Below the pieces are notes generated by a model, which was given only the letters and a program-made list of their open reading frames with translations, was not told where the DNA came from and searched no databases. Source: Micropruina glycogenica (GTDB lineage Bacteria > Actinomycetota > Actinomycetes > Propionibacteriales > Propionibacteriaceae). From it: a stretch of DNA of 64,000 bases. Positions 1-64,000 of this stretch are shown here, piece after piece. A program made the translations under genes and the position numbers. Where the stretch lies: positions 1,364,001 to 1,428,000 of the forward strand of contig NZ_LT985188.1 in NCBI RefSeq assembly GCF_900289045.1. Direction: 5' to 3'. Position 1 is the stretch's first letter. Every line of letters begins with the position of its first letter.

Positions 1-494
1 AGAGATTGCGTGCCGGCGTCCGCAACCGCCCAGATCGTGGAGACCGACTTCGGCACGCTGAACGTGAAGTCATAGCCCGCTACTGCGCGGCGGGTGCCGC
101 GCTCGGCTTCCTCCGCCTCGATCGCGGCCACTTCCTGCGCTCGAGCAGACGGCCCCAGCTCAGGGTCGAGGGCGTCGACGCGCTGCTTGATCCGCTCACC
201 GATTGAGGCGAACTGCTGGTAGGCGCGGCCCAGCGGGTCGCCGGTGATCGGGTCATGGCCCGTCCCGATCAACAGCGCGAGCTGGGCTTCTGAGACCTGC
301 GCTTTCTCGACCAGCTCGCCGTGCCCGAGCCGGCCCAGCCCCGAGCCCATCCAGAAGCCCGGCGGTGTTCCTGCCTCGGCGTAGTAGCGGGTCAGCGGCG
401 TGCTCAGGCTCCGGCCGCCGTCGCCGGCGGCGACGGACTTCAACAGGTACTTGTAGCCATCGCCTGCGCTCATCACGCGCATCGAAACCGTCAC
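1..494 (-). CDS. MobF-family conjugative relaxase, N-terminal part (runs off left edge)
   Basis: The minus strand reads from a GTG at 494, behind a strong GGAAAGGAGC ribosome-binding site, open to the window edge (about 164 residues). The N-terminus (VTVSMRVMSAGDGYKYLLKS) is typical of TrwC/TraA-type relaxases, and the later YDFTFSVPKSVSTIWAV block is the conserved stretch preceding the metal-binding histidines. These enzymes nick oriT through a tyrosine, covalently hold the transferred strand, and usually carry a C-terminal helicase, which would lie outside the window. The gene is divergent from the methylase remnant and marks the left part of the window as a mobilisable or conjugative island. 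The overlapping plus-strand and other minus-strand frames here are shadows. Confidence 0.85.
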   Translation of the reverse strand, partial: MTVSMRVMSAGDGYKYLLKSVAAGDGGRSLSTPLTRYYAEAGTPPGFWMGSGLGRLGHGELVEKAQVSEAQLALLIGTGHDPITGDPLGRAYQQFASIGERIKQRVDALDPELGPSARAQEVAAIEAEEAERGTRRAVAGYDFTFSVPKSVSTIWAVADAGTQS

Positions 495-812
495 CTGGCC
501 CGCTCCTTTCCATCGCTGTACGGAGGGCAGGTGAGCCCGCGAGCCCGGTCGCATCTGATGCGACTCGGGACGACTCGCGCCTCGTCTGAAAGACGTGTGA
601 TGGCTCGGGGAGCCGGCGGCCGGGGACTGGCGGCACCGCCTGAGGTCACGGATTCCGGAGCGCGTGGGGGTGGTGCGCCGAGTGCGAACGGTGGTATGGG
701 CGCGAGGCATTGGGGCGATGGTTCGGGTCGCCGTGCACCTAGTCGCTGACCAGCCCGGCGGTTACCTCATGCACGAGGTCCGACCGGGGATCACTCGCTA
801 GCCGGAGTCCTC
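495..812. other. Divergent intergenic region between relaxase and methylase remnant
   Basis: About 318 bases with no convincing gene. It should hold the promoters of the leftward relaxase and the rightward methylase remnant. I see no clear operator, repeat or oriT-like inverted repeat. The open frames here lack family features. Confidence 0.5.
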
Positions 813-1909
813 ATGCACAACCGCCACGACAACGGCCAACCCCTCAGCGTCGGCTCATTGTTCTCGGGCTATGGCGGACTCGATCTCGCTGTCGAACACA
901 CGCTCAACGCCGAGACGATTTGGTTCTCCGAGAACAACCCCCACGTTGCCCGCATCTTCGCCCACCACTGGCCCGGCATCCCGAACTTGGGCGACATCAC
1001 CACCATCGACTGGCGCAATGTCGATCCCGTCGATGTGCTCTGCGGCGGGTTTCCCTGTCAGGACGTATCGACCGTAGGCAAGCGCGCCGGCCTCGCACCT
1101 GGCACCCGCTCCGGGCTCTGGTCGCACATGGCTGCCGCAATCGAGGTGTTGCAACCTCGGCTCGTGGTCATCGAGAACGTGCGCGGTCTGCTGTCGTCGC
1201 CCGCCGTTCATGCACCAGTGGAAAGAGACAACCATGCGCAACGCCACCAAGACGACACAAGCCGCGAAGATGCAACCCTTCGCAACTTGGAACCCGACCC
1301 GTGGGTCTGGGAGACCTCGCAGCTCGACCTCTCCGGGCAGCCGGCGCCGTACTCGGCGATCTGGCCGACCTCGGGATGGATGCGCAATGGATCGGCCTAC
1401 CGGCATCGCTTGTCGGTGCTCCTCACCTGCGGCTCCGCATCTTCATCATCGCCCGCCACCAAGGCGATGTTCAGGACGCCGCTCGCGACGGACTCGACTC
1501 GCGGCGGCGAGTCGCTAGAACAAGTGCGAGCGAGGCGAGGGACGATCGCGCTCTCGCATCAGGTCATCGACCTGGCTCTCAACGGGCCGGCTGGCTCGCA
1601 GACCAAGAGCAACGAGTCGGACACGCTGTGGTCCCTGATCGAGGACATCTTCGCCGCTGGGGACGATACGCCCAAGCAGTAGCCGAATGGGAACAGATCA
1701 CCGGCCGCGATGCTCCTGCCCCGGCACTCTTGATAGACGGAGCAGGGCCACGGCCTGCGCCAGAATTCGTGGAGTGGCTCATGGGCCTGCCGCCTGGTTG
1801 GATTACCGCCCCGGCGCATCGGTTCACTCCAAACCAACAGATCACCGCCCTCGGCAACGGTGTCGTTCCGCTCCAAGCCTTGACGGCCCTGGCGCTGTCG
1901 ATGACTTGA
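813..1909 (+). pseudogene. Frameshifted DNA (cytosine-5) methyltransferase
   Basis: The first part, in the frame of the ATG at 813, has C5-methylase motif I (SLFSGYGGLDLAVE), motif IV with the catalytic Cys (CGGFPCQDVS, near 1045-1075) and motif VI (ENVRGLL, near 1175-1195). After about 1300 the family-like sequence (DLADLGMDAQWIGLPASLVG, then RLRIFIIAR) moves to another frame. It returns to the first frame after about 1465 (TPLATDSTRGGESLEQVRAR) and shifts again near 1675 for the C-terminal region (EFVEWLMGLPPGW, then NQQITALGNGVVPLQA, motif X-like). At least three frame changes are needed for one protein, so the gene is most likely dead. Such methylases are common on phages and actinobacterial integrative elements, where they protect the element from restriction. 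A CGGAG sequence lies shortly before the ATG. Confidence 0.75.
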
Positions 1910-2039
1910 TGAGCGTGGACGAGCGATGAGTACCGCTGGCTGCAACATGGCAACGGCGTGGTGGGCCCTGACTTAGCCGTGCGCGTCTCGGGCACGGCGG
2001 ATGATCGAGGGCGTTCATCCCCGCGGACCGGTGCTATGT

Positions 2040-2441
2040 ACCGATGCCTCGCCAGCGTCGACCGTGCGGTCGCCGCCGGCCGCGGCGTACCGACCCGCGC
2101 CCTGTCGATCATCGTCATGCTGCTACTCGGCGTGACCGTCGCGGTCGCCGTCCAGATCGTTGGTGCCCTCCTTGTCCTCTTCCTCCTGGTCACCCCCGGC
2201 CGCGGCCTCGCTGCGGGTCTCCTCCTCGCCCTTGGTGGTGCCGATGCTCAGCGTCACCTTCGCCGTCACCGCCAGCGTCGGTGGCATCCTCCTCGCCCTC
2301 GGCAGCGCCATCCCGATCAGTCCCTACATCACCACTATCTCCTTCCTCATCTACCTCGCCTGTCGACTCATCGGCGCAAGTCGGGCAGGCGGCCGAGCGG
2401 GGACAGCGCCCCATGCCGTCCTCCCGGTCAAGGCGTCGTAG
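2040..2441 (+). pseudogene. Remnant of ABC-3 family (ZnuB/MntB-like) metal permease, C-terminal part
   Basis: One frame gives RALSIIVMLLLGVTVAVAVQ followed by a hydrophobic stretch ending VLFLLVTP. A second frame, from about 2195, continues LRVSSSPLVVPMLSVTFAV and SPYITTISFLIYLACRLIG to a stop at 2441. Spliced together these match the last membrane helices of zinc/manganese ABC-3 permeases as I know them. The N-terminal two thirds are missing and one frameshift separates the halves, so this is debris. No ATPase or binding-protein gene accompanies it. It lies directly upstream of the copper cassette's regulatory region. Confidence 0.65.
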
Positions 2442-2475
2442 CGGCGGCTCGACTAGAGCAGGTACACCTACTGCA

Positions 2476-2492
2476 ATACCCCTATGGGGTAT
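2476..2492. promoter_or_regulatory. CsoR-like copper operator palindrome
   Basis: ATACCCC-TAT-GGGGTAT is a perfect 7+7 palindrome with a 3-base centre, about 80 bases upstream of the first copper-cassette gene. A run of C then G around an AT centre is the usual form of CsoR-family operators, where the Cu(I)-free repressor binds and Cu(I) releases it. No csoR gene is visible in the window, so the regulator would be encoded elsewhere or left of the edge. Assignment rests on shape and position only. Confidence 0.6.
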
Positions 2493-2573
2493 CATCTTGG
2501 TGAGGATGCGGGCGTCGTCGGAGTGTCAGTAGGGGACCAGAGGGCGGCGGCATCGCTAGAGAGGACGTGGAGG

Positions 2574-2816
2574 ATGTCGAGTCACGATCATCATCACGGT
2601 GGGCACGAGGCGCCGTCTCATGCTCATCATCACCCGGCGCCGGACGCGGAGAACTTGGTGCACTGTCCGGTGATGCCGAACAATTTCGTGGACCCCGAGC
2701 AGGCTGAGCAACAGGGCCTGTACCGGGACTACGAGGGCAAGCGGTACTGGTTCTGCTGCGCTGAGTGCGGCCCGTTGTGGGATGCCGACCCGGCGCGGTA
2801 CGCGCACGCCGCCTGA
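2574..2816 (+). CDS. YHS-domain heavy-metal-binding protein
   Basis: About 80 residues from the ATG at 2574, with GAGGA eight bases upstream. An upstream in-frame ATG at 2484 would start inside the operator palindrome and is unlikely. The N-terminus is His-rich (MSSHDHHHGGHE...HAHHH). The C-terminal half is a YHS domain: VHCPVMP, then a Tyr/Trp/Phe stretch KRYWFCCAECGPLWDADPARY, with the Cys residues that bind metal. YHS proteins of this size occur beside copper ATPases and are thought to bind or pass on copper. It is first in the copper cassette and probably shares its control. Confidence 0.8.
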   Translation: MSSHDHHHGGHEAPSHAHHHPAPDAENLVHCPVMPNNFVDPEQAEQQGLYRDYEGKRYWFCCAECGPLWDADPARYAHAA

Positions 2817-2937
2817 CGGGCTGGGGTGTCGCTGCCACGGCGTTCAGGTGGCGTCGTGGCGCGATGCTCTACCGTAGTGAATAAGGATCGTGGGTGCTGG
2901 CAGCGTCAGGGACTCGGAGGTTGAAGGGAGGACGGCG

Positions 2938-3429
2938 ATGGGTGCTCTTCGCTCGGTGATGACCGGCGGGTCGCCTCGTCGTCGTGGCCTGCTCCTGTTT
3001 GGCCTGCTGATGATGGTGATCGCTGGGCTGTTCGCGATGCACGTTCTGAGCATGTCCGGCCCGCAGGGGCATACCTCCCCGACCCTGACGATCGAGACCG
3101 ACCACGCCGCCGCGGAGACGCTGCCGGACGGCGGCATGTCGGCCGATGTGGCAGATGAGATGGCCGGTGCCAGCATGAGCGATGCTGCTGCGGCCGGTGA
3201 GACGCACTGTGGTGATGGGTGCGGGGAACCGGCGCCGAGCCATTCGATGCTGATGATGGGGTGTGTGATCGCGCTCCTGATCGGCATGGTCCTCCTGATC
3301 GCCCCCGGCCTGTGGGGTCGCGGGTGGCTGACGCGGTTGCTTGCTGTTCGGGCGCTGCCGCTGCTGGGCGCGGTGCTGCCACGCCCGCGACCGCCTTCTC
3401 TCATCGTTCTTTCGATCAGTCGCACCTGA
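2938..3429 (+). CDS. DUF6153-type small membrane protein of copper cassette
   Basis: The ATG at 2938 follows GAAGGGAGG; an earlier in-frame ATG at 2890 has no such site. The product of about 163 residues has a hydrophobic segment near residues 17-35 (LLLFGLLMMVIAGLFAMHVL), a Met/His/Cys-containing extracytoplasmic loop (ETHCGDGCGEP, SHSMLMMG), a second hydrophobic segment, and a basic, proline-rich tail. This is the layout of DUF6153 proteins, which are found next to DUF305 and copper ATPase genes in actinobacteria. Function is unknown; metal sensing or binding at the membrane is plausible from Met/His/Cys content and position. Family assignment is from memory. Confidence 0.65.
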   Translation: MGALRSVMTGGSPRRRGLLLFGLLMMVIAGLFAMHVLSMSGPQGHTSPTLTIETDHAAAETLPDGGMSADVADEMAGASMSDAAAAGETHCGDGCGEPAPSHSMLMMGCVIALLIGMVLLIAPGLWGRGWLTRLLAVRALPLLGAVLPRPRPPSLIVLSISRT

Positions 3430-3546
3430 GTTGCGCTGCGGCGTCCCACGGACCATCGGGTCCGCGTGATGCCTGTCTGTCATGCCCCGGCCGGGGTGTG
3501 GATGGACCGCGACTCTTCATTCGACTGACGAAAGGACAACTTCATC

Positions 3547-4164
3547 ATGCGTATGCGCATGCTTGCGCTGGCTTCGACCGCGCTCATCACGACTCTGGTG
3601 CTCGCCGGGTGCGGGCAGAACAACGACCCCGGCATGTCCGGGATGGATCACGGCTCGTCAAGCTCCAGCCCCTCCTCGTCGGAGGCCAGTGCGGACTTCA
3701 ATGCTGCGGACGAGATGTTCGTGACGATGATGATCCCGCACCATCAGCAGGCCATCGAGATGGCCGATCTGATCCTCGGCAAGGACGGGATCGATGAGCG
3801 GGTGGTAACACTGGCTCAGCAGATCAAGGACGCCCAGGGGCCCGAGATCGAGACCATGCAGGGCTGGCTGCAGGAGTGGGGTCTGCCTTCGCCCGACCCG
3901 TCCGCGGGCGGCATGGAGGGCATGGACCACGGCGACGGCATGATGTCCGAGGAAGACATGGCCGCGTTGGAGTCCGCGACCGGTGTCGAGGCGACCCGGC
4001 TGTTCCTGCAGGGCATGATCGAGCACCACAACGGCGCGATCATGATGGCCGAGACCGAGCTGTCCAACGGACAGAACCCGGATGCGCTGGAGCTGGCGCA
4101 GCAGGTCATCGACGGCCAGAGCGCCGAGGTCACGACGATGCAAGAGATTCTGGACAGCCTCTAG
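3547..4164 (+). CDS. DUF305 (CopM-like) lipoprotein
   Basis: 205 residues starting MRMRMLALASTALITTLVLAGC, a lipoprotein signal with lipobox LAGC, so the protein is anchored on the outer face of the membrane. The mature part has the DUF305 signature twice: FVTMMIPHHQQAIEMADL (near residue 60) and RLFLQGMIEHHNGAIMMAE (near residue 155), each with paired His and Met residues, separated by a Met/His-rich linker (GGMEGMDHGDGMM). CopM of cyanobacteria, a DUF305-related protein, binds copper outside the cytoplasm. Ribosome-binding site AAAGGA lies 8-9 bases before the ATG. It sits between the small membrane protein and the BNR lipoprotein in the same orientation. Confidence 0.88.
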   Translation: MRMRMLALASTALITTLVLAGCGQNNDPGMSGMDHGSSSSSPSSSEASADFNAADEMFVTMMIPHHQQAIEMADLILGKDGIDERVVTLAQQIKDAQGPEIETMQGWLQEWGLPSPDPSAGGMEGMDHGDGMMSEEDMAALESATGVEATRLFLQGMIEHHNGAIMMAETELSNGQNPDALELAQQVIDGQSAEVTTMQEILDSL

Positions 4165-4328
4165 CCGTCCTCGGCAGGTGCGGCGTGGGAGCCCGACCAC
4201 CCATGGTGCGGGCTCCCACCGTCCTGCCGCTGCTCTTGACACCGGTCTCCCCGTTTTCGCGGCCGGTTCCTTCTGCCGACCTACCGGCGGCCTCTGTCGT
4301 CGTCCTGCTCTCCCGAAAGGCCCGTTTG

Positions 4329-5195
4329 ATGTTTTCTCGTCTCCGTTCCTCGCCTCGCCGCGCGCTCGCCGCGCTCGCCGCCGCCGTGGCTGCTGTCACT
4401 GTCCTGGCTGGCTGCGGCGCCTCGTCCGCACCGTCCTCCTCGGCGCAGACTCCGGTCGAGTTCGGGCACATCCACGCGGTGGTGCCCGAGGCCGATGCCA
4501 CGATCCTGGTCGGCACGCACACCGGTCTGTACCGCGTCGATGCCGAAGGCTCCGTGGAAGGCCCGTTGGGTGGCTACGACTTTGACCTGATGGGCCTGAC
4601 CGTCACCGACGGCATGCTGATCGCCTCCGGGCATCCCGGCCTGGACACGCCGTCGGAGTTGGGGTCACCGAATCTCGGCATCATCCGCAGCGAGGACGGC
4701 GGGCGGAGCTGGGAACCGGTCGCGTTCACGGGCGAGGAGGACTTCCACATCCTGACCGCCGGTCCCGATGGGCAGGTGTACGGGATCGGGTCGAGCAGTC
4801 CCGCGGTACAGATCAGCGGCGACTCCGGCAGCACCTGGACGGCTGGCAGCGAGGTGACCGCCGCTGATCTTGCGGTCACCGCAGACGGCGTGATCTATGC
4901 GGCCACCCAAAGCGGGCTGTTCGCCAGCCAGGACGACGCGGCCACCTTCGGACTGGTCGCTGATGCACCCACGCTGTACCTGCTCGATGCGGCCGGAGAC
5001 GAGCTGGTCGGTATCGATACCGATGGGCAGCTCTGGCGGCGCAGCGGCCAAGCCGCCTGGACACCGATCGGCACCGCCCAGGGGACCGTCGCCGCCCTCG
5101 GTCTTGCCCCGTCCGGTGTCGTCTACGTCGTGGACGACCGCGGCATCGTCGCGCTCGACGGCGACCAGGCCACCACCATCCTGCCCGCCCTGTAG
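4329..5195 (+). CDS. BNR/Asp-box repeat lipoprotein (F510_1955-like) of copper cassette
   Basis: 288 residues from the ATG at 4329 (GAAAGG upstream); the frame is open further upstream but runs through the preceding gene's end. The N-terminus is a lipoprotein signal with RR and lipobox VLAGC. The mature part is a predicted beta-propeller with several Asp-box motifs: [16 protein letters not shown] and SQDDAATF. Members of this group sit beside DUF305 and copper ATPase genes and are often labelled glycosyl hydrolase-like, though no enzymatic residues can be assigned here. A ligand-binding or scaffold role outside the cell is the safer reading. Confidence 0.75.
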
Positions 5196-5224
5196 GGCTG
5201 GGCCGAACAGTCATAGGAAACGCC

Positions 5225-7741
5225 ATGAACAAGAAGATGAGCACCGTCGTCCTACAGGTGGCCGGTCTGCATTGGGCCTCCTCCTCACAGCTCGCCGAGA
5301 AGACCCTGGGGCGACGGCCCGGAGTGGTCGCCGTCGAGGTCAACCCGGTCGCGCAGACCGCCAATGTCACCTACGACCCCGACGCCACGACGGTCCAGCA
5401 GCTCCGCGCATGGGTCACCGAGTGCGGATTCCACTGTGCCGGACAGTCCGTGCCGCAACACATCTGCCACCCCAGCGACGAGCCGCACGCCTCGCATTCG
5501 ACGGGTCCTCACTCCCACCACGACAGCGCGCCACAGCACCACCACGGAGCAACCGGTGACACCGAGCACGACCACTCCGCCCATGCCGGCCACGACATGG
5601 CGCCGGCCTCGCCAGGGCCGGCTCACGCGCATGGCGACTCGGCACCGGCGACCGCGCAGGAGGTGATGGGGCACGGCGGCCACCACGGCGGCATGTCGAT
5701 GGACGCAATGATCCGTGACATGCGCAACCGTTTCCTGGTCGCGCTGATCCTGTCCATCCCGATCACCTTGTGGTCTCCGATCGGCCGCGAGGTCATCGGG
5801 TTCACCGTCCCGGCACCGTTCGGGCTGCGCGACGACGTGTTCTCGCTGATCTTGTCGCTGCCGGTGATCTTCTACGCAGCCTGGATCTTCTTCGACGGCG
5901 CCTACCGGGCACTGCGCGCGAAGACGCTGGACATGATGGTGCTGGTCGCGGTCGGTGTCGGCGCGGGCTGGCTCTACAGCCTCGCCATCACCCTGACCGG
6001 CGGCGGTGAGGTGTTCTACGAGGCCGCCAGCGTGCTCGCCACCTTCGTGCTGCTCGGCCACTGGGTGGAGATGCGCGCCCGCGGCGGCGCGAACGACGCC
6101 ATCCGCCGGCTGCTGGAACTCGCACCGGCCCGCGCGGTGGTGATCCGCGACGGCAACGAGGTCGAAATCCCCACCGCCGAGGTCGTTCCCGGTGATCTGC
6201 TGCTCGTCCGGCCCGGCGCGAAGGTCCCGACCGATGGGGAGGTCATAGACGGCACGTCGGAGGTCGATGAGTCAATGGTCACCGGCGAATCGATGCCAGT
6301 CGAGAAGACCCCCGGCTCAGCGGTGATCGGCGCGACGGTGAACACGGTCGGCACGCTTCGGGTCAGGGCGACGAAGGTCGGTGCCGACACGGCGCTGGCG
6401 CAGATCGTGAAACTGGTGCAGGAAGCGCAGAACTCCAAGGCTCCCGGTCAGCGGCTCGCGGACCGAGCAGCATTCTGGCTGGTGCTGGTCGCCCTGATCG
6501 GCGGCAGCCTCACGTTCCTGGTCTGGTTCCTCGCCGGAGCGGATGTGCCGATGGCGATCCTGTTCGCGATCACCGTGGTCGTCATCACCTGCCCCGACGC
6601 GCTCGGCCTCGCCACCCCGACCGCGATCATGGTCGGTACCGGGCTGGGCGCCAAACGCGGGGTGCTGTTCAAGAACGCCACCGGCATCGAGACCGCCGCC
6701 CGGATCGACACCGTGGTGTTCGACAAGACCGGCACCCTCACCAAGGGCGAGCCCGAAGTCACCGACTATCTCGCGGTCGGCACCGACGACTTGGACCTGC
6801 TGTCCTTCGTCGTGGCCGCCGAACGAGAATCCGAGCACCCGCTGGCGAAAGCGATCGTCGCCTACGCCGACGCCCGCGACATCCCACGCCGCACCGCGAC
6901 CGCGTTCCGCAACATCACCGGGCAAGGCGCGATCGCCACCGTCGACGGGCATCGGGTCGTGCTCGGCAACACCCGGCTGATGGTCCAGGAAAGGATCGAC
7001 ACCAGCCAGATCGACGCCGCACGCGAAGCCCTTGCGGCGAGCGGGCGCACCGCGATCATGTTCGCCGTCGACGGCACCATCGGCGGAGTCATCGCATTGG
7101 CCGACGCACCCCGCGAGACCGCGAAAGCCGCGATCGACGCCCTCCACGAGACCGGTGTCGAAGCCGTCATGCTCACCGGCGACAACCAGCCCACCGCGCA
7201 ACGGATCGCCTCCCTGCTGGGCATCGACACCGTAATCGCCGACGTGCTGCCCGAAGACAAGTCCGCCAAGATCACGGAGCTGCAAGCGGCCGGGAAAAAG
7301 GTCGCGATGGTCGGCGATGGCGTCAACGACGCCCCCGCTCTCGCCCAAGCCGACCTCGGCATCGCGATCGGCGCCGGCACCGACGTCGCGATCGAAACCG
7401 CCGACGTGGTGCTGATGCGCTCCGACCCGCTCGACGTTCCCGTCGCGCTGCGGATCGGCAAGGGCACCCTGCGCAAGATGCGGCAAAACCTCGGCTGGGC
7501 CATCGGCTACAACGCCATCGCGCTGCCCATCGCCGCCGGCGTGTTCTACCCGGCGTTCGGGATCATGCTGTCCCCGGAAATCGCGGCGATCAGCATGTCC
7601 GGCTCCAGCGTCATCGTCGCAGTCAATGCCCTGCTCCTCAAACGACTCCGCCTTCCCGACCAAGCACCCGCACCAGGCAGCGCCACCGCGAGCGAGCCGG
7701 CCGGGCCGGTGGAGCCTTCCCCGAACGGAGCACTCCGATGA
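5225..7741 (+). CDS. P1B-type heavy-metal (copper) translocating ATPase
   Basis: 838 residues. The N-terminal HMA-like fold (about 5-75) reads GLHWASS where the usual CxxC would be, and is followed by a His-rich stretch ([20 protein letters not shown]) and the [13 protein letters not shown] segment before the first helices. Core motifs are intact: TGES in the actuator domain, transmembrane motif [10 protein letters not shown] (Cys456-Pro-Asp rather than CPC or CPH), phosphorylation site [10 protein letters not shown] (Asp500), HP motif SEHPLAKA, and [10 protein letters not shown] (about 697). It should export copper using ATP, probably of the CopB-like branch given the His-rich N-terminus. 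The start has GGAAA upstream. Its end overlaps the next gene by ATGA (7738-7741), so the two are translationally coupled. Confidence 0.92.
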
Positions 7742-9288
7742 GCCCGGCCAGCCGGCTCCCCATCCGTCATGATGCCGGCCTCGGCATGGAGCGGCTGTGG
7801 AGCAGACGCGCGTTCCTCGGCCTCGGACTCGGCGTGGGCGCGGCGGCGACACTCGCGCTCGCCGGCTGCACCTCCTCCGCCGCCTGGGTGAACCCGGACA
7901 GCGCCGCCGTACGAGACCGCGAACGGCAACGCGGCGGCACCGGAAAGACCACCGCAGTCACCCTCACCGCCGCATCGGCCAGCCTGGACCTCGCCGGCAC
8001 CACGGCACAGACCTTCGCCTACGGCGCCGTACCCGCCCCGATCATCCGCCTCAGCGCCGGCGACACCCTCAAAGCGACCATCCGCAACCAGCTCCCCGTC
8101 GAGACCTCCGTGCACTGGCACGGGCTCGCGCTGCGCAACGACATGGACGGCGTGCCACCGCTCACCCAGCAACCCATCGCCGCCGGTAGTAGCTTCGACT
8201 ACGAGTTCATCGCGCCCGATCCCGGCACCTACTGGTTCCACCCCCACGTCGGCGCGCAGCTCGACAGCGGACTGTACGGGGCGCTCATCGTCGAGGACCC
8301 GAACGAGCCCCTGGCCTACGACGACGAGTGGGTCATCGTCTTAGACGACTGGCTCGACGGCGTCACCGCCACCCCCGACGAAGTTCTCGCTGAGCTGTCA
8401 CGCGGGATGGGTGATATGGGCGGGATGGACGACATGTTCATGCGGATGGGCAACACCCTCATGGGCGCCACCTCCGACCTACTCGGCGGCGACGCCGGAG
8501 ACGTCTACTACCCGCACTACCTCATCAACGGCAAACCCGCCGCCGACCCGGCCCAGTTCACCGGCACACCGGGCAGCCGAGTGCGGATACGACTCATCAA
8601 CGCCGGCGGGGACACCGCCTTTCGATTCGCGGTCGGCGGGCACCGCCTCACCGTCACCCACACCGACGGGTTCCCCGTCGAACCCGTCGAGGTGGACAGC
8701 GTTCTGCTCGGCATGGGTGAACGCTACGACCTTCTCGTCACCCTCGGCGACGGCGCGTTCCCGCTCGTCGCGCTGGCCGAAGGCAAACGCGAACGCGCCG
8801 TCGCCGTAGTGCGCACCGGTGTCGGCAACACACCGCCGCAGGACGCGGTGCTCTCCGAGCTGGACACGGCCCGTGTCGCGACTGCCGCGATCCTCACCGC
8901 CGCGACCGATGTCGCTCTCGACACCAAGACCCCTGACCGGGAGGTCACGCTGACGCTCACCGGCTCAATGGCCGACTACGACTGGGGCATCAACAACAAG
9001 CGGTTCGACCCGACCCAGCCGCTGCGCGACGCGCACGCGGTCCGGGCCGGTGAGCGAGTGCGCCTCCGCATGGTCAACGAGACCGAGATGTGGCATCCCT
9101 TCCACCTACACGGGCACACCTACCAGCACTCAGACGGTGGGCCACGCAAAGACACTTCGATCATCCTGCCGAAGCAGACCCTCACCGTGGATTTCGACGC
9201 CGACAACCCCGGCCAATGGGCCGCACACTGTCACAACATCTACCACGCCGAAACCGGCATGATGACCGTCATCGGCTACCAGACCTGA
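7738..9288 (+). CDS. Multicopper oxidase (CueO/laccase-like), Tat-exported
   Basis: 516 residues, coupled by ATGA to the ATPase gene; a second possible start is the ATG at 7786 just before the signal. The N-terminus has a twin-arginine signal ([15 protein letters not shown]) ending in a lipobox-like LAGC. All copper ligands are visible: HWHG (about 126), [15 protein letters not shown] and the C-terminal [13 protein letters not shown] (about 497), which hold the type 1 and trinuclear sites. A Met-rich loop ([17 protein letters not shown], near 222-240) resembles the Met-rich insert of CueO. Such enzymes oxidise Cu(I) to Cu(II) outside the cytoplasm. It is the last complete gene of the copper cassette. 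Confidence 0.93.
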
Positions 9289-9361
9289 CGCACGTCGTAC
9301 GAATCGTCGGGCACGGGCGACAGTCTCCACCGGTTGATCTTGAACGCGCGATGGCACGGTC

Positions 9362-9667
9362 ATGGTGAACGGATCAACGCCAGGGCCAGGCATGACAGCC
9401 AACGCACCTTTGTTGGCCCGCACCCGTACCATTCATCGGCCGGTGGGGCCAATGGCGTATGACTGCGTGAAGGTGATCGTGGTGCGGGACGGCTCCGCAA
9501 TCTTGTTCAGCGAGTTCGGCCAGCAGCCAGTCACCATCGGTGATGTGATCTTGCTCGGCGCGAACACATTGTGCGGGTCCCCGGACACGAAGAAGCCCAG
9601 GCGAGAAACCTACTCTCACCTGGGCCTTAACGTCGGGCTGACAGGATTTGAACCTGCGACCCCCTGA
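9362..9667 (+). pseudogene. AraC-family-type regulator, truncated after N-terminal sensor segment
   Basis: The reading frame starts MVNGSTPGPGM and contains MAYDCVKVIVVRDGSAILF and SEFGQQPVTIGDVILLGANT. This matches, from memory, the N-terminal (cupin-like) part of AraC-type regulators common on actinobacterial islands. After about residue 75 the frame runs into the terminator and antisense strand of the tRNA-Pro gene (it ends ...GLTGFEPATP), so the DNA-binding domain is missing. The break lies at about 9580-9590 and probably marks the right edge of the copper island. It could encode a 101-residue peptide but not a functional regulator. Confidence 0.6.
9595..9625 (-). terminator. Rho-independent terminator of tRNA-Pro
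   Basis: On the minus strand, GCCCAGGTGAGA and TCTCGCCTGGGC form a 12-base-pair stem with one G-T pair and a 7-base loop, followed by TTCTT. It lies just after the 3' end of the tRNA gene and ends its transcription. The island sequence starts immediately beyond it. Confidence 0.8.
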
Positions 9668-9706
9668 CCCCCAGTCAGGTGCGCTACCAAGCTGCGCCAC
9701 AGCCCG
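9633..9706 (-). tRNA. tRNA-Pro (anticodon GGG)
   Basis: A 74-nucleotide cloverleaf: acceptor CGGGCTG/CAGCCCG with discriminator A, D-stem GCGC/GCGC, anticodon stem CCTGA/TCAGG with loop CTGGGGG, and T-arm GCAGG-TTCAAAT-CCTGT. The anticodon GGG reads proline CCC/CCU codons. The 3' CCA is not encoded. tRNA genes are the usual attachment sites of integrative elements, and here the copper island ends just downstream of it. Confidence 0.95.
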
Positions 9707-9749
9707 TGGCATGGATTTTCAGTTGTTCTGGGCCGCCCGGGAGGGGTAA

Positions 9750-9797
<48 letters not shown>

Positions 9798-9922
9798 CCT
9801 CGGGGCGTGAACCCCGACTGGTCACCTTACACGGTCCGCAGCAACGGCCTCAAAACGACTCATCAGCGGTACAGGCTCGGACGACCGGCGCCCTGCCACT
9901 CAACCCTCGTAGACTCACCGGC

Positions 9923-11098
9923 ATGATCAACCCCACCCCGATGCTGCCTCCGAGCCCGATCGAGATCTCTGGATTCTTCACCTCAGCGTTCGAGGCCATG
10001 AAGCGCCGGCTCGGTCTGTTCGTGCTCATCGTGCTGTTTCCCTCCCTGCTGATGCTCGCCGTGTTTCTGATCTGCCTACTCTTGGTCGGCGGCATGGCGG
10101 CCACCGGCAACCAGTCGGCCATCGGAACGGGTGTGGTGCTGGCCATCGTGGTGTTCATCGCCGGCGTGGTGACCGTCTGGCTCGCACAACTGAAATCGCA
10201 GGCCATGATGACCCAAGCCGCCTACGAGGTGGCCCAGAACCAGCAGCCGACGTTCAGCGGGGTACTGCGCAACACCAAGGGCTTTCTGCCGCGGTTTCTG
10301 CCGCTGATCGCTATCGGTTTCGGCGTCGGCATCGCCTACACGCTCCTGCTGGGAACCGTCATGTTCAGCATGATCTCGGCAGCCTCGTCAAGCAGCCGTT
10401 CCAATGCCGCGGGCGCCGCCGCCCTCATCTTCATACTGCTGATCGTGGCCACCGTGCCGGTGGCCTTCTGGCTGTCGGTCAAGCTGCTGTACGTGGTGCC
10501 GGCCTGCACCATCGAAGGCCTCGGCGGCATCGACTCGTTGAAACGGTCGTGGAGCCTCACCAAGGGCAGCTTCTGGCGCACCTTCGGCTACTCGATTCTG
10601 CCCGGGCTCGCGGTGTACGTGCTGACATTCATCGTCAACTCCGTCACGCAGGCCATCACGGGCCCTGTGGCCTCGCAGTTCGACCTCGACAACCTGAGCC
10701 CCGCGCAGATCGCCGCTGCTCTGCTGGTGGCGCTGCCCGCGTTCGGCATCACGCTTGCGCTGCAACTCGCGGTGCAGTTGCTGACCACCCCGTTCTTGCA
10801 GAGCTACTACGCCTACATGTTCATCGACCAGGTGCACCGCAGCGAGATGCCTGCCCAGCCGTACGGTTATGCGCCCCAGCCCGGGTACGGCTACCCCGGT
10901 GGCTACCCCCAGCAGGGTTACCCGCAGGCGCCGCAGCAGCCCCAGTATCCGGGTCAGCAGCAGTACCCGGGTCAGCAGCAGTACCCCGGTGAGCAGTACG
11001 GACAACAGCCGCCGCAGCAGCAATGGCCGCCGAACCCGCAGCCGGGGCACAACGGCCAGCCTGGGTCGTCCCAGAATCAGTGGCCTGGTCAGAACTGA
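9923..11098 (+). CDS. Multi-pass membrane protein with Gln/Pro/Tyr-rich C-terminal tail
   Basis: 391 residues from the ATG at 9923; upstream in-frame codons read through the tRNA fragment and are not used. There are about six hydrophobic segments (for example LFVLIVLFPSLLMLAVFLIC, then VVLAIVVFIAGVVTVWLAQL) and an amphipathic KRSWSLTKGSFWRTFGYSIL loop, as in membrane proteins resembling the membrane domain of glycerophosphodiester phosphodiesterase. The last 90 residues are low-complexity, with YPGQQQ-type repeats (three near 10940-11000) and GYPQQGYPQ, and face the cytoplasm or outside. No enzyme motif is visible. Function is unknown. It stands alone between the tRNA locus and the convergent der operon. 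Confidence 0.75.
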   Translation: MINPTPMLPPSPIEISGFFTSAFEAMKRRLGLFVLIVLFPSLLMLAVFLICLLLVGGMAATGNQSAIGTGVVLAIVVFIAGVVTVWLAQLKSQAMMTQAAYEVAQNQQPTFSGVLRNTKGFLPRFLPLIAIGFGVGIAYTLLLGTVMFSMISAASSSSRSNAAGAAALIFILLIVATVPVAFWLSVKLLYVVPACTIEGLGGIDSLKRSWSLTKGSFWRTFGYSILPGLAVYVLTFIVNSVTQAITGPVASQFDLDNLSPAQIAAALLVALPAFGITLALQLAVQLLTTPFLQSYYAYMFIDQVHRSEMPAQPYGYAPQPGYGYPGGYPQQGYPQAPQQPQYPGQQQYPGQQQYPGEQYGQQPPQQQWPPNPQPGHNGQPGSSQNQWPGQN

Positions 11099-11145
11099 CC
11101 TTGTGGCGCAACCCTGGGTTGGGCCTGTCGAAACCTGAATCAGAA

Positions 11146-11210
11146 GGTCTCGACAAGCTCGACCAGCGGTTAATCCCGAGTCAGCACGTCTCTACAGGCT
11201 CGACCAGCGC
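11146..11210. repeat. Two copies of dispersed GGTCTCGACAAGCTCGACCAGCGG repeat
   Basis: GGTCTCGACAAGCTCGACCAGCGG at 11146-11169 and the diverged CGTCTCTACAGGCTCGACCAGCGC at 11187-11210, with a partial inverted form (GGGCCTGTCGAAACCTGA) just upstream. The same family recurs at 31824-31866 and 63641-63665, always between genes. The second copy here reaches the stop codon of der. The spacer is between convergent genes. Confidence 0.75.
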
Positions 11211-12547
11211 TACTTGCTGCGCTTCTCGCGCGCCCGTACCTCGATGTGCACGGGCGTGCCCACGAAGCCGAACTCTTCGCGCAGCCGGCGCTTGATGAAC
11301 CGCACATAGCCCGGGTCGAGCTGGCCCGAGGTGAACAGTGCGAACGTCGGCGGGCTCGTGTGCGCCTGGGTGCCGAACAGAATGCGCGACTGCTTGCCCC
11401 CGCGCACCGGGTGCGGGTGCGCGGCGGTGATCCGGCCCAAGAAGGCGTTCAGCTTGCCGGTCGAGATGCGGGTCTCCCAGCCCTCGAGCGCGGCCTCGAT
11501 GGCCTTGCTGAGCTTGTCGACGCCGCGTCCGGTCAGGGCCGAGATGTTCACCTGCGGCGCCCAGTCGAACGCCCGAATGTCTTGCTCGATCTCGCGGTTC
11601 AGGTAGCGGCGGCGCTCTTCGTCGGTGAGGTCCCACTTGTTGTAGGCGATCACCAGCGCCTTGCCGGCCTCTTCGACCATGGTGAGCACGCGCAGGTCTT
11701 GGTCGGCGATCGGGTCGGCGGCGTCGATCACGACCACGCACACCTCGGCTCGCTCGATCGCCGACGCGGTGCGCAGCGAGGCGTAGTACTCGTGGCCCGA
11801 CGCCTCTTTGACCCGGCGCCTGATGCCTGCGGTGTCGATGAACCGATAGACGGTGCCGGCCACCTCGACCAGTTCGTCCACCGGGTCGACGGTGGTGCCG
11901 GCCACGTTGTCGACCACCGAGCGCTGCTGCTTGGCCAACTTGTTCAGCAGCGACGACTTGCCCACGTTCGGACGGCCCACGATCGCCACCCGGCGCGGCC
12001 CGCCGAGCTCGACGTCGGCTTCAAGAGGGGCCTCGGGCAGCGCCTCCATCAGGGCGTCCAACAGATCGCCGGAGCCGCGGCCGTGCAGGGCCGAGACCGG
12101 GTGCGGCTCGCCCAGCCCGAGGTTCCACATCATGGCGGCCTCGGCCTCGTTGCGGGCGTCGTCCACCTTGTTGGCGGCAAGTACGACCGGCTTCTTGCTG
12201 CGCCGCAGCACCTGCACGACCGCCTCGTCGACGTCTTGAATGCCCACCGAGGCATCCACCACGAACAGCACCGTGTCGGCGGCGGCGATGGCCAGTTCGG
12301 CCTGCTCGGCGATCTGCGCCGCGAGGCCCTTGGCGTCGGGCGCCCAGCCGCCGGTGTCGACGATGACGAACTCGCGGCCGTTCCAGATCGCGTCGTAGCT
12401 GACCCGGTCACGGGTCACGCCCGGGACGTCCTGCACCACGGCCTCGCGCCGTCCGATGATGCGGTTGACCAGCATCGACTTGCCCACGTTGGGCCGTCCG
12501 ACCACCGCCACCACGGGCTTGATCGGTTCTGCTTGCGGCTCACTCAT
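11210..12547 (-). CDS. der: Ribosome biogenesis GTPase Der (EngA)
   Basis: 445 residues with the two tandem G domains specific to Der: [12 protein letters not shown] (near 17) with DTGG and NKVD, and [12 protein letters not shown] (near 184) with DTAG and NKWD, followed by a C-terminal KH-like domain ([14 protein letters not shown]). It assists maturation of the 50S ribosomal subunit. The ATG overlaps the end of cmk by 8 bases, giving translational coupling in the operon pup-tyrA-cmk-der. The cmk-der pairing is widespread in actinobacteria. The stop codon lies at a dispersed repeat copy. Confidence 0.97.
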
Positions 12548-13244
12548 CGGCGGCCTCCTTTCGGGCCAGGGCCCGTTCGGCCAGGCCGACCACGGCGTCG
12601 ATGGTCTGCTCGAGCGTCATGAAACTGCCGTCGAGGTGCACCACCCCGTCGGCGGCGGTGGTGAAGTCGACCAAGGTGGAGTCGTCGGCGTCGCGGCGCA
12701 GAATCTGGTCGCGCAGCGCGGCGTCGTCGATCTGGCCCCCGTGGTCGAGCTTGCGGCGGGCCATGCGCACCTCGGGGTCGGCGCTGAGCAGCAACCGCAC
12801 ATCGGCGTCGGGCGCGACCACGGTGGTGATGTCGCGGCCCTCGGCCACAATGCCGTTCGGCGCCGACTCGATGATGGCGCGCTGTCGCGCCACCAGGTTG
12901 GCCCGGCATTCGGGAATGACCGCCACCGTCGACACGTGCGTCGAGGTGCGCTGCGAGCGGATCTCGTCGGTGACGTCGCGGCCGTTCACCCGCACCCACT
13001 GGTCGTCGGGGTCGGTGGCGATCTCGATCTGCGCGGCTTCGACCGCAGCGGTCACGGCGGCCGGGTCGCTGCCGTCCACGCCCGAATCGAGGTAGGCGAC
13101 GGTGACCGCCCGGTACATCGCGCCGGTGTCGAGGTAGGCGAGGCCGAGCCGCTTCGCGACGCCGCGCGCGGTGCTCGACTTGCCGGAGCCGCTGGCGCCG
13201 TCGATGGCGATCACCAGGGGGTTTTCGGAATGGCTCTGCGTCAC
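12540..13244 (-). CDS. cmk: Cytidylate kinase
   Basis: 234 residues from a GTG at 13244 behind AGGAG (GTGAGGAGAACC-GTG). The P-loop [17 protein letters not shown], the substrate-binding [11 protein letters not shown], and [15 protein letters not shown] with the later LIDR-type segment (RRDADDS) identify CMP/dCMP kinase, which makes CDP/dCDP from CMP/dCMP with ATP. The reading frame remains open upstream through tyrA but the SD-led GTG fits the family start. It lies 8 bases after the tyrA stop and overlaps der. Confidence 0.96.
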
Positions 13245-13252
13245 GGTTCTCC

Positions 13253-14332
13253 TCACAGCGACTCGGCGGGACGCAGCGTCCAACCGGCCTCGGTCATGGC
13301 GGCCTGCAGCGACTTGGCGACCGGCTTGGTGACCTGAACGGCCAGGTAGCCGACCTCGCGGGCCGGGTCGTGCTCGATGCGGACATCCTCGACGTTGACA
13401 CCGGCGGCCTCGATGTCGGCGAACAACCGGGCCAGCGCGCCGGGGGCGTCGGGAATGGTCACCACGACCTCGGCATAGGCGACTCCCCCGGCGCCGTGCT
13501 TGCCGGGGATCGCCCGGGTGCCCTGGCGTCCGTCGGCGAGAAACCGGCGCAGCGCCTCGGGGTCGCCCCAGCCGGCCAGCAGCTCGTCCAACGAGTCGCG
13601 GACGGCCTCGAGCTCGGCCCGCACGGCCTCGGAGTTGGCGCTGATGATCTGGGTCCACAACCGGGGGTCGGACGCCGCGATGCGGGTGACGTCGCGCAGG
13701 CCCTGGCCGGCGAGGTTCAGGTGCTCGTCGGGCACGTCGTTGAGCCGTGCCGCGGTGAGCGAGCTCATCAGCTGCGGCAGGTGCGACACCTGCGCGACGG
13801 CCTCGTCGTGGTGGGTGGCGCCCATGCTGACGATGCGCGCGCCGCAGGCCCGGGCCAGGGCGTGCACGGTGAGCACCGCCTTCGCCCGCGAGGTGTCGTG
13901 CGGGGTGATCACCCAGGTGCGGTCGGCGAACAGGTCGGCGCGCGCGGTCAGCGGCCCCACGCGCTGCGAGCCGGCCATCGGGTGCGACCCGACATAGCGG
14001 GCCAGGTTCACCCCGCGGGCGCGCAGGTCTGCCAGCACGGTGCCCTTCACCGAGCCCACGTCGGTGACGGTGGCCTTGCCGTAGGTCGCGAGGGCGTCGG
14101 CGACCACTTCGGCCAGTTTGGCGGGCGGCACCGCGACCACGACCAGCCGGACGGTCGCCGGATCGATCGGTTCGGTGCTGCCGCCGCCGCGCGAGGCGGC
14201 CACCCGGGCGTGCGACGACACGGAGTCGATCAGGTGCACCTCGACGCCGGCCGTGGTCAGGGCGGCACCGACCGATGCCCCCACCAGCCCGGCGCCGATC
14301 ACCACCGCTGGGGTCAGGGACGGTTCGTTCAC
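13253..14332 (-). CDS. tyrA: Prephenate dehydrogenase with C-terminal ACT domain
   Basis: 359 residues from the GTG at 14332, which overlaps the pup stop (GTGA). The N-terminal Rossmann fold starts VVIGAGLVGASVGAAL. The prephenate dehydrogenase motifs follow (VTDVGSVKG, YVGSHPMAGSQ, the helical region with HDEAVAQVSHLPQLMSS). An ACT domain occupies the last 80 residues (VVVTIPDAPGALARLFADIE), which usually binds tyrosine for feedback control. The enzyme oxidatively decarboxylates prephenate to 4-hydroxyphenylpyruvate in tyrosine synthesis. It is second in the operon pup-tyrA-cmk-der. Confidence 0.94.
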   Translation of the reverse strand: MNEPSLTPAVVIGAGLVGASVGAALTTAGVEVHLIDSVSSHARVAASRGGGSTEPIDPATVRLVVVAVPPAKLAEVVADALATYGKATVTDVGSVKGTVLADLRARGVNLARYVGSHPMAGSQRVGPLTARADLFADRTWVITPHDTSRAKAVLTVHALARACGARIVSMGATHHDEAVAQVSHLPQLMSSLTAARLNDVPDEHLNLAGQGLRDVTRIAASDPRLWTQIISANSEAVRAELEAVRDSLDELLAGWGDPEALRRFLADGRQGTRAIPGKHGAGGVAYAEVVVTIPDAPGALARLFADIEAAGVNVEDVRIEHDPAREVGYLAVQVTKPVAKSLQAAMTEAGWTLRPAESL

Positions 14333-14523
14333 TGGCCGCCCTTCTGCACGAACGAGCGCACGTACTCTTCGGCGTCCGTTTCGAGCACCGAGTCGATCTC
14401 GTCGAGCAGGGCGTCGTAGTCGAGCGCCGGTTTGGCGGCGGCGTCGAAGCCGGCAGGGGTCGTCTCGGCCTGCGCCTGATCGGCGCGCGTGGTGCTGCGC
14501 TGCCGCTGGATGCGCTCGGCCAT
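14329..14523 (-). CDS. pup: Prokaryotic ubiquitin-like protein Pup
   Basis: 64 residues, mostly polar and likely disordered: Gln/Arg-rich N-terminus (MAERIQRQRSTTRADQAQAE), a helical acidic core (LDYDALLDEIDSVLETDAEEYVRSF) that in Mycobacterium binds the ARC/Mpa coiled coil, and the diagnostic end FVQKGGQ. The terminal Gln must be deamidated to Glu by Dop before PafA can attach it to lysines. Length matches Pup (60-70). A GGAGG-type site lies before the ATG (minus strand AGGAGGAACC-ATG). It overlaps tyrA by GTGA. In most actinobacteria pup follows dop and precedes prcBA; here dop is 15.5 kb away across another operon and tyrA follows. Confidence 0.93.
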   Translation of the reverse strand: MAERIQRQRSTTRADQAQAETTPAGFDAAAKPALDYDALLDEIDSVLETDAEEYVRSFVQKGGQ

Positions 14524-14587
14524 GGTTCCTCCTGGTTCGACCAGACAGCCTATCGCGGGTCACCCGGACGGCCGGACTCGCGGCGGC

Positions 14588-14646
14588 TGCGAACAATGGG
14601 TTGGTTTCACCACAGCAGTCGGTGGCGAAATCAACCCATTGTCGCG
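14588..14646. repeat. Large imperfect palindrome between pup and the five-gene operon
   Basis: Arms of about 24 bases (GCGAACAATGGGTTGGTTTC... and ...GAAATCAACCCATTGTCGC, plus inner CCAC/GTGG) flank a short loop. Nearly all positions pair. It lies in the divergent region between pup (leftward) and the metallophosphatase operon (rightward), about 65 bases before pup. It could be an operator, an RNA hairpin in a leader, or the end of a small mobile element. Confidence 0.65.
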
Positions 14647-14680
14647 AGGGGCTCACGGACCGCGGGTCGCCTGAACCAAA

Positions 14681-14789
14681 GGAACCGTCCCCTGAACCAG
14701 CGGGGACGGTTCTTCCGGTTCAACGGTCTGTCCCCACCCGGTTCAGCTGAACCGACGGAACCGTCCCCCGAACCGGAAGAACCGTCCCC
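14681..14789. repeat. Cluster of four GGAACCGTCCCC / GGGGACGGTTC repeats in both orientations
   Basis: Copies at 14681-14692, 14701-14713 (opposite strand), 14756-14768 and 14778-14789, interspersed with CCGGTTCA and CCGAACCGG. The same word recurs at 31783-31796 (overlapping the end of the DUF3054 gene) and at 61715-61725. Together with the palindrome, these fill most of the 382-base gap 14524-14905, which holds no gene I can support. Confidence 0.7.
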
Positions 14790-14905
14790 AACTACCCGCC
14801 GGCGCCCTGGAATCTCTCGCGCTACGCACTTGTACCCGGTTCATTCGGCAAGGGTCGCGAGTTAGGTTGCAGGAGGCCTCCACCCCGACCGAAGGGGGCA
14901 CCGTC

Positions 14906-17848
14906 ATGGAACTGCCGCTGCTGCTCGCGGGTCCGATCCTGCGCCGGGTCGACCCGAGCATCGTCAGCGTCTGGATGGCCTTGAGCAGCGACGCCACGGT
15001 GCGCCTCGACGTCTACGAGGGCCGGGTGGCCTTCGACACCACGAACCCCGTTTTCGTCTCGAGCGACGACGCCCCCGACCCCAACGCACCCAAGCCGTAC
15101 CCCGGTGCCGACACGATTCGCATCGGCGAACGGCTGCACCTCAGCCTGGTGTCGGCACGTATTCCACCCGCCTCGGGCAAGGTCTTCGAAGCAGATCGGC
15201 TGTACTCGTACAACATCACCATCTTCGCCTCGGGCGGCCGGCAAGAGACGCTGCAGTCGCTGCAACTGCTGCAGACCCGCCAGGTCAGCGGCACCACCGC
15301 CGGCCCGCTCGGCTACGCCGACCGCATGCTGCCCAGCTTCGCGCTGCCGCCCAGCAATCTGGACGACCTGCAGATCGCCTACGGCTCGTGCCGCCGCCCC
15401 GGCTACGACGACGGCGACGCCTTTCCCTGGCTCGACCAGTACCTGGCCGAACGGTTCGGCGACCCGCGGGCCCGCCTGCATCAGCTGTTTCTCGGCGGCG
15501 ACCAGATCTACGCCGACGACGTCGAGGACGTGCTGATGCGGCGCGTGGTCGAACTGGGCGTCGAGTTGATCGGCACCACCGCTGCGTCCGGTCAACTCGC
15601 CGGCGAGCCCGACCAGACACCGATCGAACGCGTCACCGTCGACAAGGTGCGGCTGCTCAAGCGCACCGTCGATCCGCAGAACCCCGACGCCGCTTACGAC
15701 GACGAGCCCGCCGCCGCCACCACGGCCAACCCGCTGCCCGCAGGCCCGCCCTGGTTCGGCGTGGGCAACCGGCTGTACCTGACCAACTGCAGCGCCCAAC
15801 TGACCAGCGAGGACGGCAAGAACCACCTGATCTCGCTGGGCGAGTTCGCCGCCGCCTACGTGCTCTACTGGGCGCCGGAATGCTGGGGCACCGACATTCC
15901 CGGCGCGCAACTGCAGACCGGCGCCACCGCGTCGGGCCCCGTGCACTGGCTGGACGTGCTGACCGACAACCAGTCCGTCGCCCTGCCCGACGTCGGCACG
16001 CCGGCGCGGGTGCCGCAGTACACCTTCACCGACGCCACGGTGCGCAAAGACGAACTGGCCAAAGAGGCCGCCCGGCGCGCGAAGCTCAGCCAGGCCGAGC
16101 GCGACGAGGAAGACCAGGACCGCGCCAAAGACAAGGCCAAACAAGACGCCAAGCGGCCCAAGGTCAGCCGCCGCCACCAGCGGGTGCACCGGCAGTTTCT
16201 GGCCGACCTGTGGCGGGCACAGCGACTGCTGGCCAACGTACCCACCTACATGATTTTCGACGACCACGACGTCACCGACGACTGGTTCCTGACCCCCATG
16301 TGGCGGCATCGGGTGCTGAGCACCGGGCTGGGCCAGACGATTCTGACCAACGCGATGACCGCCTACGCGCTGTTCCAGGACTGGGGCAACGACCCACGCC
16401 GCTACGACGTGACCGCGACCGATCGTCCTGACCTGGCGGGCGGGCTGCCCAGCGACGTGCTGGTCGCCGCGCAGAAGTTGTTCCCCGGCGGCGCCGACCA
16501 GGGCCCCGCGAAGGCGCCGTTCACCGCCCTGGGCAAGCTGTTCGGCCACGACCTCGACAACCAGGCCCTGCCCAACGGCGAGTTTCTCTCGGTCAAGCCG
16601 CCGATCGCCTGGCACTTCGTGCTCGACGGCCCCAAACACCGGGTGGTCGCGCTCGACAACCGCACCAGGCGCAGCTACGTCAGCGAGATCGGGCCCCCCG
16701 GCAACGTGTCGAAAGAGGCGCTGGACGCCCAGATTCCCAAGCCGCCGCTGCCGGCCGGGGTCGAGGTGCTGGTGGTGATCGCGCCCCTACAGGTGATCGG
16801 GCCGCCGGTGATCGATGAGGTGGTCAGTCGGGCCATCTACCGCATCTTCGACGCCGTGCACCGCGACGAGGTGGCCGGCGAGAAGATCTCGGGCGCCCGA
16901 CTGATGCCCGGCACCAACCCCGACGCACTCGAAACTTGGGCGCTCGACGAGAACACCTTCGAGTACCTGCTGTCGCGGCTTGCCGACTACGGACGGGTCG
17001 TGGTGCTGTCGGGCGACGTGCACAACGCCGCGTCGAACCTGATGAGCTACTGGCGCGGCACCAGCACCACCCCGGCCCGCATCGCCCAGTTCACCTCGAG
17101 CGGCTTCAAGAACGTGATGCCGGTCTACCTGCAGGCCCTCGACGCCAAGGCGATGCTGCTGCAGCAGATGCTGCGGGCCAAGCTGGGCGTCGAACGGCTC
17201 GGTTGGACGAAGCCCGACGCCGACCTGGTGCTGCTGCCCGCCGGACGCACCGAAGCCGAGCTGGTCACCGTCACGCGCGCCAAGCTGCTGCGCAGCCCGG
17301 TGCTGCTGCCGACCTGGGGCTGGATCGACGACAACTCCGACGGCGAAGACGACGAGGCCAAGCGGTCACGGCTCAACCCGGCCCGGCCGCCCGACTGGCG
17401 CTGGCGGGTGACGCCCCTGCTCGACGAGCGACCCGACGTGGTGCCCACTCCCCCGCCCAAAGACCCGAACGCGGTACGGCCCACCCCGATCCGGGTGTTT
17501 CCGCTCGACGAGGCCGGCATCGAAGACCTGGCGGGTGACCCGTCCACCACCTTCGCCGCCCTGCGCCAGGTGGCGGTGCGGCACCAACACGCCCTGGAGC
17601 GCATGCGCAACACCCGGCAGATGATGTTCCGCTCGAACTTCGGCATTTGCCGCTTCGAGAGCAAAGACGACCAGGTGACGGCGGTCGGCGAGGTGTACAC
17701 CCAGGCGATCGATCCCGACACCCAGCTGCCCGTGATGGCGCCGTACATGGTGCACAAGGCCCCGCTGGGGCCGCTCACCGAGGATCCGCCCGAACGGCTG
17801 CGCCGGTTCGTGATCGAGCGGGTGCCCGTGCCGGAGCCCACGCCATGA
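14906..17848 (+). CDS. PhoD-like metallophosphatase, first gene of five-gene operon
   Basis: 980 residues from the ATG at 14906 with GAAGGGGG upstream; the frame extends to 14867 but has no site there. The N-terminal 150 residues form a beta-rich domain before DLQIAYGSCRRPG. Metal-binding motifs of the PhoD family are complete: FLGGDQIYADD (Asp199), MIFDDHDVTDDW (about 452-458) and VVLSGDVHNAAS (about 702-709). An insert around residues 380-425 is highly charged (KAARRAKLSQAERDEEDQDRAKDK pattern) and looks like a coiled coil. There is no signal peptide or Tat motif, unlike secreted PhoD, so it probably acts in the cytoplasm or is exported another way. Substrate is unknown; phosphodiesters are likely. 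It overlaps the next gene by ATGA. Confidence 0.8.
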   Translation: MELPLLLAGPILRRVDPSIVSVWMALSSDATVRLDVYEGRVAFDTTNPVFVSSDDAPDPNAPKPYPGADTIRIGERLHLSLVSARIPPASGKVFEADRLYSYNITIFASGGRQETLQSLQLLQTRQVSGTTAGPLGYADRMLPSFALPPSNLDDLQIAYGSCRRPGYDDGDAFPWLDQYLAERFGDPRARLHQLFLGGDQIYADDVEDVLMRRVVELGVELIGTTAASGQLAGEPDQTPIERVTVDKVRLLKRTVDPQNPDAAYDDEPAAATTANPLPAGPPWFGVGNRLYLTNCSAQLTSEDGKNHLISLGEFAAAYVLYWAPECWGTDIPGAQLQTGATASGPVHWLDVLTDNQSVALPDVGTPARVPQYTFTDATVRKDELAKEAARRAKLSQAERDEEDQDRAKDKAKQDAKRPKVSRRHQRVHRQFLADLWRAQRLLANVPTYMIFDDHDVTDDWFLTPMWRHRVLSTGLGQTILTNAMTAYALFQDWGNDPRRYDVTATDRPDLAGGLPSDVLVAAQKLFPGGADQGPAKAPFTALGKLFGHDLDNQALPNGEFLSVKPPIAWHFVLDGPKHRVVALDNRTRRSYVSEIGPPGNVSKEALDAQIPKPPLPAGVEVLVVIAPLQVIGPPVIDEVVSRAIYRIFDAVHRDEVAGEKISGARLMPGTNPDALETWALDENTFEYLLSRLADYGRVVVLSGDVHNAASNLMSYWRGTSTTPARIAQFTSSGFKNVMPVYLQALDAKAMLLQQMLRAKLGVERLGWTKPDADLVLLPAGRTEAELVTVTRAKLLRSPVLLPTWGWIDDNSDGEDDEAKRSRLNPARPPDWRWRVTPLLDERPDVVPTPPPKDPNAVRPTPIRVFPLDEAGIEDLAGDPSTTFAALRQVAVRHQHALERMRNTRQMMFRSNFGICRFESKDDQVTAVGEVYTQAIDPDTQLPVMAPYMVHKAPLGPLTEDPPERLRRFVIERVPVPEPTP

Positions 17849-20800
17849 GCGCGTCGTCCGTGCTGCGCAGCCTCGCCGGCGAGGTGATCGACTTTCTGGT
17901 GTTCGTCGGCGAACTGCTGGGCGGCGCCAGCGCCGATCAGGCCCGCGAGGCGATTCTGCGCGACCTCGGGGCCAAGCCGGGCAGCGGCGGGTTGGTGCTG
18001 CCGGCCGCGTCCATGGATTCGGTCAAGGCCTACCGCGACTCGATCGACACCGACCTGCAGGCCGACATCGCGGCAGCCGCCGACATCGCGATCGTGATCA
18101 ACGCGATCATCGAGCAGATCGAGACCTGGGGCGGATCCGACTGGTCAGGCCGCACCGACACCCTGATCACCAGCCTGTTCGACGTGCTGGGCCGCACCTA
18201 CGTGCGGCAACGCTGGCCCAAGCTGTTTCTGGTGATCGAGGCGCTGGCGGTGGCCGGCGAACTCACCGGCTCGCTGGGCCCCGGCGAACAGGCGCTGCCG
18301 CACCGCTCGGGCGGCGACACCCACCCCGGCCGGTTCTTCGACTCGCTGCTGACCATTCTGAAGTTCGTCTGGAACCCCGGCCGAACCCTCGACGACCTGG
18401 ACGACACCCGCGAGTGGGCCACCGGCTCGACCCTGAACACCGCCCGCGACGAGTCGTTTCTGGTCATCGACGGCCTGATTCGCGGCATCGTCGCCGCCAT
18501 CGCGGTGATCGACCAGACCAAGGACGAGTTCGACGAGAACATTCTCAGCGACGTGATCGTCGGCTGGGACGGCAAGGGCCTCGACATCGACTCCGACGAG
18601 CGGCCCTCGGCGGCCGACCTGCTGGCCAGCCGCATGGTGTCGCTGTCGCTGCTGCACGAAGCCGACTCGGCCACCGAAGAGCTGAAGGTGACCTGGCTCT
18701 ACCTGCCGCGCCGGCTGGGCAACCCCGCCCGGCCGCACCAAGTGTTCCTCGCCCTCGGTGGCGCGCTGAGCATCGACCAGGTGCTCAACCCGCAGCGCAG
18801 CAGCCACTCGCCCGAGTGGCGGTTCAGGGTCGGGCTGAAGAGCGACGCCGGGGCCGCGCTGCTGATCAGTGGTGACGGCGTCGAGGCCAGCCCTGAGGCG
18901 TCCGGGCTGCAGGCGAGCTTCGGCTACGTGGCCACCCCCGACTCCAGCGGCATCAGCTACGCCCTGCCGCGGGCCACCGGCATGCGGGTCGAACTGGGCG
19001 GACTGTCGTTTCTGCTCACCCTGTCGGCCACCGGGGCCCGGGTGCTGGCGGTGTTCGACAGCTGCGCCCTGGTGGTGGACGGTTCGAGCGCCGACAGCTT
19101 CATGCGCAAGCTGCTGGGCGGCCGTCCGTACCGCACGATGTTCGGCTTCAGCCTGGGTTACGACTCGAACCTCGGCTTCATTCACGAACTGCACCGGGTG
19201 AGCGGCAAGGACGCCACCGGCGCCACCGTGCCGTTCGACTCGGCCGGGCCGGCGGGGCCGTCCGACCTCGACTTGACCCTGCCGCTGGGCGGCGGCGGCG
19301 CGCTGGGCATCAACCCGCTCGAGGTGGTGCTGCGGGTGGCCTGGCGCAGTGCGGACGCCCCCGCCACCGGCTGGGCGGTCGCCGCGGGCGGGCTGATCAC
19401 GTTCAGCGTCACCTGGGGCCCCCTGTACCTGCGGGTCGACCAACTCGGGCTGCTCGCCGAACTCGACACCATGAAGCTGCAGAAAGACCGCAACCTGGGC
19501 CTGGTCGACGCGCACGTCGACGCCAGCCTGCCCACCGGCATCGCGCTGAACATCGATGCCGGCGCGATCAGCGGCGGCGGGGCGATTCACCACGATCCGG
19601 CCTCGGGCGACTACTACGGCGCGGTGGTGCTGCGCATCGCCAAGCGGGTCACGCTGACCTGCCTGGGCCTGGTGTCGACCCGCGACGGCCAGGGCAACCA
19701 GCTCACCTCGTTCATTCTGATCGGCACGGTCGAGCACCTCGGGCTGACCGCCGGCTTCATCACCCTGGACGGCCTGGGCGTGCTGTACGCCGCCGACCGC
19801 ACCCTCGACGTGCCCGCCGTACGCGCCGCACTGCCGTCCGGCAAGCTCAAATACCTGCTCTTTCCGGCCGACCCGGTGAAGACGCTGCCCGAGATGGTGG
19901 CCGGCCTGCGCACCTTCTTTCCACCCAAGGAAGGCACCCACATCTACGGGCTGCTGGTGAAGCTGACCTTCGGCAACGCCGACCATCCGCTGCTGCGGGC
20001 CGACCTGGCGTTGATGCTCGAACGCGACGGCAACACCGACACCTCGCGGCTGCTGGTGCTGGGCCGGGTCAGTTCGGTGCTGCCGCAGGAGCAGGCGGCC
20101 GTGCTCACGCTGAACCTCGACGTGGTGGGCGAGTTCGACTTCGACACCGGCTTCGCCGCCCTCGACGCGGTGCTGTACGAGTCGAAGCTGTTCGGCCGGT
20201 TCACCCTCACCGGCGCGGCGGCGTTCCGGCGGGCCCGCGGCCTCGGCTTCGCGCTTGCCATCGGCGGGTTCAACCCGCGGTTCACCCCGCCGGCCGGCTT
20301 CCCGGTGGTGCCGCGGGTCACCGTGGCGTTGACCAGCGGCGACAACCCCAAGCTGATCATCGAGGCCTACCTGGCGATCACGCCCAACACGCTGCAGTTC
20401 GGCTGCACCGCCTCGCTGTACGCGGCGGCGTTCGGGTTCTCGATCCAGGGCTACATCGGCTTCGACGTGCTGATCGCCTTCTGGCCGCCGCACTTCATCG
20501 CCGACTTCAAAGCCGGCGTGCAGCTCAAGCGGGGCAGCCGCAGCCTGTTCAAGGTCGACGTGAGTGGCACCCTCGAAGGCCCGCTGCCGCTGCGCGTGGC
20601 CGGCAAGGCCACCTTCGGCATTCTGTGGTGGGACTACACGGTCTCGTTCGACAAGACCATCATCGGCGGCAGCAACTCGGTGGTCAGCGAGCTGCTGGAC
20701 GTGCTCACCGAGCTGCTCACCCGGCTCGACGACCCGGCCAGCTGGCGCACCGAGCTGCCGTCCACCGCCGGGCAACTCGTCGGGGTGCGCACCAACCCGG

Positions 20801-21345
20801 CCACCGACGGGCTGTCGCTGCACCCGCTGGGCCGGGTCGTGGTGCAGCAGGGCCTGGTGCCGCTGGGCCTTGATCGCGACATCGACCGCGTCGGCGCCTT
20901 CGTGCCGTCGAACGAGCGGCGGTTCCGCATCACCGCGGCGCGGGTCGGCGGCCGCACCTTCACCGACTTCGACACGGTGCACGACGAGTTTCCCGATAGC
21001 CAGTTCTTCGAACTCACCGAGGCCGAACGGCTGTCGGCTCCCGGCATGGTGGTGCGTCAGGCGGGTGTCGGCTTCGGCGACGACGGGTACGACACCGATC
21101 CTTCGCTGGGCGTGCCGGCCCCCTTCCACTACACCGAGATCGTGGTCGGCGACGACGGCGTGCCGGTGCTGCAGCCCGAGCCGCAGCCGGCGCCGCGCGA
21201 GCACGTGCTGGCGGGCCTGCGCATCAGCGCATCGGCGCGGGCGCTGACCCGCACCGCGCCGTCCGACAGGTTCTCGGGCGTGCGGCGCACCGACGCGCCC
21301 AGGCTGGCGACCCTCGGCCTGGCCCGGACGGCGGGGGTGTCATGA
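17845..21345 (+). CDS. DUF6603-type large beta-rich protein of five-gene operon
   Basis: 1166 residues from the ATG at 17845 (ATGA overlap with the metallophosphatase stop). The first 230 residues are helical (LRSLAGEVIDFLVFVGELLG...). From about 430 to 960 it is glycine-rich and beta-rich, with repeated blocks (GPLYLRVDQLGLLAEL, AGAISGGGAIHHDPASGDYY, AVVLRIAKRVTLTCLGLVS, FGFSIQGYIGFDVLIAFWPP) as in proteins labelled DUF6603, by recall. The C-terminal 100 residues contain YTEIVVGDDGVPVLQPEPQP. No transmembrane helix or signal peptide is clear. Function is unknown; size, beta content and context suggest a structural component. The long antisense frame across this gene is a codon-bias shadow. 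Confidence 0.7.
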   Translation: MSASSVLRSLAGEVIDFLVFVGELLGGASADQAREAILRDLGAKPGSGGLVLPAASMDSVKAYRDSIDTDLQADIAAAADIAIVINAIIEQIETWGGSDWSGRTDTLITSLFDVLGRTYVRQRWPKLFLVIEALAVAGELTGSLGPGEQALPHRSGGDTHPGRFFDSLLTILKFVWNPGRTLDDLDDTREWATGSTLNTARDESFLVIDGLIRGIVAAIAVIDQTKDEFDENILSDVIVGWDGKGLDIDSDERPSAADLLASRMVSLSLLHEADSATEELKVTWLYLPRRLGNPARPHQVFLALGGALSIDQVLNPQRSSHSPEWRFRVGLKSDAGAALLISGDGVEASPEASGLQASFGYVATPDSSGISYALPRATGMRVELGGLSFLLTLSATGARVLAVFDSCALVVDGSSADSFMRKLLGGRPYRTMFGFSLGYDSNLGFIHELHRVSGKDATGATVPFDSAGPAGPSDLDLTLPLGGGGALGINPLEVVLRVAWRSADAPATGWAVAAGGLITFSVTWGPLYLRVDQLGLLAELDTMKLQKDRNLGLVDAHVDASLPTGIALNIDAGAISGGGAIHHDPASGDYYGAVVLRIAKRVTLTCLGLVSTRDGQGNQLTSFILIGTVEHLGLTAGFITLDGLGVLYAADRTLDVPAVRAALPSGKLKYLLFPADPVKTLPEMVAGLRTFFPPKEGTHIYGLLVKLTFGNADHPLLRADLALMLERDGNTDTSRLLVLGRVSSVLPQEQAAVLTLNLDVVGEFDFDTGFAALDAVLYESKLFGRFTLTGAAAFRRARGLGFALAIGGFNPRFTPPAGFPVVPRVTVALTSGDNPKLIIEAYLAITPNTLQFGCTASLYAAAFGFSIQGYIGFDVLIAFWPPHFIADFKAGVQLKRGSRSLFKVDVSGTLEGPLPLRVAGKATFGILWWDYTVSFDKTIIGGSNSVVSELLDVLTELLTRLDDPASWRTELPSTAGQLVGVRTNPATDGLSLHPLGRVVVQQGLVPLGLDRDIDRVGAFVPSNERRFRITAARVGGRTFTDFDTVHDEFPDSQFFELTEAERLSAPGMVVRQAGVGFGDDGYDTDPSLGVPAPFHYTEIVVGDDGVPVLQPEPQPAPREHVLAGLRISASARALTRTAPSDRFSGVRRTDAPRLATLGLARTAGVS

Positions 21346-24155
21346 CCGAGCCCGCCCTGCTGTTTCTGCCCTGGGTGCGCCGGGGAGGCGCGCTGAGCCT
21401 GCCGCCCGACCTGCCGAGCGGTCATCCGCCCAGCCACGTCAGCACCACCGTCGGGGTGAGCGTGAACGATCGGCCGGGCGCCGACGTGCCGGTGCAGCTG
21501 CTCGGCCCCGGCGACGTCACCGGTGTGGCGCCGCAGCAGGTGATTCGCAGCGACCCGGCCCCCAACGCCCGCACCTTCGAGTCGAACTACCTCGCCTTGG
21601 TGGAGTTCGACGACCCGGGCCTGCCCTGGCTGTTCACCCCGGCGTCCGCGTCGGACGGCAAGCTGCGGCCCTGGCTCTGCCTGGTGGTGGTGCGCGAGCA
21701 GCCCGGCGTGCGACTGCTGCCGGCCGGCAAGGGTGCGCTGCCGGTGCTGCACGTCGGCACCCCCGCCCGTCCGGAGGTCGAGCTGCCGAACCTGGCCGAC
21801 TCGTGGGCGTGGGCGCACGCCCAGGTGGCCCTCGACGGGGCGGCCGGCTCAGCGGCCGTGGCGGCGGCGCTGGCCGGCGATCCGGCCCGCAACCTGTCGC
21901 GCCTGATGTGCGGACGGCTACTCGCCGAGCAGACCCCGTACCTGGCCTGCGTGGTGCCCACCTTCGAGGCCGGACGGCGGGCCGGGCTGGGCGACGACCC
22001 GGGCGACGCCCAAGGCCCGGCCTGGACGATCGCCGACGGCATGGGCACCGTCGAGCTGCCGGTGTACCACCATTGGCGGTTCGCCACCGGGCCGAGCGGC
22101 GACTTCCAGTCGCTGGCGCTGGCGATTCGGGGCCGTCCGGTCGAGGACGGCTTCGGATTGCGGCCGATCGACCTGTCGACCGCCGGGCTGGGGCTGAGCG
22201 GCACCGACGACGCCCAGGAACTGCTCGGCGGCGCGCTGCTGGCCCTGGACGCCCCTACCCAGCGGTGGAGCGACCCGGCGCTGCCCGATCGGTTCTCAGC
22301 TGCGCTCGAGCCGGTGCTCAACGCTCCCGATTCGGCGCCGGCCGCCGAGCCCCTGCTGGCCCCGCCGCGGTACGGCTCGGCCTACCGCACGCCGGCCACG
22401 CTCGCCTCGGGCAGTTGGTACGAGCAGCTCAACCTCGACCCGGCCGCGCGGGTGGCGGCGGCGTTGGGCACGCTGGTGATCCAGCGCCAGCAAGAGACCT
22501 TGGCCGCGGCCGCCTGGGAACAGTCCGCCGACCTGTCGGCAGCGACCCGGGTGGTGGGGTTGGCCGGGCTCGGCTTCGCGCTGGCCGACAGCCTGCACCG
22601 GCGGCACGTGGCGCCGCTGTCGCCCGAGGTGGGGCTGTTCGTGCTGGCCCCGCTGCGCGCGGCCATGATGACCGCACCACCCGCCTCGGGCGGGCAGAGC
22701 TTCGCCGTGCAGTGGAACCGGGCCCGGCTGCCGGGCGCCGCGCTCGGCTCGGCCGTCCGCCGGGTCACCCGGGTGCGCGGCCCGGCCGTCCGCACCGCCG
22801 AGCGCGACGGCACCATGCCGCCGCTGCTCGACTGGATCGGCAGCATGGTGCCCAGCGCCCGGCTGGCGCGCAGCTTCGCGGCCCCCAGCGGCCCGCTCAC
22901 CTTCGACGGTGTCGGCCCGACGGTGCCGTCCGCGCGCGTGCTCTCTTGGGCGGCGCTCACCGCCGACGCGGTCACGAATTCAATGCCCCACCCGGGCTTC
23001 GCGCTGTCGGCCACCCCGGCCCCGGCGGGTCCGCGACCTTTTCCGCTGCCGGGCGGGATCGTCACCGGAGGGGTGTTCACCGAGGCGGTGGGCGGGCCGG
23101 CGGCCCGCCCGGCGCTGCGCCGGCCCGACGATGGCGGCGGCCCGAGCCCGATCCGGCGGCGACCGGGTGACGGCGGGGAGCCCCCAGATCCGCCGGATCC
23201 GCCCGATCTGCCGGATCGGCCCCACCACCCACCCCCGCGCGACAGTGCCGCCGCGGCGCTCTTCCGCACCGTGGCGGCCAAGCAGCTCGGCCGCTTCGCG
23301 CCGGTCACTGCTGACTCGGGCACCGCGACCGGCACCGTGGTGCTCGGCACCCTGATGGCCGAGGCGGTGGCGCTCACCGCGCCGATGCGCACGTTCACGG
23401 CCGCGATCGGTGCGCTGTTCACCACCGCGCCGGCACCCGCCACCGATGACACCCCCATGCCCGACCTGCGGTTCACCCCCCGGTTCGACTCCCCGATGGC
23501 GCACTCGTTGGCCGAACTGGGCGAGCAGTGGCTGCTGCCGGGGCTGGCCGGCGTGCCCGCCAACACCGCCCTGGGTCTGCGCACCAACGGCGCCTTCGTC
23601 GAGGCGTTCATGGTCGGGCTCAACCACGAGTTCGGCCGTGAACTGCTCTGGCGCGAGTTCCCCACCCGGCTGACCGCCACCTTCTTCGACCGGTTCTGGG
23701 ACGCCGCGGTGGCCCCCACCGAGCCGCCCGACATTCCCCAACTGGACCAGTGGGCCGACCGCGCGCTGGGCGCGCCGACGATTCGTCCCGAGCGGTTCGT
23801 GTTGCTGCTGCGCAGCGAGCTGATGCGCCGCTTCCCCGACGCGGTGGTCACCGCCACCAAGCGCGGCGCCGCGCCCGGCCAGGCCCTGCTGCCCACCTTC
23901 CGCGGTTCGCTCGACCCCGACGTCACCTTCTTCGGGTTCGCGATTCCGCTGGCCGATGCCGACCAGTACGCGATCAGCATCGCCGAGCAGCCGGGTGCGC
24001 CGCGGTTCGGTTTCGAGGTGGGCGAGGCTCCGAGTGACGTGAGTCACGCGCCGGCGACGGACGCCTCGGCGGCCAAACTCGCCGGGCGGCTGCGCCAGTT
24101 GCCGTCCCGCATCACGATTCCGGTGCAGGTGCTGATGAGGAAGCCCGAGTCATGA
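21342..24155 (+). CDS. Unknown 937-residue protein of five-gene operon
   Basis: It begins MTEPALLFLPWVRRG and is coupled to the previous gene by ATGA. Recognisable blocks: ARTFESNYLALVEFDDPGLP followed by WLFTPA and LRPWLCLVVV (residues about 75-125), VYHHWRFATGPSGDFQSLA (about 240), a Pro/Asp-rich linker (PPDPPDPPDLPDRPHHPPP, about 610-630), and a C-terminal part with NHEFGRELLWREFPTR and RPERFVLLLRSELMRRFPDA then DVTFFGFAIPLADA. I recall similar blocks only in uncharacterised proteins next to the same kinds of neighbours. No enzyme motif, signal peptide or membrane helix is visible. The linker suggests two separable globular halves. Confidence 0.75.
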   Translation: MTEPALLFLPWVRRGGALSLPPDLPSGHPPSHVSTTVGVSVNDRPGADVPVQLLGPGDVTGVAPQQVIRSDPAPNARTFESNYLALVEFDDPGLPWLFTPASASDGKLRPWLCLVVVREQPGVRLLPAGKGALPVLHVGTPARPEVELPNLADSWAWAHAQVALDGAAGSAAVAAALAGDPARNLSRLMCGRLLAEQTPYLACVVPTFEAGRRAGLGDDPGDAQGPAWTIADGMGTVELPVYHHWRFATGPSGDFQSLALAIRGRPVEDGFGLRPIDLSTAGLGLSGTDDAQELLGGALLALDAPTQRWSDPALPDRFSAALEPVLNAPDSAPAAEPLLAPPRYGSAYRTPATLASGSWYEQLNLDPAARVAAALGTLVIQRQQETLAAAAWEQSADLSAATRVVGLAGLGFALADSLHRRHVAPLSPEVGLFVLAPLRAAMMTAPPASGGQSFAVQWNRARLPGAALGSAVRRVTRVRGPAVRTAERDGTMPPLLDWIGSMVPSARLARSFAAPSGPLTFDGVGPTVPSARVLSWAALTADAVTNSMPHPGFALSATPAPAGPRPFPLPGGIVTGGVFTEAVGGPAARPALRRPDDGGGPSPIRRRPGDGGEPPDPPDPPDLPDRPHHPPPRDSAAAALFRTVAAKQLGRFAPVTADSGTATGTVVLGTLMAEAVALTAPMRTFTAAIGALFTTAPAPATDDTPMPDLRFTPRFDSPMAHSLAELGEQWLLPGLAGVPANTALGLRTNGAFVEAFMVGLNHEFGRELLWREFPTRLTATFFDRFWDAAVAPTEPPDIPQLDQWADRALGAPTIRPERFVLLLRSELMRRFPDAVVTATKRGAAPGQALLPTFRGSLDPDVTFFGFAIPLADADQYAISIAEQPGAPRFGFEVGEAPSDVSHAPATDASAAKLAGRLRQLPSRITIPVQVLMRKPES

Positions 24156-27100
24156 CCGCCGCCGTGAACCTCGGCCCGCTCACCGCCGACGCCCTGCTGG
24201 CCGACGCCCGGCTGAGCGGCGAGCTCGGCCCGGGCAGTCACCCGCTGGCGCTTTTGCCGGTGCGGCTCGAAACTCGCTACGCCGGCGGCGAGTTGCTGGT
24301 GCGCATCTACCCCGACCAGGTGCACGTCGACGCGCACGACGAGCGGCTGTCGGCGGCCGAGCAACAGGCCGGGCAGGACTTCTGGCGCGCCCAGTGGCGC
24401 ACCGGTGCGAACCAGGCGCGGCAACAGCGCATCTGGGCTCCGCTGGCCGGCCGCTACGGCGCCGGCCGGGCCGGCTGGGTGGTGCGCGCGACTCGTCCGA
24501 GCAACGGCACGCAGCGGCCGACGGGCGAGGTGGGCGACGACGCGCCGCTCGCGGTCGAACCGTCGTTCGCCCCCATCGACACCACGGACGAGCGCCGCAC
24601 CCCCGTCGCCCGGCTGCTGCCGGCCCGCTGGACGGTGACCGCGTACGCGGGCGGCCAGGTGCTGGCGGTGGCCACCGGCGCACCGATCACCATCGACCCC
24701 GCGGTCGGCCCCGACCTGGCCGCTCCGCTGGTGGGCGACGCCGACGATCACGAGGTGGCCGCGGTCGACACCGGCATGAACTGGTTGGTCGACTTCGCCG
24801 GCGCCGAGCAGCTGGGCATGGCGGTGCGGCTGCCGGTGACCGGCCCCGTCGACCTGCTGGTGGCCACCGGGGTGCGGGGCGTCGACCCGGCGGCGGGAGC
24901 CGTCCAGTTGGCGGCGCTGTTGCAGGCGCAGCGGTATTCGGCCGGGCTGGGTTTTCTGCCGCCCGAGGCGCCGACGAACAACTCAGACGCGGCCGGCTCG
25001 GCGTGGTCGAGCGGCGAGGTGGGTGCCTGGTCGGCGGCCGATACCGAACCCGCGACCGGTTCGGTGGGGGCGGCCACGGCGGTGGCGCTCGGCGTGGCAC
25101 TGCCCGGGTCGCTGCCCCACGCGGGCGACACCGACGATCTCACCGCCCCGATGACGCGCGCTCTGTGGCCGGCGACGTGGGGGTACTGGCTGGCCCAGTT
25201 CGCCGGGGTGGACGGCGCGAGCACCGACTGGGGCCGTGACTTCGCCGTGCGGTTCCTGAGGCCGGGCGGGCCGCTGCCCACGCTGCGGGTCGGACGGCAG
25301 CCGTACGGCCTGCTGCCCGTCACCTCGGTGGGCCGGTTCGCCGGCGACCCCCGGTCGACCCGGCTGAGCCGGGTGATCGCCGGGCTGCGCGACGGCGCGT
25401 GGCGGCCGGCCGTCGACCTGGCCCCCAGGGTCGGCCGGGCCGACGTGGCCACCGACCTGGTCGACGTGCTGAGGCTCGAGGGACGCTCCGACGACCTTCG
25501 GCTGCGGCGCAGCATGGGCGCGCGGTTCGCCGACAACCTGCAGCGGTTACTGGGCGCGGCGACGACCGAGGGCGGGTTCTGGAATGCAGCCCGCGACCGG
25601 TCGCTGCCGCTGGCCAACGCGGCCGGGCTGGGCCTGGTGCCGGGGGCACTCACGGTGCACGAGCCGTCCACACACCCGGTGACGCTGCCGCTGGTGGCGC
25701 CCTCGACCGACCTGGGTTTCATCGCCGCGCTGCTGGCCGCCGACCCCGACGCCCTGGCCGGCGCCACCGACGCCCCGGTGTCGGTGCTGGCCGCGCTGCT
25801 GCGGCACGGGCTGCTGCGCGAGCACGCCGACGCCGCCGCCCGGCTGCTGTCGCTCGGCGCCGCCGACGCCGAGTTCTACGGCTTCGGCGACGACGCCACC
25901 GGCTGGACGGCCCGGCGCGCCACCGTGCTGCCCGACGGCCACACCGTGGCGCAGCGCCTGGCCGACGGACCCGTGGGCTCGCTGACCGACTTCCGGACGG
26001 CCGTGAACACCCTGGCGGCGGCGTCCGTGCCCGCTCTGGAGCGGCAGTTGCTGCAGTCGATCGACGCCACCTCGCACCGGCTGGACGCCTGGGCCACCGC
26101 GCTGGCCACCGCCCGGCTCGACGAGGTGCGCACGGCCAACCCCGACGGCGTGCTGATCGGCGGGTACGGCTGGGTGGAGGGGCTGGCCCCCACGACCAGC
26201 GCTGCGGCCACGCCACTGCCGACCGGAGAGCCGGGGCCGCTGCTGGCGGCGCAGAGCGACCCCGGGTTCGTCCATGCCCCCTCGGTGCACCAGGCGCAGG
26301 TCGCCGCCCTGGCCCGCAACGCCCACCTGGCCCACGGCGGGGGCGAGCACGACCCGTTTGCGGTCAGCCTGACCTCAGAGCGGGTGCGGCTGGCCCGCTG
26401 GCTCTTCGACGGCGTGCGCGCGGGCCGCAGCCTGGGGGCCGTGCTCGGTTACCTGGTCGAGCGCGACCTGCACGAACGCCGCCTCGACTTCGCCGTGCTG
26501 CCGGCCCGTGAGGTGTGCCCGCTGCCCGGGCAGGAGGCCTTCTCGCTCGAAGCCAGGCGGCTCGACGGCCTGCGGCTGCACCAGTTGTGGGCGGGCAGCG
26601 AAGATCACGCGGTCGATCACCTGGTGTCGATGAGCCGCACCCCCACCGACGACGAACGCCGTCGCGCCGTGGGCGTGCTGCGCCGGCTGGCCGCAGCCGT
26701 CGACGCAGCGGCCGACGCCCTGCAGGCCGAGCAGGTGCACCAGTTCGCCCGGGGCGATCTCAGCCGGGCGGTCAGCAGCGTGGCCGACCTCGACCGCGGC
26801 CTGGCTCCCCCGCCCGAGCTGGACTTTCTGGCCACACCACGCACCGGGGCCGCGGTCACCCACCGGGTGGTCGTGCTTTTCGACCCCGACGCCGCCCCGG
26901 CCGCCGGCTGGGCAACCGCGGCGACGTCGCCGTCCGCGGCCGCCGAACCGGCACTGGACGCCTGGCTGAGCCACCAGCTCGGGCCCGCGATCGGACGGGT
27001 GCTGCGCCTGGCCGGTGAGCCGCCCGTCGACGTGCCGTGGGGCAGCCTCGGCATGGCGGCCGGCGATTTCGTGCGGTTGGCCGGTGGCGGCTCGGCGTTG

Positions 27101-28234
27101 CGCGAACTCGCCGTGCGGGCGGCGGTGGCGGCGGGCCGTCCGGTCGACGTCGCCGAGCTGACGCCAGACGACGACCTGCTGGCCCTGCTCGAACTGGGCG
27201 GCTCGCTGGCGGCCCTGGTGGCCTCGGCCAAGGGGCTGGACGGCGCCGCCCTCCAGCCGCCGCACGCCGACCCGGTGCCCGGCGTCGACCTGCCCGAACT
27301 GGCCGCCCGCGCGGCGGCGGCCCGGCGTGCGCTCGGCGCGGTGGTCGACCGGTTGAACGCCGCCCTGGCGACCCCCGACGACAGCGACGCTCTGCAGGCG
27401 GCCGTGGTGGCATCGTGGCCGTTCGCGGTGGGCGAGGCGGGGCTGCCGACGGTGAAGTCCGGGTGGGTGGCGGCCGCCGCCCGGGTGCTGGCCGACCTGA
27501 CCGCCCGGCTGGCCGAACCGGTCGCGGCGAGCGACGATGCCGCAGCCCTGGGTCGCGAACTGGCGGCCCTGCAGGGGCCGGGCTTCGTGGCGGTGCCCAG
27601 GTTCACGGCCGGCACCATGCCCGACCTGATCGCCTCGCGCGACGACCCCGCGCTGGTCGGCGGCGACCCCCTGGCCGCCGAGGTGTGGGTGACCCGCATG
27701 GAGCGAGTGCGCGAGCCCTTGGCGCGGTTGGGCATCGCGGCGCGTGAGGCCGAGGCCCTCGGCGGGCCGGCCTTCGAGCCGGTGGTGGCACAGGTGCCCT
27801 ACCACCCGGGTGACACCTGGAACGCCTTGCCGGCGCCCCATTACGTCGATGCGGCGACCTCGCTGCTGCTGATCGGCGGGCCGGTGCTGCGTGCAGGCGC
27901 CACCCTCGCCGGGCTGCTGGCCGACGAGTGGGCCGAAGTGGTGCCGTCGGCGTCCGAGACCACCGGGGTGGCCTTTCGCTACGACCCGCCGGAATCGATG
28001 GCGCCCCAGGCGATTCTGCTGGCCGTGCCGCCGGTACTCGACGAGCCGTGGACGGTGGGCCGACTCAACCAGGTGCTGGTCGAGACCCTCGAACTGGCGC
28101 ACCTGCGGGCCGTGCCGCCCGAGGCGCTGGGGCCTGCCCGGCAGTATCTGCCGGCCGCGGTGCTGGCGTTCAACGCCGAAGGCGACGCGCCCTCCACCGA
28201 TCCCAACGGGCTGACCCCGGCGGCGGGAGGCTGA
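24152..28234 (+). CDS. Unknown 1360-residue protein of five-gene operon
   Basis: The longest protein of the window, coupled by ATGA. The N-terminus has LALLPVRLETRYAGGELLVR then IYPDQVHVDAHDERL (about 30-65), the central part is alanine-rich and helical, and the C-terminus carries YHPGDTWNALPAPHY, AGLLADEWAEVVPS, ETTGVAFRYDPPESMAPQAI and RLNQVLVETLELAHLRAV. From memory these are conserved blocks of a family without known function that travels with the 937- and 577-residue types. No catalytic motif, membrane span or export signal is evident. A large scaffold or tail-like structural role is possible but unproven. Confidence 0.75.
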   Translation: MTAAVNLGPLTADALLADARLSGELGPGSHPLALLPVRLETRYAGGELLVRIYPDQVHVDAHDERLSAAEQQAGQDFWRAQWRTGANQARQQRIWAPLAGRYGAGRAGWVVRATRPSNGTQRPTGEVGDDAPLAVEPSFAPIDTTDERRTPVARLLPARWTVTAYAGGQVLAVATGAPITIDPAVGPDLAAPLVGDADDHEVAAVDTGMNWLVDFAGAEQLGMAVRLPVTGPVDLLVATGVRGVDPAAGAVQLAALLQAQRYSAGLGFLPPEAPTNNSDAAGSAWSSGEVGAWSAADTEPATGSVGAATAVALGVALPGSLPHAGDTDDLTAPMTRALWPATWGYWLAQFAGVDGASTDWGRDFAVRFLRPGGPLPTLRVGRQPYGLLPVTSVGRFAGDPRSTRLSRVIAGLRDGAWRPAVDLAPRVGRADVATDLVDVLRLEGRSDDLRLRRSMGARFADNLQRLLGAATTEGGFWNAARDRSLPLANAAGLGLVPGALTVHEPSTHPVTLPLVAPSTDLGFIAALLAADPDALAGATDAPVSVLAALLRHGLLREHADAAARLLSLGAADAEFYGFGDDATGWTARRATVLPDGHTVAQRLADGPVGSLTDFRTAVNTLAAASVPALERQLLQSIDATSHRLDAWATALATARLDEVRTANPDGVLIGGYGWVEGLAPTTSAAATPLPTGEPGPLLAAQSDPGFVHAPSVHQAQVAALARNAHLAHGGGEHDPFAVSLTSERVRLARWLFDGVRAGRSLGAVLGYLVERDLHERRLDFAVLPAREVCPLPGQEAFSLEARRLDGLRLHQLWAGSEDHAVDHLVSMSRTPTDDERRRAVGVLRRLAAAVDAAADALQAEQVHQFARGDLSRAVSSVADLDRGLAPPPELDFLATPRTGAAVTHRVVVLFDPDAAPAAGWATAATSPSAAAEPALDAWLSHQLGPAIGRVLRLAGEPPVDVPWGSLGMAAGDFVRLAGGGSALRELAVRAAVAAGRPVDVAELTPDDDLLALLELGGSLAALVASAKGLDGAALQPPHADPVPGVDLPELAARAAAARRALGAVVDRLNAALATPDDSDALQAAVVASWPFAVGEAGLPTVKSGWVAAAARVLADLTARLAEPVAASDDAAALGRELAALQGPGFVAVPRFTAGTMPDLIASRDDPALVGGDPLAAEVWVTRMERVREPLARLGIAAREAEALGGPAFEPVVAQVPYHPGDTWNALPAPHYVDAATSLLLIGGPVLRAGATLAGLLADEWAEVVPSASETTGVAFRYDPPESMAPQAILLAVPPVLDEPWTVGRLNQVLVETLELAHLRAVPPEALGPARQYLPAAVLAFNAEGDAPSTDPNGLTPAAGG

Positions 28235-28235
28235 C

Positions 28236-29969
28236 ATGGCGTCGATCACCACGTTCTTCAGGCTCGAGCCCGACCCGCTGCGGCCCGACGTCACGGTGGG
28301 TGCGACCGCGCCGCTGCACGACCCGCTGTGGCTGTTGGCCCGGCAGTGGCAGACCGGCGAGTTCGCCGCGCAAGACGGCGGCACGCCCGTCGTGGCCCGC
28401 TGGCGCGGAGTGGTGGCGCCGCCGACCCGGTTCGTGGCCGGCCGCATTCCGCCCGACACCCAGCTGCAGGCACCGCGCTTCGATGCGTCGGCGGCACCGT
28501 TGGAGACGCTGATCGAGGCGGTCGGGACGACGCTGCCGGCGGGTGCCGACGGGTTGGCCGGGCTGCGGCTCGGCGTCGACACCGGACGGCTGTTTCTGCG
28601 GCTGTTCGCCGCGCAGAGCACGTCGCGCGACTACGGCCCGGCCCTGGTCACGGCGTTCGCGGTGCCTCGCTACGCCGACGACGTGCTGGCCCAGGCCGAT
28701 CAGGCCACGGCCGGCTATGCGCGGCTGCATGGCGGCCGCAGCCTCGACGGTCGCCGGTTGCGCGCCGAGCTGGCGGGGCGTCCGTTGCCCCGGTTCGGCG
28801 AGCAGGTCGCCGCGGGCGACGTGGCCGAGGTGCGCGCGGCCTGCGCCGACTGGCTGGCCCTGGTGGCGGAGCTGTTCGACGACGTCGACGCTGCCGCAGA
28901 GAGTTGGCAGCCCGACCGGTTCGAGTACACCGCGTCGATCTCGGCGCGGCTCGGCCCGAGCGGCTTCGACGAGACCACGCTGACCGCGCAGCGCTACGAC
29001 AGCGACGTGCTCGACTGGTACGAGTTCGACGTCAACGGCGAGGTGAACCTGGGCACCACACCGGCCGAGGCGGGCGAGACGCTGGTGCGCACGGTGATGC
29101 CGGCTCCGGTGACGGCGCCGGGCCTGCCGGCGCGGCGGTTCTGGGAGTTCGAGGACGCCGCGGTCAACCTGGCCGCCCTCGCCCCCGCCGAAACCGACCT
29201 GGCCCAGGTGCTGCTCATCGAAACCCTGTCTGGCTACGGCAACGACTGGTTCGTGATCGGCGTCGACCTGCCGGTCGGACGGCTGGTGCGCTCGACCTCG
29301 TTGGTGGTCACCGACACCTTCGGTGCGCGCACGCTGTTGAACCCGATCGGCACCACTTCCGCCTTGGCGCCCGGCTGGAGCATGTTCCAGCACGCGATGC
29401 CCTTCGACGACGCGGCCCCCGAGGGTGCGACGATCCGCAACCTGTTGTATCTGGCGCCGCGGCTGGCCCGTCCGGTGGTCGGCGGCGTGGTCGAAGAGGT
29501 GCTGCTGGCCCGCGACGAGGTGGCCAACCTGAGTTGGGCGATCGAGCAGATCGTCGAGTCGCCGCTGCAGGGGCCGGTGCGGCTGAGTTCGGCCCGTCCG
29601 CCCGACCCGCCGGGGGACCCCGACGTGGCCCCCGACTACCACCTGGCGCAGGCGCCACCCCCGCACTGGATTCCGCTGCTGCCGGTGCGCACCGGGTCCG
29701 ACGAGCAGGTGTCGCTGGCCCGCGGTTCGGTGCTCGACCTCGACGGACGCCGGGTGGTGACGAGCGTCACCGAGCTGCTCGGCGGTGGCCCGGACGGCGC
29801 CCTGCTGATTCCCGAAGAAGAGGTGCCGGTGGGTGGGCTGCTGGTGCAGCGCAGCTACCAGGCCGCCCGCTGGACCGACGGCACCCTGCACGTCTGGGCC
29901 GCACACCGCACCAAGGTGCCGGGCTCGGTGCCGCCCAGCGGCGTCCGGTACGACTACCTGATCGAGTGA
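28236..29969 (+). CDS. Unknown 577-residue protein, last gene of five-gene operon
   Basis: The ATG follows the previous stop by a single base. The N-terminus has FFRLEPDPLRPD and the block HDPLWLLARQWQTGEFAAQD (about 28-47), which I recall as the hallmark of this uncharacterised family. Later blocks include YGNDWFVIGVDLPVGRLVRS and NLLYLAPRLARPVVGGVVEE. The C-terminus is beta-rich (QRSYQAARWTDGTLHVWAAH). No signal peptide or membrane span is seen. The operon ends 64 bases before the stop of the convergent dop gene, with a REP-like GGGAGATCCCGGCG word in between. Confidence 0.75.
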   Translation: MASITTFFRLEPDPLRPDVTVGATAPLHDPLWLLARQWQTGEFAAQDGGTPVVARWRGVVAPPTRFVAGRIPPDTQLQAPRFDASAAPLETLIEAVGTTLPAGADGLAGLRLGVDTGRLFLRLFAAQSTSRDYGPALVTAFAVPRYADDVLAQADQATAGYARLHGGRSLDGRRLRAELAGRPLPRFGEQVAAGDVAEVRAACADWLALVAELFDDVDAAAESWQPDRFEYTASISARLGPSGFDETTLTAQRYDSDVLDWYEFDVNGEVNLGTTPAEAGETLVRTVMPAPVTAPGLPARRFWEFEDAAVNLAALAPAETDLAQVLLIETLSGYGNDWFVIGVDLPVGRLVRSTSLVVTDTFGARTLLNPIGTTSALAPGWSMFQHAMPFDDAAPEGATIRNLLYLAPRLARPVVGGVVEEVLLARDEVANLSWAIEQIVESPLQGPVRLSSARPPDPPGDPDVAPDYHLAQAPPPHWIPLLPVRTGSDEQVSLARGSVLDLDGRRVVTSVTELLGGGPDGALLIPEEEVPVGGLLVQRSYQAARWTDGTLHVWAAHRTKVPGSVPPSGVRYDYLIE

Positions 29970-30033
29970 CCGGGGGTCGAGTCGGGAGATCCCGGCGAGA
30001 CCAACTGGCCCTACCCGTCGAGCAGGTGCGGCG

Positions 30034-31392
30034 TCAGAGCCTCGCGTTCACGTACCCATCCAGACCGCCGGCCTCCCCGACGTCCACAGCAGTACCACCG
30101 AACGGGTCGTCGAGTCGCACCCGCCGCCGTCCGGAGCCGAGCAGCACCCACGTCCAGTCGACCGCACCCACCGATGCCGCGCGCTCGCCCGCCAGCCGGC
30201 CTCGGACGTACGCCCGGGTGTCCGAAGACGGCTCGACCATCGCCCGCTCGACCTCGCTCGACGACACCAACTCGGGCATCCGGCCCGCCCGCACCAACGC
30301 CGCGTACGGGCTGCGGTCGCTCAACTCGGCCCAGGTCAGGTCGAGCTGCGCAAGGCGCGGGTGATCCCAGTCGAGCCCGTCACGCCGTCTGAAGCTCTGC
30401 AACAGGTTGAGCTTCGCCACCCAGTCGAGTTCGCCGCAGGCCAGCGGCCCACTCTCAAGGCGGTCGAGGGTTGCCGACCACGCGCCGAGCACCTCGGCGT
30501 CACCCACACCCGCAGCCTGAACCTGAGCGTGATAGTCGCGCTGCACCTGGACGGCGGTCAGCCGACGTCCATCGGTCAGTTCGAGTCTCGCGGTGCAGCC
30601 GAGGTCGCGGCTGACCGCCTGCACGGCGCCAAGCGGATCGGCGAGTCGAACCGGTTTCAGGGCACCGGCTTCGATTGCCGCCAGCACCGCCGATGCCGTG
30701 CCCAGCTTCAGCCACGTCGAGGTGTGTGAACGGTTGGCGTCACCGGCGATCACGTGTAGCCGGCGCCAGCGCGAGCGGTCGGCGTGCGGCTCGTCGCGGG
30801 TGTTGATCAGCGGACGCCGAATCGTGGTCTCGAGCCCCGTGATCGCCTCGAAGAAGTCCGCCCGCTGCGACAGCTGAAAGCCGGGCTGCGTGCTGGCCTG
30901 GCCCAGCCCGACCCGTCCGGCACCGGTGAACACCAGCCGGGTCACCACGAACGGCAAGAAGCCCTCGACGATCGCCTCCCAGGCGACCGCCCGACTGATC
31001 AGGTGGTTCTCGTGATAGCCGTACGACGCTCCTTTGCCGTCGGTGTTGTTCTTGAACAGCAGCACCGGTGTGCCGAGTGCCTCGGTCGCCGCGCGGGCTC
31101 CTTCGGCCACGATCGCGTCACCGGCCAGGTCGGCCAGCAGCGCACCCCGTGGCGAGGTGACCTCCGGCGTCGAGTATTCGGGGTGCGCGTGGTCCACGTA
31201 GAGCCGCGCGCCGTTGCCCAGAAATCGGTTGTGGCTGTCTTCGAGCGGAATCGAGTGGTCGTCGTCCAGCCGTGCCCGCGTGCCCGGGCCCGGGTAGCTA
31301 TCGACCACCGCGGCCGAGACCACGCTCGGGTGCAGCTCGGGCCGTCCGGGCGCCAGAATGCCGTACTCGGTCTCGGTTCCCAGCAGCGGCAT
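30034..31392 (-). CDS. dop: Pup deamidase/depupylase Dop
   Basis: 452 residues starting MPLLGTETEYGILAPG; a second ATG three codons upstream (31401) is possible. The glutamine-synthetase-like active-site features are present: GTETEYG (base-binding Glu), NGARLYVDHAHPEYSTPEV, FKNNTDGKGASYGYHENHL, QLSQRADFFE and NTRDEPHAD, then RRLHVIAGDANRSHTSTWLK. The HPEYSTPE and GDAN variants favour Dop over the ligase PafA. It converts Pup-Gln to Pup-Glu and removes Pup from targets. A TACGAT -10-like box lies a few bases upstream, so the message may be nearly leaderless. In other actinobacteria pup follows directly; here the five-gene operon lies between. Confidence 0.93.
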   Translation of the reverse strand: MPLLGTETEYGILAPGRPELHPSVVSAAVVDSYPGPGTRARLDDDHSIPLEDSHNRFLGNGARLYVDHAHPEYSTPEVTSPRGALLADLAGDAIVAEGARAATEALGTPVLLFKNNTDGKGASYGYHENHLISRAVAWEAIVEGFLPFVVTRLVFTGAGRVGLGQASTQPGFQLSQRADFFEAITGLETTIRRPLINTRDEPHADRSRWRRLHVIAGDANRSHTSTWLKLGTASAVLAAIEAGALKPVRLADPLGAVQAVSRDLGCTARLELTDGRRLTAVQVQRDYHAQVQAAGVGDAEVLGAWSATLDRLESGPLACGELDWVAKLNLLQSFRRRDGLDWDHPRLAQLDLTWAELSDRSPYAALVRAGRMPELVSSSEVERAMVEPSSDTRAYVRGRLAGERAASVGAVDWTWVLLGSGRRRVRLDDPFGGTAVDVGEAGGLDGYVNARL

Positions 31393-31432
31393 GCCCCACA
31401 TCGTAGGGTCGCGCTCCCCCTAGGCTGATGTC

Positions 31433-31798
31433 ATGAAGTGGTGGACGACCCTCGGCCTCGATCTGATCGTGGTGCTGCTGTTCGCAACGATCGGACGGCT
31501 CTCGCACGGTGAGGCGGCCGACCCCCTGGGCGTTCTGACCACGGCGTGGCCGTTCGTGATCGCCCTGGCCGGCGTGACCGTGGCCCTGATCGGCATGCAG
31601 CGCCCCACCGACACCTGGCTGAACGGGCTCTTCGTCTGGGCCGGCACCCTCGGCTTCGGCATGTGGATTCGCGCCAACTGGGGCGAAGGCGTCCAGGCCA
31701 GCTTCGTGGTCGTGGCCGGCATCTTTCTGGGTGCCCTGATGATCGGCTGGCGGGTCATCGCCGCCCGCCGCTCGGCGCGAGTTGGGGACGGTTCCTAA
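31433..31798 (+). CDS. DUF3054-type small membrane protein
   Basis: 121 residues with four hydrophobic segments: TLGLDLIVVLLFATIG, AWPFVIALAGVTVALIG, GLFVWAGTLGFGMWIRANWG and SFVVVAGIFLGALMIGWRVI. The motif FATIGRLSHGE and the four-helix layout match DUF3054 proteins, which lack a known function. TAGGCT lies 6 bases before the ATG and there is no Shine-Dalgarno, so a leaderless transcript is likely. The last codons (RVGDGS) and stop coincide with a GGGGACGGTTC repeat, which may have replaced the original C-terminus. It is divergent from dop, with only about 30 bases between starts. Confidence 0.8.
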   Translation: MKWWTTLGLDLIVVLLFATIGRLSHGEAADPLGVLTTAWPFVIALAGVTVALIGMQRPTDTWLNGLFVWAGTLGFGMWIRANWGEGVQASFVVVAGIFLGALMIGWRVIAARRSARVGDGS

Positions 31799-31823
31799 CT
31801 CCCGCCAGCTCTGCGCGACCAGG

Positions 31824-31866
31824 GGTCTCGGCAAGCTCGACCAGCGGGCAACTCGACCAGCGAAGG
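31824..31866. repeat. Dispersed GGTCTCGxCAAGCTCGACCAGCGG repeat copies
   Basis: GGTCTCGGCAAGCTCGACCAGCGG at 31824-31847, followed by a partial copy AACTCGACCAGCG. It is the same family as at 11146-11210. It fills the short gap between the DUF3054 gene and the stop codon of arc. Confidence 0.7.
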
Positions 31867-31871
31867 GTTGA

Positions 31872-33542
31872 CTACTGGTTGACTTGGCGGCCGCCGCGCA
31901 GCGTGCGCATGAACGTGATCCGTTCGCCCTTGCGGCCCGAGATGCGGGCCCAGTCGTCGGGGTTGGTGGTGTTGGGCAGGTCTTCGTTCTCAGCGATCTC
32001 GTCGGCGCACGCGGTCAATAGATGGTCGAGCCGCACGCCGTCGTCGCCGCCGGCCAACACGTCCTTGATCGCGGCCTTCTTGGCCCGACCGACGATGTTG
32101 GCCAGCATCGCGCCCGAGGTGAAGTCCTTGACGAAGAGCACCTCACGGTCGCCCGAGGCGTAGGTGACCTCTAGGAAGCGGTTCTCGTCTGAGGTCGAGT
32201 ACAGGCGTTCGACCGTCGCATGGATGAGCGCCTGGCGGAAGTCTGCGGCGGGTTGCGTTGGGAGATCCCGGCGTTCGCCGGGATGACGGGAAGGGTCGCC
32301 GGGATCACGGGAAGAGTCGCCGGGGTTCAGCGGGGTCTCGTCGGTGAGGTACTTGGCCAGAATCTCGCGGGCCGCGGCGGCGTCCGGGCGGTCGAGCTTG
32401 ATCTTCGAGTCCAACCGTCCGGGCCGCAGAATCGCCGGGTCGATCAGGTCTTCGCGGTTCGTGGCGCCGATGATGATCACGTTGGTCAAGCCCTCGACGC
32501 CGTCGATCTCGCTGAGCAACTGCGGCACCACCGTCGACTCCATGTCGGAGCTGACCCCGCTGCCCCGGGTGCGAAACAGCGAGTCCATCTCGTCGAAGAA
32601 CACGATCACCGGACGGCCGTCGGCCGCGTGTTCGCGGGCCGTGGCGAAGATCACCCGAATCTGCCGCTCGGTTTCGCCGACGTACTTGTTCAACAACTCG
32701 GGGCCTTTGATGTTCAGGAAGTGGCTGCCCACTCCCCCGCCTACCTGCTCGGCCAGCGAGTTGGCCACCGCCTTGGCGATCATCGTCTTGCCGCAGCCGG
32801 GCGGCCCGTACAGCAGCACTCCCTTCGGCGCCGGCAACTGATAGCGGGCGTACAGGTCGCGGTGCAGAAACGGCAACTCGACGGCGTCCCTGATCTGCTC
32901 GATCTGGGCGCCCAGCCCACCGATGTCGGCGTAATCGACGTCGGGCACCTCGTCGAGCAGCAGTTCGTTGACGTCGGAGCGTTCCACGACCCACAACGCC
33001 AGCCCGGCCCGCCGATCGGCGGCCACGCTCTGCCCCGGCTGCACGTCACCCAGGGCGGCCGCCGCCGTCAGCAGGTGTTCGTCGTCGCCGCCCCCGCCGA
33101 CCAGAAGGCGTCCGTCGGCCAGCACGTCACGGACCACCACCACGTCGAACTGCGCCGCCTCAGGGCCGGTGGCCACCAGCATCATCGCCTCGTTGAGCAG
33201 CACTGACGACCCTGCACGCAGTTGCGGCTCGGTCAGGTCGGGGCTCACCGCCACCCGCAGCACCCGACCGCCGACGAACACATCAGCCAGGCCCGGTTCG
33301 GGCACCCCGAGCACCACGCCGTGCGCCTGCGGCGGGTTCGAGAGCGCCTCCAACTGGGCACGCATCGCCAGCAGCGACTCGCGCGCCTCACGCAGCGTGA
33401 CGTTCAGCTTCTCGTTCTGCTGGGCCAGCGAACGGGCGTCGGCCCGGGCGTCGGCCAGCCGACGCTCGGCGATCTCGGCCGCCCGCTCACGTGCGTCGGC
33501 CCGCGCCTGCGCCGCCTCGACCGGATCTTGGGGCACCGTCAC
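31872..33542 (-). CDS. arc: Proteasomal/ARC AAA+ ATPase (Mpa homologue)
   Basis: 556 residues from a GTG at 33542 that overlaps the trmI stop (GTGA), with AGGAG upstream; the frame is open further upstream but runs through trmI. The N-terminal coiled coil (about 7-65, [19 protein letters not shown]...) binds Pup in homologues. OB domains follow, then Walker [17 protein letters not shown], Walker [13 protein letters not shown], and [20 protein letters not shown]. Near the C-terminus [23 protein letters not shown] is typical of the family. It ends RGGRQVNQ and lacks the GQYL tail that opens the 20S gate in Mycobacterium. Residues about 407-430 are an in-frame REP-like insertion. It unfolds pupylated proteins. 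Confidence 0.95.
32261..32325. repeat. REP-like repeat inserted in frame within arc
   Basis: Plus strand GGAGATCCCGGCGTTCGCCG then GGATGACGGG (32261-32290) is the REP-like family also seen at 61673-61702 and 63513-63600; its core ATCCCGGCG-TT-CGCCGGGAT is a perfect palindrome. A partial second unit (CGCCGGGATCACGGG) follows. On the coding strand it is read as [18 protein letters not shown], between TDETPLNP and the conserved helix [10 protein letters not shown]. It adds residues without a stop or frameshift. Confidence 0.85.
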
Positions 33543-34486
33543 GACTGCTCCTGCGGCGACTCGTCCGCCGACACCTCGACCGGCACCTCCACGCCGGGCG
33601 GACGAGGCCCGGTATAGTCCGGTCCGTACGCCCCAGGTGCCGGACGGCGGCGGCGAAGCGGAGCGGTGACCCCCGGCGCCAGCCGTCGAGTGAAGATCAG
33701 AAAGCCGGTGTGCCCGGTGGTGCTGTGCCCCGGCCTGATCGCCAGTCCTTCGGCGTGCCAGCCCCGCGCGGTCAGCTCGCTCGCGGCCGGCTCGGTGAAG
33801 CCACCGTGGGCGCGAATCGTGTCCATGGTGCGACCCATCTGGGTGGTGGTCGCCACGTAGCAGCACAACATGCCGCCGCCCTGCAGCACTCCAGCCACCG
33901 CATCGATGCATTCCCAGGGCGCCAACATGTCGAGAATCACCCGGTCGACCGGCTCGGGCCCGATGTCGGCCGCAAGGTCGCCGATGCGTAGCTGCCAGGC
34001 CGGGTGCTCGCCGCCGATGAAGCGCTCGACGTTCTGCTTGGCCACCGCCGCGAAGTCGGGCCGCCGTTCGTAGGAGTACAACACCCCTGAGGGCCCGATC
34101 GCCCGCAGCAGGTGCAGGCTCAGCGCCCCCGAGCCGACGCCGGCCTCGAGCACCCGGGAGCCCGGAAAGATGTCGGTCTGCACCAGAATCTGCGCTGCGT
34201 CCTTGGGGTAGATCACCGCCGCCTCACGCGGCATGGTGACCGTGAACTCCTCCAGCAGTGGACGAAACGCCACGTACGCCACGCCGCCGGTCGAGGTGAC
34301 CACGTTGCCGTCGGGTCCGCCGATCAGCTCGTCGTGGCCGATGCCGCCCCGGCTGGTGTGAAAGGTCGCTCCGGCGCGCAGCAGCACCGAGTGCCGCCGG
34401 CCTTTCGGGTCGGTCAGGGTGACCCGCTCCCCAGCCGTCAACGGCCCCGTGCGCACACCTGCAAGATTCACGTTCAGTTCTTCCAT
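33539..34486 (-). CDS. trmI: tRNA (adenine-58-N1)-methyltransferase TrmI
   Basis: 315 residues from the ATG at 34486 with a GGGGGG run upstream; a GTG at 34498 is an alternative. N-terminal beta domain ([22 protein letters not shown]), then the SAM-binding Rossmann fold: [20 protein letters not shown] (motif I), [18 protein letters not shown] and [13 protein letters not shown] (motif IV, DMLAPWE typical of TrmI). It methylates A58 in the T-loop using SAM. It overlaps the upstream lipoprotein gene by 13 bases and arc by 4, so the three form an operon. The trmI-arc-dop-pup linkage is a known actinobacterial arrangement. The C-terminal 50 residues are Pro-rich and less conserved. Confidence 0.93.
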
Positions 34487-35967
34487 CGAGCCCCCCACAA
34501 CGCCAACTGCCAGCCGGGGCCGAGCGCCTCACCGACCAACTCGACCTTGCTGCGCAGAAACAGCACGCCGTCGACCTCGGCGATCGGCACCACGGTGGCG
34601 TCGACCGCGGCCTGCTTTTGAATCTCTGACAGGGCCGGCAGTTGCACGTCGTCCTTGCTCGACGAGCGAATGCGCTCTTCGAGCGCTTCGAGCTTGTCGG
34701 CGCTGCCGGGCAGCGGGTTCTGCAGATAGTCCTGCAGCCAACCCAGCGCGGTGTTCACCTGCGGTGCGCTGTCGCGCAGCTCGAGGTCGGCGGTCTCGCG
34801 CTCGGTGACCAGCCGGACGGTGATGCCCAGCCCGGTCTGCAGTCGGTCGGCCACATGCCTGGCCAGGTCTTCCATGCCGGGCGATGAGTTGGTGAACCGC
34901 AGCGTGACGGTGATCGCAGGATCCATCCTCGGTAGCTTGGGGTCGCCGCCCACCGAGAACGAGTCGGTGTGACCGTCGATCGCCGTGGGCAGCAACGACG
35001 TCGCTGTTCGGTCGGCCTGCAGCGCCACGGCCACCGCCTGGCGCAGTGCAGCATCGGCGCGCAGCTTGCTCGTGGGCAGCCACACCAGCCGTTGCAGCAC
35101 CGCTCCGGGCAACTGCCAGCGGTAGAAGCCTGGGTCGACGCCCTTCTCTTGGAAGTCACGTATGTGGGCGTGCAGCCGGTCGATGGCCGCCGGGCTGAGG
35201 GTGCGCCACACGATGTCGGCCTGCTGATCGGTCAGGGCCTCTTCGGCGGTGGGCGAGTCGGCCCACTGAATGCGAATCTTCGGCATGTCGGTGCCCAACG
35301 GCCCCACATAGTCGGGGTACTTGGTGATGGTCAGGCCGCGGTTGTTCCAGCCGTCCAGCATGTACGGGCCGCTGCCCAGGGGCGCCTGGTCGACAGGCCT
35401 GAGCTTGTCTGAGTCGTAGGCGTCCTCATCGACCACGGACGCCGCCGGCACCGCCAACCCGTACCCGAACTGGTTGTCGGGGTACTTCAACCGAAACCGC
35501 ACCGTGTACTCGTCAGGGGTCTCGATGCTGCGCAGCGCCCCCAGCAGCGACAACTGCCGGGGAGCCAGCCGCAGCGCCCGCTGCAGGCTGAACTTCACAT
35601 CGGACGACGTCAGCGGGTGACCGCTGGTGAACAGCAGGCCCTTGGGCAGCGAGCACTCGAACACCGTCGGTGCGGTGTAGAGACACTCCTTGGCCAGGTC
35701 GGGTTTGAGCAACTGCGTGCTCGGCTGCACCAGCATCAGGCGCTGAAACAGGTCGAGCACCACCATCGAATCCGAGTCGTTCTTCACCCCGGCCGGGTCG
35801 GTGGTGGTGGCCGGCTGCGCGGTCATCACGGTGAACACCCGGTTCGCCGTGGGCGTGGTCAGCGTCGAGGTCGGCAGCGGCGCCGGCGTGCGCAGGCACC
35901 CCGTGAGCGCCAGCGCCGTCACACCGGCGGTCGCTAGCGCACACAGACGTCGAACAATGGGGGGCAC
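34474..35967 (-). CDS. Family-5 extracellular solute-binding lipoprotein
   Basis: About 497 residues from the GTG at 35967; a GTG at 35994 is also in frame. The signal (VRRLCALATAGVTALALTGC) ends in a lipobox. Mature sequence has family-5 (oligopeptide/nickel binding-protein type) features: TTDPAGVKNDSDSMVVLDLFQRL near the N-terminus, GHPLTSSDVKFSLQRAL, LGSGPYMLDGWN and a C-terminal ADLELRD...LQDYLQNP block. It would bind a peptide-like ligand outside the cell and deliver it to an ABC importer, but no permease or ATPase gene is nearby, so it may be an orphan or serve another importer. It is first in the operon with trmI and arc and is divergent from metH. Confidence 0.85.
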   Translation of the reverse strand: MPPIVRRLCALATAGVTALALTGCLRTPAPLPTSTLTTPTANRVFTVMTAQPATTTDPAGVKNDSDSMVVLDLFQRLMLVQPSTQLLKPDLAKECLYTAPTVFECSLPKGLLFTSGHPLTSSDVKFSLQRALRLAPRQLSLLGALRSIETPDEYTVRFRLKYPDNQFGYGLAVPAASVVDEDAYDSDKLRPVDQAPLGSGPYMLDGWNNRGLTITKYPDYVGPLGTDMPKIRIQWADSPTAEEALTDQQADIVWRTLSPAAIDRLHAHIRDFQEKGVDPGFYRWQLPGAVLQRLVWLPTSKLRADAALRQAVAVALQADRTATSLLPTAIDGHTDSFSVGGDPKLPRMDPAITVTLRFTNSSPGMEDLARHVADRLQTGLGITVRLVTERETADLELRDSAPQVNTALGWLQDYLQNPLPGSADKLEALEERIRSSSKDDVQLPALSEIQKQAAVDATVVPIAEVDGVLFLRSKVELVGEALGPGWQLALWGARWKN

Positions 35968-36083
35968 GGACCCAAGGGTAGAGGTTTCGTCCACCGAGCG
36001 AGGTTCGGGCCACCGCGGGCGGCTCGCGTACAGTTGGCTAGCTGATCTGCCTGGCAGCCGAGCCGAACGAAGGGAGCGTGCCG

Positions 36084-39851
<3,768 letters not shown>

Positions 39852-40187
39852 GCGCCGCATCGCGGGTGGACACGCGCTCATGCCGATGATCGAGCTTGCA
39901 GATCCATCTGGTGCCGAGAGGCCAGGCATGAATTCGACCGACCACCGTGAGTGCCGCATGGACGCTCACCGCGTGATCTACAGGCCTCGCTGATGACTCT
40001 TGTGCCAGTCTGGTCCAGACCGAATAGTTCGGCCCGTACTCGCAAGCTTCTTCGGTACTCTTGCAAATGGCGAACGCCGAAGAGCTTGCGACCTTTCGTG
40101 CGCCGTCCCGCGGGCCTGAGCGGTCGTGATCCATGCGATCCACTTAGTTCCCGACGTCCTCGATACCGCTCTCTGGAAGGAGATAGT
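39852..40187. other. Gap after metH: junction of second island, with inverted repeat
   Basis: 336 bases with no supported gene. CGCAAGCTTCTTCGG at 40041-40055 and CCGAAGAGCTTGCG at 40077-40090 form an inverted repeat with one unpaired base and a 21-base loop, about 100 bases before the NACHT gene start. Base composition falls from here into the NACHT gene, so the left edge of the island lies in this gap. A GAGCGC...GCGCTC hairpin just after the metH stop may end metH transcription. Confidence 0.5.
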
Positions 40188-42995
40188 GTGGTAGTGGAGG
40201 CCTCAGCCGCCGCGGCAACGCTTGCTACGGTTAACCAGTTGGTCTCAGTCGGACGCGCCGGTGCGTCCGTTGCCCGCACAGTCAGCAATTACTTCAACGG
40301 CGACATCAAGTGGCTCTACATGACAGATGCGGCCGACTTGTACTCAATGAGCGAGATTGCTGATATAAACGCGTTCTTGAAATCTGCGGAAATTGTGCCG
40401 CTGCTTCAACTAACGTGGATAGGCGTTGCGATAAATGACGATGATCCCGAGGCTCGGTCAACTGTCCGCGCTACCTTCAAAGCGGCTGCCGTATCCTGGT
40501 GCGTCAGGACTGGTTCGAAATGGCACAAGAAGTCGGACACTATATTCGACGCGATGGTCTCACGCGTGCGCGCTCTAGTTCCACGCCACTTGTCCGACGA
40601 GCATGGTGCCGAGTTAGCTGAACACACACTCATTTGGGGCCCGCTTGATGATCGCGAGGGTCGATCAGCGTACATCTCAAATCTGCTTGCGCTGGCATCT
40701 GACCTAGATACCTTAACAAAGTGCATCGACCTCTCGAGAAACATCGGTGATCTTGCCTCGAAGTCTTATCAATTGAGCCTGGCTCACCTTGACGCGGCAG
40801 AGCATATAGCTGATCGCAATGCTCTGTACGTTGAGAGGACCGTGACTATCGATGGGAAGGTTCACGCGTCGGGATCACTGGTGGCCCCCGAGGAGGTCAG
40901 ACGACTTGTCCTCCTGGGAAATCCAGGGGCCGGCAAGACCTCTCTTGTGAATCATGTAGCGGGCCTCTCTGATCGGTTCGGATGCCTCCCAGTACTTGTG
41001 TGCAAGTGTCGTGAGTATGTCTCCGAAGACTGGAACGCCTCGATCGAGTCGGCCTTGGAGAGACGCCTCGTCGCAATTGGTATAGGAGCAGACCCTCGCG
41101 CCCTCACTGCCGCGTTGCTTCTCGGTCACCTGGTCGTGGTTTTTGACGGGCTTGACGAGATCACAGATATTGGGCGGCGAGAAGAGATGACCGCGAGAAT
41201 TGCACGCTTCTGTGTGCGATTCCCTCTGGTCTCGACAATCGTCACTTCGCGAGCAGTCGGATATGAACGCACACCCCTTCCGCGAACGCTGTTCGAATTG
41301 GCCGATCTCGATGAGTACAGTGAAGACCAGTCTGAGGAGTATGCCGAAAGATGGTTTAGAAGTGTGGGTCGCGGCGAACTGTTCCAGCCCTTTGTTAACG
41401 ATATCCAAAGCATCCGCGATATTGCACGCAATCCCCTTTTGTTATCTCTTCTCTGCTCACTTTACCGAGCTCGGGGCCATCTTCCTACTAACAGACACGG
41501 GGTGTACCACCAATGCGCCGAGCTTCTTTACCGTCAATGGGATGCTCAACGGCAGATCGCGCAATCTGAAGACCTGCCCGATTATGGTACAGCGATCATG
41601 TGCAGCATTGCGCACTTCTTCTGGAATGTGCCAAGTGCCACAAATGCTGATGAATCTCAGTTGCGAAAGCTCATTGCCGTCGAACTCCAGCAAGGCGGAG
41701 CGTCTGACAGTGCGTCGCAAGTGCGGGCCTCGGACTTCCTTGAGTTTTGCAAGGACAGACTATGGCTGTTGGTGCGCGGCGCAGTCAACTCACGCGGAGA
41801 GCCAACTTTTGAGTTCGCACATCGCACTTTTCTCGAGTACTTTGCCGCGGAGTACTTGGCCCGAGGTGCCAATCGGGCCGAAGACCTTGCAGAAAGCATA
41901 CGAGTTGCCTATGCGCGCGACCCAACGTCGGTGATGCCGGTACTTTTGATTCAAAGTTATGATGATAAGCGCAGTCCTGGAGCCACGGCTGTGTACTCAA
42001 GGGTTCTTGCGTTCGAAAACCCCGTCCTCGCGCTGAGGCTAATGAACGCGAAACTGCCAGCCATTCAACGACAGAAGGGTTTCAAGCTCGTCGAGAATTA
42101 CCTGTCCGGTGGTGCAGAGCTTAGTCTCGACGCGTTCGAGGCGATCTTGGCAATGTACAGGGATCCCCGGGAGCAATTTGTACAAGATTATCTGAGCGCA
42201 GATGATTCACCCCTCTGTTCGGAGGTCGCCAGAGGTTGGGCTGCATACTGCCTTTCTGGACGCCATAGAGACCCCTTACTCCCCTTAGCGAACGATTTGG
42301 AATCGACTTGTCAGACGCGCGTCGAGGCACTGAGCGAAAGGGGCAGTGCATTCCGAGACTTTAGCCTGCTCGCGCATTGCGCGCTTGGAGGTTCGATAAG
42401 TATGCAAAAGGCGGGCATTGCGCCCTTTGTCTTCTTTAGGGGCTTTGAGGCCAACGAGTGGGGTGCAGGATACTTTCTTGCACTAGAGCGTAGACGTCGA
42501 CCATTCTCTGAGGAGCGGGGGGACGAACTGGCTAACTATTTGTGTTCGCAGTGGGCCAACGGACACGTGGTGCCAAAGGAACTCGTTCAGGTGAGAACTC
42601 CAGTAGCCGCAATGGAATTGACCAATCTCGACCACCTCACCCACGTAGAACACCACGCCTTGTTCGGCCTCTACTGCATCCTCGCTGAGGGACTGACAAA
42701 GTACGAGCGACGACAGAGTGCTGAATGGCTCCGCCTTGCGTTGAATACAGTGGTCGATGTGACGGCGATCGAAGCGGTACGAGCCTACTTCGTCGACCTG
42801 TCTGACAGGCCGGATCGACAGCTCGCCCTACGTGCCAGAGATGCAGTTCGCAAACTTCCGGCATGGGTGAATGACTGGATGACTGGAAAACACTGGATCA
42901 CGAGCACTGCGAATCCTCGGGAACTTGGTTGGCGACGTCAGCTATTACTGCCAGTAGAAGAAAGAAGGGCTCGTCGTCACCGCACCTCGCGGTAG
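40188..42995 (+). CDS. NACHT-domain STAND NTPase, candidate NLR-like antiphage protein
   Basis: 935 residues from the GTG at 40188, five bases after GGAAGGAG; the open frame upstream (from 39951) is unlikely to be coding. The N-terminal 200 residues match no effector I know. The NTPase has Walker A LLGNPGAGKTSLVNH (about 242-256), Walker B LVVVFDGLDEITD (about 315-327, with the NACHT-type DGLDE) and a sensor TSRAVGYERTPL. FEFAHRTFLEYFAAEYLA (about 541-558) is the conserved winged-helix end of bacterial NACHT proteins. The C-terminal 370 residues are helical and may be the sensing region; no clear repeats are seen. GC content is visibly lower, with codons such as ATA and TTA that core genes avoid. 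Bacterial NACHT proteins of this form defend against phages; that role here is inference. Confidence 0.85.
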   Translation: MVVEASAAAATLATVNQLVSVGRAGASVARTVSNYFNGDIKWLYMTDAADLYSMSEIADINAFLKSAEIVPLLQLTWIGVAINDDDPEARSTVRATFKAAAVSWCVRTGSKWHKKSDTIFDAMVSRVRALVPRHLSDEHGAELAEHTLIWGPLDDREGRSAYISNLLALASDLDTLTKCIDLSRNIGDLASKSYQLSLAHLDAAEHIADRNALYVERTVTIDGKVHASGSLVAPEEVRRLVLLGNPGAGKTSLVNHVAGLSDRFGCLPVLVCKCREYVSEDWNASIESALERRLVAIGIGADPRALTAALLLGHLVVVFDGLDEITDIGRREEMTARIARFCVRFPLVSTIVTSRAVGYERTPLPRTLFELADLDEYSEDQSEEYAERWFRSVGRGELFQPFVNDIQSIRDIARNPLLLSLLCSLYRARGHLPTNRHGVYHQCAELLYRQWDAQRQIAQSEDLPDYGTAIMCSIAHFFWNVPSATNADESQLRKLIAVELQQGGASDSASQVRASDFLEFCKDRLWLLVRGAVNSRGEPTFEFAHRTFLEYFAAEYLARGANRAEDLAESIRVAYARDPTSVMPVLLIQSYDDKRSPGATAVYSRVLAFENPVLALRLMNAKLPAIQRQKGFKLVENYLSGGAELSLDAFEAILAMYRDPREQFVQDYLSADDSPLCSEVARGWAAYCLSGRHRDPLLPLANDLESTCQTRVEALSERGSAFRDFSLLAHCALGGSISMQKAGIAPFVFFRGFEANEWGAGYFLALERRRRPFSEERGDELANYLCSQWANGHVVPKELVQVRTPVAAMELTNLDHLTHVEHHALFGLYCILAEGLTKYERRQSAEWLRLALNTVVDVTAIEAVRAYFVDLSDRPDRQLALRARDAVRKLPAWVNDWMTGKHWITSTANPRELGWRRQLLLPVEERRARRHRTSR

Positions 42996-43236
42996 TGCGT
43001 GGGGTCATCCATTTGATTCTCATGGAGGTGGTCGAACGCCAAGGCGAGCCAAGCCTGCAGTGACAGAAGGCATGTGCTTCGGTCCTTGCTCGCCACCAAA
43101 GAACGTCCGGTTCTGCCGCACCTGTGCGTGAGGGTAGCCTTCGGCTGGCGTTCACCCGAGCGCGCAGGCCTTCCTGTGCCGCAGATCGCTGCGCTGGTTC
43201 AGTACGGGCGATCAGGCGAAGCCGACAGCAAGTTGT

Positions 43237-43244
43237 TCTTAAGG
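43237..43244. repeat. Target-site duplication TCTTAAGG (left copy) of ISL3-family IS
   Basis: TCTTAAGG directly before the left end of the IS is repeated exactly at 44680-44687 after its right end. Eight bases is the usual duplication size for ISL3-family insertion. Confidence 0.9.
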
Positions 43245-44679
43245 GGCTCTTCACAATCCAGGGTGTAGTTGGGGTCTGAATCCGCCGGTTTCGAGCAGGC
43301 TGCGGGCGATGTAGTTGGTGAGGTTTCGGAAGCCGAGGGCGGAGCCGCGGAGGTGTTCGAGTCTTCCGTTGATGGCTTCGGTGGGGCCGTTGGAGGTGCG
43401 TGGATGGTCGAAGTAGGCCAATATGTCGCCGGCGCGTCGGTTCAGGGTGGAGCCGAGTTTGCGGAGTTCGGTCAGGGCGGCGGGAACGCCGCGGGCGATG
43501 CTTTCGATGACTTTGTTCAGTAGTGTGCGGCCGGCTTGGGGGTCGGGTCTCGGTAGGCGGTGACGATGTCTTGGTAGACCCTCCAGGTGATCTCGACGGC
43601 GGCGTGATCCTCGTCGGCGAACACCGCGTCGAGTCGGGTTTTCTGCTTCTCGGTGAGCAGCGCTGTTCCGGTGTGCAGGGTGCGGCGGGCGCCATACAAC
43701 GGGTCGCCGGAGCGGCCTCGGTGGCCGAGGGTTTCGTGTTGGACGCGTTGCCGGCAGCGGTCCAGGGCGTCCCCGGCGAGCTGAACGACGTGGAAGGGGT
43801 CCATCACTTCCACCGCGTCGGGCAGCTTCTCGGCGGCGGCTGTTTTGAACCCGGTGAAGCCATCCATCGCGACGATCTGCACCCCGTCACGCCATGCCTT
43901 TGATTGTTGGTCGAGCCAGTTGGCGAACACCTGTTTGGAGCGGCCCTCGACCATGTCGAGCAGCCTCGCCGGACCTGTGCCGTCCCGCACCGGTGTCAGG
44001 TCGATGATGACGGTGACGTACTTGTCGCCTTTGCGGGTGTGCCGCCAGACATGCTCATCGACACCGATCACGCTGACCCCGTCGAACCGGTGCGGGTTGC
44101 TGATCAGGACTCGTTTGCCCTCGGCCAGCACGGCGTCGTTGGCGGTGTTCCAGCTGACGTCCAGGCTTTCGGCGATCCGGGCGACGGTCAGGTGCTGCAT
44201 CACCAGGCCTTCCAGCGCCCACCGCAGCGCTCGCCGCGACAGTCTCGCCCGCGGCTCGGCCGCCTTGGTGGTGTCCTGGCGCCACACATGCCCGCAGCCG
44301 GTGCAGCGGTAACGGCGGATCGTGACCTCCAACACGGTGGGTCGCCAGCCGAGTGGCTCATGGGCGAGCCGGCGCACCACGGTGTCGCGCACGACGCCCT
44401 CGCAGCCACAGCGTCGACACCACTGATCCGGCTCCACGACCCGACAGGCCAAAACGGCCCGCCGGGGTTCGAGTCGTTGTCCGACCACCACCAGGCCGAG
44501 TTCGTTCACGCGGCAGAACGTGGTCAGGTCAGGGCAAGCGAAGGTAGCGTCAGTCACGTCGAGGTCTTCCAGATGGGTTGGAGTGAGAACCCCCATCCTC
44601 GGGAGACCTCGACCCCTACCGGCAGACCGACTCGCCGATCACGCCCACACCCTCACCACACCGTCGATTGTGAAGAGCC
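43245..44679. mobile_element. Complete ISL3-family insertion sequence, 1435 bp
   Basis: Both ends begin GGCTCTTCACAATC on their inward strand: 14 perfect terminal bases and about 25 of 30 matching overall. An exact 8-base duplication (TCTTAAGG) flanks it. It contains one transposase gene on the minus strand. It lies 250 bases after the NACHT gene, in DNA with no recognisable gene on either side (42996-43236 and 44688-44854), so it seems not to have broken a gene. Confidence 0.93.
43251..44596 (-). pseudogene. ISL3-family transposase with a -1 frameshift
   Basis: The 5' part (359 residues, 43517-44596) has the N-terminal zinc-finger region (CRRCGCEGVVRD, RRYRCTGCGHVWRQD), a helix-turn-helix (LTVARIAESLDVSWNTANDA) and the catalytic blocks VIGVDEHVWRH and VAMDGFTGFKTAAAEKLPDA. 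It stops at PKPAAHY. A -1 shift in the C5 run near 43540 restores the usual C-terminus: LLNKVIESIARGVPAALTEL, ...TSNGPTEAINGRLEHLRG and FRNLTNYIARSLLETGGF, ending in the terminal repeat at 43251. The third catalytic Glu is thus beyond the shift. It may be a dead copy or may depend on frameshifting. Confidence 0.85.
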
Positions 44680-44854
44680 TCTTAAGGGGATTGTCACGCG
44701 TAAGCGCTGGTGTGCGATTGCTACAAGTAACAGCAAGGGCACATTCAGCGGCCGGAGGCGACCGCTCTCTATGCCGCGACTCCCCAAATGGCGCAGCCGG
44801 ACACCAATGCGCTGATCTTCGTAGGGGCGGGACTGGGTGTGAGGAAAGTCAGCA

Positions 44855-45737
44855 TCATGATGGTGAGAATACGTCCCGAGCCGAGCAAGCTGATAGCTCG
44901 TCAGGCTGGCATTTCTCGGGCGTCCCGCTCTGAACTTCGTCAAGAAGGTTCGTGTCAAAGGTCTGGACCATCTTGAACCATTGGAGACGCCAAGGGGTAG
45001 CGTTTAGGGCACGCTTGCTAGACTTTGTAGTTTCCCGCCAAGCCACTTGGACCCACAAATCCTCGGCGGTGACTGGATCGATAATAGGCGCGCGACCCGG
45101 GCTGACAACCGCCTCAACGCTTGTGACGGTTTGTCCCCACCACTTGTCAAAGTCCTTCGCTTTTCCGCTCTTCTCCAAGAATTTGGCGGAAATGAGGTCA
45201 CGCATCGCGGGTGCGTCTCCTCGCCCGGCTCGGGCAAAGTACTCATCGATGACGCCAGTTGCGACATTAACCCTGTCAGCACCAAGAGTCGGCGCCGTGG
45301 GGGAGTCTGTAACGTCAGGAGCCGGCGAGCCTGAAGTGGGAACTACAGGTTCAGGCGAGACGCTCGAGGGCAGGGGTGAGGCCAAGGCCGACTGCCCCGT
45401 CGTGGTTTGACTTGAGCTTGTTACCGGGACCGAGGCTTCACGCGCCGCGAAGCCTGACAGCAGCCCGGCCAAAACACCAACTCCAAGTCCCAACGTTGCC
45501 GCCCAGATCGCGGTTAAGCGCGTGCGCTTCAAAGCGAAATCTCGTAGATTGCGCTCGTGCTCCTCCGCCCTTTGGAGTTGTCGCTCTTTCAGTTGGATTG
45601 CTGCCTCGTACCGCTGGAGCTCCGCGTAAGCAGTCTTGCTGAATCGCACATCGTCCTCTAGGCCGAACCGTTCCGACGCGTGAAGGATGGTGGTGACTGA
45701 CTGATCCACACTCAAGTCACGCCCGATGGAGCTTCGT
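44855..45737 (-). pseudogene. Membrane protein with extracellular NTF2-like domain, 3' part, cut by IS21
   Basis: Reading from the IS edge: SSIGRDLSVDQSVTTILHAS, a coiled coil (YAELQRYEAAIQLKERQLQRAEEHERNLR, positions 45540-45625), a transmembrane helix (TAIWAATLGLGVGVLAGLLSG), a Ser/Thr/Pro-rich linker and a C-terminal domain (VIDEYFARAGRGDAPAMRDLI ... WWGQTVTSVE ... LWVQVAWRE) resembling the NTF2-like extracellular domains of actinobacterial membrane proteins. The 5' end of the gene is at 48296-48440, on the far side of the IS. Removing the IS and one duplication copy restores a 340-residue frame exactly. The first codons of the current open frame (from 45889) come from the IS and are not native. 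Confidence 0.75.
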
Positions 45738-45827
45738 TGTCCGTGGCCATGAAAAAGTCCCCACTGGTGGCCAGGTGGTGGTCTCCGTTGGTGGCCAGTT
45801 AGAAGTCCCCACTGTTCGTGTCGTGTC

Positions 45828-47457
45828 GTGACCGACTCTGAGGCCCTGCGTGGTGAGGGTGGCGGTGCCAACCAGTCACCGAGCACCACGCAGGGGTTTC
45901 CATTGAAGAACGCGAAGGAACGTATGGACGTGATTGCTGCCTACCGAGATGTGGGCACGTATCGAGGGGCGGCCGCGATGTGCGGCACGACCCATAAGAC
46001 AGTGAGGCGGATCATCGAGGCTCACCAGGCCGCGACCGAGGGGGTCGTGCCGGTGGCAGTGGTGCGGCCGCGCAACTATGACCAGGTGATCGAACTGGTC
46101 GCTGACAGGGTGAAGTCGACCAGTGGCCGGGTCAGCGCGAAGCGGTTGTTGCCGACTGCCCGGGCAGCCGGTTATGCCGGGTCGGACCGCAACTTCCGAC
46201 GCCTTGTCGCAACCGTGAAAAAGCAGTGGCGCCATGATCAGGCACGGGCGGGTGGCCGGCGGCCGGCGGTGTGGTCGCCCGGTGAGGTGCTGGCGATCGA
46301 TTGGGGTGAGGAGGTGTTGGCGGGCCGCAAGCTGCTCGTGTTCTGCGCCGTGCTGGGCTGGTCACGGTTCCGGTTCGTCCGGTTCGCCACCGACCAGCAG
46401 CTGGCGACCACGCTGGGCATGCTCGCCGAATGCTTCGAGGTCCTCAGTGGTGTTCCCAAGACAGTGCTGGCCGACCGGATGGGGTGTTTGAAGGGCGGTG
46501 TGGTGGCGAACGTGGTGGTGCCCAGCCCGGACTATGTCCGCTTCGCGACCCATTACCGGTTCCGGCCCGAATTTCTGCCATGCGGCCGATCCGGAGTCGA
46601 AGGGGATCGTGGAACGACTGGTCGGCTATGCCAAACAGGACCTGCTGGTGCCACTCGAACTCGACGACGACCCCTGGGTCGACGGGATCGCCGGACTCAA
46701 CGTGCGCGCGCACGCGTGGTGTGAGGAGGTGAACGCGGCGCTGCATTCCGAAATCCAGGCTGTCCCGGCCGAGCGGCTCGCCGCTGAGGCCGAGGTGCTG
46801 GATGAGTTGCCGTCGCTGCGGCTGGAGATCGGTCCGAAACCTGTCAGCCGTAAGGTCGACAAGCTGTCCTGCATCCGGTTCGGCTCGGCCCGCTACTCGG
46901 TGCCCAACCAGTTGATCGGCACCACCGTCACCGTGATGGTTGATGAGCGTGACCGGATGCTGCGGGTGATCGAACCCGTCACCGGCCAGATTCACGCCGA
47001 GCATGCCCTGGTGGCGCCGGGTGAGACCAGCATCGTCGATGCCCACTACGGCCGGCCCCGACCTGAGACGCCACGCCGGGCGGCGCGGGCCAAGACACCA
47101 GCAGAGCGGGAGTTCCTCGCCCTGGGGCCGGTCGCGCAACGGTTCCTGACCGGGGCCGCCGCGGCCGGGGTGACCAAGCTGGGCAGCGAGATCAACGAGA
47201 TCCTGATGCTGGCTGCCGCGCACGGCACCGACGCGTTGCTGGCAGCCCTGGAACGGGCAGTGAGGTTCAGCCGGTGGCGAGCAGCCGATGTGCGCTCCAT
47301 CCTGGCCACCAACGGATATGCACCCCACCCCACCCCGGCCGGTGCAGCGTTCACTTCCGCGGTGGTGCTCACCCTGCCGTCGGTGCCGACCCGGTCGCTG
47401 GCCGACTACGCCCTGCAACCAGCCATCGAGGGCAACGAGGGTGGTGAAGTGTCATGA
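45828..47457 (+). pseudogene. istA: IS21 transposase IstA with +1 frameshift
   Basis: The first frame has the N-terminal helix-turn-helix (AAYRDVGTYRGAAAMCGTTHKTVRRI) and the first two catalytic residues of the DDE domain (VLAIDWGEE and VLADRMG). Near 46560-46575 (after YRFRPEF) the homologous sequence moves to the +1 frame: CHAADPESKGIVERLVGYAK, which carries the catalytic Glu, through to the end GNEGGEVS at 47457. One extra base, probably in the TTT of GAATTTCTG, explains the break. The start may be the GTG at 45828 or the ATG at 45924. The stop overlaps istB by ATGA. Confidence 0.87.
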
Positions 47458-48230
47458 CCGCGATCATCCCGCCGCTACCCGCCGACCTCAACGACGGGCT
47501 GAAACGGTTGAAGATGGCCGCCATGCGCCAGCTGGCACCCGAACTGCTGATCACCGCCAAAACGCAACGCTGGAACCCTGAGGAGTTCCTCCGCACCCTG
47601 ATCGAGGCCGAGATCGCTTCCCGCGACGCCTCCAACATCCGCACCCGGATGCGGCAGGCCAGTTTCCCAGTCACCAAGACCCTCGACGAGTTCGACATCG
47701 CCGCCTCCTCCATCCCGCCGGCCACCTTCGACTACCTCGCATCCTTGGAGTGGATCCGGGCCGCCGAGAACGTCTGCCTGATCGGGCCCGCCGGCACCGG
47801 CAAGTCCCACACCCTGATCGGGCTGGGCATCGCCGCCGTCGAACACGGCCACCGGGTCCGCTACTTCACCGCCGCCGAACTCGTCGAAACCCTCTACCGC
47901 GGACTCGCCGACAACTCCGTCGGGAAACTCATCGACAGCCTGCTCCGCAACGACCTGGTCCTGGTCGATGAACTCGGCTTCGCGCCGCTGGACGACACCG
48001 GAGCCCAACTCCTGTTCCGGTTCGTCGCCGCCAGCTACGAACGCCGATCCCTCGGCATCGCCTCCCACTGGCCCTTCGAATCCTGGGGACGATTCCTCCC
48101 CGAACACACCACCGCCGTCAGCATGCTCGACCGGCTCCTCCACCACTGCCACACCGTCGTCACCAACGGCGATAGCTACCGCATGCGACAAGCCCGAACC
48201 ACAGGAGGAACCAGACCCAAAACCAGCTGA
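47454..48230 (+). CDS. istB: IS21 helper ATPase IstB
   Basis: 258 residues with AAA+ features: Walker A CLIGPAGTGKSHTLIGLG (about 108-125), Walker B LVLVDELGFAPLD, and the typical end YRMRQART. The N-terminal region (ELLITAKTQRWNPEEFLRTL) is the usual helical part. IstB is the ATPase that directs target choice and activates IstA. It is intact and overlaps istA by 4 bases. The fold FESWGRFLPE is the common IstB segment 'WGxxF'. Confidence 0.94.
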   Translation: MTAIIPPLPADLNDGLKRLKMAAMRQLAPELLITAKTQRWNPEEFLRTLIEAEIASRDASNIRTRMRQASFPVTKTLDEFDIAASSIPPATFDYLASLEWIRAAENVCLIGPAGTGKSHTLIGLGIAAVEHGHRVRYFTAAELVETLYRGLADNSVGKLIDSLLRNDLVLVDELGFAPLDDTGAQLLFRFVAASYERRSLGIASHWPFESWGRFLPEHTTAVSMLDRLLHHCHTVVTNGDSYRMRQARTTGGTRPKTS

Positions 48231-48295
48231 CAACGACCCGAACAGTGGGGACTTTCAAATGGCCACCAACGGGGACCGCAACCTGGCCATTGACA

Positions 48296-48440
48296 TTCGT
48301 GCAACGTGAGGCCCGTGCCTCGAGACTTCCTCCGAGTAGGTAGGTAGTGGGCGTTTAGTTCTCTGAGCTGCGAACCCAATCACTGCCGCGACAATGGCAC
48401 CAAGTGCTGTGATAACCGCCCCAACGACAATCGCGTCCAT
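48296..48440 (-). pseudogene. 5' part of the membrane-protein gene split by IS21
   Basis: From the ATG at 48440 (AGGGAA upstream) the frame reads MDAIVVGAVITALGAIVAAV then IGFAAQRTKRPLPTYSEEVS and reaches the duplication at VAR. The first 25 residues are a transmembrane helix. With the 3' part at 44855-45737 the frame continues exactly: 145 + 878 bases give 341 codons. The original protein thus had two membrane helices around a cytoplasmic coiled coil and an outer C-terminal domain. Confidence 0.75.
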
Positions 48441-48980
48441 AATTTCCCTATCAGAGGTTGCCCCGGCGGCCAATCGATCGCAAGTGCATGTTAGCCCTCC
48501 GCGATCGACCGCGCGGGAACTCTACGCGCACAGGATCGCGCCAGAGTCCAATGATCCAGGACCACAGTCACTCTCGGCCAAGCACTGGACCGCTGGTGCA
48601 GCCTGATCGACACTGTCGGCATGCATGCGCCCTGAACTCCACTGCCTTATCGGCCTCACGTATCCACGACGCGATGCTCCGACCTCAACCCCAGGTCAGG
48701 CCTCGCCGGAGTGGCTCTTTCGCCTGTCCTCAGCTGGGTCGGCGGGCGCCAATCCATCCGACTTTGCCGCATCAGGGGCGGCATCCCGCCGGGGTGAGGA
48801 TGGGCGGAGTCCCCGTTGATTGGCTGGACGCTGGATCTGGCGCCGCTGCGTGGACCGCCGGGGCGCGGACCGCCGGACGCTGCGCTGGTTTCGCGGCGGC
48901 GTGCCGGTGGTTCTGGGTAGCGGTAGCGTCGGGATCAGGTCTGGATGTCATGATCGGGCACGAGCGGACACTACTGGGGC
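48441..48980. other. Non-coding gap between split membrane gene and ECF sigma gene
   Basis: 540 bases without a gene I can support. Open frames exist on the plus strand but lack start signals and recognisable features and look like GC-driven shadows. The promoters of the leftward membrane-protein gene and the rightward sigma gene should lie at its two ends. Confidence 0.45.
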
Positions 48981-49526
48981 ATGGATACCGACAACGCGGT
49001 GGCGGATGAGGCTGAGTTCCGGGCCTGGTACCAGCGCACCAGTCCCCGGGTTTATGCCTATGTGCGCCGCTACTGCTCCGATGATGACTGCGATGACGTT
49101 ATCGCGGAGGTGTACCTGGTCGCGTGGACCCGGCTGGCCGAGTTGCCTGCCGACGCGGTGCCGTGGCTGATCGGGACCGCCCGCAACGTGCTGGCGAACT
49201 CATGGCGGGCCCGCGGCAGGCGCCAACAGCTGGCCGCAAAGTGGGCCGATATCAACGACCTCGCTGCAGCTGACCCTGCAGGCCTAGCCGTCGAGCGAAC
49301 CGACCTGCTCCGCGCGATCAGCCAGCTCAGCGCCGACGACCAGGAGGTGTTGCTGCTGGCTGGGTGGGACGGTCTGGACTCCTCCGGCATCGCCGCCGTC
49401 CTTGGCTGCTCGGTTGCGGCGGCACGTACCCGGCTGAGCCGCGCCCGGCGTCGCCTCGCCGGCCGCCTGAATGCATCCCTCGACGCCCGTTCCCCCCTTC
49501 TTCGTCTCGTCCCGGAAGTGAACTGA
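48981..49526 (+). CDS. ECF-type RNA polymerase sigma factor
   Basis: 181 residues. Region 2: FRAWYQRTSPRVYAYVRRYC...CDDVIAEVYLVAWTRLAELPADAVPWLIGTA (about 12-72). Region 4: RAISQLSADDQEVLLLAGWD...IAAVLGCSVAAARTRLSRAR (about 113-160). These are the standard -10 and -35 recognising regions; no anti-sigma zinc motif or extra domain is present. It is followed after one base by a CU044_5270-type gene, a pairing common in actinobacteria where the second protein probably controls the first. The Shine-Dalgarno is weak (ACTGGGGC). Confidence 0.9.
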   Translation: MDTDNAVADEAEFRAWYQRTSPRVYAYVRRYCSDDDCDDVIAEVYLVAWTRLAELPADAVPWLIGTARNVLANSWRARGRRQQLAAKWADINDLAAADPAGLAVERTDLLRAISQLSADDQEVLLLAGWDGLDSSGIAAVLGCSVAAARTRLSRARRRLAGRLNASLDARSPLLRLVPEVN

Positions 49527-49527
49527 C

Positions 49528-50475
49528 ATGACTCTCCACATCTCTGACGACCAGGCCATGGACGCCGTGGTCGCCTCCCGTCCCGAGACCGACGCCATCG
49601 ACAACGCCTGGTACGTCGGCCGCCGCGAGCAGGTCCTGCGCCGCGTGCTCGCCACCCCCCACGTCAACCAGCCCGCCGCCCCCGCCCGTCCGCCGCGCGC
49701 CACCCGGTGGGGTCTAGTCGCCGCCGCCGCGGCGCTGCTCGCTGCTGGCGGGCTGTTCGCCCAGATGCTGGCGCCCATCGGAAATCCCGGTAGCCCGCAG
49801 GCCGCCCAAGCACTCGACCGGCTCGCCGCCGCTGTCCCTGCCACCCCAGTGATCCCCAACGGGTCCTACGAGCTGACCGTGTACGAGGACGCGGGCATCG
49901 CCGAGTCCGACAACGGCCCCGACGCCTACGCCACCACCCGCAGCACCTGGACCGCCGCCGACGGATGGGCGTGGGCCCACCAAACCGGCGACGAACCCGC
50001 CTACTACATCTTCAGCCCCGCACCCAGGAACTATGACCTCAACGCGGTCACGGCCGATCCAGCCGTGATGGAGACCTACCTACGGGCCAGGGTGACGGGC
50101 TCATCCTCGGTCGAGGAAGCACTGTTCGAAGCCGTGAAGGAAACCCTCATCTTCACCCCGACCCCTGCCGCGACCCGAGCCGCCTCGATCCGGATGCTCG
50201 CACGCGTGCCCGGAGTGACCGTCACCGAAAATACGACCGACCCAAAGGGACGCCCCGCCACCAAGGTCGCCTTGGTCGACGAGCAGCACCGGCCAGGGGT
50301 CGTCAACGCCATCTACCTCGACCCGGCCACCACCCAGCTTGTTGCCGAACTCGGGACCCAAAACGGGCAGCCCTACTACACCTGCATCTACACCGAGCGG
50401 CGGATCGTCAAGAGCCTCCCCGACGACATCATCAAGACCCTCGGCGCCGACCGGATCGAGAAGTCGATCCCGTAG
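49528..50475 (+). CDS. CU044_5270-type membrane protein, probable partner of ECF sigma factor
   Basis: 315 residues. A cytoplasmic N-terminus of about 60 residues is followed by one transmembrane helix (WGLVAAAAALLAAGGLFAQM) and an extracellular domain of about 230 residues (STWTAADGWAWAHQ; LIFTPTPAATRAASIRMLAR; GVTVTENTTDPKGRPATKVA). The layout matches proteins named CU044_5270 family that follow ECF sigma genes. They are thought to act as membrane anti-sigma-like regulators. It starts one base after the sigma stop, so the two are co-translated. Confidence 0.82.
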   Translation: MTLHISDDQAMDAVVASRPETDAIDNAWYVGRREQVLRRVLATPHVNQPAAPARPPRATRWGLVAAAAALLAAGGLFAQMLAPIGNPGSPQAAQALDRLAAAVPATPVIPNGSYELTVYEDAGIAESDNGPDAYATTRSTWTAADGWAWAHQTGDEPAYYIFSPAPRNYDLNAVTADPAVMETYLRARVTGSSSVEEALFEAVKETLIFTPTPAATRAASIRMLARVPGVTVTENTTDPKGRPATKVALVDEQHRPGVVNAIYLDPATTQLVAELGTQNGQPYYTCIYTERRIVKSLPDDIIKTLGADRIEKSIP

Positions 50476-50581
50476 CAGCCCACCATCACCCCGGTGACCG
50501 GCTCCCCCACCAACCGGGAAACCGAGCCGATCGCTTCAGCGTGAACGTCCGGATCTGCCGCTCCGTGAGATGGTCTGATGC

Positions 50582-51175
50582 GTGGACATTGCCGCTCTCA
50601 TCATTTCAGCGCTCTCGCTTGTTGTCGCACTCGTCGGGACTCTCTTGGCCAACCGACGCTCGATCGAAAGTCATCGGTTGGCGCTTGAGGCAAAAAGCGA
50701 CGCCCGGGAGGCAGTCCAGTCGGCGGCTTGGTCCAAGAGTGTTGAGGCTGTTCAACATCTCATTGGCCTGGATCCCATGACCGATGACGTGTCAGGCCCA
50801 CTCAGAGACTTGCGCATCGCGAACACCGCGCTGGTTGACGAGTTGCAATGGGCCGGACTGGACCGGTGGCTTGGCGAAGAGCAGGCCCTGGGTGCGACGC
50901 TCCTCCGCGATTCCGTCGAGCGTCGAGTCAAGTCAGGGATTGGTGTCGGTAGTCCGGATCAGCGGCTGGCTGCCCTTTCCTCGGTTCAGGATTGGGCGAT
51001 GGCACTCATGAACAACCTTCGACTGTTCCGGCGTGAGGGGGAAAAGGCTGAGTCGTTGCTGGCGCTCACCAACCATGCGCATGACGTTGCCCTGGCCGTG
51101 CATAAACGCAACGGGTGGAAGGTGCCTTCCGGCCCATCTTTGATGCCCCTAGAGGGCGGCGACCTACCCAAGTGA
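50582..51175 (+). CDS. Small membrane-anchored protein of unknown function
   Basis: 197 residues from a GTG at 50582. The N-terminal helix DIAALIISALSLVVALVGTLLA is a membrane anchor, followed by a charged helical stretch (NRRSIESHRLALEAKSDAREAVQSAAW) and a soluble helical domain. I recognise no family. Such N-anchored helical proteins are common on actinobacterial islands. The start lacks a clear Shine-Dalgarno. It lies between the sigma pair and the convergent HEPN-motif gene. Confidence 0.55.
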   Translation: MDIAALIISALSLVVALVGTLLANRRSIESHRLALEAKSDAREAVQSAAWSKSVEAVQHLIGLDPMTDDVSGPLRDLRIANTALVDELQWAGLDRWLGEEQALGATLLRDSVERRVKSGIGVGSPDQRLAALSSVQDWAMALMNNLRLFRREGEKAESLLALTNHAHDVALAVHKRNGWKVPSGPSLMPLEGGDLPK

Positions 51176-51270
51176 CGCAGAGGGGGCCTGTCTACGTACG
51201 CGCTCAAGAAGGTCCTCCGGCGAGACAGGTTGCGCACTTCCGCAGGATGCTCATACGGGGAGTCTCGGGC

Positions 51271-51813
51271 TCAATCGCCGGCACCGAATCCCATGAGTTC
51301 TCCCCATACGAATGGGTCGCCAACGAGTGTCTCAAGCCAGACCAGATTCCGGGCGACGTGGGCGCTCTTGAGCAAGTGCCCCGCCATCTGGCGCTCGCTT
51401 AGGGTCACCTCCCGATGGCTTCCTCCGTAGTAGGACCGGAAGGTGACCCGTTCCTGGGATGCTTCCACGATCCAGCTATGGGAAAGCTGATTGCGGACTC
51501 GCGCGAGATCCCGGAGCCATGCGGCGGTTGTCTGGGGGAGGCCATCGGGGGGCTCGTCGAGCTCGTCCAAGAGACGCGTTCGCTCCTCGATGGACAGACG
51601 CCCAACTAGAGGCAGCGTACGGCGAACCGCCCAAGCATCACGGCCAGTTGCAAGAGCAATGACTAGGTTGAGCTGCCACTCGAAAGACGCCATCTCGCCT
51701 GCGAGCCGATGCGAGAGGGCGTTCCACTTTGCGTGATTACCGAAAACGTGACCCGTTCTCGCAGTTCGGCCACCCGCGGATTTCGGTGGCTCGTGAGGCG
51801 GGGTGGCGTCCAC
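51271..51813 (-). CDS. Helical protein with HEPN-like RNxxxH motif
   Basis: 180 residues, mostly helical. LARVRNQLSHSWIVE (about 103-117) contains R107-N-x-x-x-H112, the catalytic pattern of HEPN ribonucleases. The rest (FEWQLNLVIALATGRDAWAV; LSIEERTRLLDELDEPPD) gives no closer match. HEPN proteins are frequent toxins and defence RNases, but the motif is short and also appears in harmless helical proteins. A partner antitoxin is not obvious. It is read towards 51175 and lies between convergent and same-strand genes of the island. Confidence 0.55.
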   Translation of the reverse strand: MDATPPHEPPKSAGGRTARTGHVFGNHAKWNALSHRLAGEMASFEWQLNLVIALATGRDAWAVRRTLPLVGRLSIEERTRLLDELDEPPDGLPQTTAAWLRDLARVRNQLSHSWIVEASQERVTFRSYYGGSHREVTLSERQMAGHLLKSAHVARNLVWLETLVGDPFVWGELMGFGAGD

Positions 51814-51975
51814 GGTCTCAGGCTACTGCGCGCCCTTGATGTCGATCAGTAACTGGCCACGGGCGTCCGCTCTTGCCGCGGTGTGCGAGGGTAGGCTTCG
51901 GCCTCCCGAGCACGACCGCCCTCAATGCCGCGGGCGGCGAGTTGAAGGGGAACGTCCGAACCAGTTAGGCGGGCG

Positions 51976-53670
51976 CTACCGCGTGATCTCCTTTGGGGCT
52001 TCCGTCCTGAACGGGAGCGCAACCAGCAGCGCCTCGCGCTCCGAATCGGGAATCGCCATCTGATCGGCAAGCAGGGCTCCGAGTCGCTTCACGGCGGCGT
52101 CGGTCGCTGAACCGTTCCCGAAGCGCCAGTGGTAGTCATCAGTCCTCGTAATGAGGTCGACCTCGGCCACTCCTTCGGGGTTGTCGTCGCGGAAGCGGAC
52201 GTACCTGATGTCGCTAGTGGGGATCGCCTTCCGGATCACACCGTGTGACCGAAACTCGTCGACGTCGGCAATGAGGACTCGTTGGCTGGTTACGGATACA
52301 AGGAGGTCGTCGCGGTCCAGTCCTTCAGTGGCCGCCTCCAGGATGTCCTGCCGCCGAAACGCTGCTTCGAATGCGGAGCCGAGTGCGCCGAGGCCGCGCC
52401 CGATGCCGTCGCCCACTGACTCGATCGCGCCGGTCGGAGGCGTCCGTGTCATTGCTAGGGCAAGCACCTCCTCGTCCGCGCGGACGTGCCAACGCAGGAT
52501 GCGGAGGTCCTTCGCCATGCGTTCGTCGCTCTTTGCGTAGGTTGTAGCTGGCCGCTCAAGGGGTGCAGGGATCTTGCGTGCGGAGCCGCCGATTCGCTCC
52601 ACGGCGGCAAGCAGTTGCGTCGCCATCGCCGCGACATCCCGGGCGCTGCGGCTGGCTTTGGTAAAGGGAATGGTCTGCTTGCCGGGAAGTTCAGCGAGGA
52701 TGGACAGTTCACGGGTGAGCGTCTCTAGCAGGCCGGCCATGTCCTCGACGACAGCGTGGTATTCGGAGCTGGCGTCGCTGGTGATCTTCTCCAGCAGCCT
52801 CGCTTCGCTCGGGTTGCTGCCGGCCTCGAGCCTGGCTCTTCCAGCGCGCAGGGCTTGATACTCGAACCACGACCTGTGTGCGAGCAGGAGGCTGTGCAGA
52901 TCAAGCAGCATCGCCTCACCGTTCTTCTCGATGTACTGGAGCCGTTCTGTGTGCCCTTTGTGCAGGGCGAGTGTGGCGGCGTGGTTCTTCACGTTGCGTC
53001 GGAACAGATCACGGTGCTTCTGCAGGTCCTTCTCGGATCCGTGAACGTTCTGCCAGATCAGCGGAGTCACTTCGCCAACCTCGCCGGCCTCTTCGATGGC
53101 CCTCCCGACCGCCTTCTGCAGGCCGGTGAGTTCGGCCCACTGCTCGTGGCGGACGGTCTTCAGGACGCCCTCTGTGAGCTCGAGGTTCTGCGAGATGAGC
53201 CCCTGAAGCTCGTTGAGCTGGACCTGAATGGCGATCATCGCCATCGCTGGCCCGACGGCGGCGAGTACACCCGCGGCCTGCAGCCCGCCGGCGGGGATGA
53301 ACCTGGCCTGGCCGACGACCTGGCCGTGCTGCACTATCGTCCCGAGGCTCTGGCCGCCGCTCTGCATCAGCGTCGCGCCGGTCGAGTGCATCTTCGCCAC
53401 GCTCTCGGCGGCCATCCTGTAGAGACCTGGCTGCACCTGGCGCAGCGCGTTCGCGGCCTGGCCGCCCAGGTTGAACGCAGCACTCGCGGTCGCGAGCGCT
53501 GACGCGATCGCCGCTTGATCCCCCGTAGTAACGAGGCGGAAGGGCATCAGCTCGAACCCTTCGGGCGCTTCGCCGTACACCAGTGCCGTGCCGGGTGAAA
53601 CTTCGACGATCACGCTTTCAGGGGCAGGAACTCGTTCGTCGTCCGCTGCACCGTCGCCGTCGATTGCCAC
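51976..53670 (-). CDS. Large protein of unknown function with C-terminal PH-like domain
   Basis: 564 residues starting MAIDGDGAADDERVPAPESV. An Ala/Gly/Gln-rich segment (about 50-150: LATASAAFNLGGQAANALRQ, ARFIPAGGLQAAGVLAAVGP) contains a hydrophobic stretch near 130-150. A long helical middle part (about 150-400) includes QVQLNELQGLISQNLELTEG and VRHEQWAELTGLQKAVGRAI. The last 110 residues resemble bacterial PH domains: DDLLVSVTSQRVLIADVDEF, then IPTSDIRYVRFRDDNPEGVA and DDYHWRFGNGS. I do not recognise the full-length family. The amphipathic hydrophobic segment followed by long helices recalls pore-forming proteins, but that is speculative. It is the largest gene of the right half of the island. 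Confidence 0.6.
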   Translation of the reverse strand: MAIDGDGAADDERVPAPESVIVEVSPGTALVYGEAPEGFELMPFRLVTTGDQAAIASALATASAAFNLGGQAANALRQVQPGLYRMAAESVAKMHSTGATLMQSGGQSLGTIVQHGQVVGQARFIPAGGLQAAGVLAAVGPAMAMIAIQVQLNELQGLISQNLELTEGVLKTVRHEQWAELTGLQKAVGRAIEEAGEVGEVTPLIWQNVHGSEKDLQKHRDLFRRNVKNHAATLALHKGHTERLQYIEKNGEAMLLDLHSLLLAHRSWFEYQALRAGRARLEAGSNPSEARLLEKITSDASSEYHAVVEDMAGLLETLTRELSILAELPGKQTIPFTKASRSARDVAAMATQLLAAVERIGGSARKIPAPLERPATTYAKSDERMAKDLRILRWHVRADEEVLALAMTRTPPTGAIESVGDGIGRGLGALGSAFEAAFRRQDILEAATEGLDRDDLLVSVTSQRVLIADVDEFRSHGVIRKAIPTSDIRYVRFRDDNPEGVAEVDLITRTDDYHWRFGNGSATDAAVKRLGALLADQMAIPDSEREALLVALPFRTEAPKEITR

Positions 53671-53833
53671 CAGGTGAGACTAGCCCTTCCGGCCTGCCTA
53701 CCGGCCGACCTTAAGCGAATCAACCCGGCGGCGGAACATTCGAGGCCGCACGCCACAAGGCTGGTCGTCTCACGGCCAGTAGGGAAGAGCCCGGTCGTGG
53801 CCCGAGTGCATATCCGCTCATGCCGCAGGCAGG

Positions 53834-54331
53834 TTAGGTAGGAACCAAGTCGGCCGCTTCGTCCGGCGTCCTTGGGAGCGCGACTTCGAAGAGCCTATGG
53901 AGTCCTGTTCGCAGGGCCTGGCTCCGAGTTGCCGCGTCGGCGAGTGTCACATCGCAGTACGGCAGTGCGAGTGACATCGCGGCGATGTCATGTAGGTCGT
54001 TCGTGGTCCACTGGTGGCCAGCGTCTCGGTGAGAGCTGGTCCTGAGTTCAATGACCACCCGCTGGCTCGGCATGCGCAGGACGAACGCGCGCCTCTCGTT
54101 CATGCTCTGCCCTAGGTCCTGGAGTTGCCGCCCACGATCGTGCATCTGTCGGTACAGCATCTCGTTCAGTTCGTAGAAGAGGTGGCGAGCCAGGATGACG
54201 TCGCGGAGTCTGCCGTGTCGCCAGTGGTCGTCGAGCTTGTGTTGAGCCAGATCCTTATCGAATTCAAGATTGTCTCGGATGGTCTGTTGGGCCTTCTCCG
54301 GGCCGAACACGTCGGTGGCGGTGAGTAGCAT
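53834..54331 (-). pseudogene. PIN-like-domain gene fragment truncated at the island junction
   Basis: The frame reads MLLTATDVFGPEKAQQTIRD ... QWTTNDLHDIAAMSLALPYC-DVTLADAATRSQALRTG and ends at 53834. The NDLHDIAAMSLALPYCDVTLAD block resembles the C-terminal acidic part of PIN-like nucleases. Upstream codons lie in the opposite strand of the PAC2 gene, so the N-terminal part is missing; the native sequence breaks at about 54325-54335, the right edge of the island. A start at 54331 would give a 165-residue product, but with no Shine-Dalgarno. Confidence 0.5.
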
Positions 54332-55187
54332 GGCCGACATGTCGGAACTCAAGTCGTTGAAGAACCTGCGCCGACCGGCCGTGGTGGCCGCGTTCGGCGG
54401 CTGGGGTGACGCCGGCGACGCGGCCAGCGGGGTGATCGACCACCTGGCGGCGCTCACCTCTGCGAAGCTGGCGTTCGCCATCGATCCCGACGACTACTAC
54501 GACTTTCAGGTCAACCGGCCCACCGTTTCGACCACGTCCGGCGGCGAGCGGTCGCTGCAATGGCCCACCACCGAGGTGCTGGTCGCGCACTTGGCCGAAC
54601 GCGATCTGGTGCTGATCGGCGGCCCCGAACCCAACTTTCACTGGCGCGGTTTCAGCACGGCGTTGGTGTCGGCGATGCGCACGGTGAAGCCCGAGATCGT
54701 GGTGATGCTCGGCTCGATGCTCACCGACGCCCCGCATTCGCGGCCGGTGCCGGTGCACGGCTCGGCGGCCACCCCGGCACTGGCCGAGACGTTGGGTCTT
54801 GAGGTGTCGAGCTATGAGGGTCCGACGGGCATTCACGGGGTGTTGGCAGCCGACTGCGCCGTGATCGGCCTGCCGACCGCGTCGCTGTGGGCGTCGGTGC
54901 CGCACTACGTGGCCGAGCCGCCCAATCCCAAGGCCACGCTGGCGCTGCTCGACCGGTTGGAGGACTTGCTCGACACGCCCCTCGACCCGGGCGATCTGCC
55001 CGAGCAGGCCGTGCAGTGGGAGACCCAGGTGAACGACCTGGCCGCCGAAGACAGCGACATCAGCGCCTACATCAGCGCGCTGGAAGAGCGGCGCGACGAG
55101 AACCAGCCCGAGCCGCAGGGCGACGCGATCGCCGCCGAGATTCAGCGCTACCTGCGCCGGCGTAACCAGGGGCCGTCCCAGCGCTAG
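54330..55187 (+). CDS. PAC2-family protein
   Basis: 285 residues from the ATG at 54330 (a second ATG at 54339 is close). Family blocks: VVAAFGGWGDAGDAASGVID (about 16-35), FAIDPDDYYDFQVNRPTV, LVLIGGPEPNFHWRGFSTAL, VVMLGSMLTDAPHSRPVPVH and SYEGPTGIHGVLAADCAVIG. PAC2 proteins resemble proteasome-assembly chaperone 2, but in actinobacteria their role is not settled. In Mycobacterium this gene neighbours metH; here the second island separates them. The C-terminal 50 residues are acidic and helical (LEERRDENQPEPQGD). Confidence 0.9.
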   Translation: MADMSELKSLKNLRRPAVVAAFGGWGDAGDAASGVIDHLAALTSAKLAFAIDPDDYYDFQVNRPTVSTTSGGERSLQWPTTEVLVAHLAERDLVLIGGPEPNFHWRGFSTALVSAMRTVKPEIVVMLGSMLTDAPHSRPVPVHGSAATPALAETLGLEVSSYEGPTGIHGVLAADCAVIGLPTASLWASVPHYVAEPPNPKATLALLDRLEDLLDTPLDPGDLPEQAVQWETQVNDLAAEDSDISAYISALEERRDENQPEPQGDAIAAEIQRYLRRRNQGPSQR

Positions 55188-55218
55188 GCCCGTCGGTGCG
55201 GCCGCTGGTCGAGGCGGC

Positions 55219-56082
55219 TCAGAACCCGCCCCAAGCGGCCAGCCGGGCGTTCCAGTCGTGGTCGACGCGCAGTTGCTGCCCGTCGAGCCTGGTTACCGGG
55301 CAGACGCCGCGAATGGACGACGCCAGCCACACGCCGTCCGACTCGAACAAGGTGCTGACGGGAATCAGTTCGTGCGCGGTGTCGAGGCCCTCACCGGCGG
55401 CGCGGGCGAAGATCTGCCGTCCGGTGACCGAGTCGAGAATGCCGGTGTCACCTGTGGGCGTGGTGAGCAGCCGGTCGCCCTGGCGCACGATCACCGCGGA
55501 GGTTGGCCCTTCGAGGGCGTAGCCGTCGCTGCTGACGAACAGCGCATCGGTGTCGCCGTGAGCCTCTGCGACCCGTTTCGCGGCGGCGTTCACGGCGTAC
55601 GAGAGCAGCTTCACCCCGCCCAGCAGCCAGGGCGCGTCGGCGAAGGCGTCGCTGGCGTAGCCGCGGTTCAGCAGCCGAACCGTGATGCCCGCGCGGGCCC
55701 GGCGCATGGCGTCGAGGTTCAACTCGGTGATGGTCAGAAAGCCGGTGGGCACGCCGGGGTTCAACTCGGGGCCGCGGGTCAGCACCAGTTTGAGCACGGC
55801 CTCGGGCAGGTCGGGCCAAGCGGCCACCGCCTCGGCGATCAGGCTGCGCCAGGCGCCGGAGTCGAAGGCCAGACCGAGGGTGCGCGCCGACTGCTCGAAG
55901 CGTTGCAGATGGTCGTCCAGGTTCTCGACCACTGCGTGCGCTCCCCCGCCCAGCACCCGCATGGCATCGAAGCACCCGTCACCCCTGACCAGGCCGACGT
56001 CGTCCGCGGTCGCGATCGGCTGCCCGGTCGGCACCACCCCCCGGCCGAGCAGCGCGACCAGTTGCCGGCTCAATGCGCGCAC
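55219..56082 (-). CDS. pabC: Class-IV aminotransferase, probable aminodeoxychorismate lyase
   Basis: 287 residues with fold-type IV PLP features: [14 protein letters not shown] (about 29-42), the Schiff-base Lys in [18 protein letters not shown] (about 150-170), a strand with [20 protein letters not shown] and a C-terminal substrate loop [10 protein letters not shown]. It overlaps rpe by 13 bases. Aminodeoxychorismate lyase (folate p-aminobenzoate step) is the best reading because no second branched-chain-type signature is present; a branched-chain or D-amino-acid aminotransferase cannot be excluded by sequence alone. Confidence 0.78.
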
Positions 56083-56735
56083 GCCGCGATGGCCTGCTCG
56101 CGCAGCGCCACCACCATCGCATCGGGATTCTCGGCGCTGTAGACGGCCGAGCCGGCCACGAAGGTGTCGGCACCGGCCTCGGCGCAGCGCTCGATGGTTT
56201 CGACCGACACGCCACCGTCGACCTGCAGCCAGATGTCACCGCCTGTGCGGGCGATCAGTGCGCGGGTGCGGCGGATCTTGGGCAGCACCAGATCGAGAAA
56301 CTTCTGCCCGCCGAAGCCGGGCTCGACGGTCATCAGCAGCACCATGTCGAGTTCGCCGAGCAGGTCTGCATAGGGCTCGATCGGGGTGGCCGGCTTCAAC
56401 GCCATGGACGCCCGCGCGCCCAGCGAGCGCAGTTCGCGGGCCAGCTTGATCGGCGCTGCGGACGCCTCGACGTGAAACGTCACCGACTCGCAGCCCGCGT
56501 CCGCGTAGCCGGGGGCCCAACGATCGACCTCGGCGATCATCAGATGAATGTCGAGAAACGCCGTCGTACTGGCCCGAATGCACTCGACCACCGGCAACCC
56601 CAGCGTCAGGTTGGGCACGAAACGGTTGTCCATCACGTCGATGTGCACGCCGTCAGCACTTGGAATGCGGGCGATCTCGCCGCTGAGATTGGCCAGGTCT
56701 GCGTTCAGAATGCTCGGGGTGATGCGCAACGTCAT
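56070..56735 (-). CDS. rpe: Ribulose-phosphate 3-epimerase
   Basis: 221 residues from the ATG at 56735 ([20 protein letters not shown]); a longer open frame from 56771 is less likely. TIM-barrel motifs: [60 protein letters not shown] and [11 protein letters not shown]. The metal-binding His and Asp residues (HID, DIH, VDGG) are all there. It interconverts ribulose 5-phosphate and xylulose 5-phosphate in the pentose phosphate pathway. It overlaps pabC at its 3' end, so the two are coupled. Confidence 0.96.
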
Positions 56736-56820
56736 GGCCCCGACCCTAGTGTGCGGCGGCAGCGTCGTCATCCGCGGTCACGTGGGTTCTCCAGCCCATC
56801 CTCTGCCGCTGGCCTCTGAC

Positions 56821-56888
56821 ATTGCTCGCGATAACGCTCGTTGCTCGCGTTCGGACACGAGCAACGTCGCTTTGCGCGAGCAACGTCG
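56821..56888. repeat. Repeated GAGCAACG words in both orientations
   Basis: CGAGCAACGTCG occurs twice (56858-56869 and 56877-56888), and the complement CGTTGCTCGCG at 56839-56849 with a partial copy ATTGCTCGCG at 56821-56830, in the gap between rpe and rsmB. The inverted copies can form a hairpin. It may be an operator, a transcription-ending hairpin of rsmB, or decayed repeat DNA. Confidence 0.55.
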
Positions 56889-56930
56889 TTGGCGTGGCGG
56901 CAGGGTCGACGCGACATCGCGCGCCAGCTC

Positions 56931-58334
56931 TCAGCGTTTGCGCAGCAACGCCAGGAACATGGCGTCGGTACCGTGCCGGTGCGGCCACAGTTGCAGGTAC
57001 GGGCCGCGGGCGGCGTCGGGCACCTCGGGCATCACGCTGCCGGCATCGATCACCTCGACGCCCCCCGCGCTCTCGACCACCTCGACCGTTTCGCGCCGGT
57101 GCGGTGAGCAGGTCACGTACGCGATCACGCCGCCAGGCCTGGCCGCCACGATCGCCGAGCGCAGCAGGGCGCGTTGCAGGGGCACCAGGACGTCCAGATC
57201 GGCAGGCTGCCGCCGCCACCGCGACTCCGGACGGCGGCGTAGCGCCCCCAGGCCGGTGCAGGGGGCGTCCACCATCACACGGGCGAACGTGCCGCCAGGC
57301 CAGGCCGCACGGGTGCCGTCGGCGGCGATCACCACCGGAGTCGGGTCGGCGTAGCCGGCCAGCGCCTTCGCGACCAGGGCTGCCCGGTGTGGCTGCAGCT
57401 CGGCAGCCAGCAGCCGCTGCCCGGCCTGCCGGGCCAGACCGGCCAGTAGCGCCGCTTTGCCGCCGGGGCCGGCGCAGGTGTCGAGCCACGGGCCATCGGG
57501 TGCCGCGACGCCTGCCAAGGCCCAGGCGACGAGTTGCGACCCCTCGTCCTGCACGCCCGCCCTGCCCTCGCGCACAGCGATGATCGCGGACGGACTGCCA
57601 GCCGCGGTAGCTCCGAACGGCGACCAGCGCAGCGGCTCGCCGCCCAGCTCGTCGACCTCGGCCAGGCCGGGGCGCACCACGAGGTGCGTCACGGGTGCGG
57701 TGTTGTCGGCCGCCAGCAGCGCCTCGACCTCGGGCGCGGGCAGTATGTCGGCGAAGGCGTCGATGATCCATTGCGGGTGGCGGGCCAGCAGGGCCCGGGC
57801 GTCCGGTCGGTCGGCCCGCAGCCGGTCGGCCCACCCGTCGAGGTCGTGGGCGCCGACCTTACGAAGAATGGCGTTCACCACCCCCGTGACCCGCTCCGAC
57901 ACCGCCGAGCGGGCCAGGTCGACCGTTGCGGCGATGGCGGCGTGCGCCGGTACCCGCAGATCGAGCAGTTGGTGGGTGCCGAGCCGCAACAGATCGACGA
58001 CCGCCGGTTGCAGGGTGCGCAGTTCGCGTCCCGCGGCAGAGACGATGATGGCATCGAACAGCCCCAGGCCGCGGCAGGTGCCGGCGACCAGTTCGGTGGC
58101 GAACGCGGCGTCGCGCACCGACAGCCCTTCGGTGTGTTCGGCGAGTGCCAGGTTGGCGTAGGCGTCGTCGGCAGTGACCGCCCGCAGGGTACGAAAGGCC
58201 GCCAGCCGGGCCGGGTCGGTTCGGCGAGCCGCGCCTGAAGCCTGGTTGTGTGAGGTTCGTCGACGACGTTGGCCGGAACGCGCAGCATCGTGGCGCGATG
58301 TCGGCCCACGATCCTTCGGGTTGTGCTCGGTCAC
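56931..58334 (-). CDS. rsmB: 16S rRNA (cytosine-967-C5)-methyltransferase RsmB
   Basis: 467 residues from a GTG at 58334 that overlaps the fmt stop (GTGA). An N-terminal basic extension (about 35 residues) precedes a NusB-like domain (AAFRTLRAVTADDAYANLAL ... VDLLRLGTHQLLDLRVPAHA). The methylase domain has motif I WLDTCAGPGGKAALLAGLA, the PC motif DAPCTGLGALRRRPE (motif IV) and the nucleophile in YVTCSPHRRE (motif VI). NusB-like plus Nol1/Nop2/Sun layout defines RsmB. It modifies C967 of 16S rRNA with SAM. Part of the operon priA-(gap)-fmt-rsmB. Confidence 0.93.
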   Translation of the reverse strand: MTEHNPKDRGPTSRHDAARSGQRRRRTSHNQASGAARRTDPARLAAFRTLRAVTADDAYANLALAEHTEGLSVRDAAFATELVAGTCRGLGLFDAIIVSAAGRELRTLQPAVVDLLRLGTHQLLDLRVPAHAAIAATVDLARSAVSERVTGVVNAILRKVGAHDLDGWADRLRADRPDARALLARHPQWIIDAFADILPAPEVEALLAADNTAPVTHLVVRPGLAEVDELGGEPLRWSPFGATAAGSPSAIIAVREGRAGVQDEGSQLVAWALAGVAAPDGPWLDTCAGPGGKAALLAGLARQAGQRLLAAELQPHRAALVAKALAGYADPTPVVIAADGTRAAWPGGTFARVMVDAPCTGLGALRRRPESRWRRQPADLDVLVPLQRALLRSAIVAARPGGVIAYVTCSPHRRETVEVVESAGGVEVIDAGSVMPEVPDAARGPYLQLWPHRHGTDAMFLALLRKR

Positions 58335-59251
58335 TCGAAACCGCCCGGGTCGACCCCGAGACCGCGCCCCCAGGCGGCGGCCTCCATGGGTCGCTTGCCG
58401 GCGGGCTGCACGGTGAGCAGTTCGAGCACCCCACGACCCGTGCCCACGTGCACCGAGCGCTTGTCGACCGCGAGCGTTCCCGGGGGCAGCACGGTGCCGG
58501 CGTGAGCGTGGCCGAGCCAGAGCTTGAGGCGTTCGCCGCGGTAGGTCGTCCAGGCCACCGGGCTGGGGTTGCAGGCTCTGATCAACCGATCGATGTCGAG
58601 GGCGGGTCGACGCCAGTCGACGCGTGCCTCGGCGACGCTCAGCTTGGGCGCCCGCGACACGCCCTGCTCCGGTTGCGTGGTGGCGACCGCAGTGCCGGCC
58701 TCGAGGGCGTCCAACACGTCGACGAGCAGGCTCGCGCCGCGGTCGGCGAGTCGGGTGAGTACGCCGCCCGTCGTCTCGTGCTCGCCCAGCGGCGATGCCT
58801 CGCGCAGGTACACCGGGCCGGCGTCGAGGGCGGGCACGAGGTCGAAGATCGTGATGCCGGTTTCGGTGTCACCGGCCAGAATGGCCCGCTGCACCGGTGC
58901 CGCACCGCGCCAAGCAGGCAGTAGTGAGAAGTGCACGTTCACCCAGCCGTGGGCCGGAATCGCCAGCACCGCCGGCGGAATCAATGCCCCATAGGCGACC
59001 ACGGGGCAACAGTCGGGTGCGAGCGCACGCAGCCGCTCGACGAAGTCCGGCTCGCTCGGACGGGTGGGGGTCAAAGTTTCGACGCCGTGCTCGGCCGCCC
59101 ACGCCGCCACGGGGCTGGGCACCGGCCGGTTGCTGCGGCCCTGCGGGGCGTCCGGACGGGTGACGACCGCGAGCAACTCATGGTGTGACGCGGCGACCGC
59201 CTGCAAAGCCGGCAGGGCAACCGCGGGAGTACCGGCGAAGACGATGCGCAC
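58331..59251 (-). CDS. fmt: Methionyl-tRNA formyltransferase
   Basis: 306 residues starting MRIVFAGTPAVALPALQAVA. The formyl-THF-binding signature HGWVNVHFSLLPAWRGAAPVQRAI (about 100-125; His and Asn catalytic), GVTRPD-type DAPQGR segment, and TGITIFDLVPALDAGPVY follow the family; a C-terminal tRNA-binding OB domain starts about 200 (APKLSVAEARVDWRRPA). It formylates Met-tRNAi with 10-formyl-THF for translation start. It overlaps rsmB by 4 bases; the fmt-rsmB pair is common. Confidence 0.96.
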   Translation of the reverse strand: MRIVFAGTPAVALPALQAVAASHHELLAVVTRPDAPQGRSNRPVPSPVAAWAAEHGVETLTPTRPSEPDFVERLRALAPDCCPVVAYGALIPPAVLAIPAHGWVNVHFSLLPAWRGAAPVQRAILAGDTETGITIFDLVPALDAGPVYLREASPLGEHETTGGVLTRLADRGASLLVDVLDALEAGTAVATTQPEQGVSRAPKLSVAEARVDWRRPALDIDRLIRACNPSPVAWTTYRGERLKLWLGHAHAGTVLPPGTLAVDKRSVHVGTGRGVLELLTVQPAGKRPMEAAAWGRGLGVDPGGFE

Positions 59252-59577
59252 CGCGTCAGCCTACCGAGCCCACCCGCGACGCTTCGCCGGTCAAGCCGTC
59301 GCGACCCACGGCCGGTCGATTGTGTCGAGACCCTCCGGCTGCGATCGTCTGCCCACACGTGTTCAGCCCGGATCCACCGACCTGCGCCTACTGCGCGCCC
59401 GCATGCGGGCGGCCTGGCTGCGCCGGCCACGCTCAACAGACCACCGGTATGCCCTCGCGCGGCCGGCTGCCCAGCCCACCCCCCTGGTGCCGCTCGCTGC
59501 GGCGCCCATCGGATGCCGGCTCAGCCGGCCCTGCGTCGCACCGCACCCGGGTCTCACCAAGCCGCGCGGCCGATCGG
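59252..59577. other. Gap between priA and fmt without a recognisable gene
   Basis: 326 bases. I see no supported gene, RNA or strong repeat. A short GTGTCGAGACCCTCCGG word near 59320 may be a decayed copy of the dispersed GGTCTCGAC repeat. The fmt promoter, if separate from priA, would be here. Confidence 0.45.
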
Positions 59578-61521
59578 TCACAGCACGGCCGGATCGACCC
59601 GCACGCGCAGCGAACCGTCATCTTTGTGAGCGGTGCGCCGGGCCTGCACAGCCTTGGCTGCCGCGACCAACGCCACGCCCTCATGTGCCGGCGTGCGCAG
59701 CATCGATCGATGGTCGCCGTCGGCGAGCAGCACCGGCCCCAACAGCACGGCACTCGTTTCGGCCTGGCCGAACCTGACCGCCTCAGCCACAGCATCGGCG
59801 GCGCCCTCGAAGCTGACCAGCTTGGTGACCGGCGGAAACCCGGCCGCGGCCCGATCGGCCAACTCACGCGCCGCGAACCCGGGCGCGTCCAACCGCACCA
59901 GGGCCTGCACGGCACGCGCGGCCGGGTCGCCGACCACGACCACGGTGCCGTCGTCGGACGCCCCGCGCACCAACGACACCGCAGCCAGCCAGCGGCGCAG
60001 CGCCTCTTCGGCGGCGCGCAGGTCGGCCCGAGCCAGCAACAGGTCGGCATCGAGCAGCACCGCCGTGGCGTAACCGCCCTCAGCGGTCGGCTCGGCCCCT
60101 GGCGTGGCCAGCACGAGCGCGGGTTCGGCACCCACCTCGGCCACCCGGTGCTCGCCGCTGGACTGCACCACCTGGGTCTGCGGAAAGGCGCGACCGAGCT
60201 CTTCTGCGGTGCGCTGCACCCCGACCCGCGGGGCGCGCAACTCGGTGCCCCCGCAGTCGGGGCAGTGCCAATCGGGTCGCACCCCGCAGACTCGGCAGAC
60301 CGCCGCGGCTCTTGAGGCCTGCCGCTCGCCTGCCAGCGGGTGGGCACAGGCCGGGCATCGCGCCAGGGCCCGGCACCGGGCGCAGGCCAGGGACGCCAGG
60401 TAGCCGGCGCGCGGCACCTGCACCAGCACCGGCCCGGCTGCCAGCCCGGCCCTGATGGCGGTGAATACCTCGTGCGGCAGCCGCGAGTGTGCGGCCGGGT
60501 CGCGTTCGAGCGCCCAGTCGGTGGCCGCGGCGACGCGCACCACGGGGCAGAGCTCCCGCCGAACCGCCGGCGGCACCTGCAGCGGCACCAGCCAGTCGTG
60601 CTCGACCAGGCTCTGCACCTCGGCCGTGCGCGCGTAACCCAGGTAGAGCAACCCGCACGACTGCCGCGCTGAGCGCAGTGCCGCCACCACCCGCGCGTGC
60701 GGGTAGGGCGCCCGGGGATCGGCCCACGAGTCGTCGCCGTCGTCGTACAGCGCGATCAGGCCCAGGTCGGCGACCGGCGCGAAGGCAGCCGCCCGGGTGC
60801 CCAGCACGAGCCGGACACTGCCGCGAGCTGCGGCCAGAAACGCCCGGTAGCGCGCGGCCGGCCCCAGATCGGCGCTGAGCGTGACGAAACTGCCCCGACC
60901 GAACGCCGCCTCGCACCGGGCCTCGAGCCGCGCCAGGTCGGCAGCGTCGGGCACCAGCAGCGACACCCCGCGACCGCCTTTCAGAGTTGCGGCGGCCGCC
61001 TCGATCATGGCCTGCGCCCAGTCGCCGGCCGGTTCGGTCACCGGCGCCAGGGCCAGGGTGGCCCGCGGTGCGCGGCCGTCACGCAAGGCGCCGAGCAGGG
61101 CGGTGCCGTGCGGGTAGTGGTTCAGGGTGGGCGCGTCGTTCACAGGGTGGGGTGTTGGACGCTCGGGCGCCGTCGCCTGCTCGGTGATGCCGTGTCGGGG
61201 CGGCACCGCCAGCCGCACCACGTCGGTGAAGGTGCCGGCGTAGTGGTCGGCCACCGCCCGCACCACGCCGACGATCTCGGGCCGCAGCACCGGCTCGGGC
61301 GACACCACCTTGAGCAGCGGCGCCAGTTCGCGCTCGGAGTCCGATGACGTCAGCACGTCGATCACGAACCCGTCGCGCTGCCGGCCCGCGAAGCGCACCC
61401 GCACCCGGCAGCCCGGCACCGCCTGGTCGGCCAGTTCGTCGGGAATCGCGTAGTCGAAGAACCGGTCGAGGTGCGGCAGCGGTACGTCCACCGCCACCCT
61501 CGCGACCCTCGGCTCACCCAC
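59578..61521 (-). CDS. priA: Primosome protein PriA, actinobacterial ATPase-less form
   Basis: 647 residues from a GTG at 61521 with GGGGG upstream; upstream frame (to 61770) is spacer. The N-terminal 3'-DNA-binding domain begins VARVAVDVPLPHLDRFFDYA. The helicase core keeps its order but the Walker A loop reads TLKGGRGVSLLVPD with no GKT, and the DExH box is replaced (LIALYDDGDDSWADPRAPYP), as in other actinobacterial PriA. Eight zinc-binding Cys remain (CARCRALARCPACAHP and CRVCGVRPDWHCPDCGG). It probably acts as a structural replication-restart protein, not a helicase. Same strand as fmt and rsmB. Confidence 0.9.
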   Translation of the reverse strand: MGEPRVARVAVDVPLPHLDRFFDYAIPDELADQAVPGCRVRVRFAGRQRDGFVIDVLTSSDSERELAPLLKVVSPEPVLRPEIVGVVRAVADHYAGTFTDVVRLAVPPRHGITEQATAPERPTPHPVNDAPTLNHYPHGTALLGALRDGRAPRATLALAPVTEPAGDWAQAMIEAAAATLKGGRGVSLLVPDAADLARLEARCEAAFGRGSFVTLSADLGPAARYRAFLAAARGSVRLVLGTRAAAFAPVADLGLIALYDDGDDSWADPRAPYPHARVVAALRSARQSCGLLYLGYARTAEVQSLVEHDWLVPLQVPPAVRRELCPVVRVAAATDWALERDPAAHSRLPHEVFTAIRAGLAAGPVLVQVPRAGYLASLACARCRALARCPACAHPLAGERQASRAAAVCRVCGVRPDWHCPDCGGTELRAPRVGVQRTAEELGRAFPQTQVVQSSGEHRVAEVGAEPALVLATPGAEPTAEGGYATAVLLDADLLLARADLRAAEEALRRWLAAVSLVRGASDDGTVVVVGDPAARAVQALVRLDAPGFAARELADRAAAGFPPVTKLVSFEGAADAVAEAVRFGQAETSAVLLGPVLLADGDHRSMLRTPAHEGVALVAAAKAVQARRTAHKDDGSLRVRVDPAVL

Positions 61522-61672
61522 GCCCCCGATGCTAGGGGGCGGCACCGACACACGTCGTTCCGGGACGAAACGGGACGGTTCCGAGTCGCATGCCGCCGCA
61601 CGGCAACCCCCACCCCGGCCGGTCGACGGAATCGGCAACCCATCCCCTCGATTCAGCGCCCGCGCGCACGAG

Positions 61673-61800
61673 GGAGATCCCGTCGTCCGCCGGGATGACG
61701 AGGCGGCCTGACCCAAGAACCCGGGGACGGTTCGCGGTCGTCCCGCGAACAAACGTGTGCACCGCGTCATCCCGGCGGGTGCCTCGTCATTCCGGCGGAC
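61673..61800. repeat. REP-like and GGGGACGGTTC repeats between priA and MFS gene
   Basis: REP-like GGAGATCCCGTCGTCCGCCG then GGATGACGAG at 61673-61702, GGGGACGGTTC at 61715-61725, and CGTCATCCCGGCGG then CGTCATTCCGGCGG at 61765-61798, which overlap the end of the MFS gene (stop at 61787). The rest of the gap 61522-61672 shows nothing I can name. Confidence 0.7.
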
Positions 61801-63424
61801 GCTCGTCGGCGCGGGACGGGCGGAACGCCAGCGTCGGCGGCACCAGGTGCCGGCCGACCGGCCGCGTGGTTGCGAACGAGAACGCGTGCTGCTCGATCGC
61901 CTGGTCGTCGGCCGTGAGGCGTTCGGTGTGCTGCCGTTCGTGCTCGGCCCACGAGGCCACGGTGAACACCTCGATGAAGCCGTCCGTGCTCTCGGCCACC
62001 CGGTACAACTCCCAGCGCACGGCTCCGCTGCGTAGCCGGGAGCGGCGCATGGCGTCCATCGCAGCGAGCCACTCGGTCACTCGGTCAGGGGCGATCTGGT
62101 ACTCGACCATCACCTGCACCGGGCCGGTGTCGGACGCCGGGTCGATGTCGATGGGCGACTCGGCCCAGTAGGCCAGCGGGGTGCGGTCGAGTTGGGCGCT
62201 CTCGGGAATGCGCAACCCGATCGCGCCCACACCGGCCACCACCACCAGTGCGGCGGCGACCGTCACCGCCAACCCGAGCCCCCAGTGCTGCGTGACCTGC
62301 CCCCAGACGGGCGACGCGATCACCTGCGAACCGGTGAAGGTCATCAGGTAGATGGCCAACGCCCTGGCCCGCACCCAGCCGGGCAGAAACAGTTGCAGCT
62401 CTGCGTTCAAGGTGGCGATCGTGGCGGTCCAGCAGTAGCCGGCCACGATCAACAGCGGCACAGCCACCCACAGCCCGGGCGCCAGCATGATCAGCCCGAA
62501 CGCCAGGCCGTAGATCACCGCCGCGGCGGTCAGAATCGTGTTCGAGCTCACCCGGTGTTTCACGTGGCCCAGCGTCAGCGCACCCAGGGTGGCACCCACC
62601 CCCAGGGCGCCGAACATAATGCCGTACCCGGACGCTCCGGCGGCCAACTGCTGGTTGGCGATCAAGGGCAGCAGGGCCCAGAGTGCTGTGGCCGGAGCGA
62701 CGAAGAGCACCACGCGCAGCAGGATCGTGCGCACGTGCGGCTCGTGGCGCACGTAACGGGCCCCTGCGCGCAGCGCGGGCAGAAACCGCTCGCGCTGCGT
62801 GCTGACCATGGACGGCCGGCGCCAGGCCAGCAGCGCGGCCAGCAGAATCACCGTGCAGCAGGCGTTGAACGCGAAGACCGGGGGCACCCCCCAGGCAGCG
62901 ATCAGGGCACCTGCGATCGCCGGCCCGGCAGCCCGTGCCACGTTGACGTTGATCATGTCGAGACGTGTGGCTGCCGCGATCTGCGAGCGGGGCACGAGTT
63001 CTGTCATCAACGGCTGCCAGGTGGGCAGTTGCAGCGCCAGGCCGGATCCGATCAGAAACGTGAACGCCAGCAGCAGCGGAGCGCTCAGGCTGCCGGTCCA
63101 GGCCAGCACGGCCAGCAGCACCGCGATCGAGATCGCGTACAGCTGAATGCCGATCATCAGTTGCCGCCGGTCGAACGCGTCCGAGATCACGCCGGCGGGC
63201 AGCGCCAGCAGCATCACCGGCAGCGCGTTGGCCGCCGCAACCAGCGACACGATGGTCGCGGCGCTGGGGTCTTGAATGAACAACCACTGGGCACCGACCG
63301 TTTGGGCGAACGTGCCGATGCTGCTGGCCACCACGCCGACCCACAGCCAGGCGAACACGCGGTTGCGCAGCGGCGCGAACACCGACGACGACTCCGCCGG
63401 CTGATCTGTCGGTGCTTGGCTCAT
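61787..63424 (-). CDS. MFS transporter (MFS_3/enterobactin-exporter type) with C-terminal soluble domain
   Basis: 545 residues. About twelve hydrophobic segments run from VFAWLWVGVVASSIGTFAQ to AVTVAAALVVVAGVGAIGL (about residue 410). The loop between helices 2 and 3 (VISDAFDRRQLMIG) matches the MFS GxxxDrxxRR signature. The last 130 residues are soluble (VQVMVEYQIAPDRVTEWLAA, then LRSGAVRWELYRVAESTDGFI and EVFTVASWAEHERQHTERLT) and resemble an antibiotic-biosynthesis-monooxygenase-like fold, a fusion seen in some MFS_3 members. Substrate unknown, perhaps a siderophore or drug. The 3' end overlaps repeat copies, so the C-terminus may have been altered. Confidence 0.85.
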   Translation of the reverse strand: MSQAPTDQPAESSSVFAPLRNRVFAWLWVGVVASSIGTFAQTVGAQWLFIQDPSAATIVSLVAAANALPVMLLALPAGVISDAFDRRQLMIGIQLYAISIAVLLAVLAWTGSLSAPLLLAFTFLIGSGLALQLPTWQPLMTELVPRSQIAAATRLDMINVNVARAAGPAIAGALIAAWGVPPVFAFNACCTVILLAALLAWRRPSMVSTQRERFLPALRAGARYVRHEPHVRTILLRVVLFVAPATALWALLPLIANQQLAAGASGYGIMFGALGVGATLGALTLGHVKHRVSSNTILTAAAVIYGLAFGLIMLAPGLWVAVPLLIVAGYCWTATIATLNAELQLFLPGWVRARALAIYLMTFTGSQVIASPVWGQVTQHWGLGLAVTVAAALVVVAGVGAIGLRIPESAQLDRTPLAYWAESPIDIDPASDTGPVQVMVEYQIAPDRVTEWLAAMDAMRRSRLRSGAVRWELYRVAESTDGFIEVFTVASWAEHERQHTERLTADDQAIEQHAFSFATTRPVGRHLVPPTLAFRPSRADERPPE

Positions 63425-63512
63425 AGGTCCATCTCAACCCATGTCAGCGCCGCGAAACAGTCCCCGCCAATGCCCCTCTGTGCTGGTCACCCTCAGGCAG
63501 ACCAACCCGAAT

Positions 63513-63600
63513 CGTCATTCCGGCGAAAGCCGGAATCTCAAAAGGCACACTCGGGGACCGTCCCCCACCCCAGAGATTCCGGCGTACGCCGGAATGACGG
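63513..63600. repeat. Inverted pair of REP-like repeats plus dispersed repeat
   Basis: CGTCATTCCGGCGAAAGCCG then GAATCT at 63513-63538 and the opposite copy AGATTCCGGCGTACGCCG then GAATGACGG at 63574-63600, as in paired REP units. A GGGGACCGTCCCCC palindrome lies between them at 63553-63566. AGGTCTCGACCAGTTCGACCAG follows at 63641. They fill the gap between the MFS gene and metK and could form a terminating hairpin for metK. Confidence 0.78.
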
Positions 63601-63664
63601 TGGTTGCGGCCGCCGTCGACTTCCAAACGCCGACCCAAGAAGGTCTCGACCAGTTCGACCAGCT

Positions 63665-64000
63665 TCAGCCCTTGACGGCGCCCGCAAGCGCGTCGGCGCG
63701 GTCGGTGCGTTCCCAGGTGAACTCGGGCAACTCGCGTCCGAAGTGGCCGTAGTTGGTGGTGAGCGAGTAGATCGGCCGCAGCAGGTCGAGGTCGCGAATG
63801 ATGGCCGCCGGCCGCAGGTCGAACACCTGCAACACCGCGTCGGTGATCTGATCGAGCGGAACGGTCTCGGTGCCGAAGCAGTCGGCGTAGAAACCCACCG
63901 GGTGCGAGCGGCCGATCGCGTAGGCGACCTGCACCTCGCAACGGGTCGCCAGCCCGGCCGCCACCACGTTCTTGGCCACCCAGCGCATGGCGTAGGCCGC
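63665..64000 (-). CDS. metK: S-adenosylmethionine synthetase, C-terminal part (runs off right edge)
   Basis: 112 codons in frame to the window edge. Conserved C-terminal blocks: [40 protein letters not shown], and [23 protein letters not shown]. These are the family's third domain. The enzyme makes SAM from ATP and methionine, linking to metH and the several SAM-dependent methylases here. The start and active-site loop are outside the window. Confidence 0.96.

Follow-up and report, generated by a model that had tools for sequence, protein, structure and literature searches.

The pupylation genes dop and pup of Micropruina glycogenica are held apart by a five-gene operon on the opposite strand. 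Taken as a whole, the arrangement is very probably best explained by insertion of a horizontally spread operon at a transcription-unit border of a pup locus without the 20S proteasome, the operon being a passenger relative to pupylation. The closed 3.84 Mb genome of M. glycogenica (G000) was analysed over a 64-kb window (the whole stretch of DNA that was examined, C1:1364001-1428000), to which all positions refer.

Both genes were found on the minus strand: pup (14329-14523; 64 aa; PF05639, 66 bits) and dop (30034-31401; 455 aa; PF03136, 477 bits; TIGR03688, 474.7 bits, against 332 bits for PafA and below the curated Dop cut-off of 492). The proteasomal ATPase gene arc (31872-33911, minus strand; TIGR03689, 711 bits) lies beyond dop with a small plus-strand gene (31433-31798) between them, and tyrA (13253-14331, minus strand; PF02153/PF20463) stands directly after pup, whose stop overlaps the tyrA start (GTGA). 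The operon (14906-29969, plus strand) consists of g1 (14906-17848, 980 aa), g2 (17845-21345, 1166 aa), g3 (21342-24155, 937 aa), g4 (24152-28234, 1360 aa) and g5 (28236-29969, 577 aa), neighbouring genes overlapping or being separated by 1-bp gaps. Its start is divergent from pup (382 bp apart) and its end is convergent with dop (64 bp apart). The original prediction of two minus-strand genes with a five-gene plus-strand operon between them was borne out by these profile matches and open reading frames. The flanking orders, trmI-arc-dop and pup-tyrA-cmk-der, were also as claimed, but pup-tyrA is not the normal core order: relatives with 20S genes carry prcB-prcA directly after pup, a pair that is missing in Micropruina, where tyrA is found instead. 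Elsewhere in the window, the GC content falls from ~0.68 in the surroundings to 0.55-0.56 at 40001-43000, in a long open reading frame (39951-42995).

Dop-pup spacing, defined as the distance between the HMM matches of pup and dop on one contig, was compared in related genomes, as the original prediction had proposed. The pair was located on one contig in 65 of 198 genomes of the family Propionibacteriaceae, always on one strand, with a median spacing of 234 bp. Within a set of 57 relatives, 41 carried both genes on one contig, again always on one strand (median 232 bp without G000 and G003, where the spacing is 15.6 kb and 15.5 kb, respectively). When the pair was on one contig in other genera, the genes shared a strand and were mostly within 0.5 kb. 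Uninterrupted pairs also occur in the same genus: G002 has an unbroken trmI-arc-dop-pup-tyrA-cmk-der series, its dop being separated from pup by 25 nt. In G001, the gap of ~0.48 kb holds no gene; the pup leader and dispersed repeats account for it, and no operon fragment was found in it. Since the contiguous state is shared by G002 and all other genera, the split is derived, and the idea that the operon entered a once continuous locus was upheld. A search for the same interruption in all relatives, including distant ones, returned uninterrupted loci, and the insertion reading stands.

The position of the operon is shared within a Micropruina subgroup. The cultured strain Micropruina sp. KQZ13P-5 (G003), assembled independently, carries the entire operon at the same place (75-85% protein identity). 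For G005, the operon ends are on two contigs, one with g1 adjoining pup and one with g5 close to dop; a thioesterase-like gene (named by reading of the sequence) separates g5 from dop. For G004, contig C74 carries g5 and shares 55 identical bases at its end with the dop-bearing contig C28, so that the order is g5, a two-component pair, a thioesterase, a second copy of the 3' part of dop, a putative lipoprotein and dop (cargo named from sequence). G004 thus probably carries the operon between dop and pup too; its pup side is not joined in the assembly. The duplicated dop piece of G004 (114 bp, 98%; L067:358-1540) flanks ~0.9 kb with the putative lipoprotein gene, and dop has two alternative 3' ends there. 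Trees were made with the der, cmk, tyrA and dop proteins and with locus DNA, rpoB being missing from two draft genomes. The five Micropruina species are near-equidistant and the trees give no clear branching order: the best trees nest the operon-less G001 among the carriers, and carrier monophyly was not rejected (AU p 0.36 for protein, 0.30 for DNA), which would allow for one gain followed by one loss. One gain fits all the data, with G001 either branching first or having lost the operon.

The nesting of G001 would also suit an ancestral split, in which a deletion removed the operon from the contiguous genomes, and such deletions do occur: a genome of the related genus Propionicimonas (G177) has its operon deleted with both ends left. 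However, dop and pup are contiguous, without any remnant, in the outgroup species G002 and in all other genera, by which this account is refuted at the level of the family; the gap of G001 is free of operon fragments as well, and a loss in G001 alone could have taken place. Overall, we regard an ancestral split as highly improbable. Nothing was counted in favour of an assembly artefact, the chance of which is close to nil, because the same order is present in the independent G003 assembly at ~80% protein identity and the operon ends of G005 adjoin pup and dop.

On the pup side, insertion of the operon is delimited by the hexamer TAGGCT (14547-14552, minus strand), located 28-29 nt upstream of the pup start codon (ATG) in both G000 and G002 and conserved in all six Micropruina genomes. 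TAGGCT is the putative -10 box of a pup promoter. The dop gene of G002 ends with CGA TAG, and this stop codon forms the first bases of TAGGCT. The precise join sought in the original prediction could accordingly be placed approximately, just upstream of the putative -10 box and just after the dop stop, but not to an exact position: neither a target-site duplication nor an att repeat was found at the operon, so the exact join and the recombination route are not readable from the sequence. No direct or inverted repeat linking the two insert ends exceeded the shuffled level.

Repeats in the gaps at both ends had been pointed out earlier, but they proved to be nothing special. The pup-side gap contains dispersed elements at 14588-14789, comprising a hairpin (14593-14642) and GGGGACGGTTC repeats (14682-14789). 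GGGGACGGTTC belongs to a dispersed family with 374 copies genome-wide (reversed control: 0); it also occurs at 31784 and 61723, is often arranged in arrays spaced 22-24 bp, and was seen in other Micropruina. A hairpin and repeats related to those at 14588-14789 are also present in the uninterrupted gap of G001. GGGAGATCCCGGCG (at most 2 mismatches) had 4 occurrences in the window where 2.1 were expected, i.e. it is at chance level. Repeats were therefore ruled out as insertion footprints, being dispersed or at chance level, with no end-to-end repeat above the shuffled level.

The interrupted locus belongs to a pupylation system without 20S core. The Pup protein ends with VRSFVQKGGQ and thus has the GGQ/GGE type of C-terminus (KGGQ), and two PF03136 genes were found in the G000 genome, dop and a second copy taken as pafA. 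None of the six Micropruina genomes, two of which are rated 100% complete, encodes the 20S subunits (PF00227), which are present as a pair in five relatives; Bpa (PF10759) is likewise absent from all six. The C-terminus of Arc is without the GQYL docking motif in G000, G002 and G003. In the five Micropruina genomes that were compared, alignment with PDB 4b0r/5lrt revealed a Dop missing most of its Dop-loop: the span from GTE to NGARLY is 61 residues, against 86-95 in seven relatives, although the loop has been described as highly conserved (PMC9556782). A relative of another genus (G016, genus label g12) has kept prcBA, yet its Arc is without GQYL, its Dop is without the Dop-loop and Bpa is absent; GQYL and Bpa are thus not strict 20S markers. 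A pup gene directly before tyrA without prcBA was seen recurrently, in Micropruina, Propionicimonas, part of genus g12, G024 and G060 (loci L070, L171-L179). Pupylation without a 20S core is known from Corynebacterium glutamicum and Micrococcus luteus (PMC8223512). Like the actinobacterial 20S-less loci described there, Micropruina has pup, dop, arc and a presumed pafA, and shares with 20S-less species in general the absence of prcBA and Bpa and an Arc without GQYL (PMC8223512). Unlike in those loci, an unrelated 15-kb operon splits dop from pup, the unit with tyrA-cmk-der begins with pup, and Dop is without its conserved loop. Since G002 is without prcBA and uninterrupted, the loss of the 20S core preceded the insertion.

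Family assignments of the operon products were made with profile searches. The g2 protein belongs to DUF6603 (PF20248, 319.4 bits against a gathering threshold of 27), and g1 has a weak similarity to PhoD-like phosphatases that falls short of membership (PF09423, 23 bits with a cut-off of 27). No match was obtained for g3-g5 in Pfam, NCBIfam, PHROGs or PADLOC, and none for g1-g5 against PADLOC-DB (anti-phage defence) and PHROGs (phage) at E 0.01. A search of a literature library returned no paper naming DUF6603 and no function for it. The C-terminal domain of g2 was modelled (pLDDT 78) as a long antiparallel beta-meander, for which the structural matches were porin-type barrels and ApoB sheets, with Z up to 13.9 but an rmsd of ~12 Å. 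At this rmsd the likeness is one of arrangement only, and a relationship with porin-type barrels or ApoB was not retained. The g5 model (pLDDT 76) had no match in the PDB with E under 0.17.

Homologues in genome contigs were numerous (47 loci for g5, ~40 for g4 and ~35 for g3). More distant g2-g3-g4-g5 series with an unchanged gene order were found in Acidobacteria, Nitrospira, cyanobacteria, Mycobacterium, Streptomyces, Bacteroidetes and others (loci L114-L157), homologous modules are also present in Proteobacteria, and g3-g4-g5 were found in a thermoplasmatal archaeon. Like other DUF6603 proteins, g2 matches the family, and it heads a conserved g2-g3-g4-g5 series; in the Micropruina operon, this series is preceded by g1. 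The g5 protein is 75% identical to that of a Propionicimonas, 63% to that of Desertimonas flava and 62% to that of Sphingomonas sp. JC676, compared with 46% (Desertimonas) and 39% (Sphingomonas) for Der. Judged by these identities, the operon has spread horizontally, g5 being more conserved than Der across distant hosts. Composition was dropped as a sign of foreign origin: the third-position GC of the operon codons (0.91-0.94) equals that of der and cmk. In Propionicimonas G177, dop and pup are contiguous and an operon remnant is found on another contig beside GAPDH; a nearby SDR gene also neighbours the intact operon of G185. The same operon is thus at different places in two genera, beside GAPDH/SDR in Propionicimonas and between dop and pup in Micropruina. 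The G177 remnant (L103:9928-10400) has the last 51 g5 codons joined to the g1 start, the rest being deleted, although the join may be one of assembly. From the conserved gene order and the large size of the proteins, the operon product is probably a multi-protein assembly.

The interval has also received other DNA. More than 1 kb separates dop and pup in nine of the 65 family genomes, representing four genera (genus labels g1, g5, g15 and g18, which are not the operon genes). The cargo is as follows: an RHS-repeat protein and a small downstream gene in G138, a large protein related to this RHS-repeat protein in G149, a subtilase in G145, a CvpA-trypsin membrane protease in G132, alpha/beta hydrolases in G119 and G142, and a DEAD-box helicase in G032. 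In G138 (L165:5412-11158), the 1815-aa RHS-repeat protein and the 101-aa downstream open reading frame look like a polymorphic toxin/immunity pair. The pup-prcB spacing in genomes with dop-pup cargo is ~140-190 bp, and the arc-dop interval is variable too (8.5 kb in G016). The suggestion of a favoured insertion site thus held, with unrelated cargo in different lineages. Independent gains of unrelated genes by other lineages point to a permissive landing place and not to a dedicated att site, and we conclude that transcription-unit borders in the pup locus tolerate insertion, with no sign of a dedicated integration site. Integrase-less chromosomal hotspots between conserved genes likewise combine a single interval, lineage-specific cargo and conserved flanks; unlike such hotspots among strains of one species, the dop-pup variation spans genera of one family.

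Recurrent cargo between dop and pup, together with the duplicated dop 3' piece around the extra DNA of G004, could be taken to mean that the interval is a true site-specific integration hotspot for a mobile element with its own recombinase. An integrative mobile element would have a recombinase gene and att repeats at its ends, whereas no recombinase gene was found among g1-g5 and no tRNA or flanking repeat at the operon; moreover, the cargo elsewhere consists of ordinary chromosomal-type genes, and the arc-dop interval varies likewise. A dedicated hotspot is therefore unlikely. The operon might alternatively be tied to pupylation, for instance by encoding substrates, or a protease that replaces the lost 20S core, and have been selected to sit where it does, inside a pupylation locus that has no 20S core. 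Against this, profile searches detected no protease family in g1-g5, homologous modules are present in Proteobacteria, Nitrospira, cyanobacteria and a thermoplasmatal archaeon, the module lies outside the Pup locus in Propionicimonas, and G001 and G002 possess a 20S-less system although both are free of the operon. We consider such a tie very unlikely. Given its presence in phyla not known for Pup and its absence from these two Micropruina genomes, the operon is probably a passenger relative to pupylation.

For the insertion of a passenger operon, the following course of events is proposed. The prcB-prcA pair would have been lost first in the genus, after which pup would have become the first gene of the pup-tyrA-cmk-der unit and its linkage to dop may have mattered less, selection being presumably relaxed. 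The horizontally spread g1-g5 operon would then have been inserted between dop and pup in an ancestor of the Micropruina subgroup (G000, G003, G005 and probably G004). The insertion point would have been the border between two transcription units, directly after the dop stop and directly before the putative pup -10 box, so that dop, pup and the operon could each keep working signals. More tentatively, and with slightly less than even confidence, g2-g5 (the DUF6603 beta-meander protein and three large proteins without a family, in conserved order at ~40 loci in many bacterial phyla and, as g3-g5, in the thermoplasmatal archaeon) may constitute an undescribed, horizontally mobile multi-protein system. 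Its arrival between dop and pup would then be a single case among several independent insertions at a permissive border, in a proteasome locus undergoing decay.

The textbook linkage of dop and pup can thus be broken by insertion, and the break is at a reusable border where pup appears to have its own promoter. The findings give an order for the decay of a Pup-proteasome locus, with the 20S core and Bpa lost and the operon inserted later, pup having moved into the tyrA unit. They also bring to attention a widely spread gene module without known function. Finally, the role of the Dop-loop may become easier to settle with the help of natural Dop enzymes that are devoid of it and come from organisms without a 20S core.

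Follow-up and report, generated by a model that had tools for sequence, protein, structure and literature searches.

The locus lies in a window of 64,000 nucleotides, the whole stretch of DNA that was analysed, which covers positions 1364001-1428000 of the closed, 3,844,677-base genome of Micropruina glycogenica. The closed genome of strain Lg2 has been published at 3.84 Mb (PMC5974061). The sequence-only reading had placed five genes on one strand here, and all five frames are indeed open at the coordinates and lengths collected in Table 1. Successive genes are closely packed: the first three junctions are four-base overlaps (ATGA) at 17845, 21342 and 24152, and a single base separates gene 4 from gene 5.

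Table 1. Genes of the operon, with positions counted from the first base of the window.
Gene	Product	Length (aa)	Position	Strand	Assigned role	Basis
1	PhoD-like metallophosphoesterase	980	14906..17848	+	occupant of the exchangeable slot	Pfam, metal motifs
2	DUF6603 protein; predicted helical N-terminal region, then a long antiparallel beta-meander	1166	17845..21345	+	core	Pfam, AF2
3	FG-GAP propeller insertions in some relatives	937	21342..24155	+	core	locus conservation
4	nearly lysine-free protein	1360	24152..28234	+	core	adjoins genes 3 and 5 across loci
5	predicted novel fold; one lysine	577	28236..29969	+	core	AF2, Foldseek, GTDB relatives

The GC3 of the five genes is 0.91-0.94, and their dN/dS against Micropruina sp. 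KQZ13P-5 is 0.20-0.30, with values of 0.20 for metH and 0.25 for dop as comparison genes. Together, these figures indicate five real coding genes under purifying selection. The closest named relatives of gene 5 also come from Micropruina (81-85%). In strain KQZ13P-5 the operon occupies the identical site, flanked by der/tyrA-like genes and dop-metH. The operon is vertically inherited in Micropruina, among housekeeping neighbours, and a housekeeping role would be compatible with this arrangement as well.

Two further features of the window were observed. At 14682-14789, 5' of the operon, GAACCGTCCCC occurs in four exact copies in both orientations. The copies are part of a dispersed tandem repeat with 130 paired matches genome-wide, compared with 0 for a reversed control pattern. 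At 40001-44000, past metH, the GC content falls to 0.55-0.60, followed by what appear from the sequence to be transposase-like genes and an istA/istB pair; the GC drop and these genes suggest mobile DNA.

Protein families, composition and predicted folds

The protein of gene 1 (P0001) matches the Pfam PhoD family (PF09423) at 4.9e-5 and, at its N-terminus, DUF7800 at 0.0045, both under the cut-off. The PhoD score is 23.1 bits against a cut-off of 27, and a relative at locus L147 reaches 36.4 bits. In an alignment of 25 slot proteins, all four metal motifs of PhoD (SCR, GDQIYADD, DDHDVTDDW and GDVH) are present in gene 1, and they are kept in its slot relatives. Characterised PhoD enzymes are typically exported by a Tat signal. 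Gene 1 differs from them: it has neither an N-terminal hydrophobic segment nor a twin-arginine leader, and it belongs to a distinct subfamily that here occupies the slot beside DUF6603. Gene 2 is a clear member of DUF6603 (PF20248; 4.4e-95, 319.6 bits against a cut-off of 27, residues 518-1060), a family to which Pfam assigns no function.

No Pfam, NCBIfam or PADLOC family matched proteins 3-5, their PHROGs matches did not rise above chance, and their profiles scored no better than chance against PDB chains. The complete PhoD-type metal ligands and the DUF6603 assignment noted in the sequence-only reading are borne out, whereas the families without function that it named for proteins 3-5 are not: these proteins belong to no family at all in the collections searched. 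Its view that signal peptides are absent also stands: neither the core proteins nor the slot enzymes showed one at the N-terminus. On membrane helices it needs qualifying, since protein 2 has one hydrophobic helix at 204-222 (mean Kyte-Doolittle 2.17). A transmembrane helix common to the whole gene 2 family was considered and rejected, because this helix is kept in close relatives only.

The composition of the core proteins is unusual. Gene 4 encodes 2 lysines in 1360 residues and gene 5 one in 577, and across 63-64 loci proteins 3-5 contain much less lysine than the gene 2 product that accompanies them (p about 1e-11). Escape from pupylation was rejected as an explanation, since the depletion is also found in taxa that we presume to lack Pup, and gene GC accounts for part of it.

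The AF2 model of gene 5 (mean pLDDT 82, pTM 0.79) had no match at E<=0.001 among PDB and viral folds, which suggests that the predicted fold is novel. The gene 2 model has a pLDDT of 75 overall, mostly about 90 in residues 510-940, and a pTM of 0.52. It consists of antiparallel strands of 10-18 residues in series, in which hydrophobicity alternates (z 4.8 compared with shuffles within strands). The top Foldseek matches were an SlpA-type outer-membrane barrel (E 3.6e-5), LptD (4e-4), ushers and ApoB. The TM scores of these matches are low, at 0.13-0.14 for the SlpA-type barrel and LptD, so that only the general type, a barrel or a groove, can be claimed.

Four conserved core genes and an exchangeable enzyme

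The proposal that the five genes form a single system turned on whether their families recur together in other genomes, and they do. In profile searches, gene 5 was accompanied by genes 3 and 4 in 88 of the 89 related loci with enough flanking sequence; one of the 88 (L068) was counted once its apparent loss of gene 4 had been recognised as an assembly gap. Just one gene 5 stands alone, on a plasmid of Streptomyces and close to transposases. By profile searches gene 2 was present in 23/24 loci with room for it, and the order DUF6603-3-4-5 was found in all 14 genome loci compared. Where all four core genes (2-5) occur, they share one order and strand in 70 of 71 loci, the exception being Leptolyngbya sp. 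PCC 7375 with a rotated arrangement (3-4-5-PhoD-2). All nine genomes of the order that carry gene 5 also carry DUF6603 and gene 3. The overlapping starts were found again in annotated plasmid copies, and in L035 genes 4 and 5 are one open reading frame.

Pairwise distances of the core proteins are strongly correlated (Mantel r 0.92-0.96; 0/500 permutations), and the correlation is still 0.73-0.88 among pairs more than 40% diverged. Core genes 2-5 therefore co-evolve. Their co-occurrence, fixed order and correlated evolution lead us to treat them as one system.

This system is widespread and patchy. Gene 5 relatives, with this genome included, occur in 9/149 genomes of the order and 7/296 of the phylum sample, and at least 548 were found in GTDB contigs. 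Among 80 of these, from which the taxonomic spread was read, are members of Actinomycetota, Pseudomonadota, Nitrospirota, Cyanobacteriota, Acidobacteriota, Verrucomicrobiota, Chloroflexota, Bacteroidota, Bacillota, Myxococcota, one Goldiibacteriota bin and Halobacteria. Plasmid copies add Gemmatimonadota and further haloarchaea, and overall the core spans at least 12 bacterial phyla and haloarchaea. A viral origin was considered on the strength of one partial IMG/VR match and one unverified fecal 'phage' scaffold carrying the genes, and was rejected.

The position upstream of gene 2 behaves differently. Comparison of contig coordinates showed that half of the named genomes (22 of 44) have a PhoD-like gene directly adjoining gene 2, and the same pair occurs in one haloarchaeon. 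Elsewhere the slot is taken by a peptidase M64 (Methylocaldum, Nitrospira defluvii, a Pseudonocardiaceae bacterium and genome G256), by a phospholipase D (PLD) at the second DUF6603 copy of N. defluvii, by a Rv2525c-type glycoside hydrolase, by a subtilase (S8) or by NAL1/trypsin-like proteases. In Polyangium an alpha/beta hydrolase is in frame with DUF6603, at L163 the upstream gene is a histidine kinase, and about ten loci have slot genes with no recognised enzyme domain. Two Streptomyces/Saccharothrix copies have lost the PhoD motifs and gained a peptidoglycan-binding domain. A PhoD-DUF6603 fusion suspected in L170 was discarded, as PhoD lies in another frame. In N. defluvii (L149, 6501-18174) two DUF6603 genes lie in tandem, one paired with a PLD and the other with an M64 slot enzyme, and a single core set follows them.

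At least 13 changes of slot type were counted on the gene 5 tree. Well-supported sister pairs differ in their enzyme (Rhizobacter with PhoD and Methylocaldum with M64; Amycolatopsis with a protease and the Pseudonocardiaceae bacterium with M64), indicating recent swaps under a nearly identical core. The enzyme is thus the exchangeable part and genes 2-5 the conserved core, a division that the first reading of the locus did not foresee.

Candidate docking domain and added modules

The NAL1-like proteases and the subtilase have unrelated catalytic domains and a common C-terminal domain of 96 residues (hhalign probability 96.7, E 3.3e-10) with the motif WHRxQGPA. Among the 149 genomes of the order, this domain was found in five copies in three genomes, and the 44 named genomes added four copies in three genomes. 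In total, all nine matches in about 190 genomes lie immediately upstream of gene 2. Two different enzymes carry the domain, and only at this position, which points to a connection with the core, and we propose from this sequence pattern that it probably docks the protease-type enzyme onto the core. Profile comparison revealed no docking domain that all slot classes share: the PhoD, M64, PLD and glycoside hydrolase occupants, gene 1 of this window included, do not carry the 96-residue domain. In Saccharothrix yanglingensis a second operon (L195, 1748-18587) contains two tandem proteases bearing the docking-type domain.

Additional modules accompany the core in several lineages. FG-GAP repeats were detected in 9 of 23 long relatives of genes 3, 4 or 5 that were scanned. 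Kelch domains lie beside DUF6603 or are fused to it (in frame in L177), WD40 and PQQ propellers adjoin gene 5 in some lineages, and in haloarchaea lamin-tail domains are fused to gene 5. Three related genomes (L024-L026) encode, 3' of gene 5, an uncharacterised 929-residue protein and an amidase that carries a peptidoglycan-binding domain; a relative of the former is also found in the L049 plasmid region. Variant architectures were seen as well. L181, L182 and L183 have a frame of 3300-3500 residues that includes DUF6603; a gene-3-like protein and two more uncharacterised genes come next, and gene 5 is missing. In L184 and L185 the set consists of two giant genes (about 2260 and 1200 residues), the first of which encodes a distant DUF6603 stretch.

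A putative modular assembly and its alternatives

A conserved set of four genes in fixed order, preceded by differing enzymes, suggests a machine with exchangeable tools. A multi-protein assembly is plausible from the sequences, and we infer that the core proteins associate physically with one another and with the slot enzyme. We consider it rather probable that the operon encodes a modular assembly of a hitherto undescribed kind, which would act as scaffold or carrier for an interchangeable hydrolase. In the mechanism that we propose, genes 2-5 would supply the four-protein scaffold or carrier, which bacteria and archaea have conserved as one set, and gene 1 would supply one exchangeable hydrolase, a PhoD-type phosphoesterase here and other hydrolases elsewhere. 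Enzymes of the protease type would probably be attached to the core by their dedicated C-terminal domain. Recognition modules (FG-GAP, kelch/WD40 propellers, lamin-tail and peptidoglycan-binding domains) would join the core or its neighbours lineage by lineage. The assembly could then bring the hydrolase to a large target, such as the cell envelope, a matrix or an invader, without classical secretion.

Antagonism or defence would be the most likely purpose of such an assembly; we prefer them to nutrition in view of the frequent enzyme swaps and the absence of export signals. Caution is called for, since the dN/dS of 0.20-0.30 is ordinary and carries no diversifying signal of the kind expected of an arms race, and the location in Micropruina is a housekeeping one. 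A storage system, also suggested in the sequence-only reading, finds no support.

Several known systems offer comparisons. Extracellular contractile injection systems are an analogy in how they work only, in that a conserved multi-protein vehicle carries variable cargo without signal peptides; here, however, there is no sheath, and the core has no phage-structural match above chance. The sheath family PF04984 is absent from this genome (three control genomes were positive), which makes sheath-based injection unlikely, and no tube, baseplate or AAA ATPase match was obtained for the five proteins in Pfam or PHROGs. Tc toxin complexes and polymorphic toxins, by analogy, have very large subunits, propellers in some cases and an exchangeable enzymatic part. 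In those toxins the exchangeable part is a C-terminal cassette, whereas here it is a separate 5' gene, and Pfam found no TcA, TcB/SpvB or RHS domains in the five proteins. Avs/STAND-type defence systems likewise combine a conserved core with interchangeable hydrolytic effectors and a patchy distribution; unlike them, the five proteins here have no NTPase or sensor domain in Pfam.

These comparisons bear on the alternative readings. It is possible, if somewhat unlikely, that the products form an antagonistic, toxin-like particle, secreted or released by lysis, that resembles extracellular injection or toxin complexes in its working but is built from unrelated parts, and in which gene 2 would serve as a pore or membrane-spanning beta-structure. 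The predicted beta-meander of gene 2, its nearest folds among large beta-barrels and its strand hydrophobicity alternation are consistent with this, as are the envelope-active slot enzymes and neighbours (PhoD, peptidoglycan-binding proteins, amidase) and the lysine-poor proteins of genes 3-5. However, the TM scores to barrels are low (0.14), a lipid-binding groove is compatible with the meander as well, this genome has no sheath gene, and neither an immunity gene nor an export route was found. An intracellular anti-phage or anti-plasmid defence complex, in which the core senses the invader and activates the slot hydrolase within the cell, seems to us unlikely. The patchy distribution (9/149 genomes of the order), the plasmid copies, the swapping of effector types and the absence of export signals would all fit, and two slot enzymes, the subtilase and a DrmC-like PLD, resemble defence-library models. 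Those two matches are generic to the respective folds, though, and PADLOC returned no match for the five window proteins and none for 8 of 10 other slot or accessory proteins scanned. The housekeeping genes that flank the operon in Micropruina also speak against defence, and modules of extracellular type (FG-GAP, peptidoglycan binding, amidase) fit it poorly.

PhoD, peptidases, lipase-like enzymes and glycoside hydrolases typically serve in nutrient breakdown, and many hosts come from wastewater or soil, so a cell-surface or matrix complex that scavenges phosphate, peptides or lipids by a cellulosome-like logic was also weighed. We judge this quite improbable: neither core nor enzymes have signal peptides, sorting, anchor and S-layer domains are absent from the Pfam matches of the five proteins, and four giant co-conserved partners per enzyme would be left unexplained. 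A chance neighbourhood of unrelated genes, for which nothing speaks beyond the usual gene density of actinobacteria, has a negligible probability, being refuted by the conserved adjacency of genes 3-5 across many phyla and by their correlated evolution.

Returning to the modular assembly, we give about an even chance to the more specific proposal that genes 2-5 represent an undescribed class of machine, shared by bacteria and archaea, whose domain-docked, interchangeable hydrolase is delivered to a target cell or invader. DUF6603/PF20248 is not mentioned in the literature searched, whose scope excluded most subscription journals, so that a description elsewhere is possible; a search on M64 or PhoD clusters likewise returned nothing relevant. 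Within that literature, the operon context, the exchangeable enzyme and the partner proteins appear to be undescribed. An ordered unit of four giant proteins, combined with repeated swapping of the hydrolase, is the genetic pattern that a widespread machine would leave. If the proteins do assemble as proposed, the product would represent a new enzyme vehicle or platform in microbial conflict or envelope biology.
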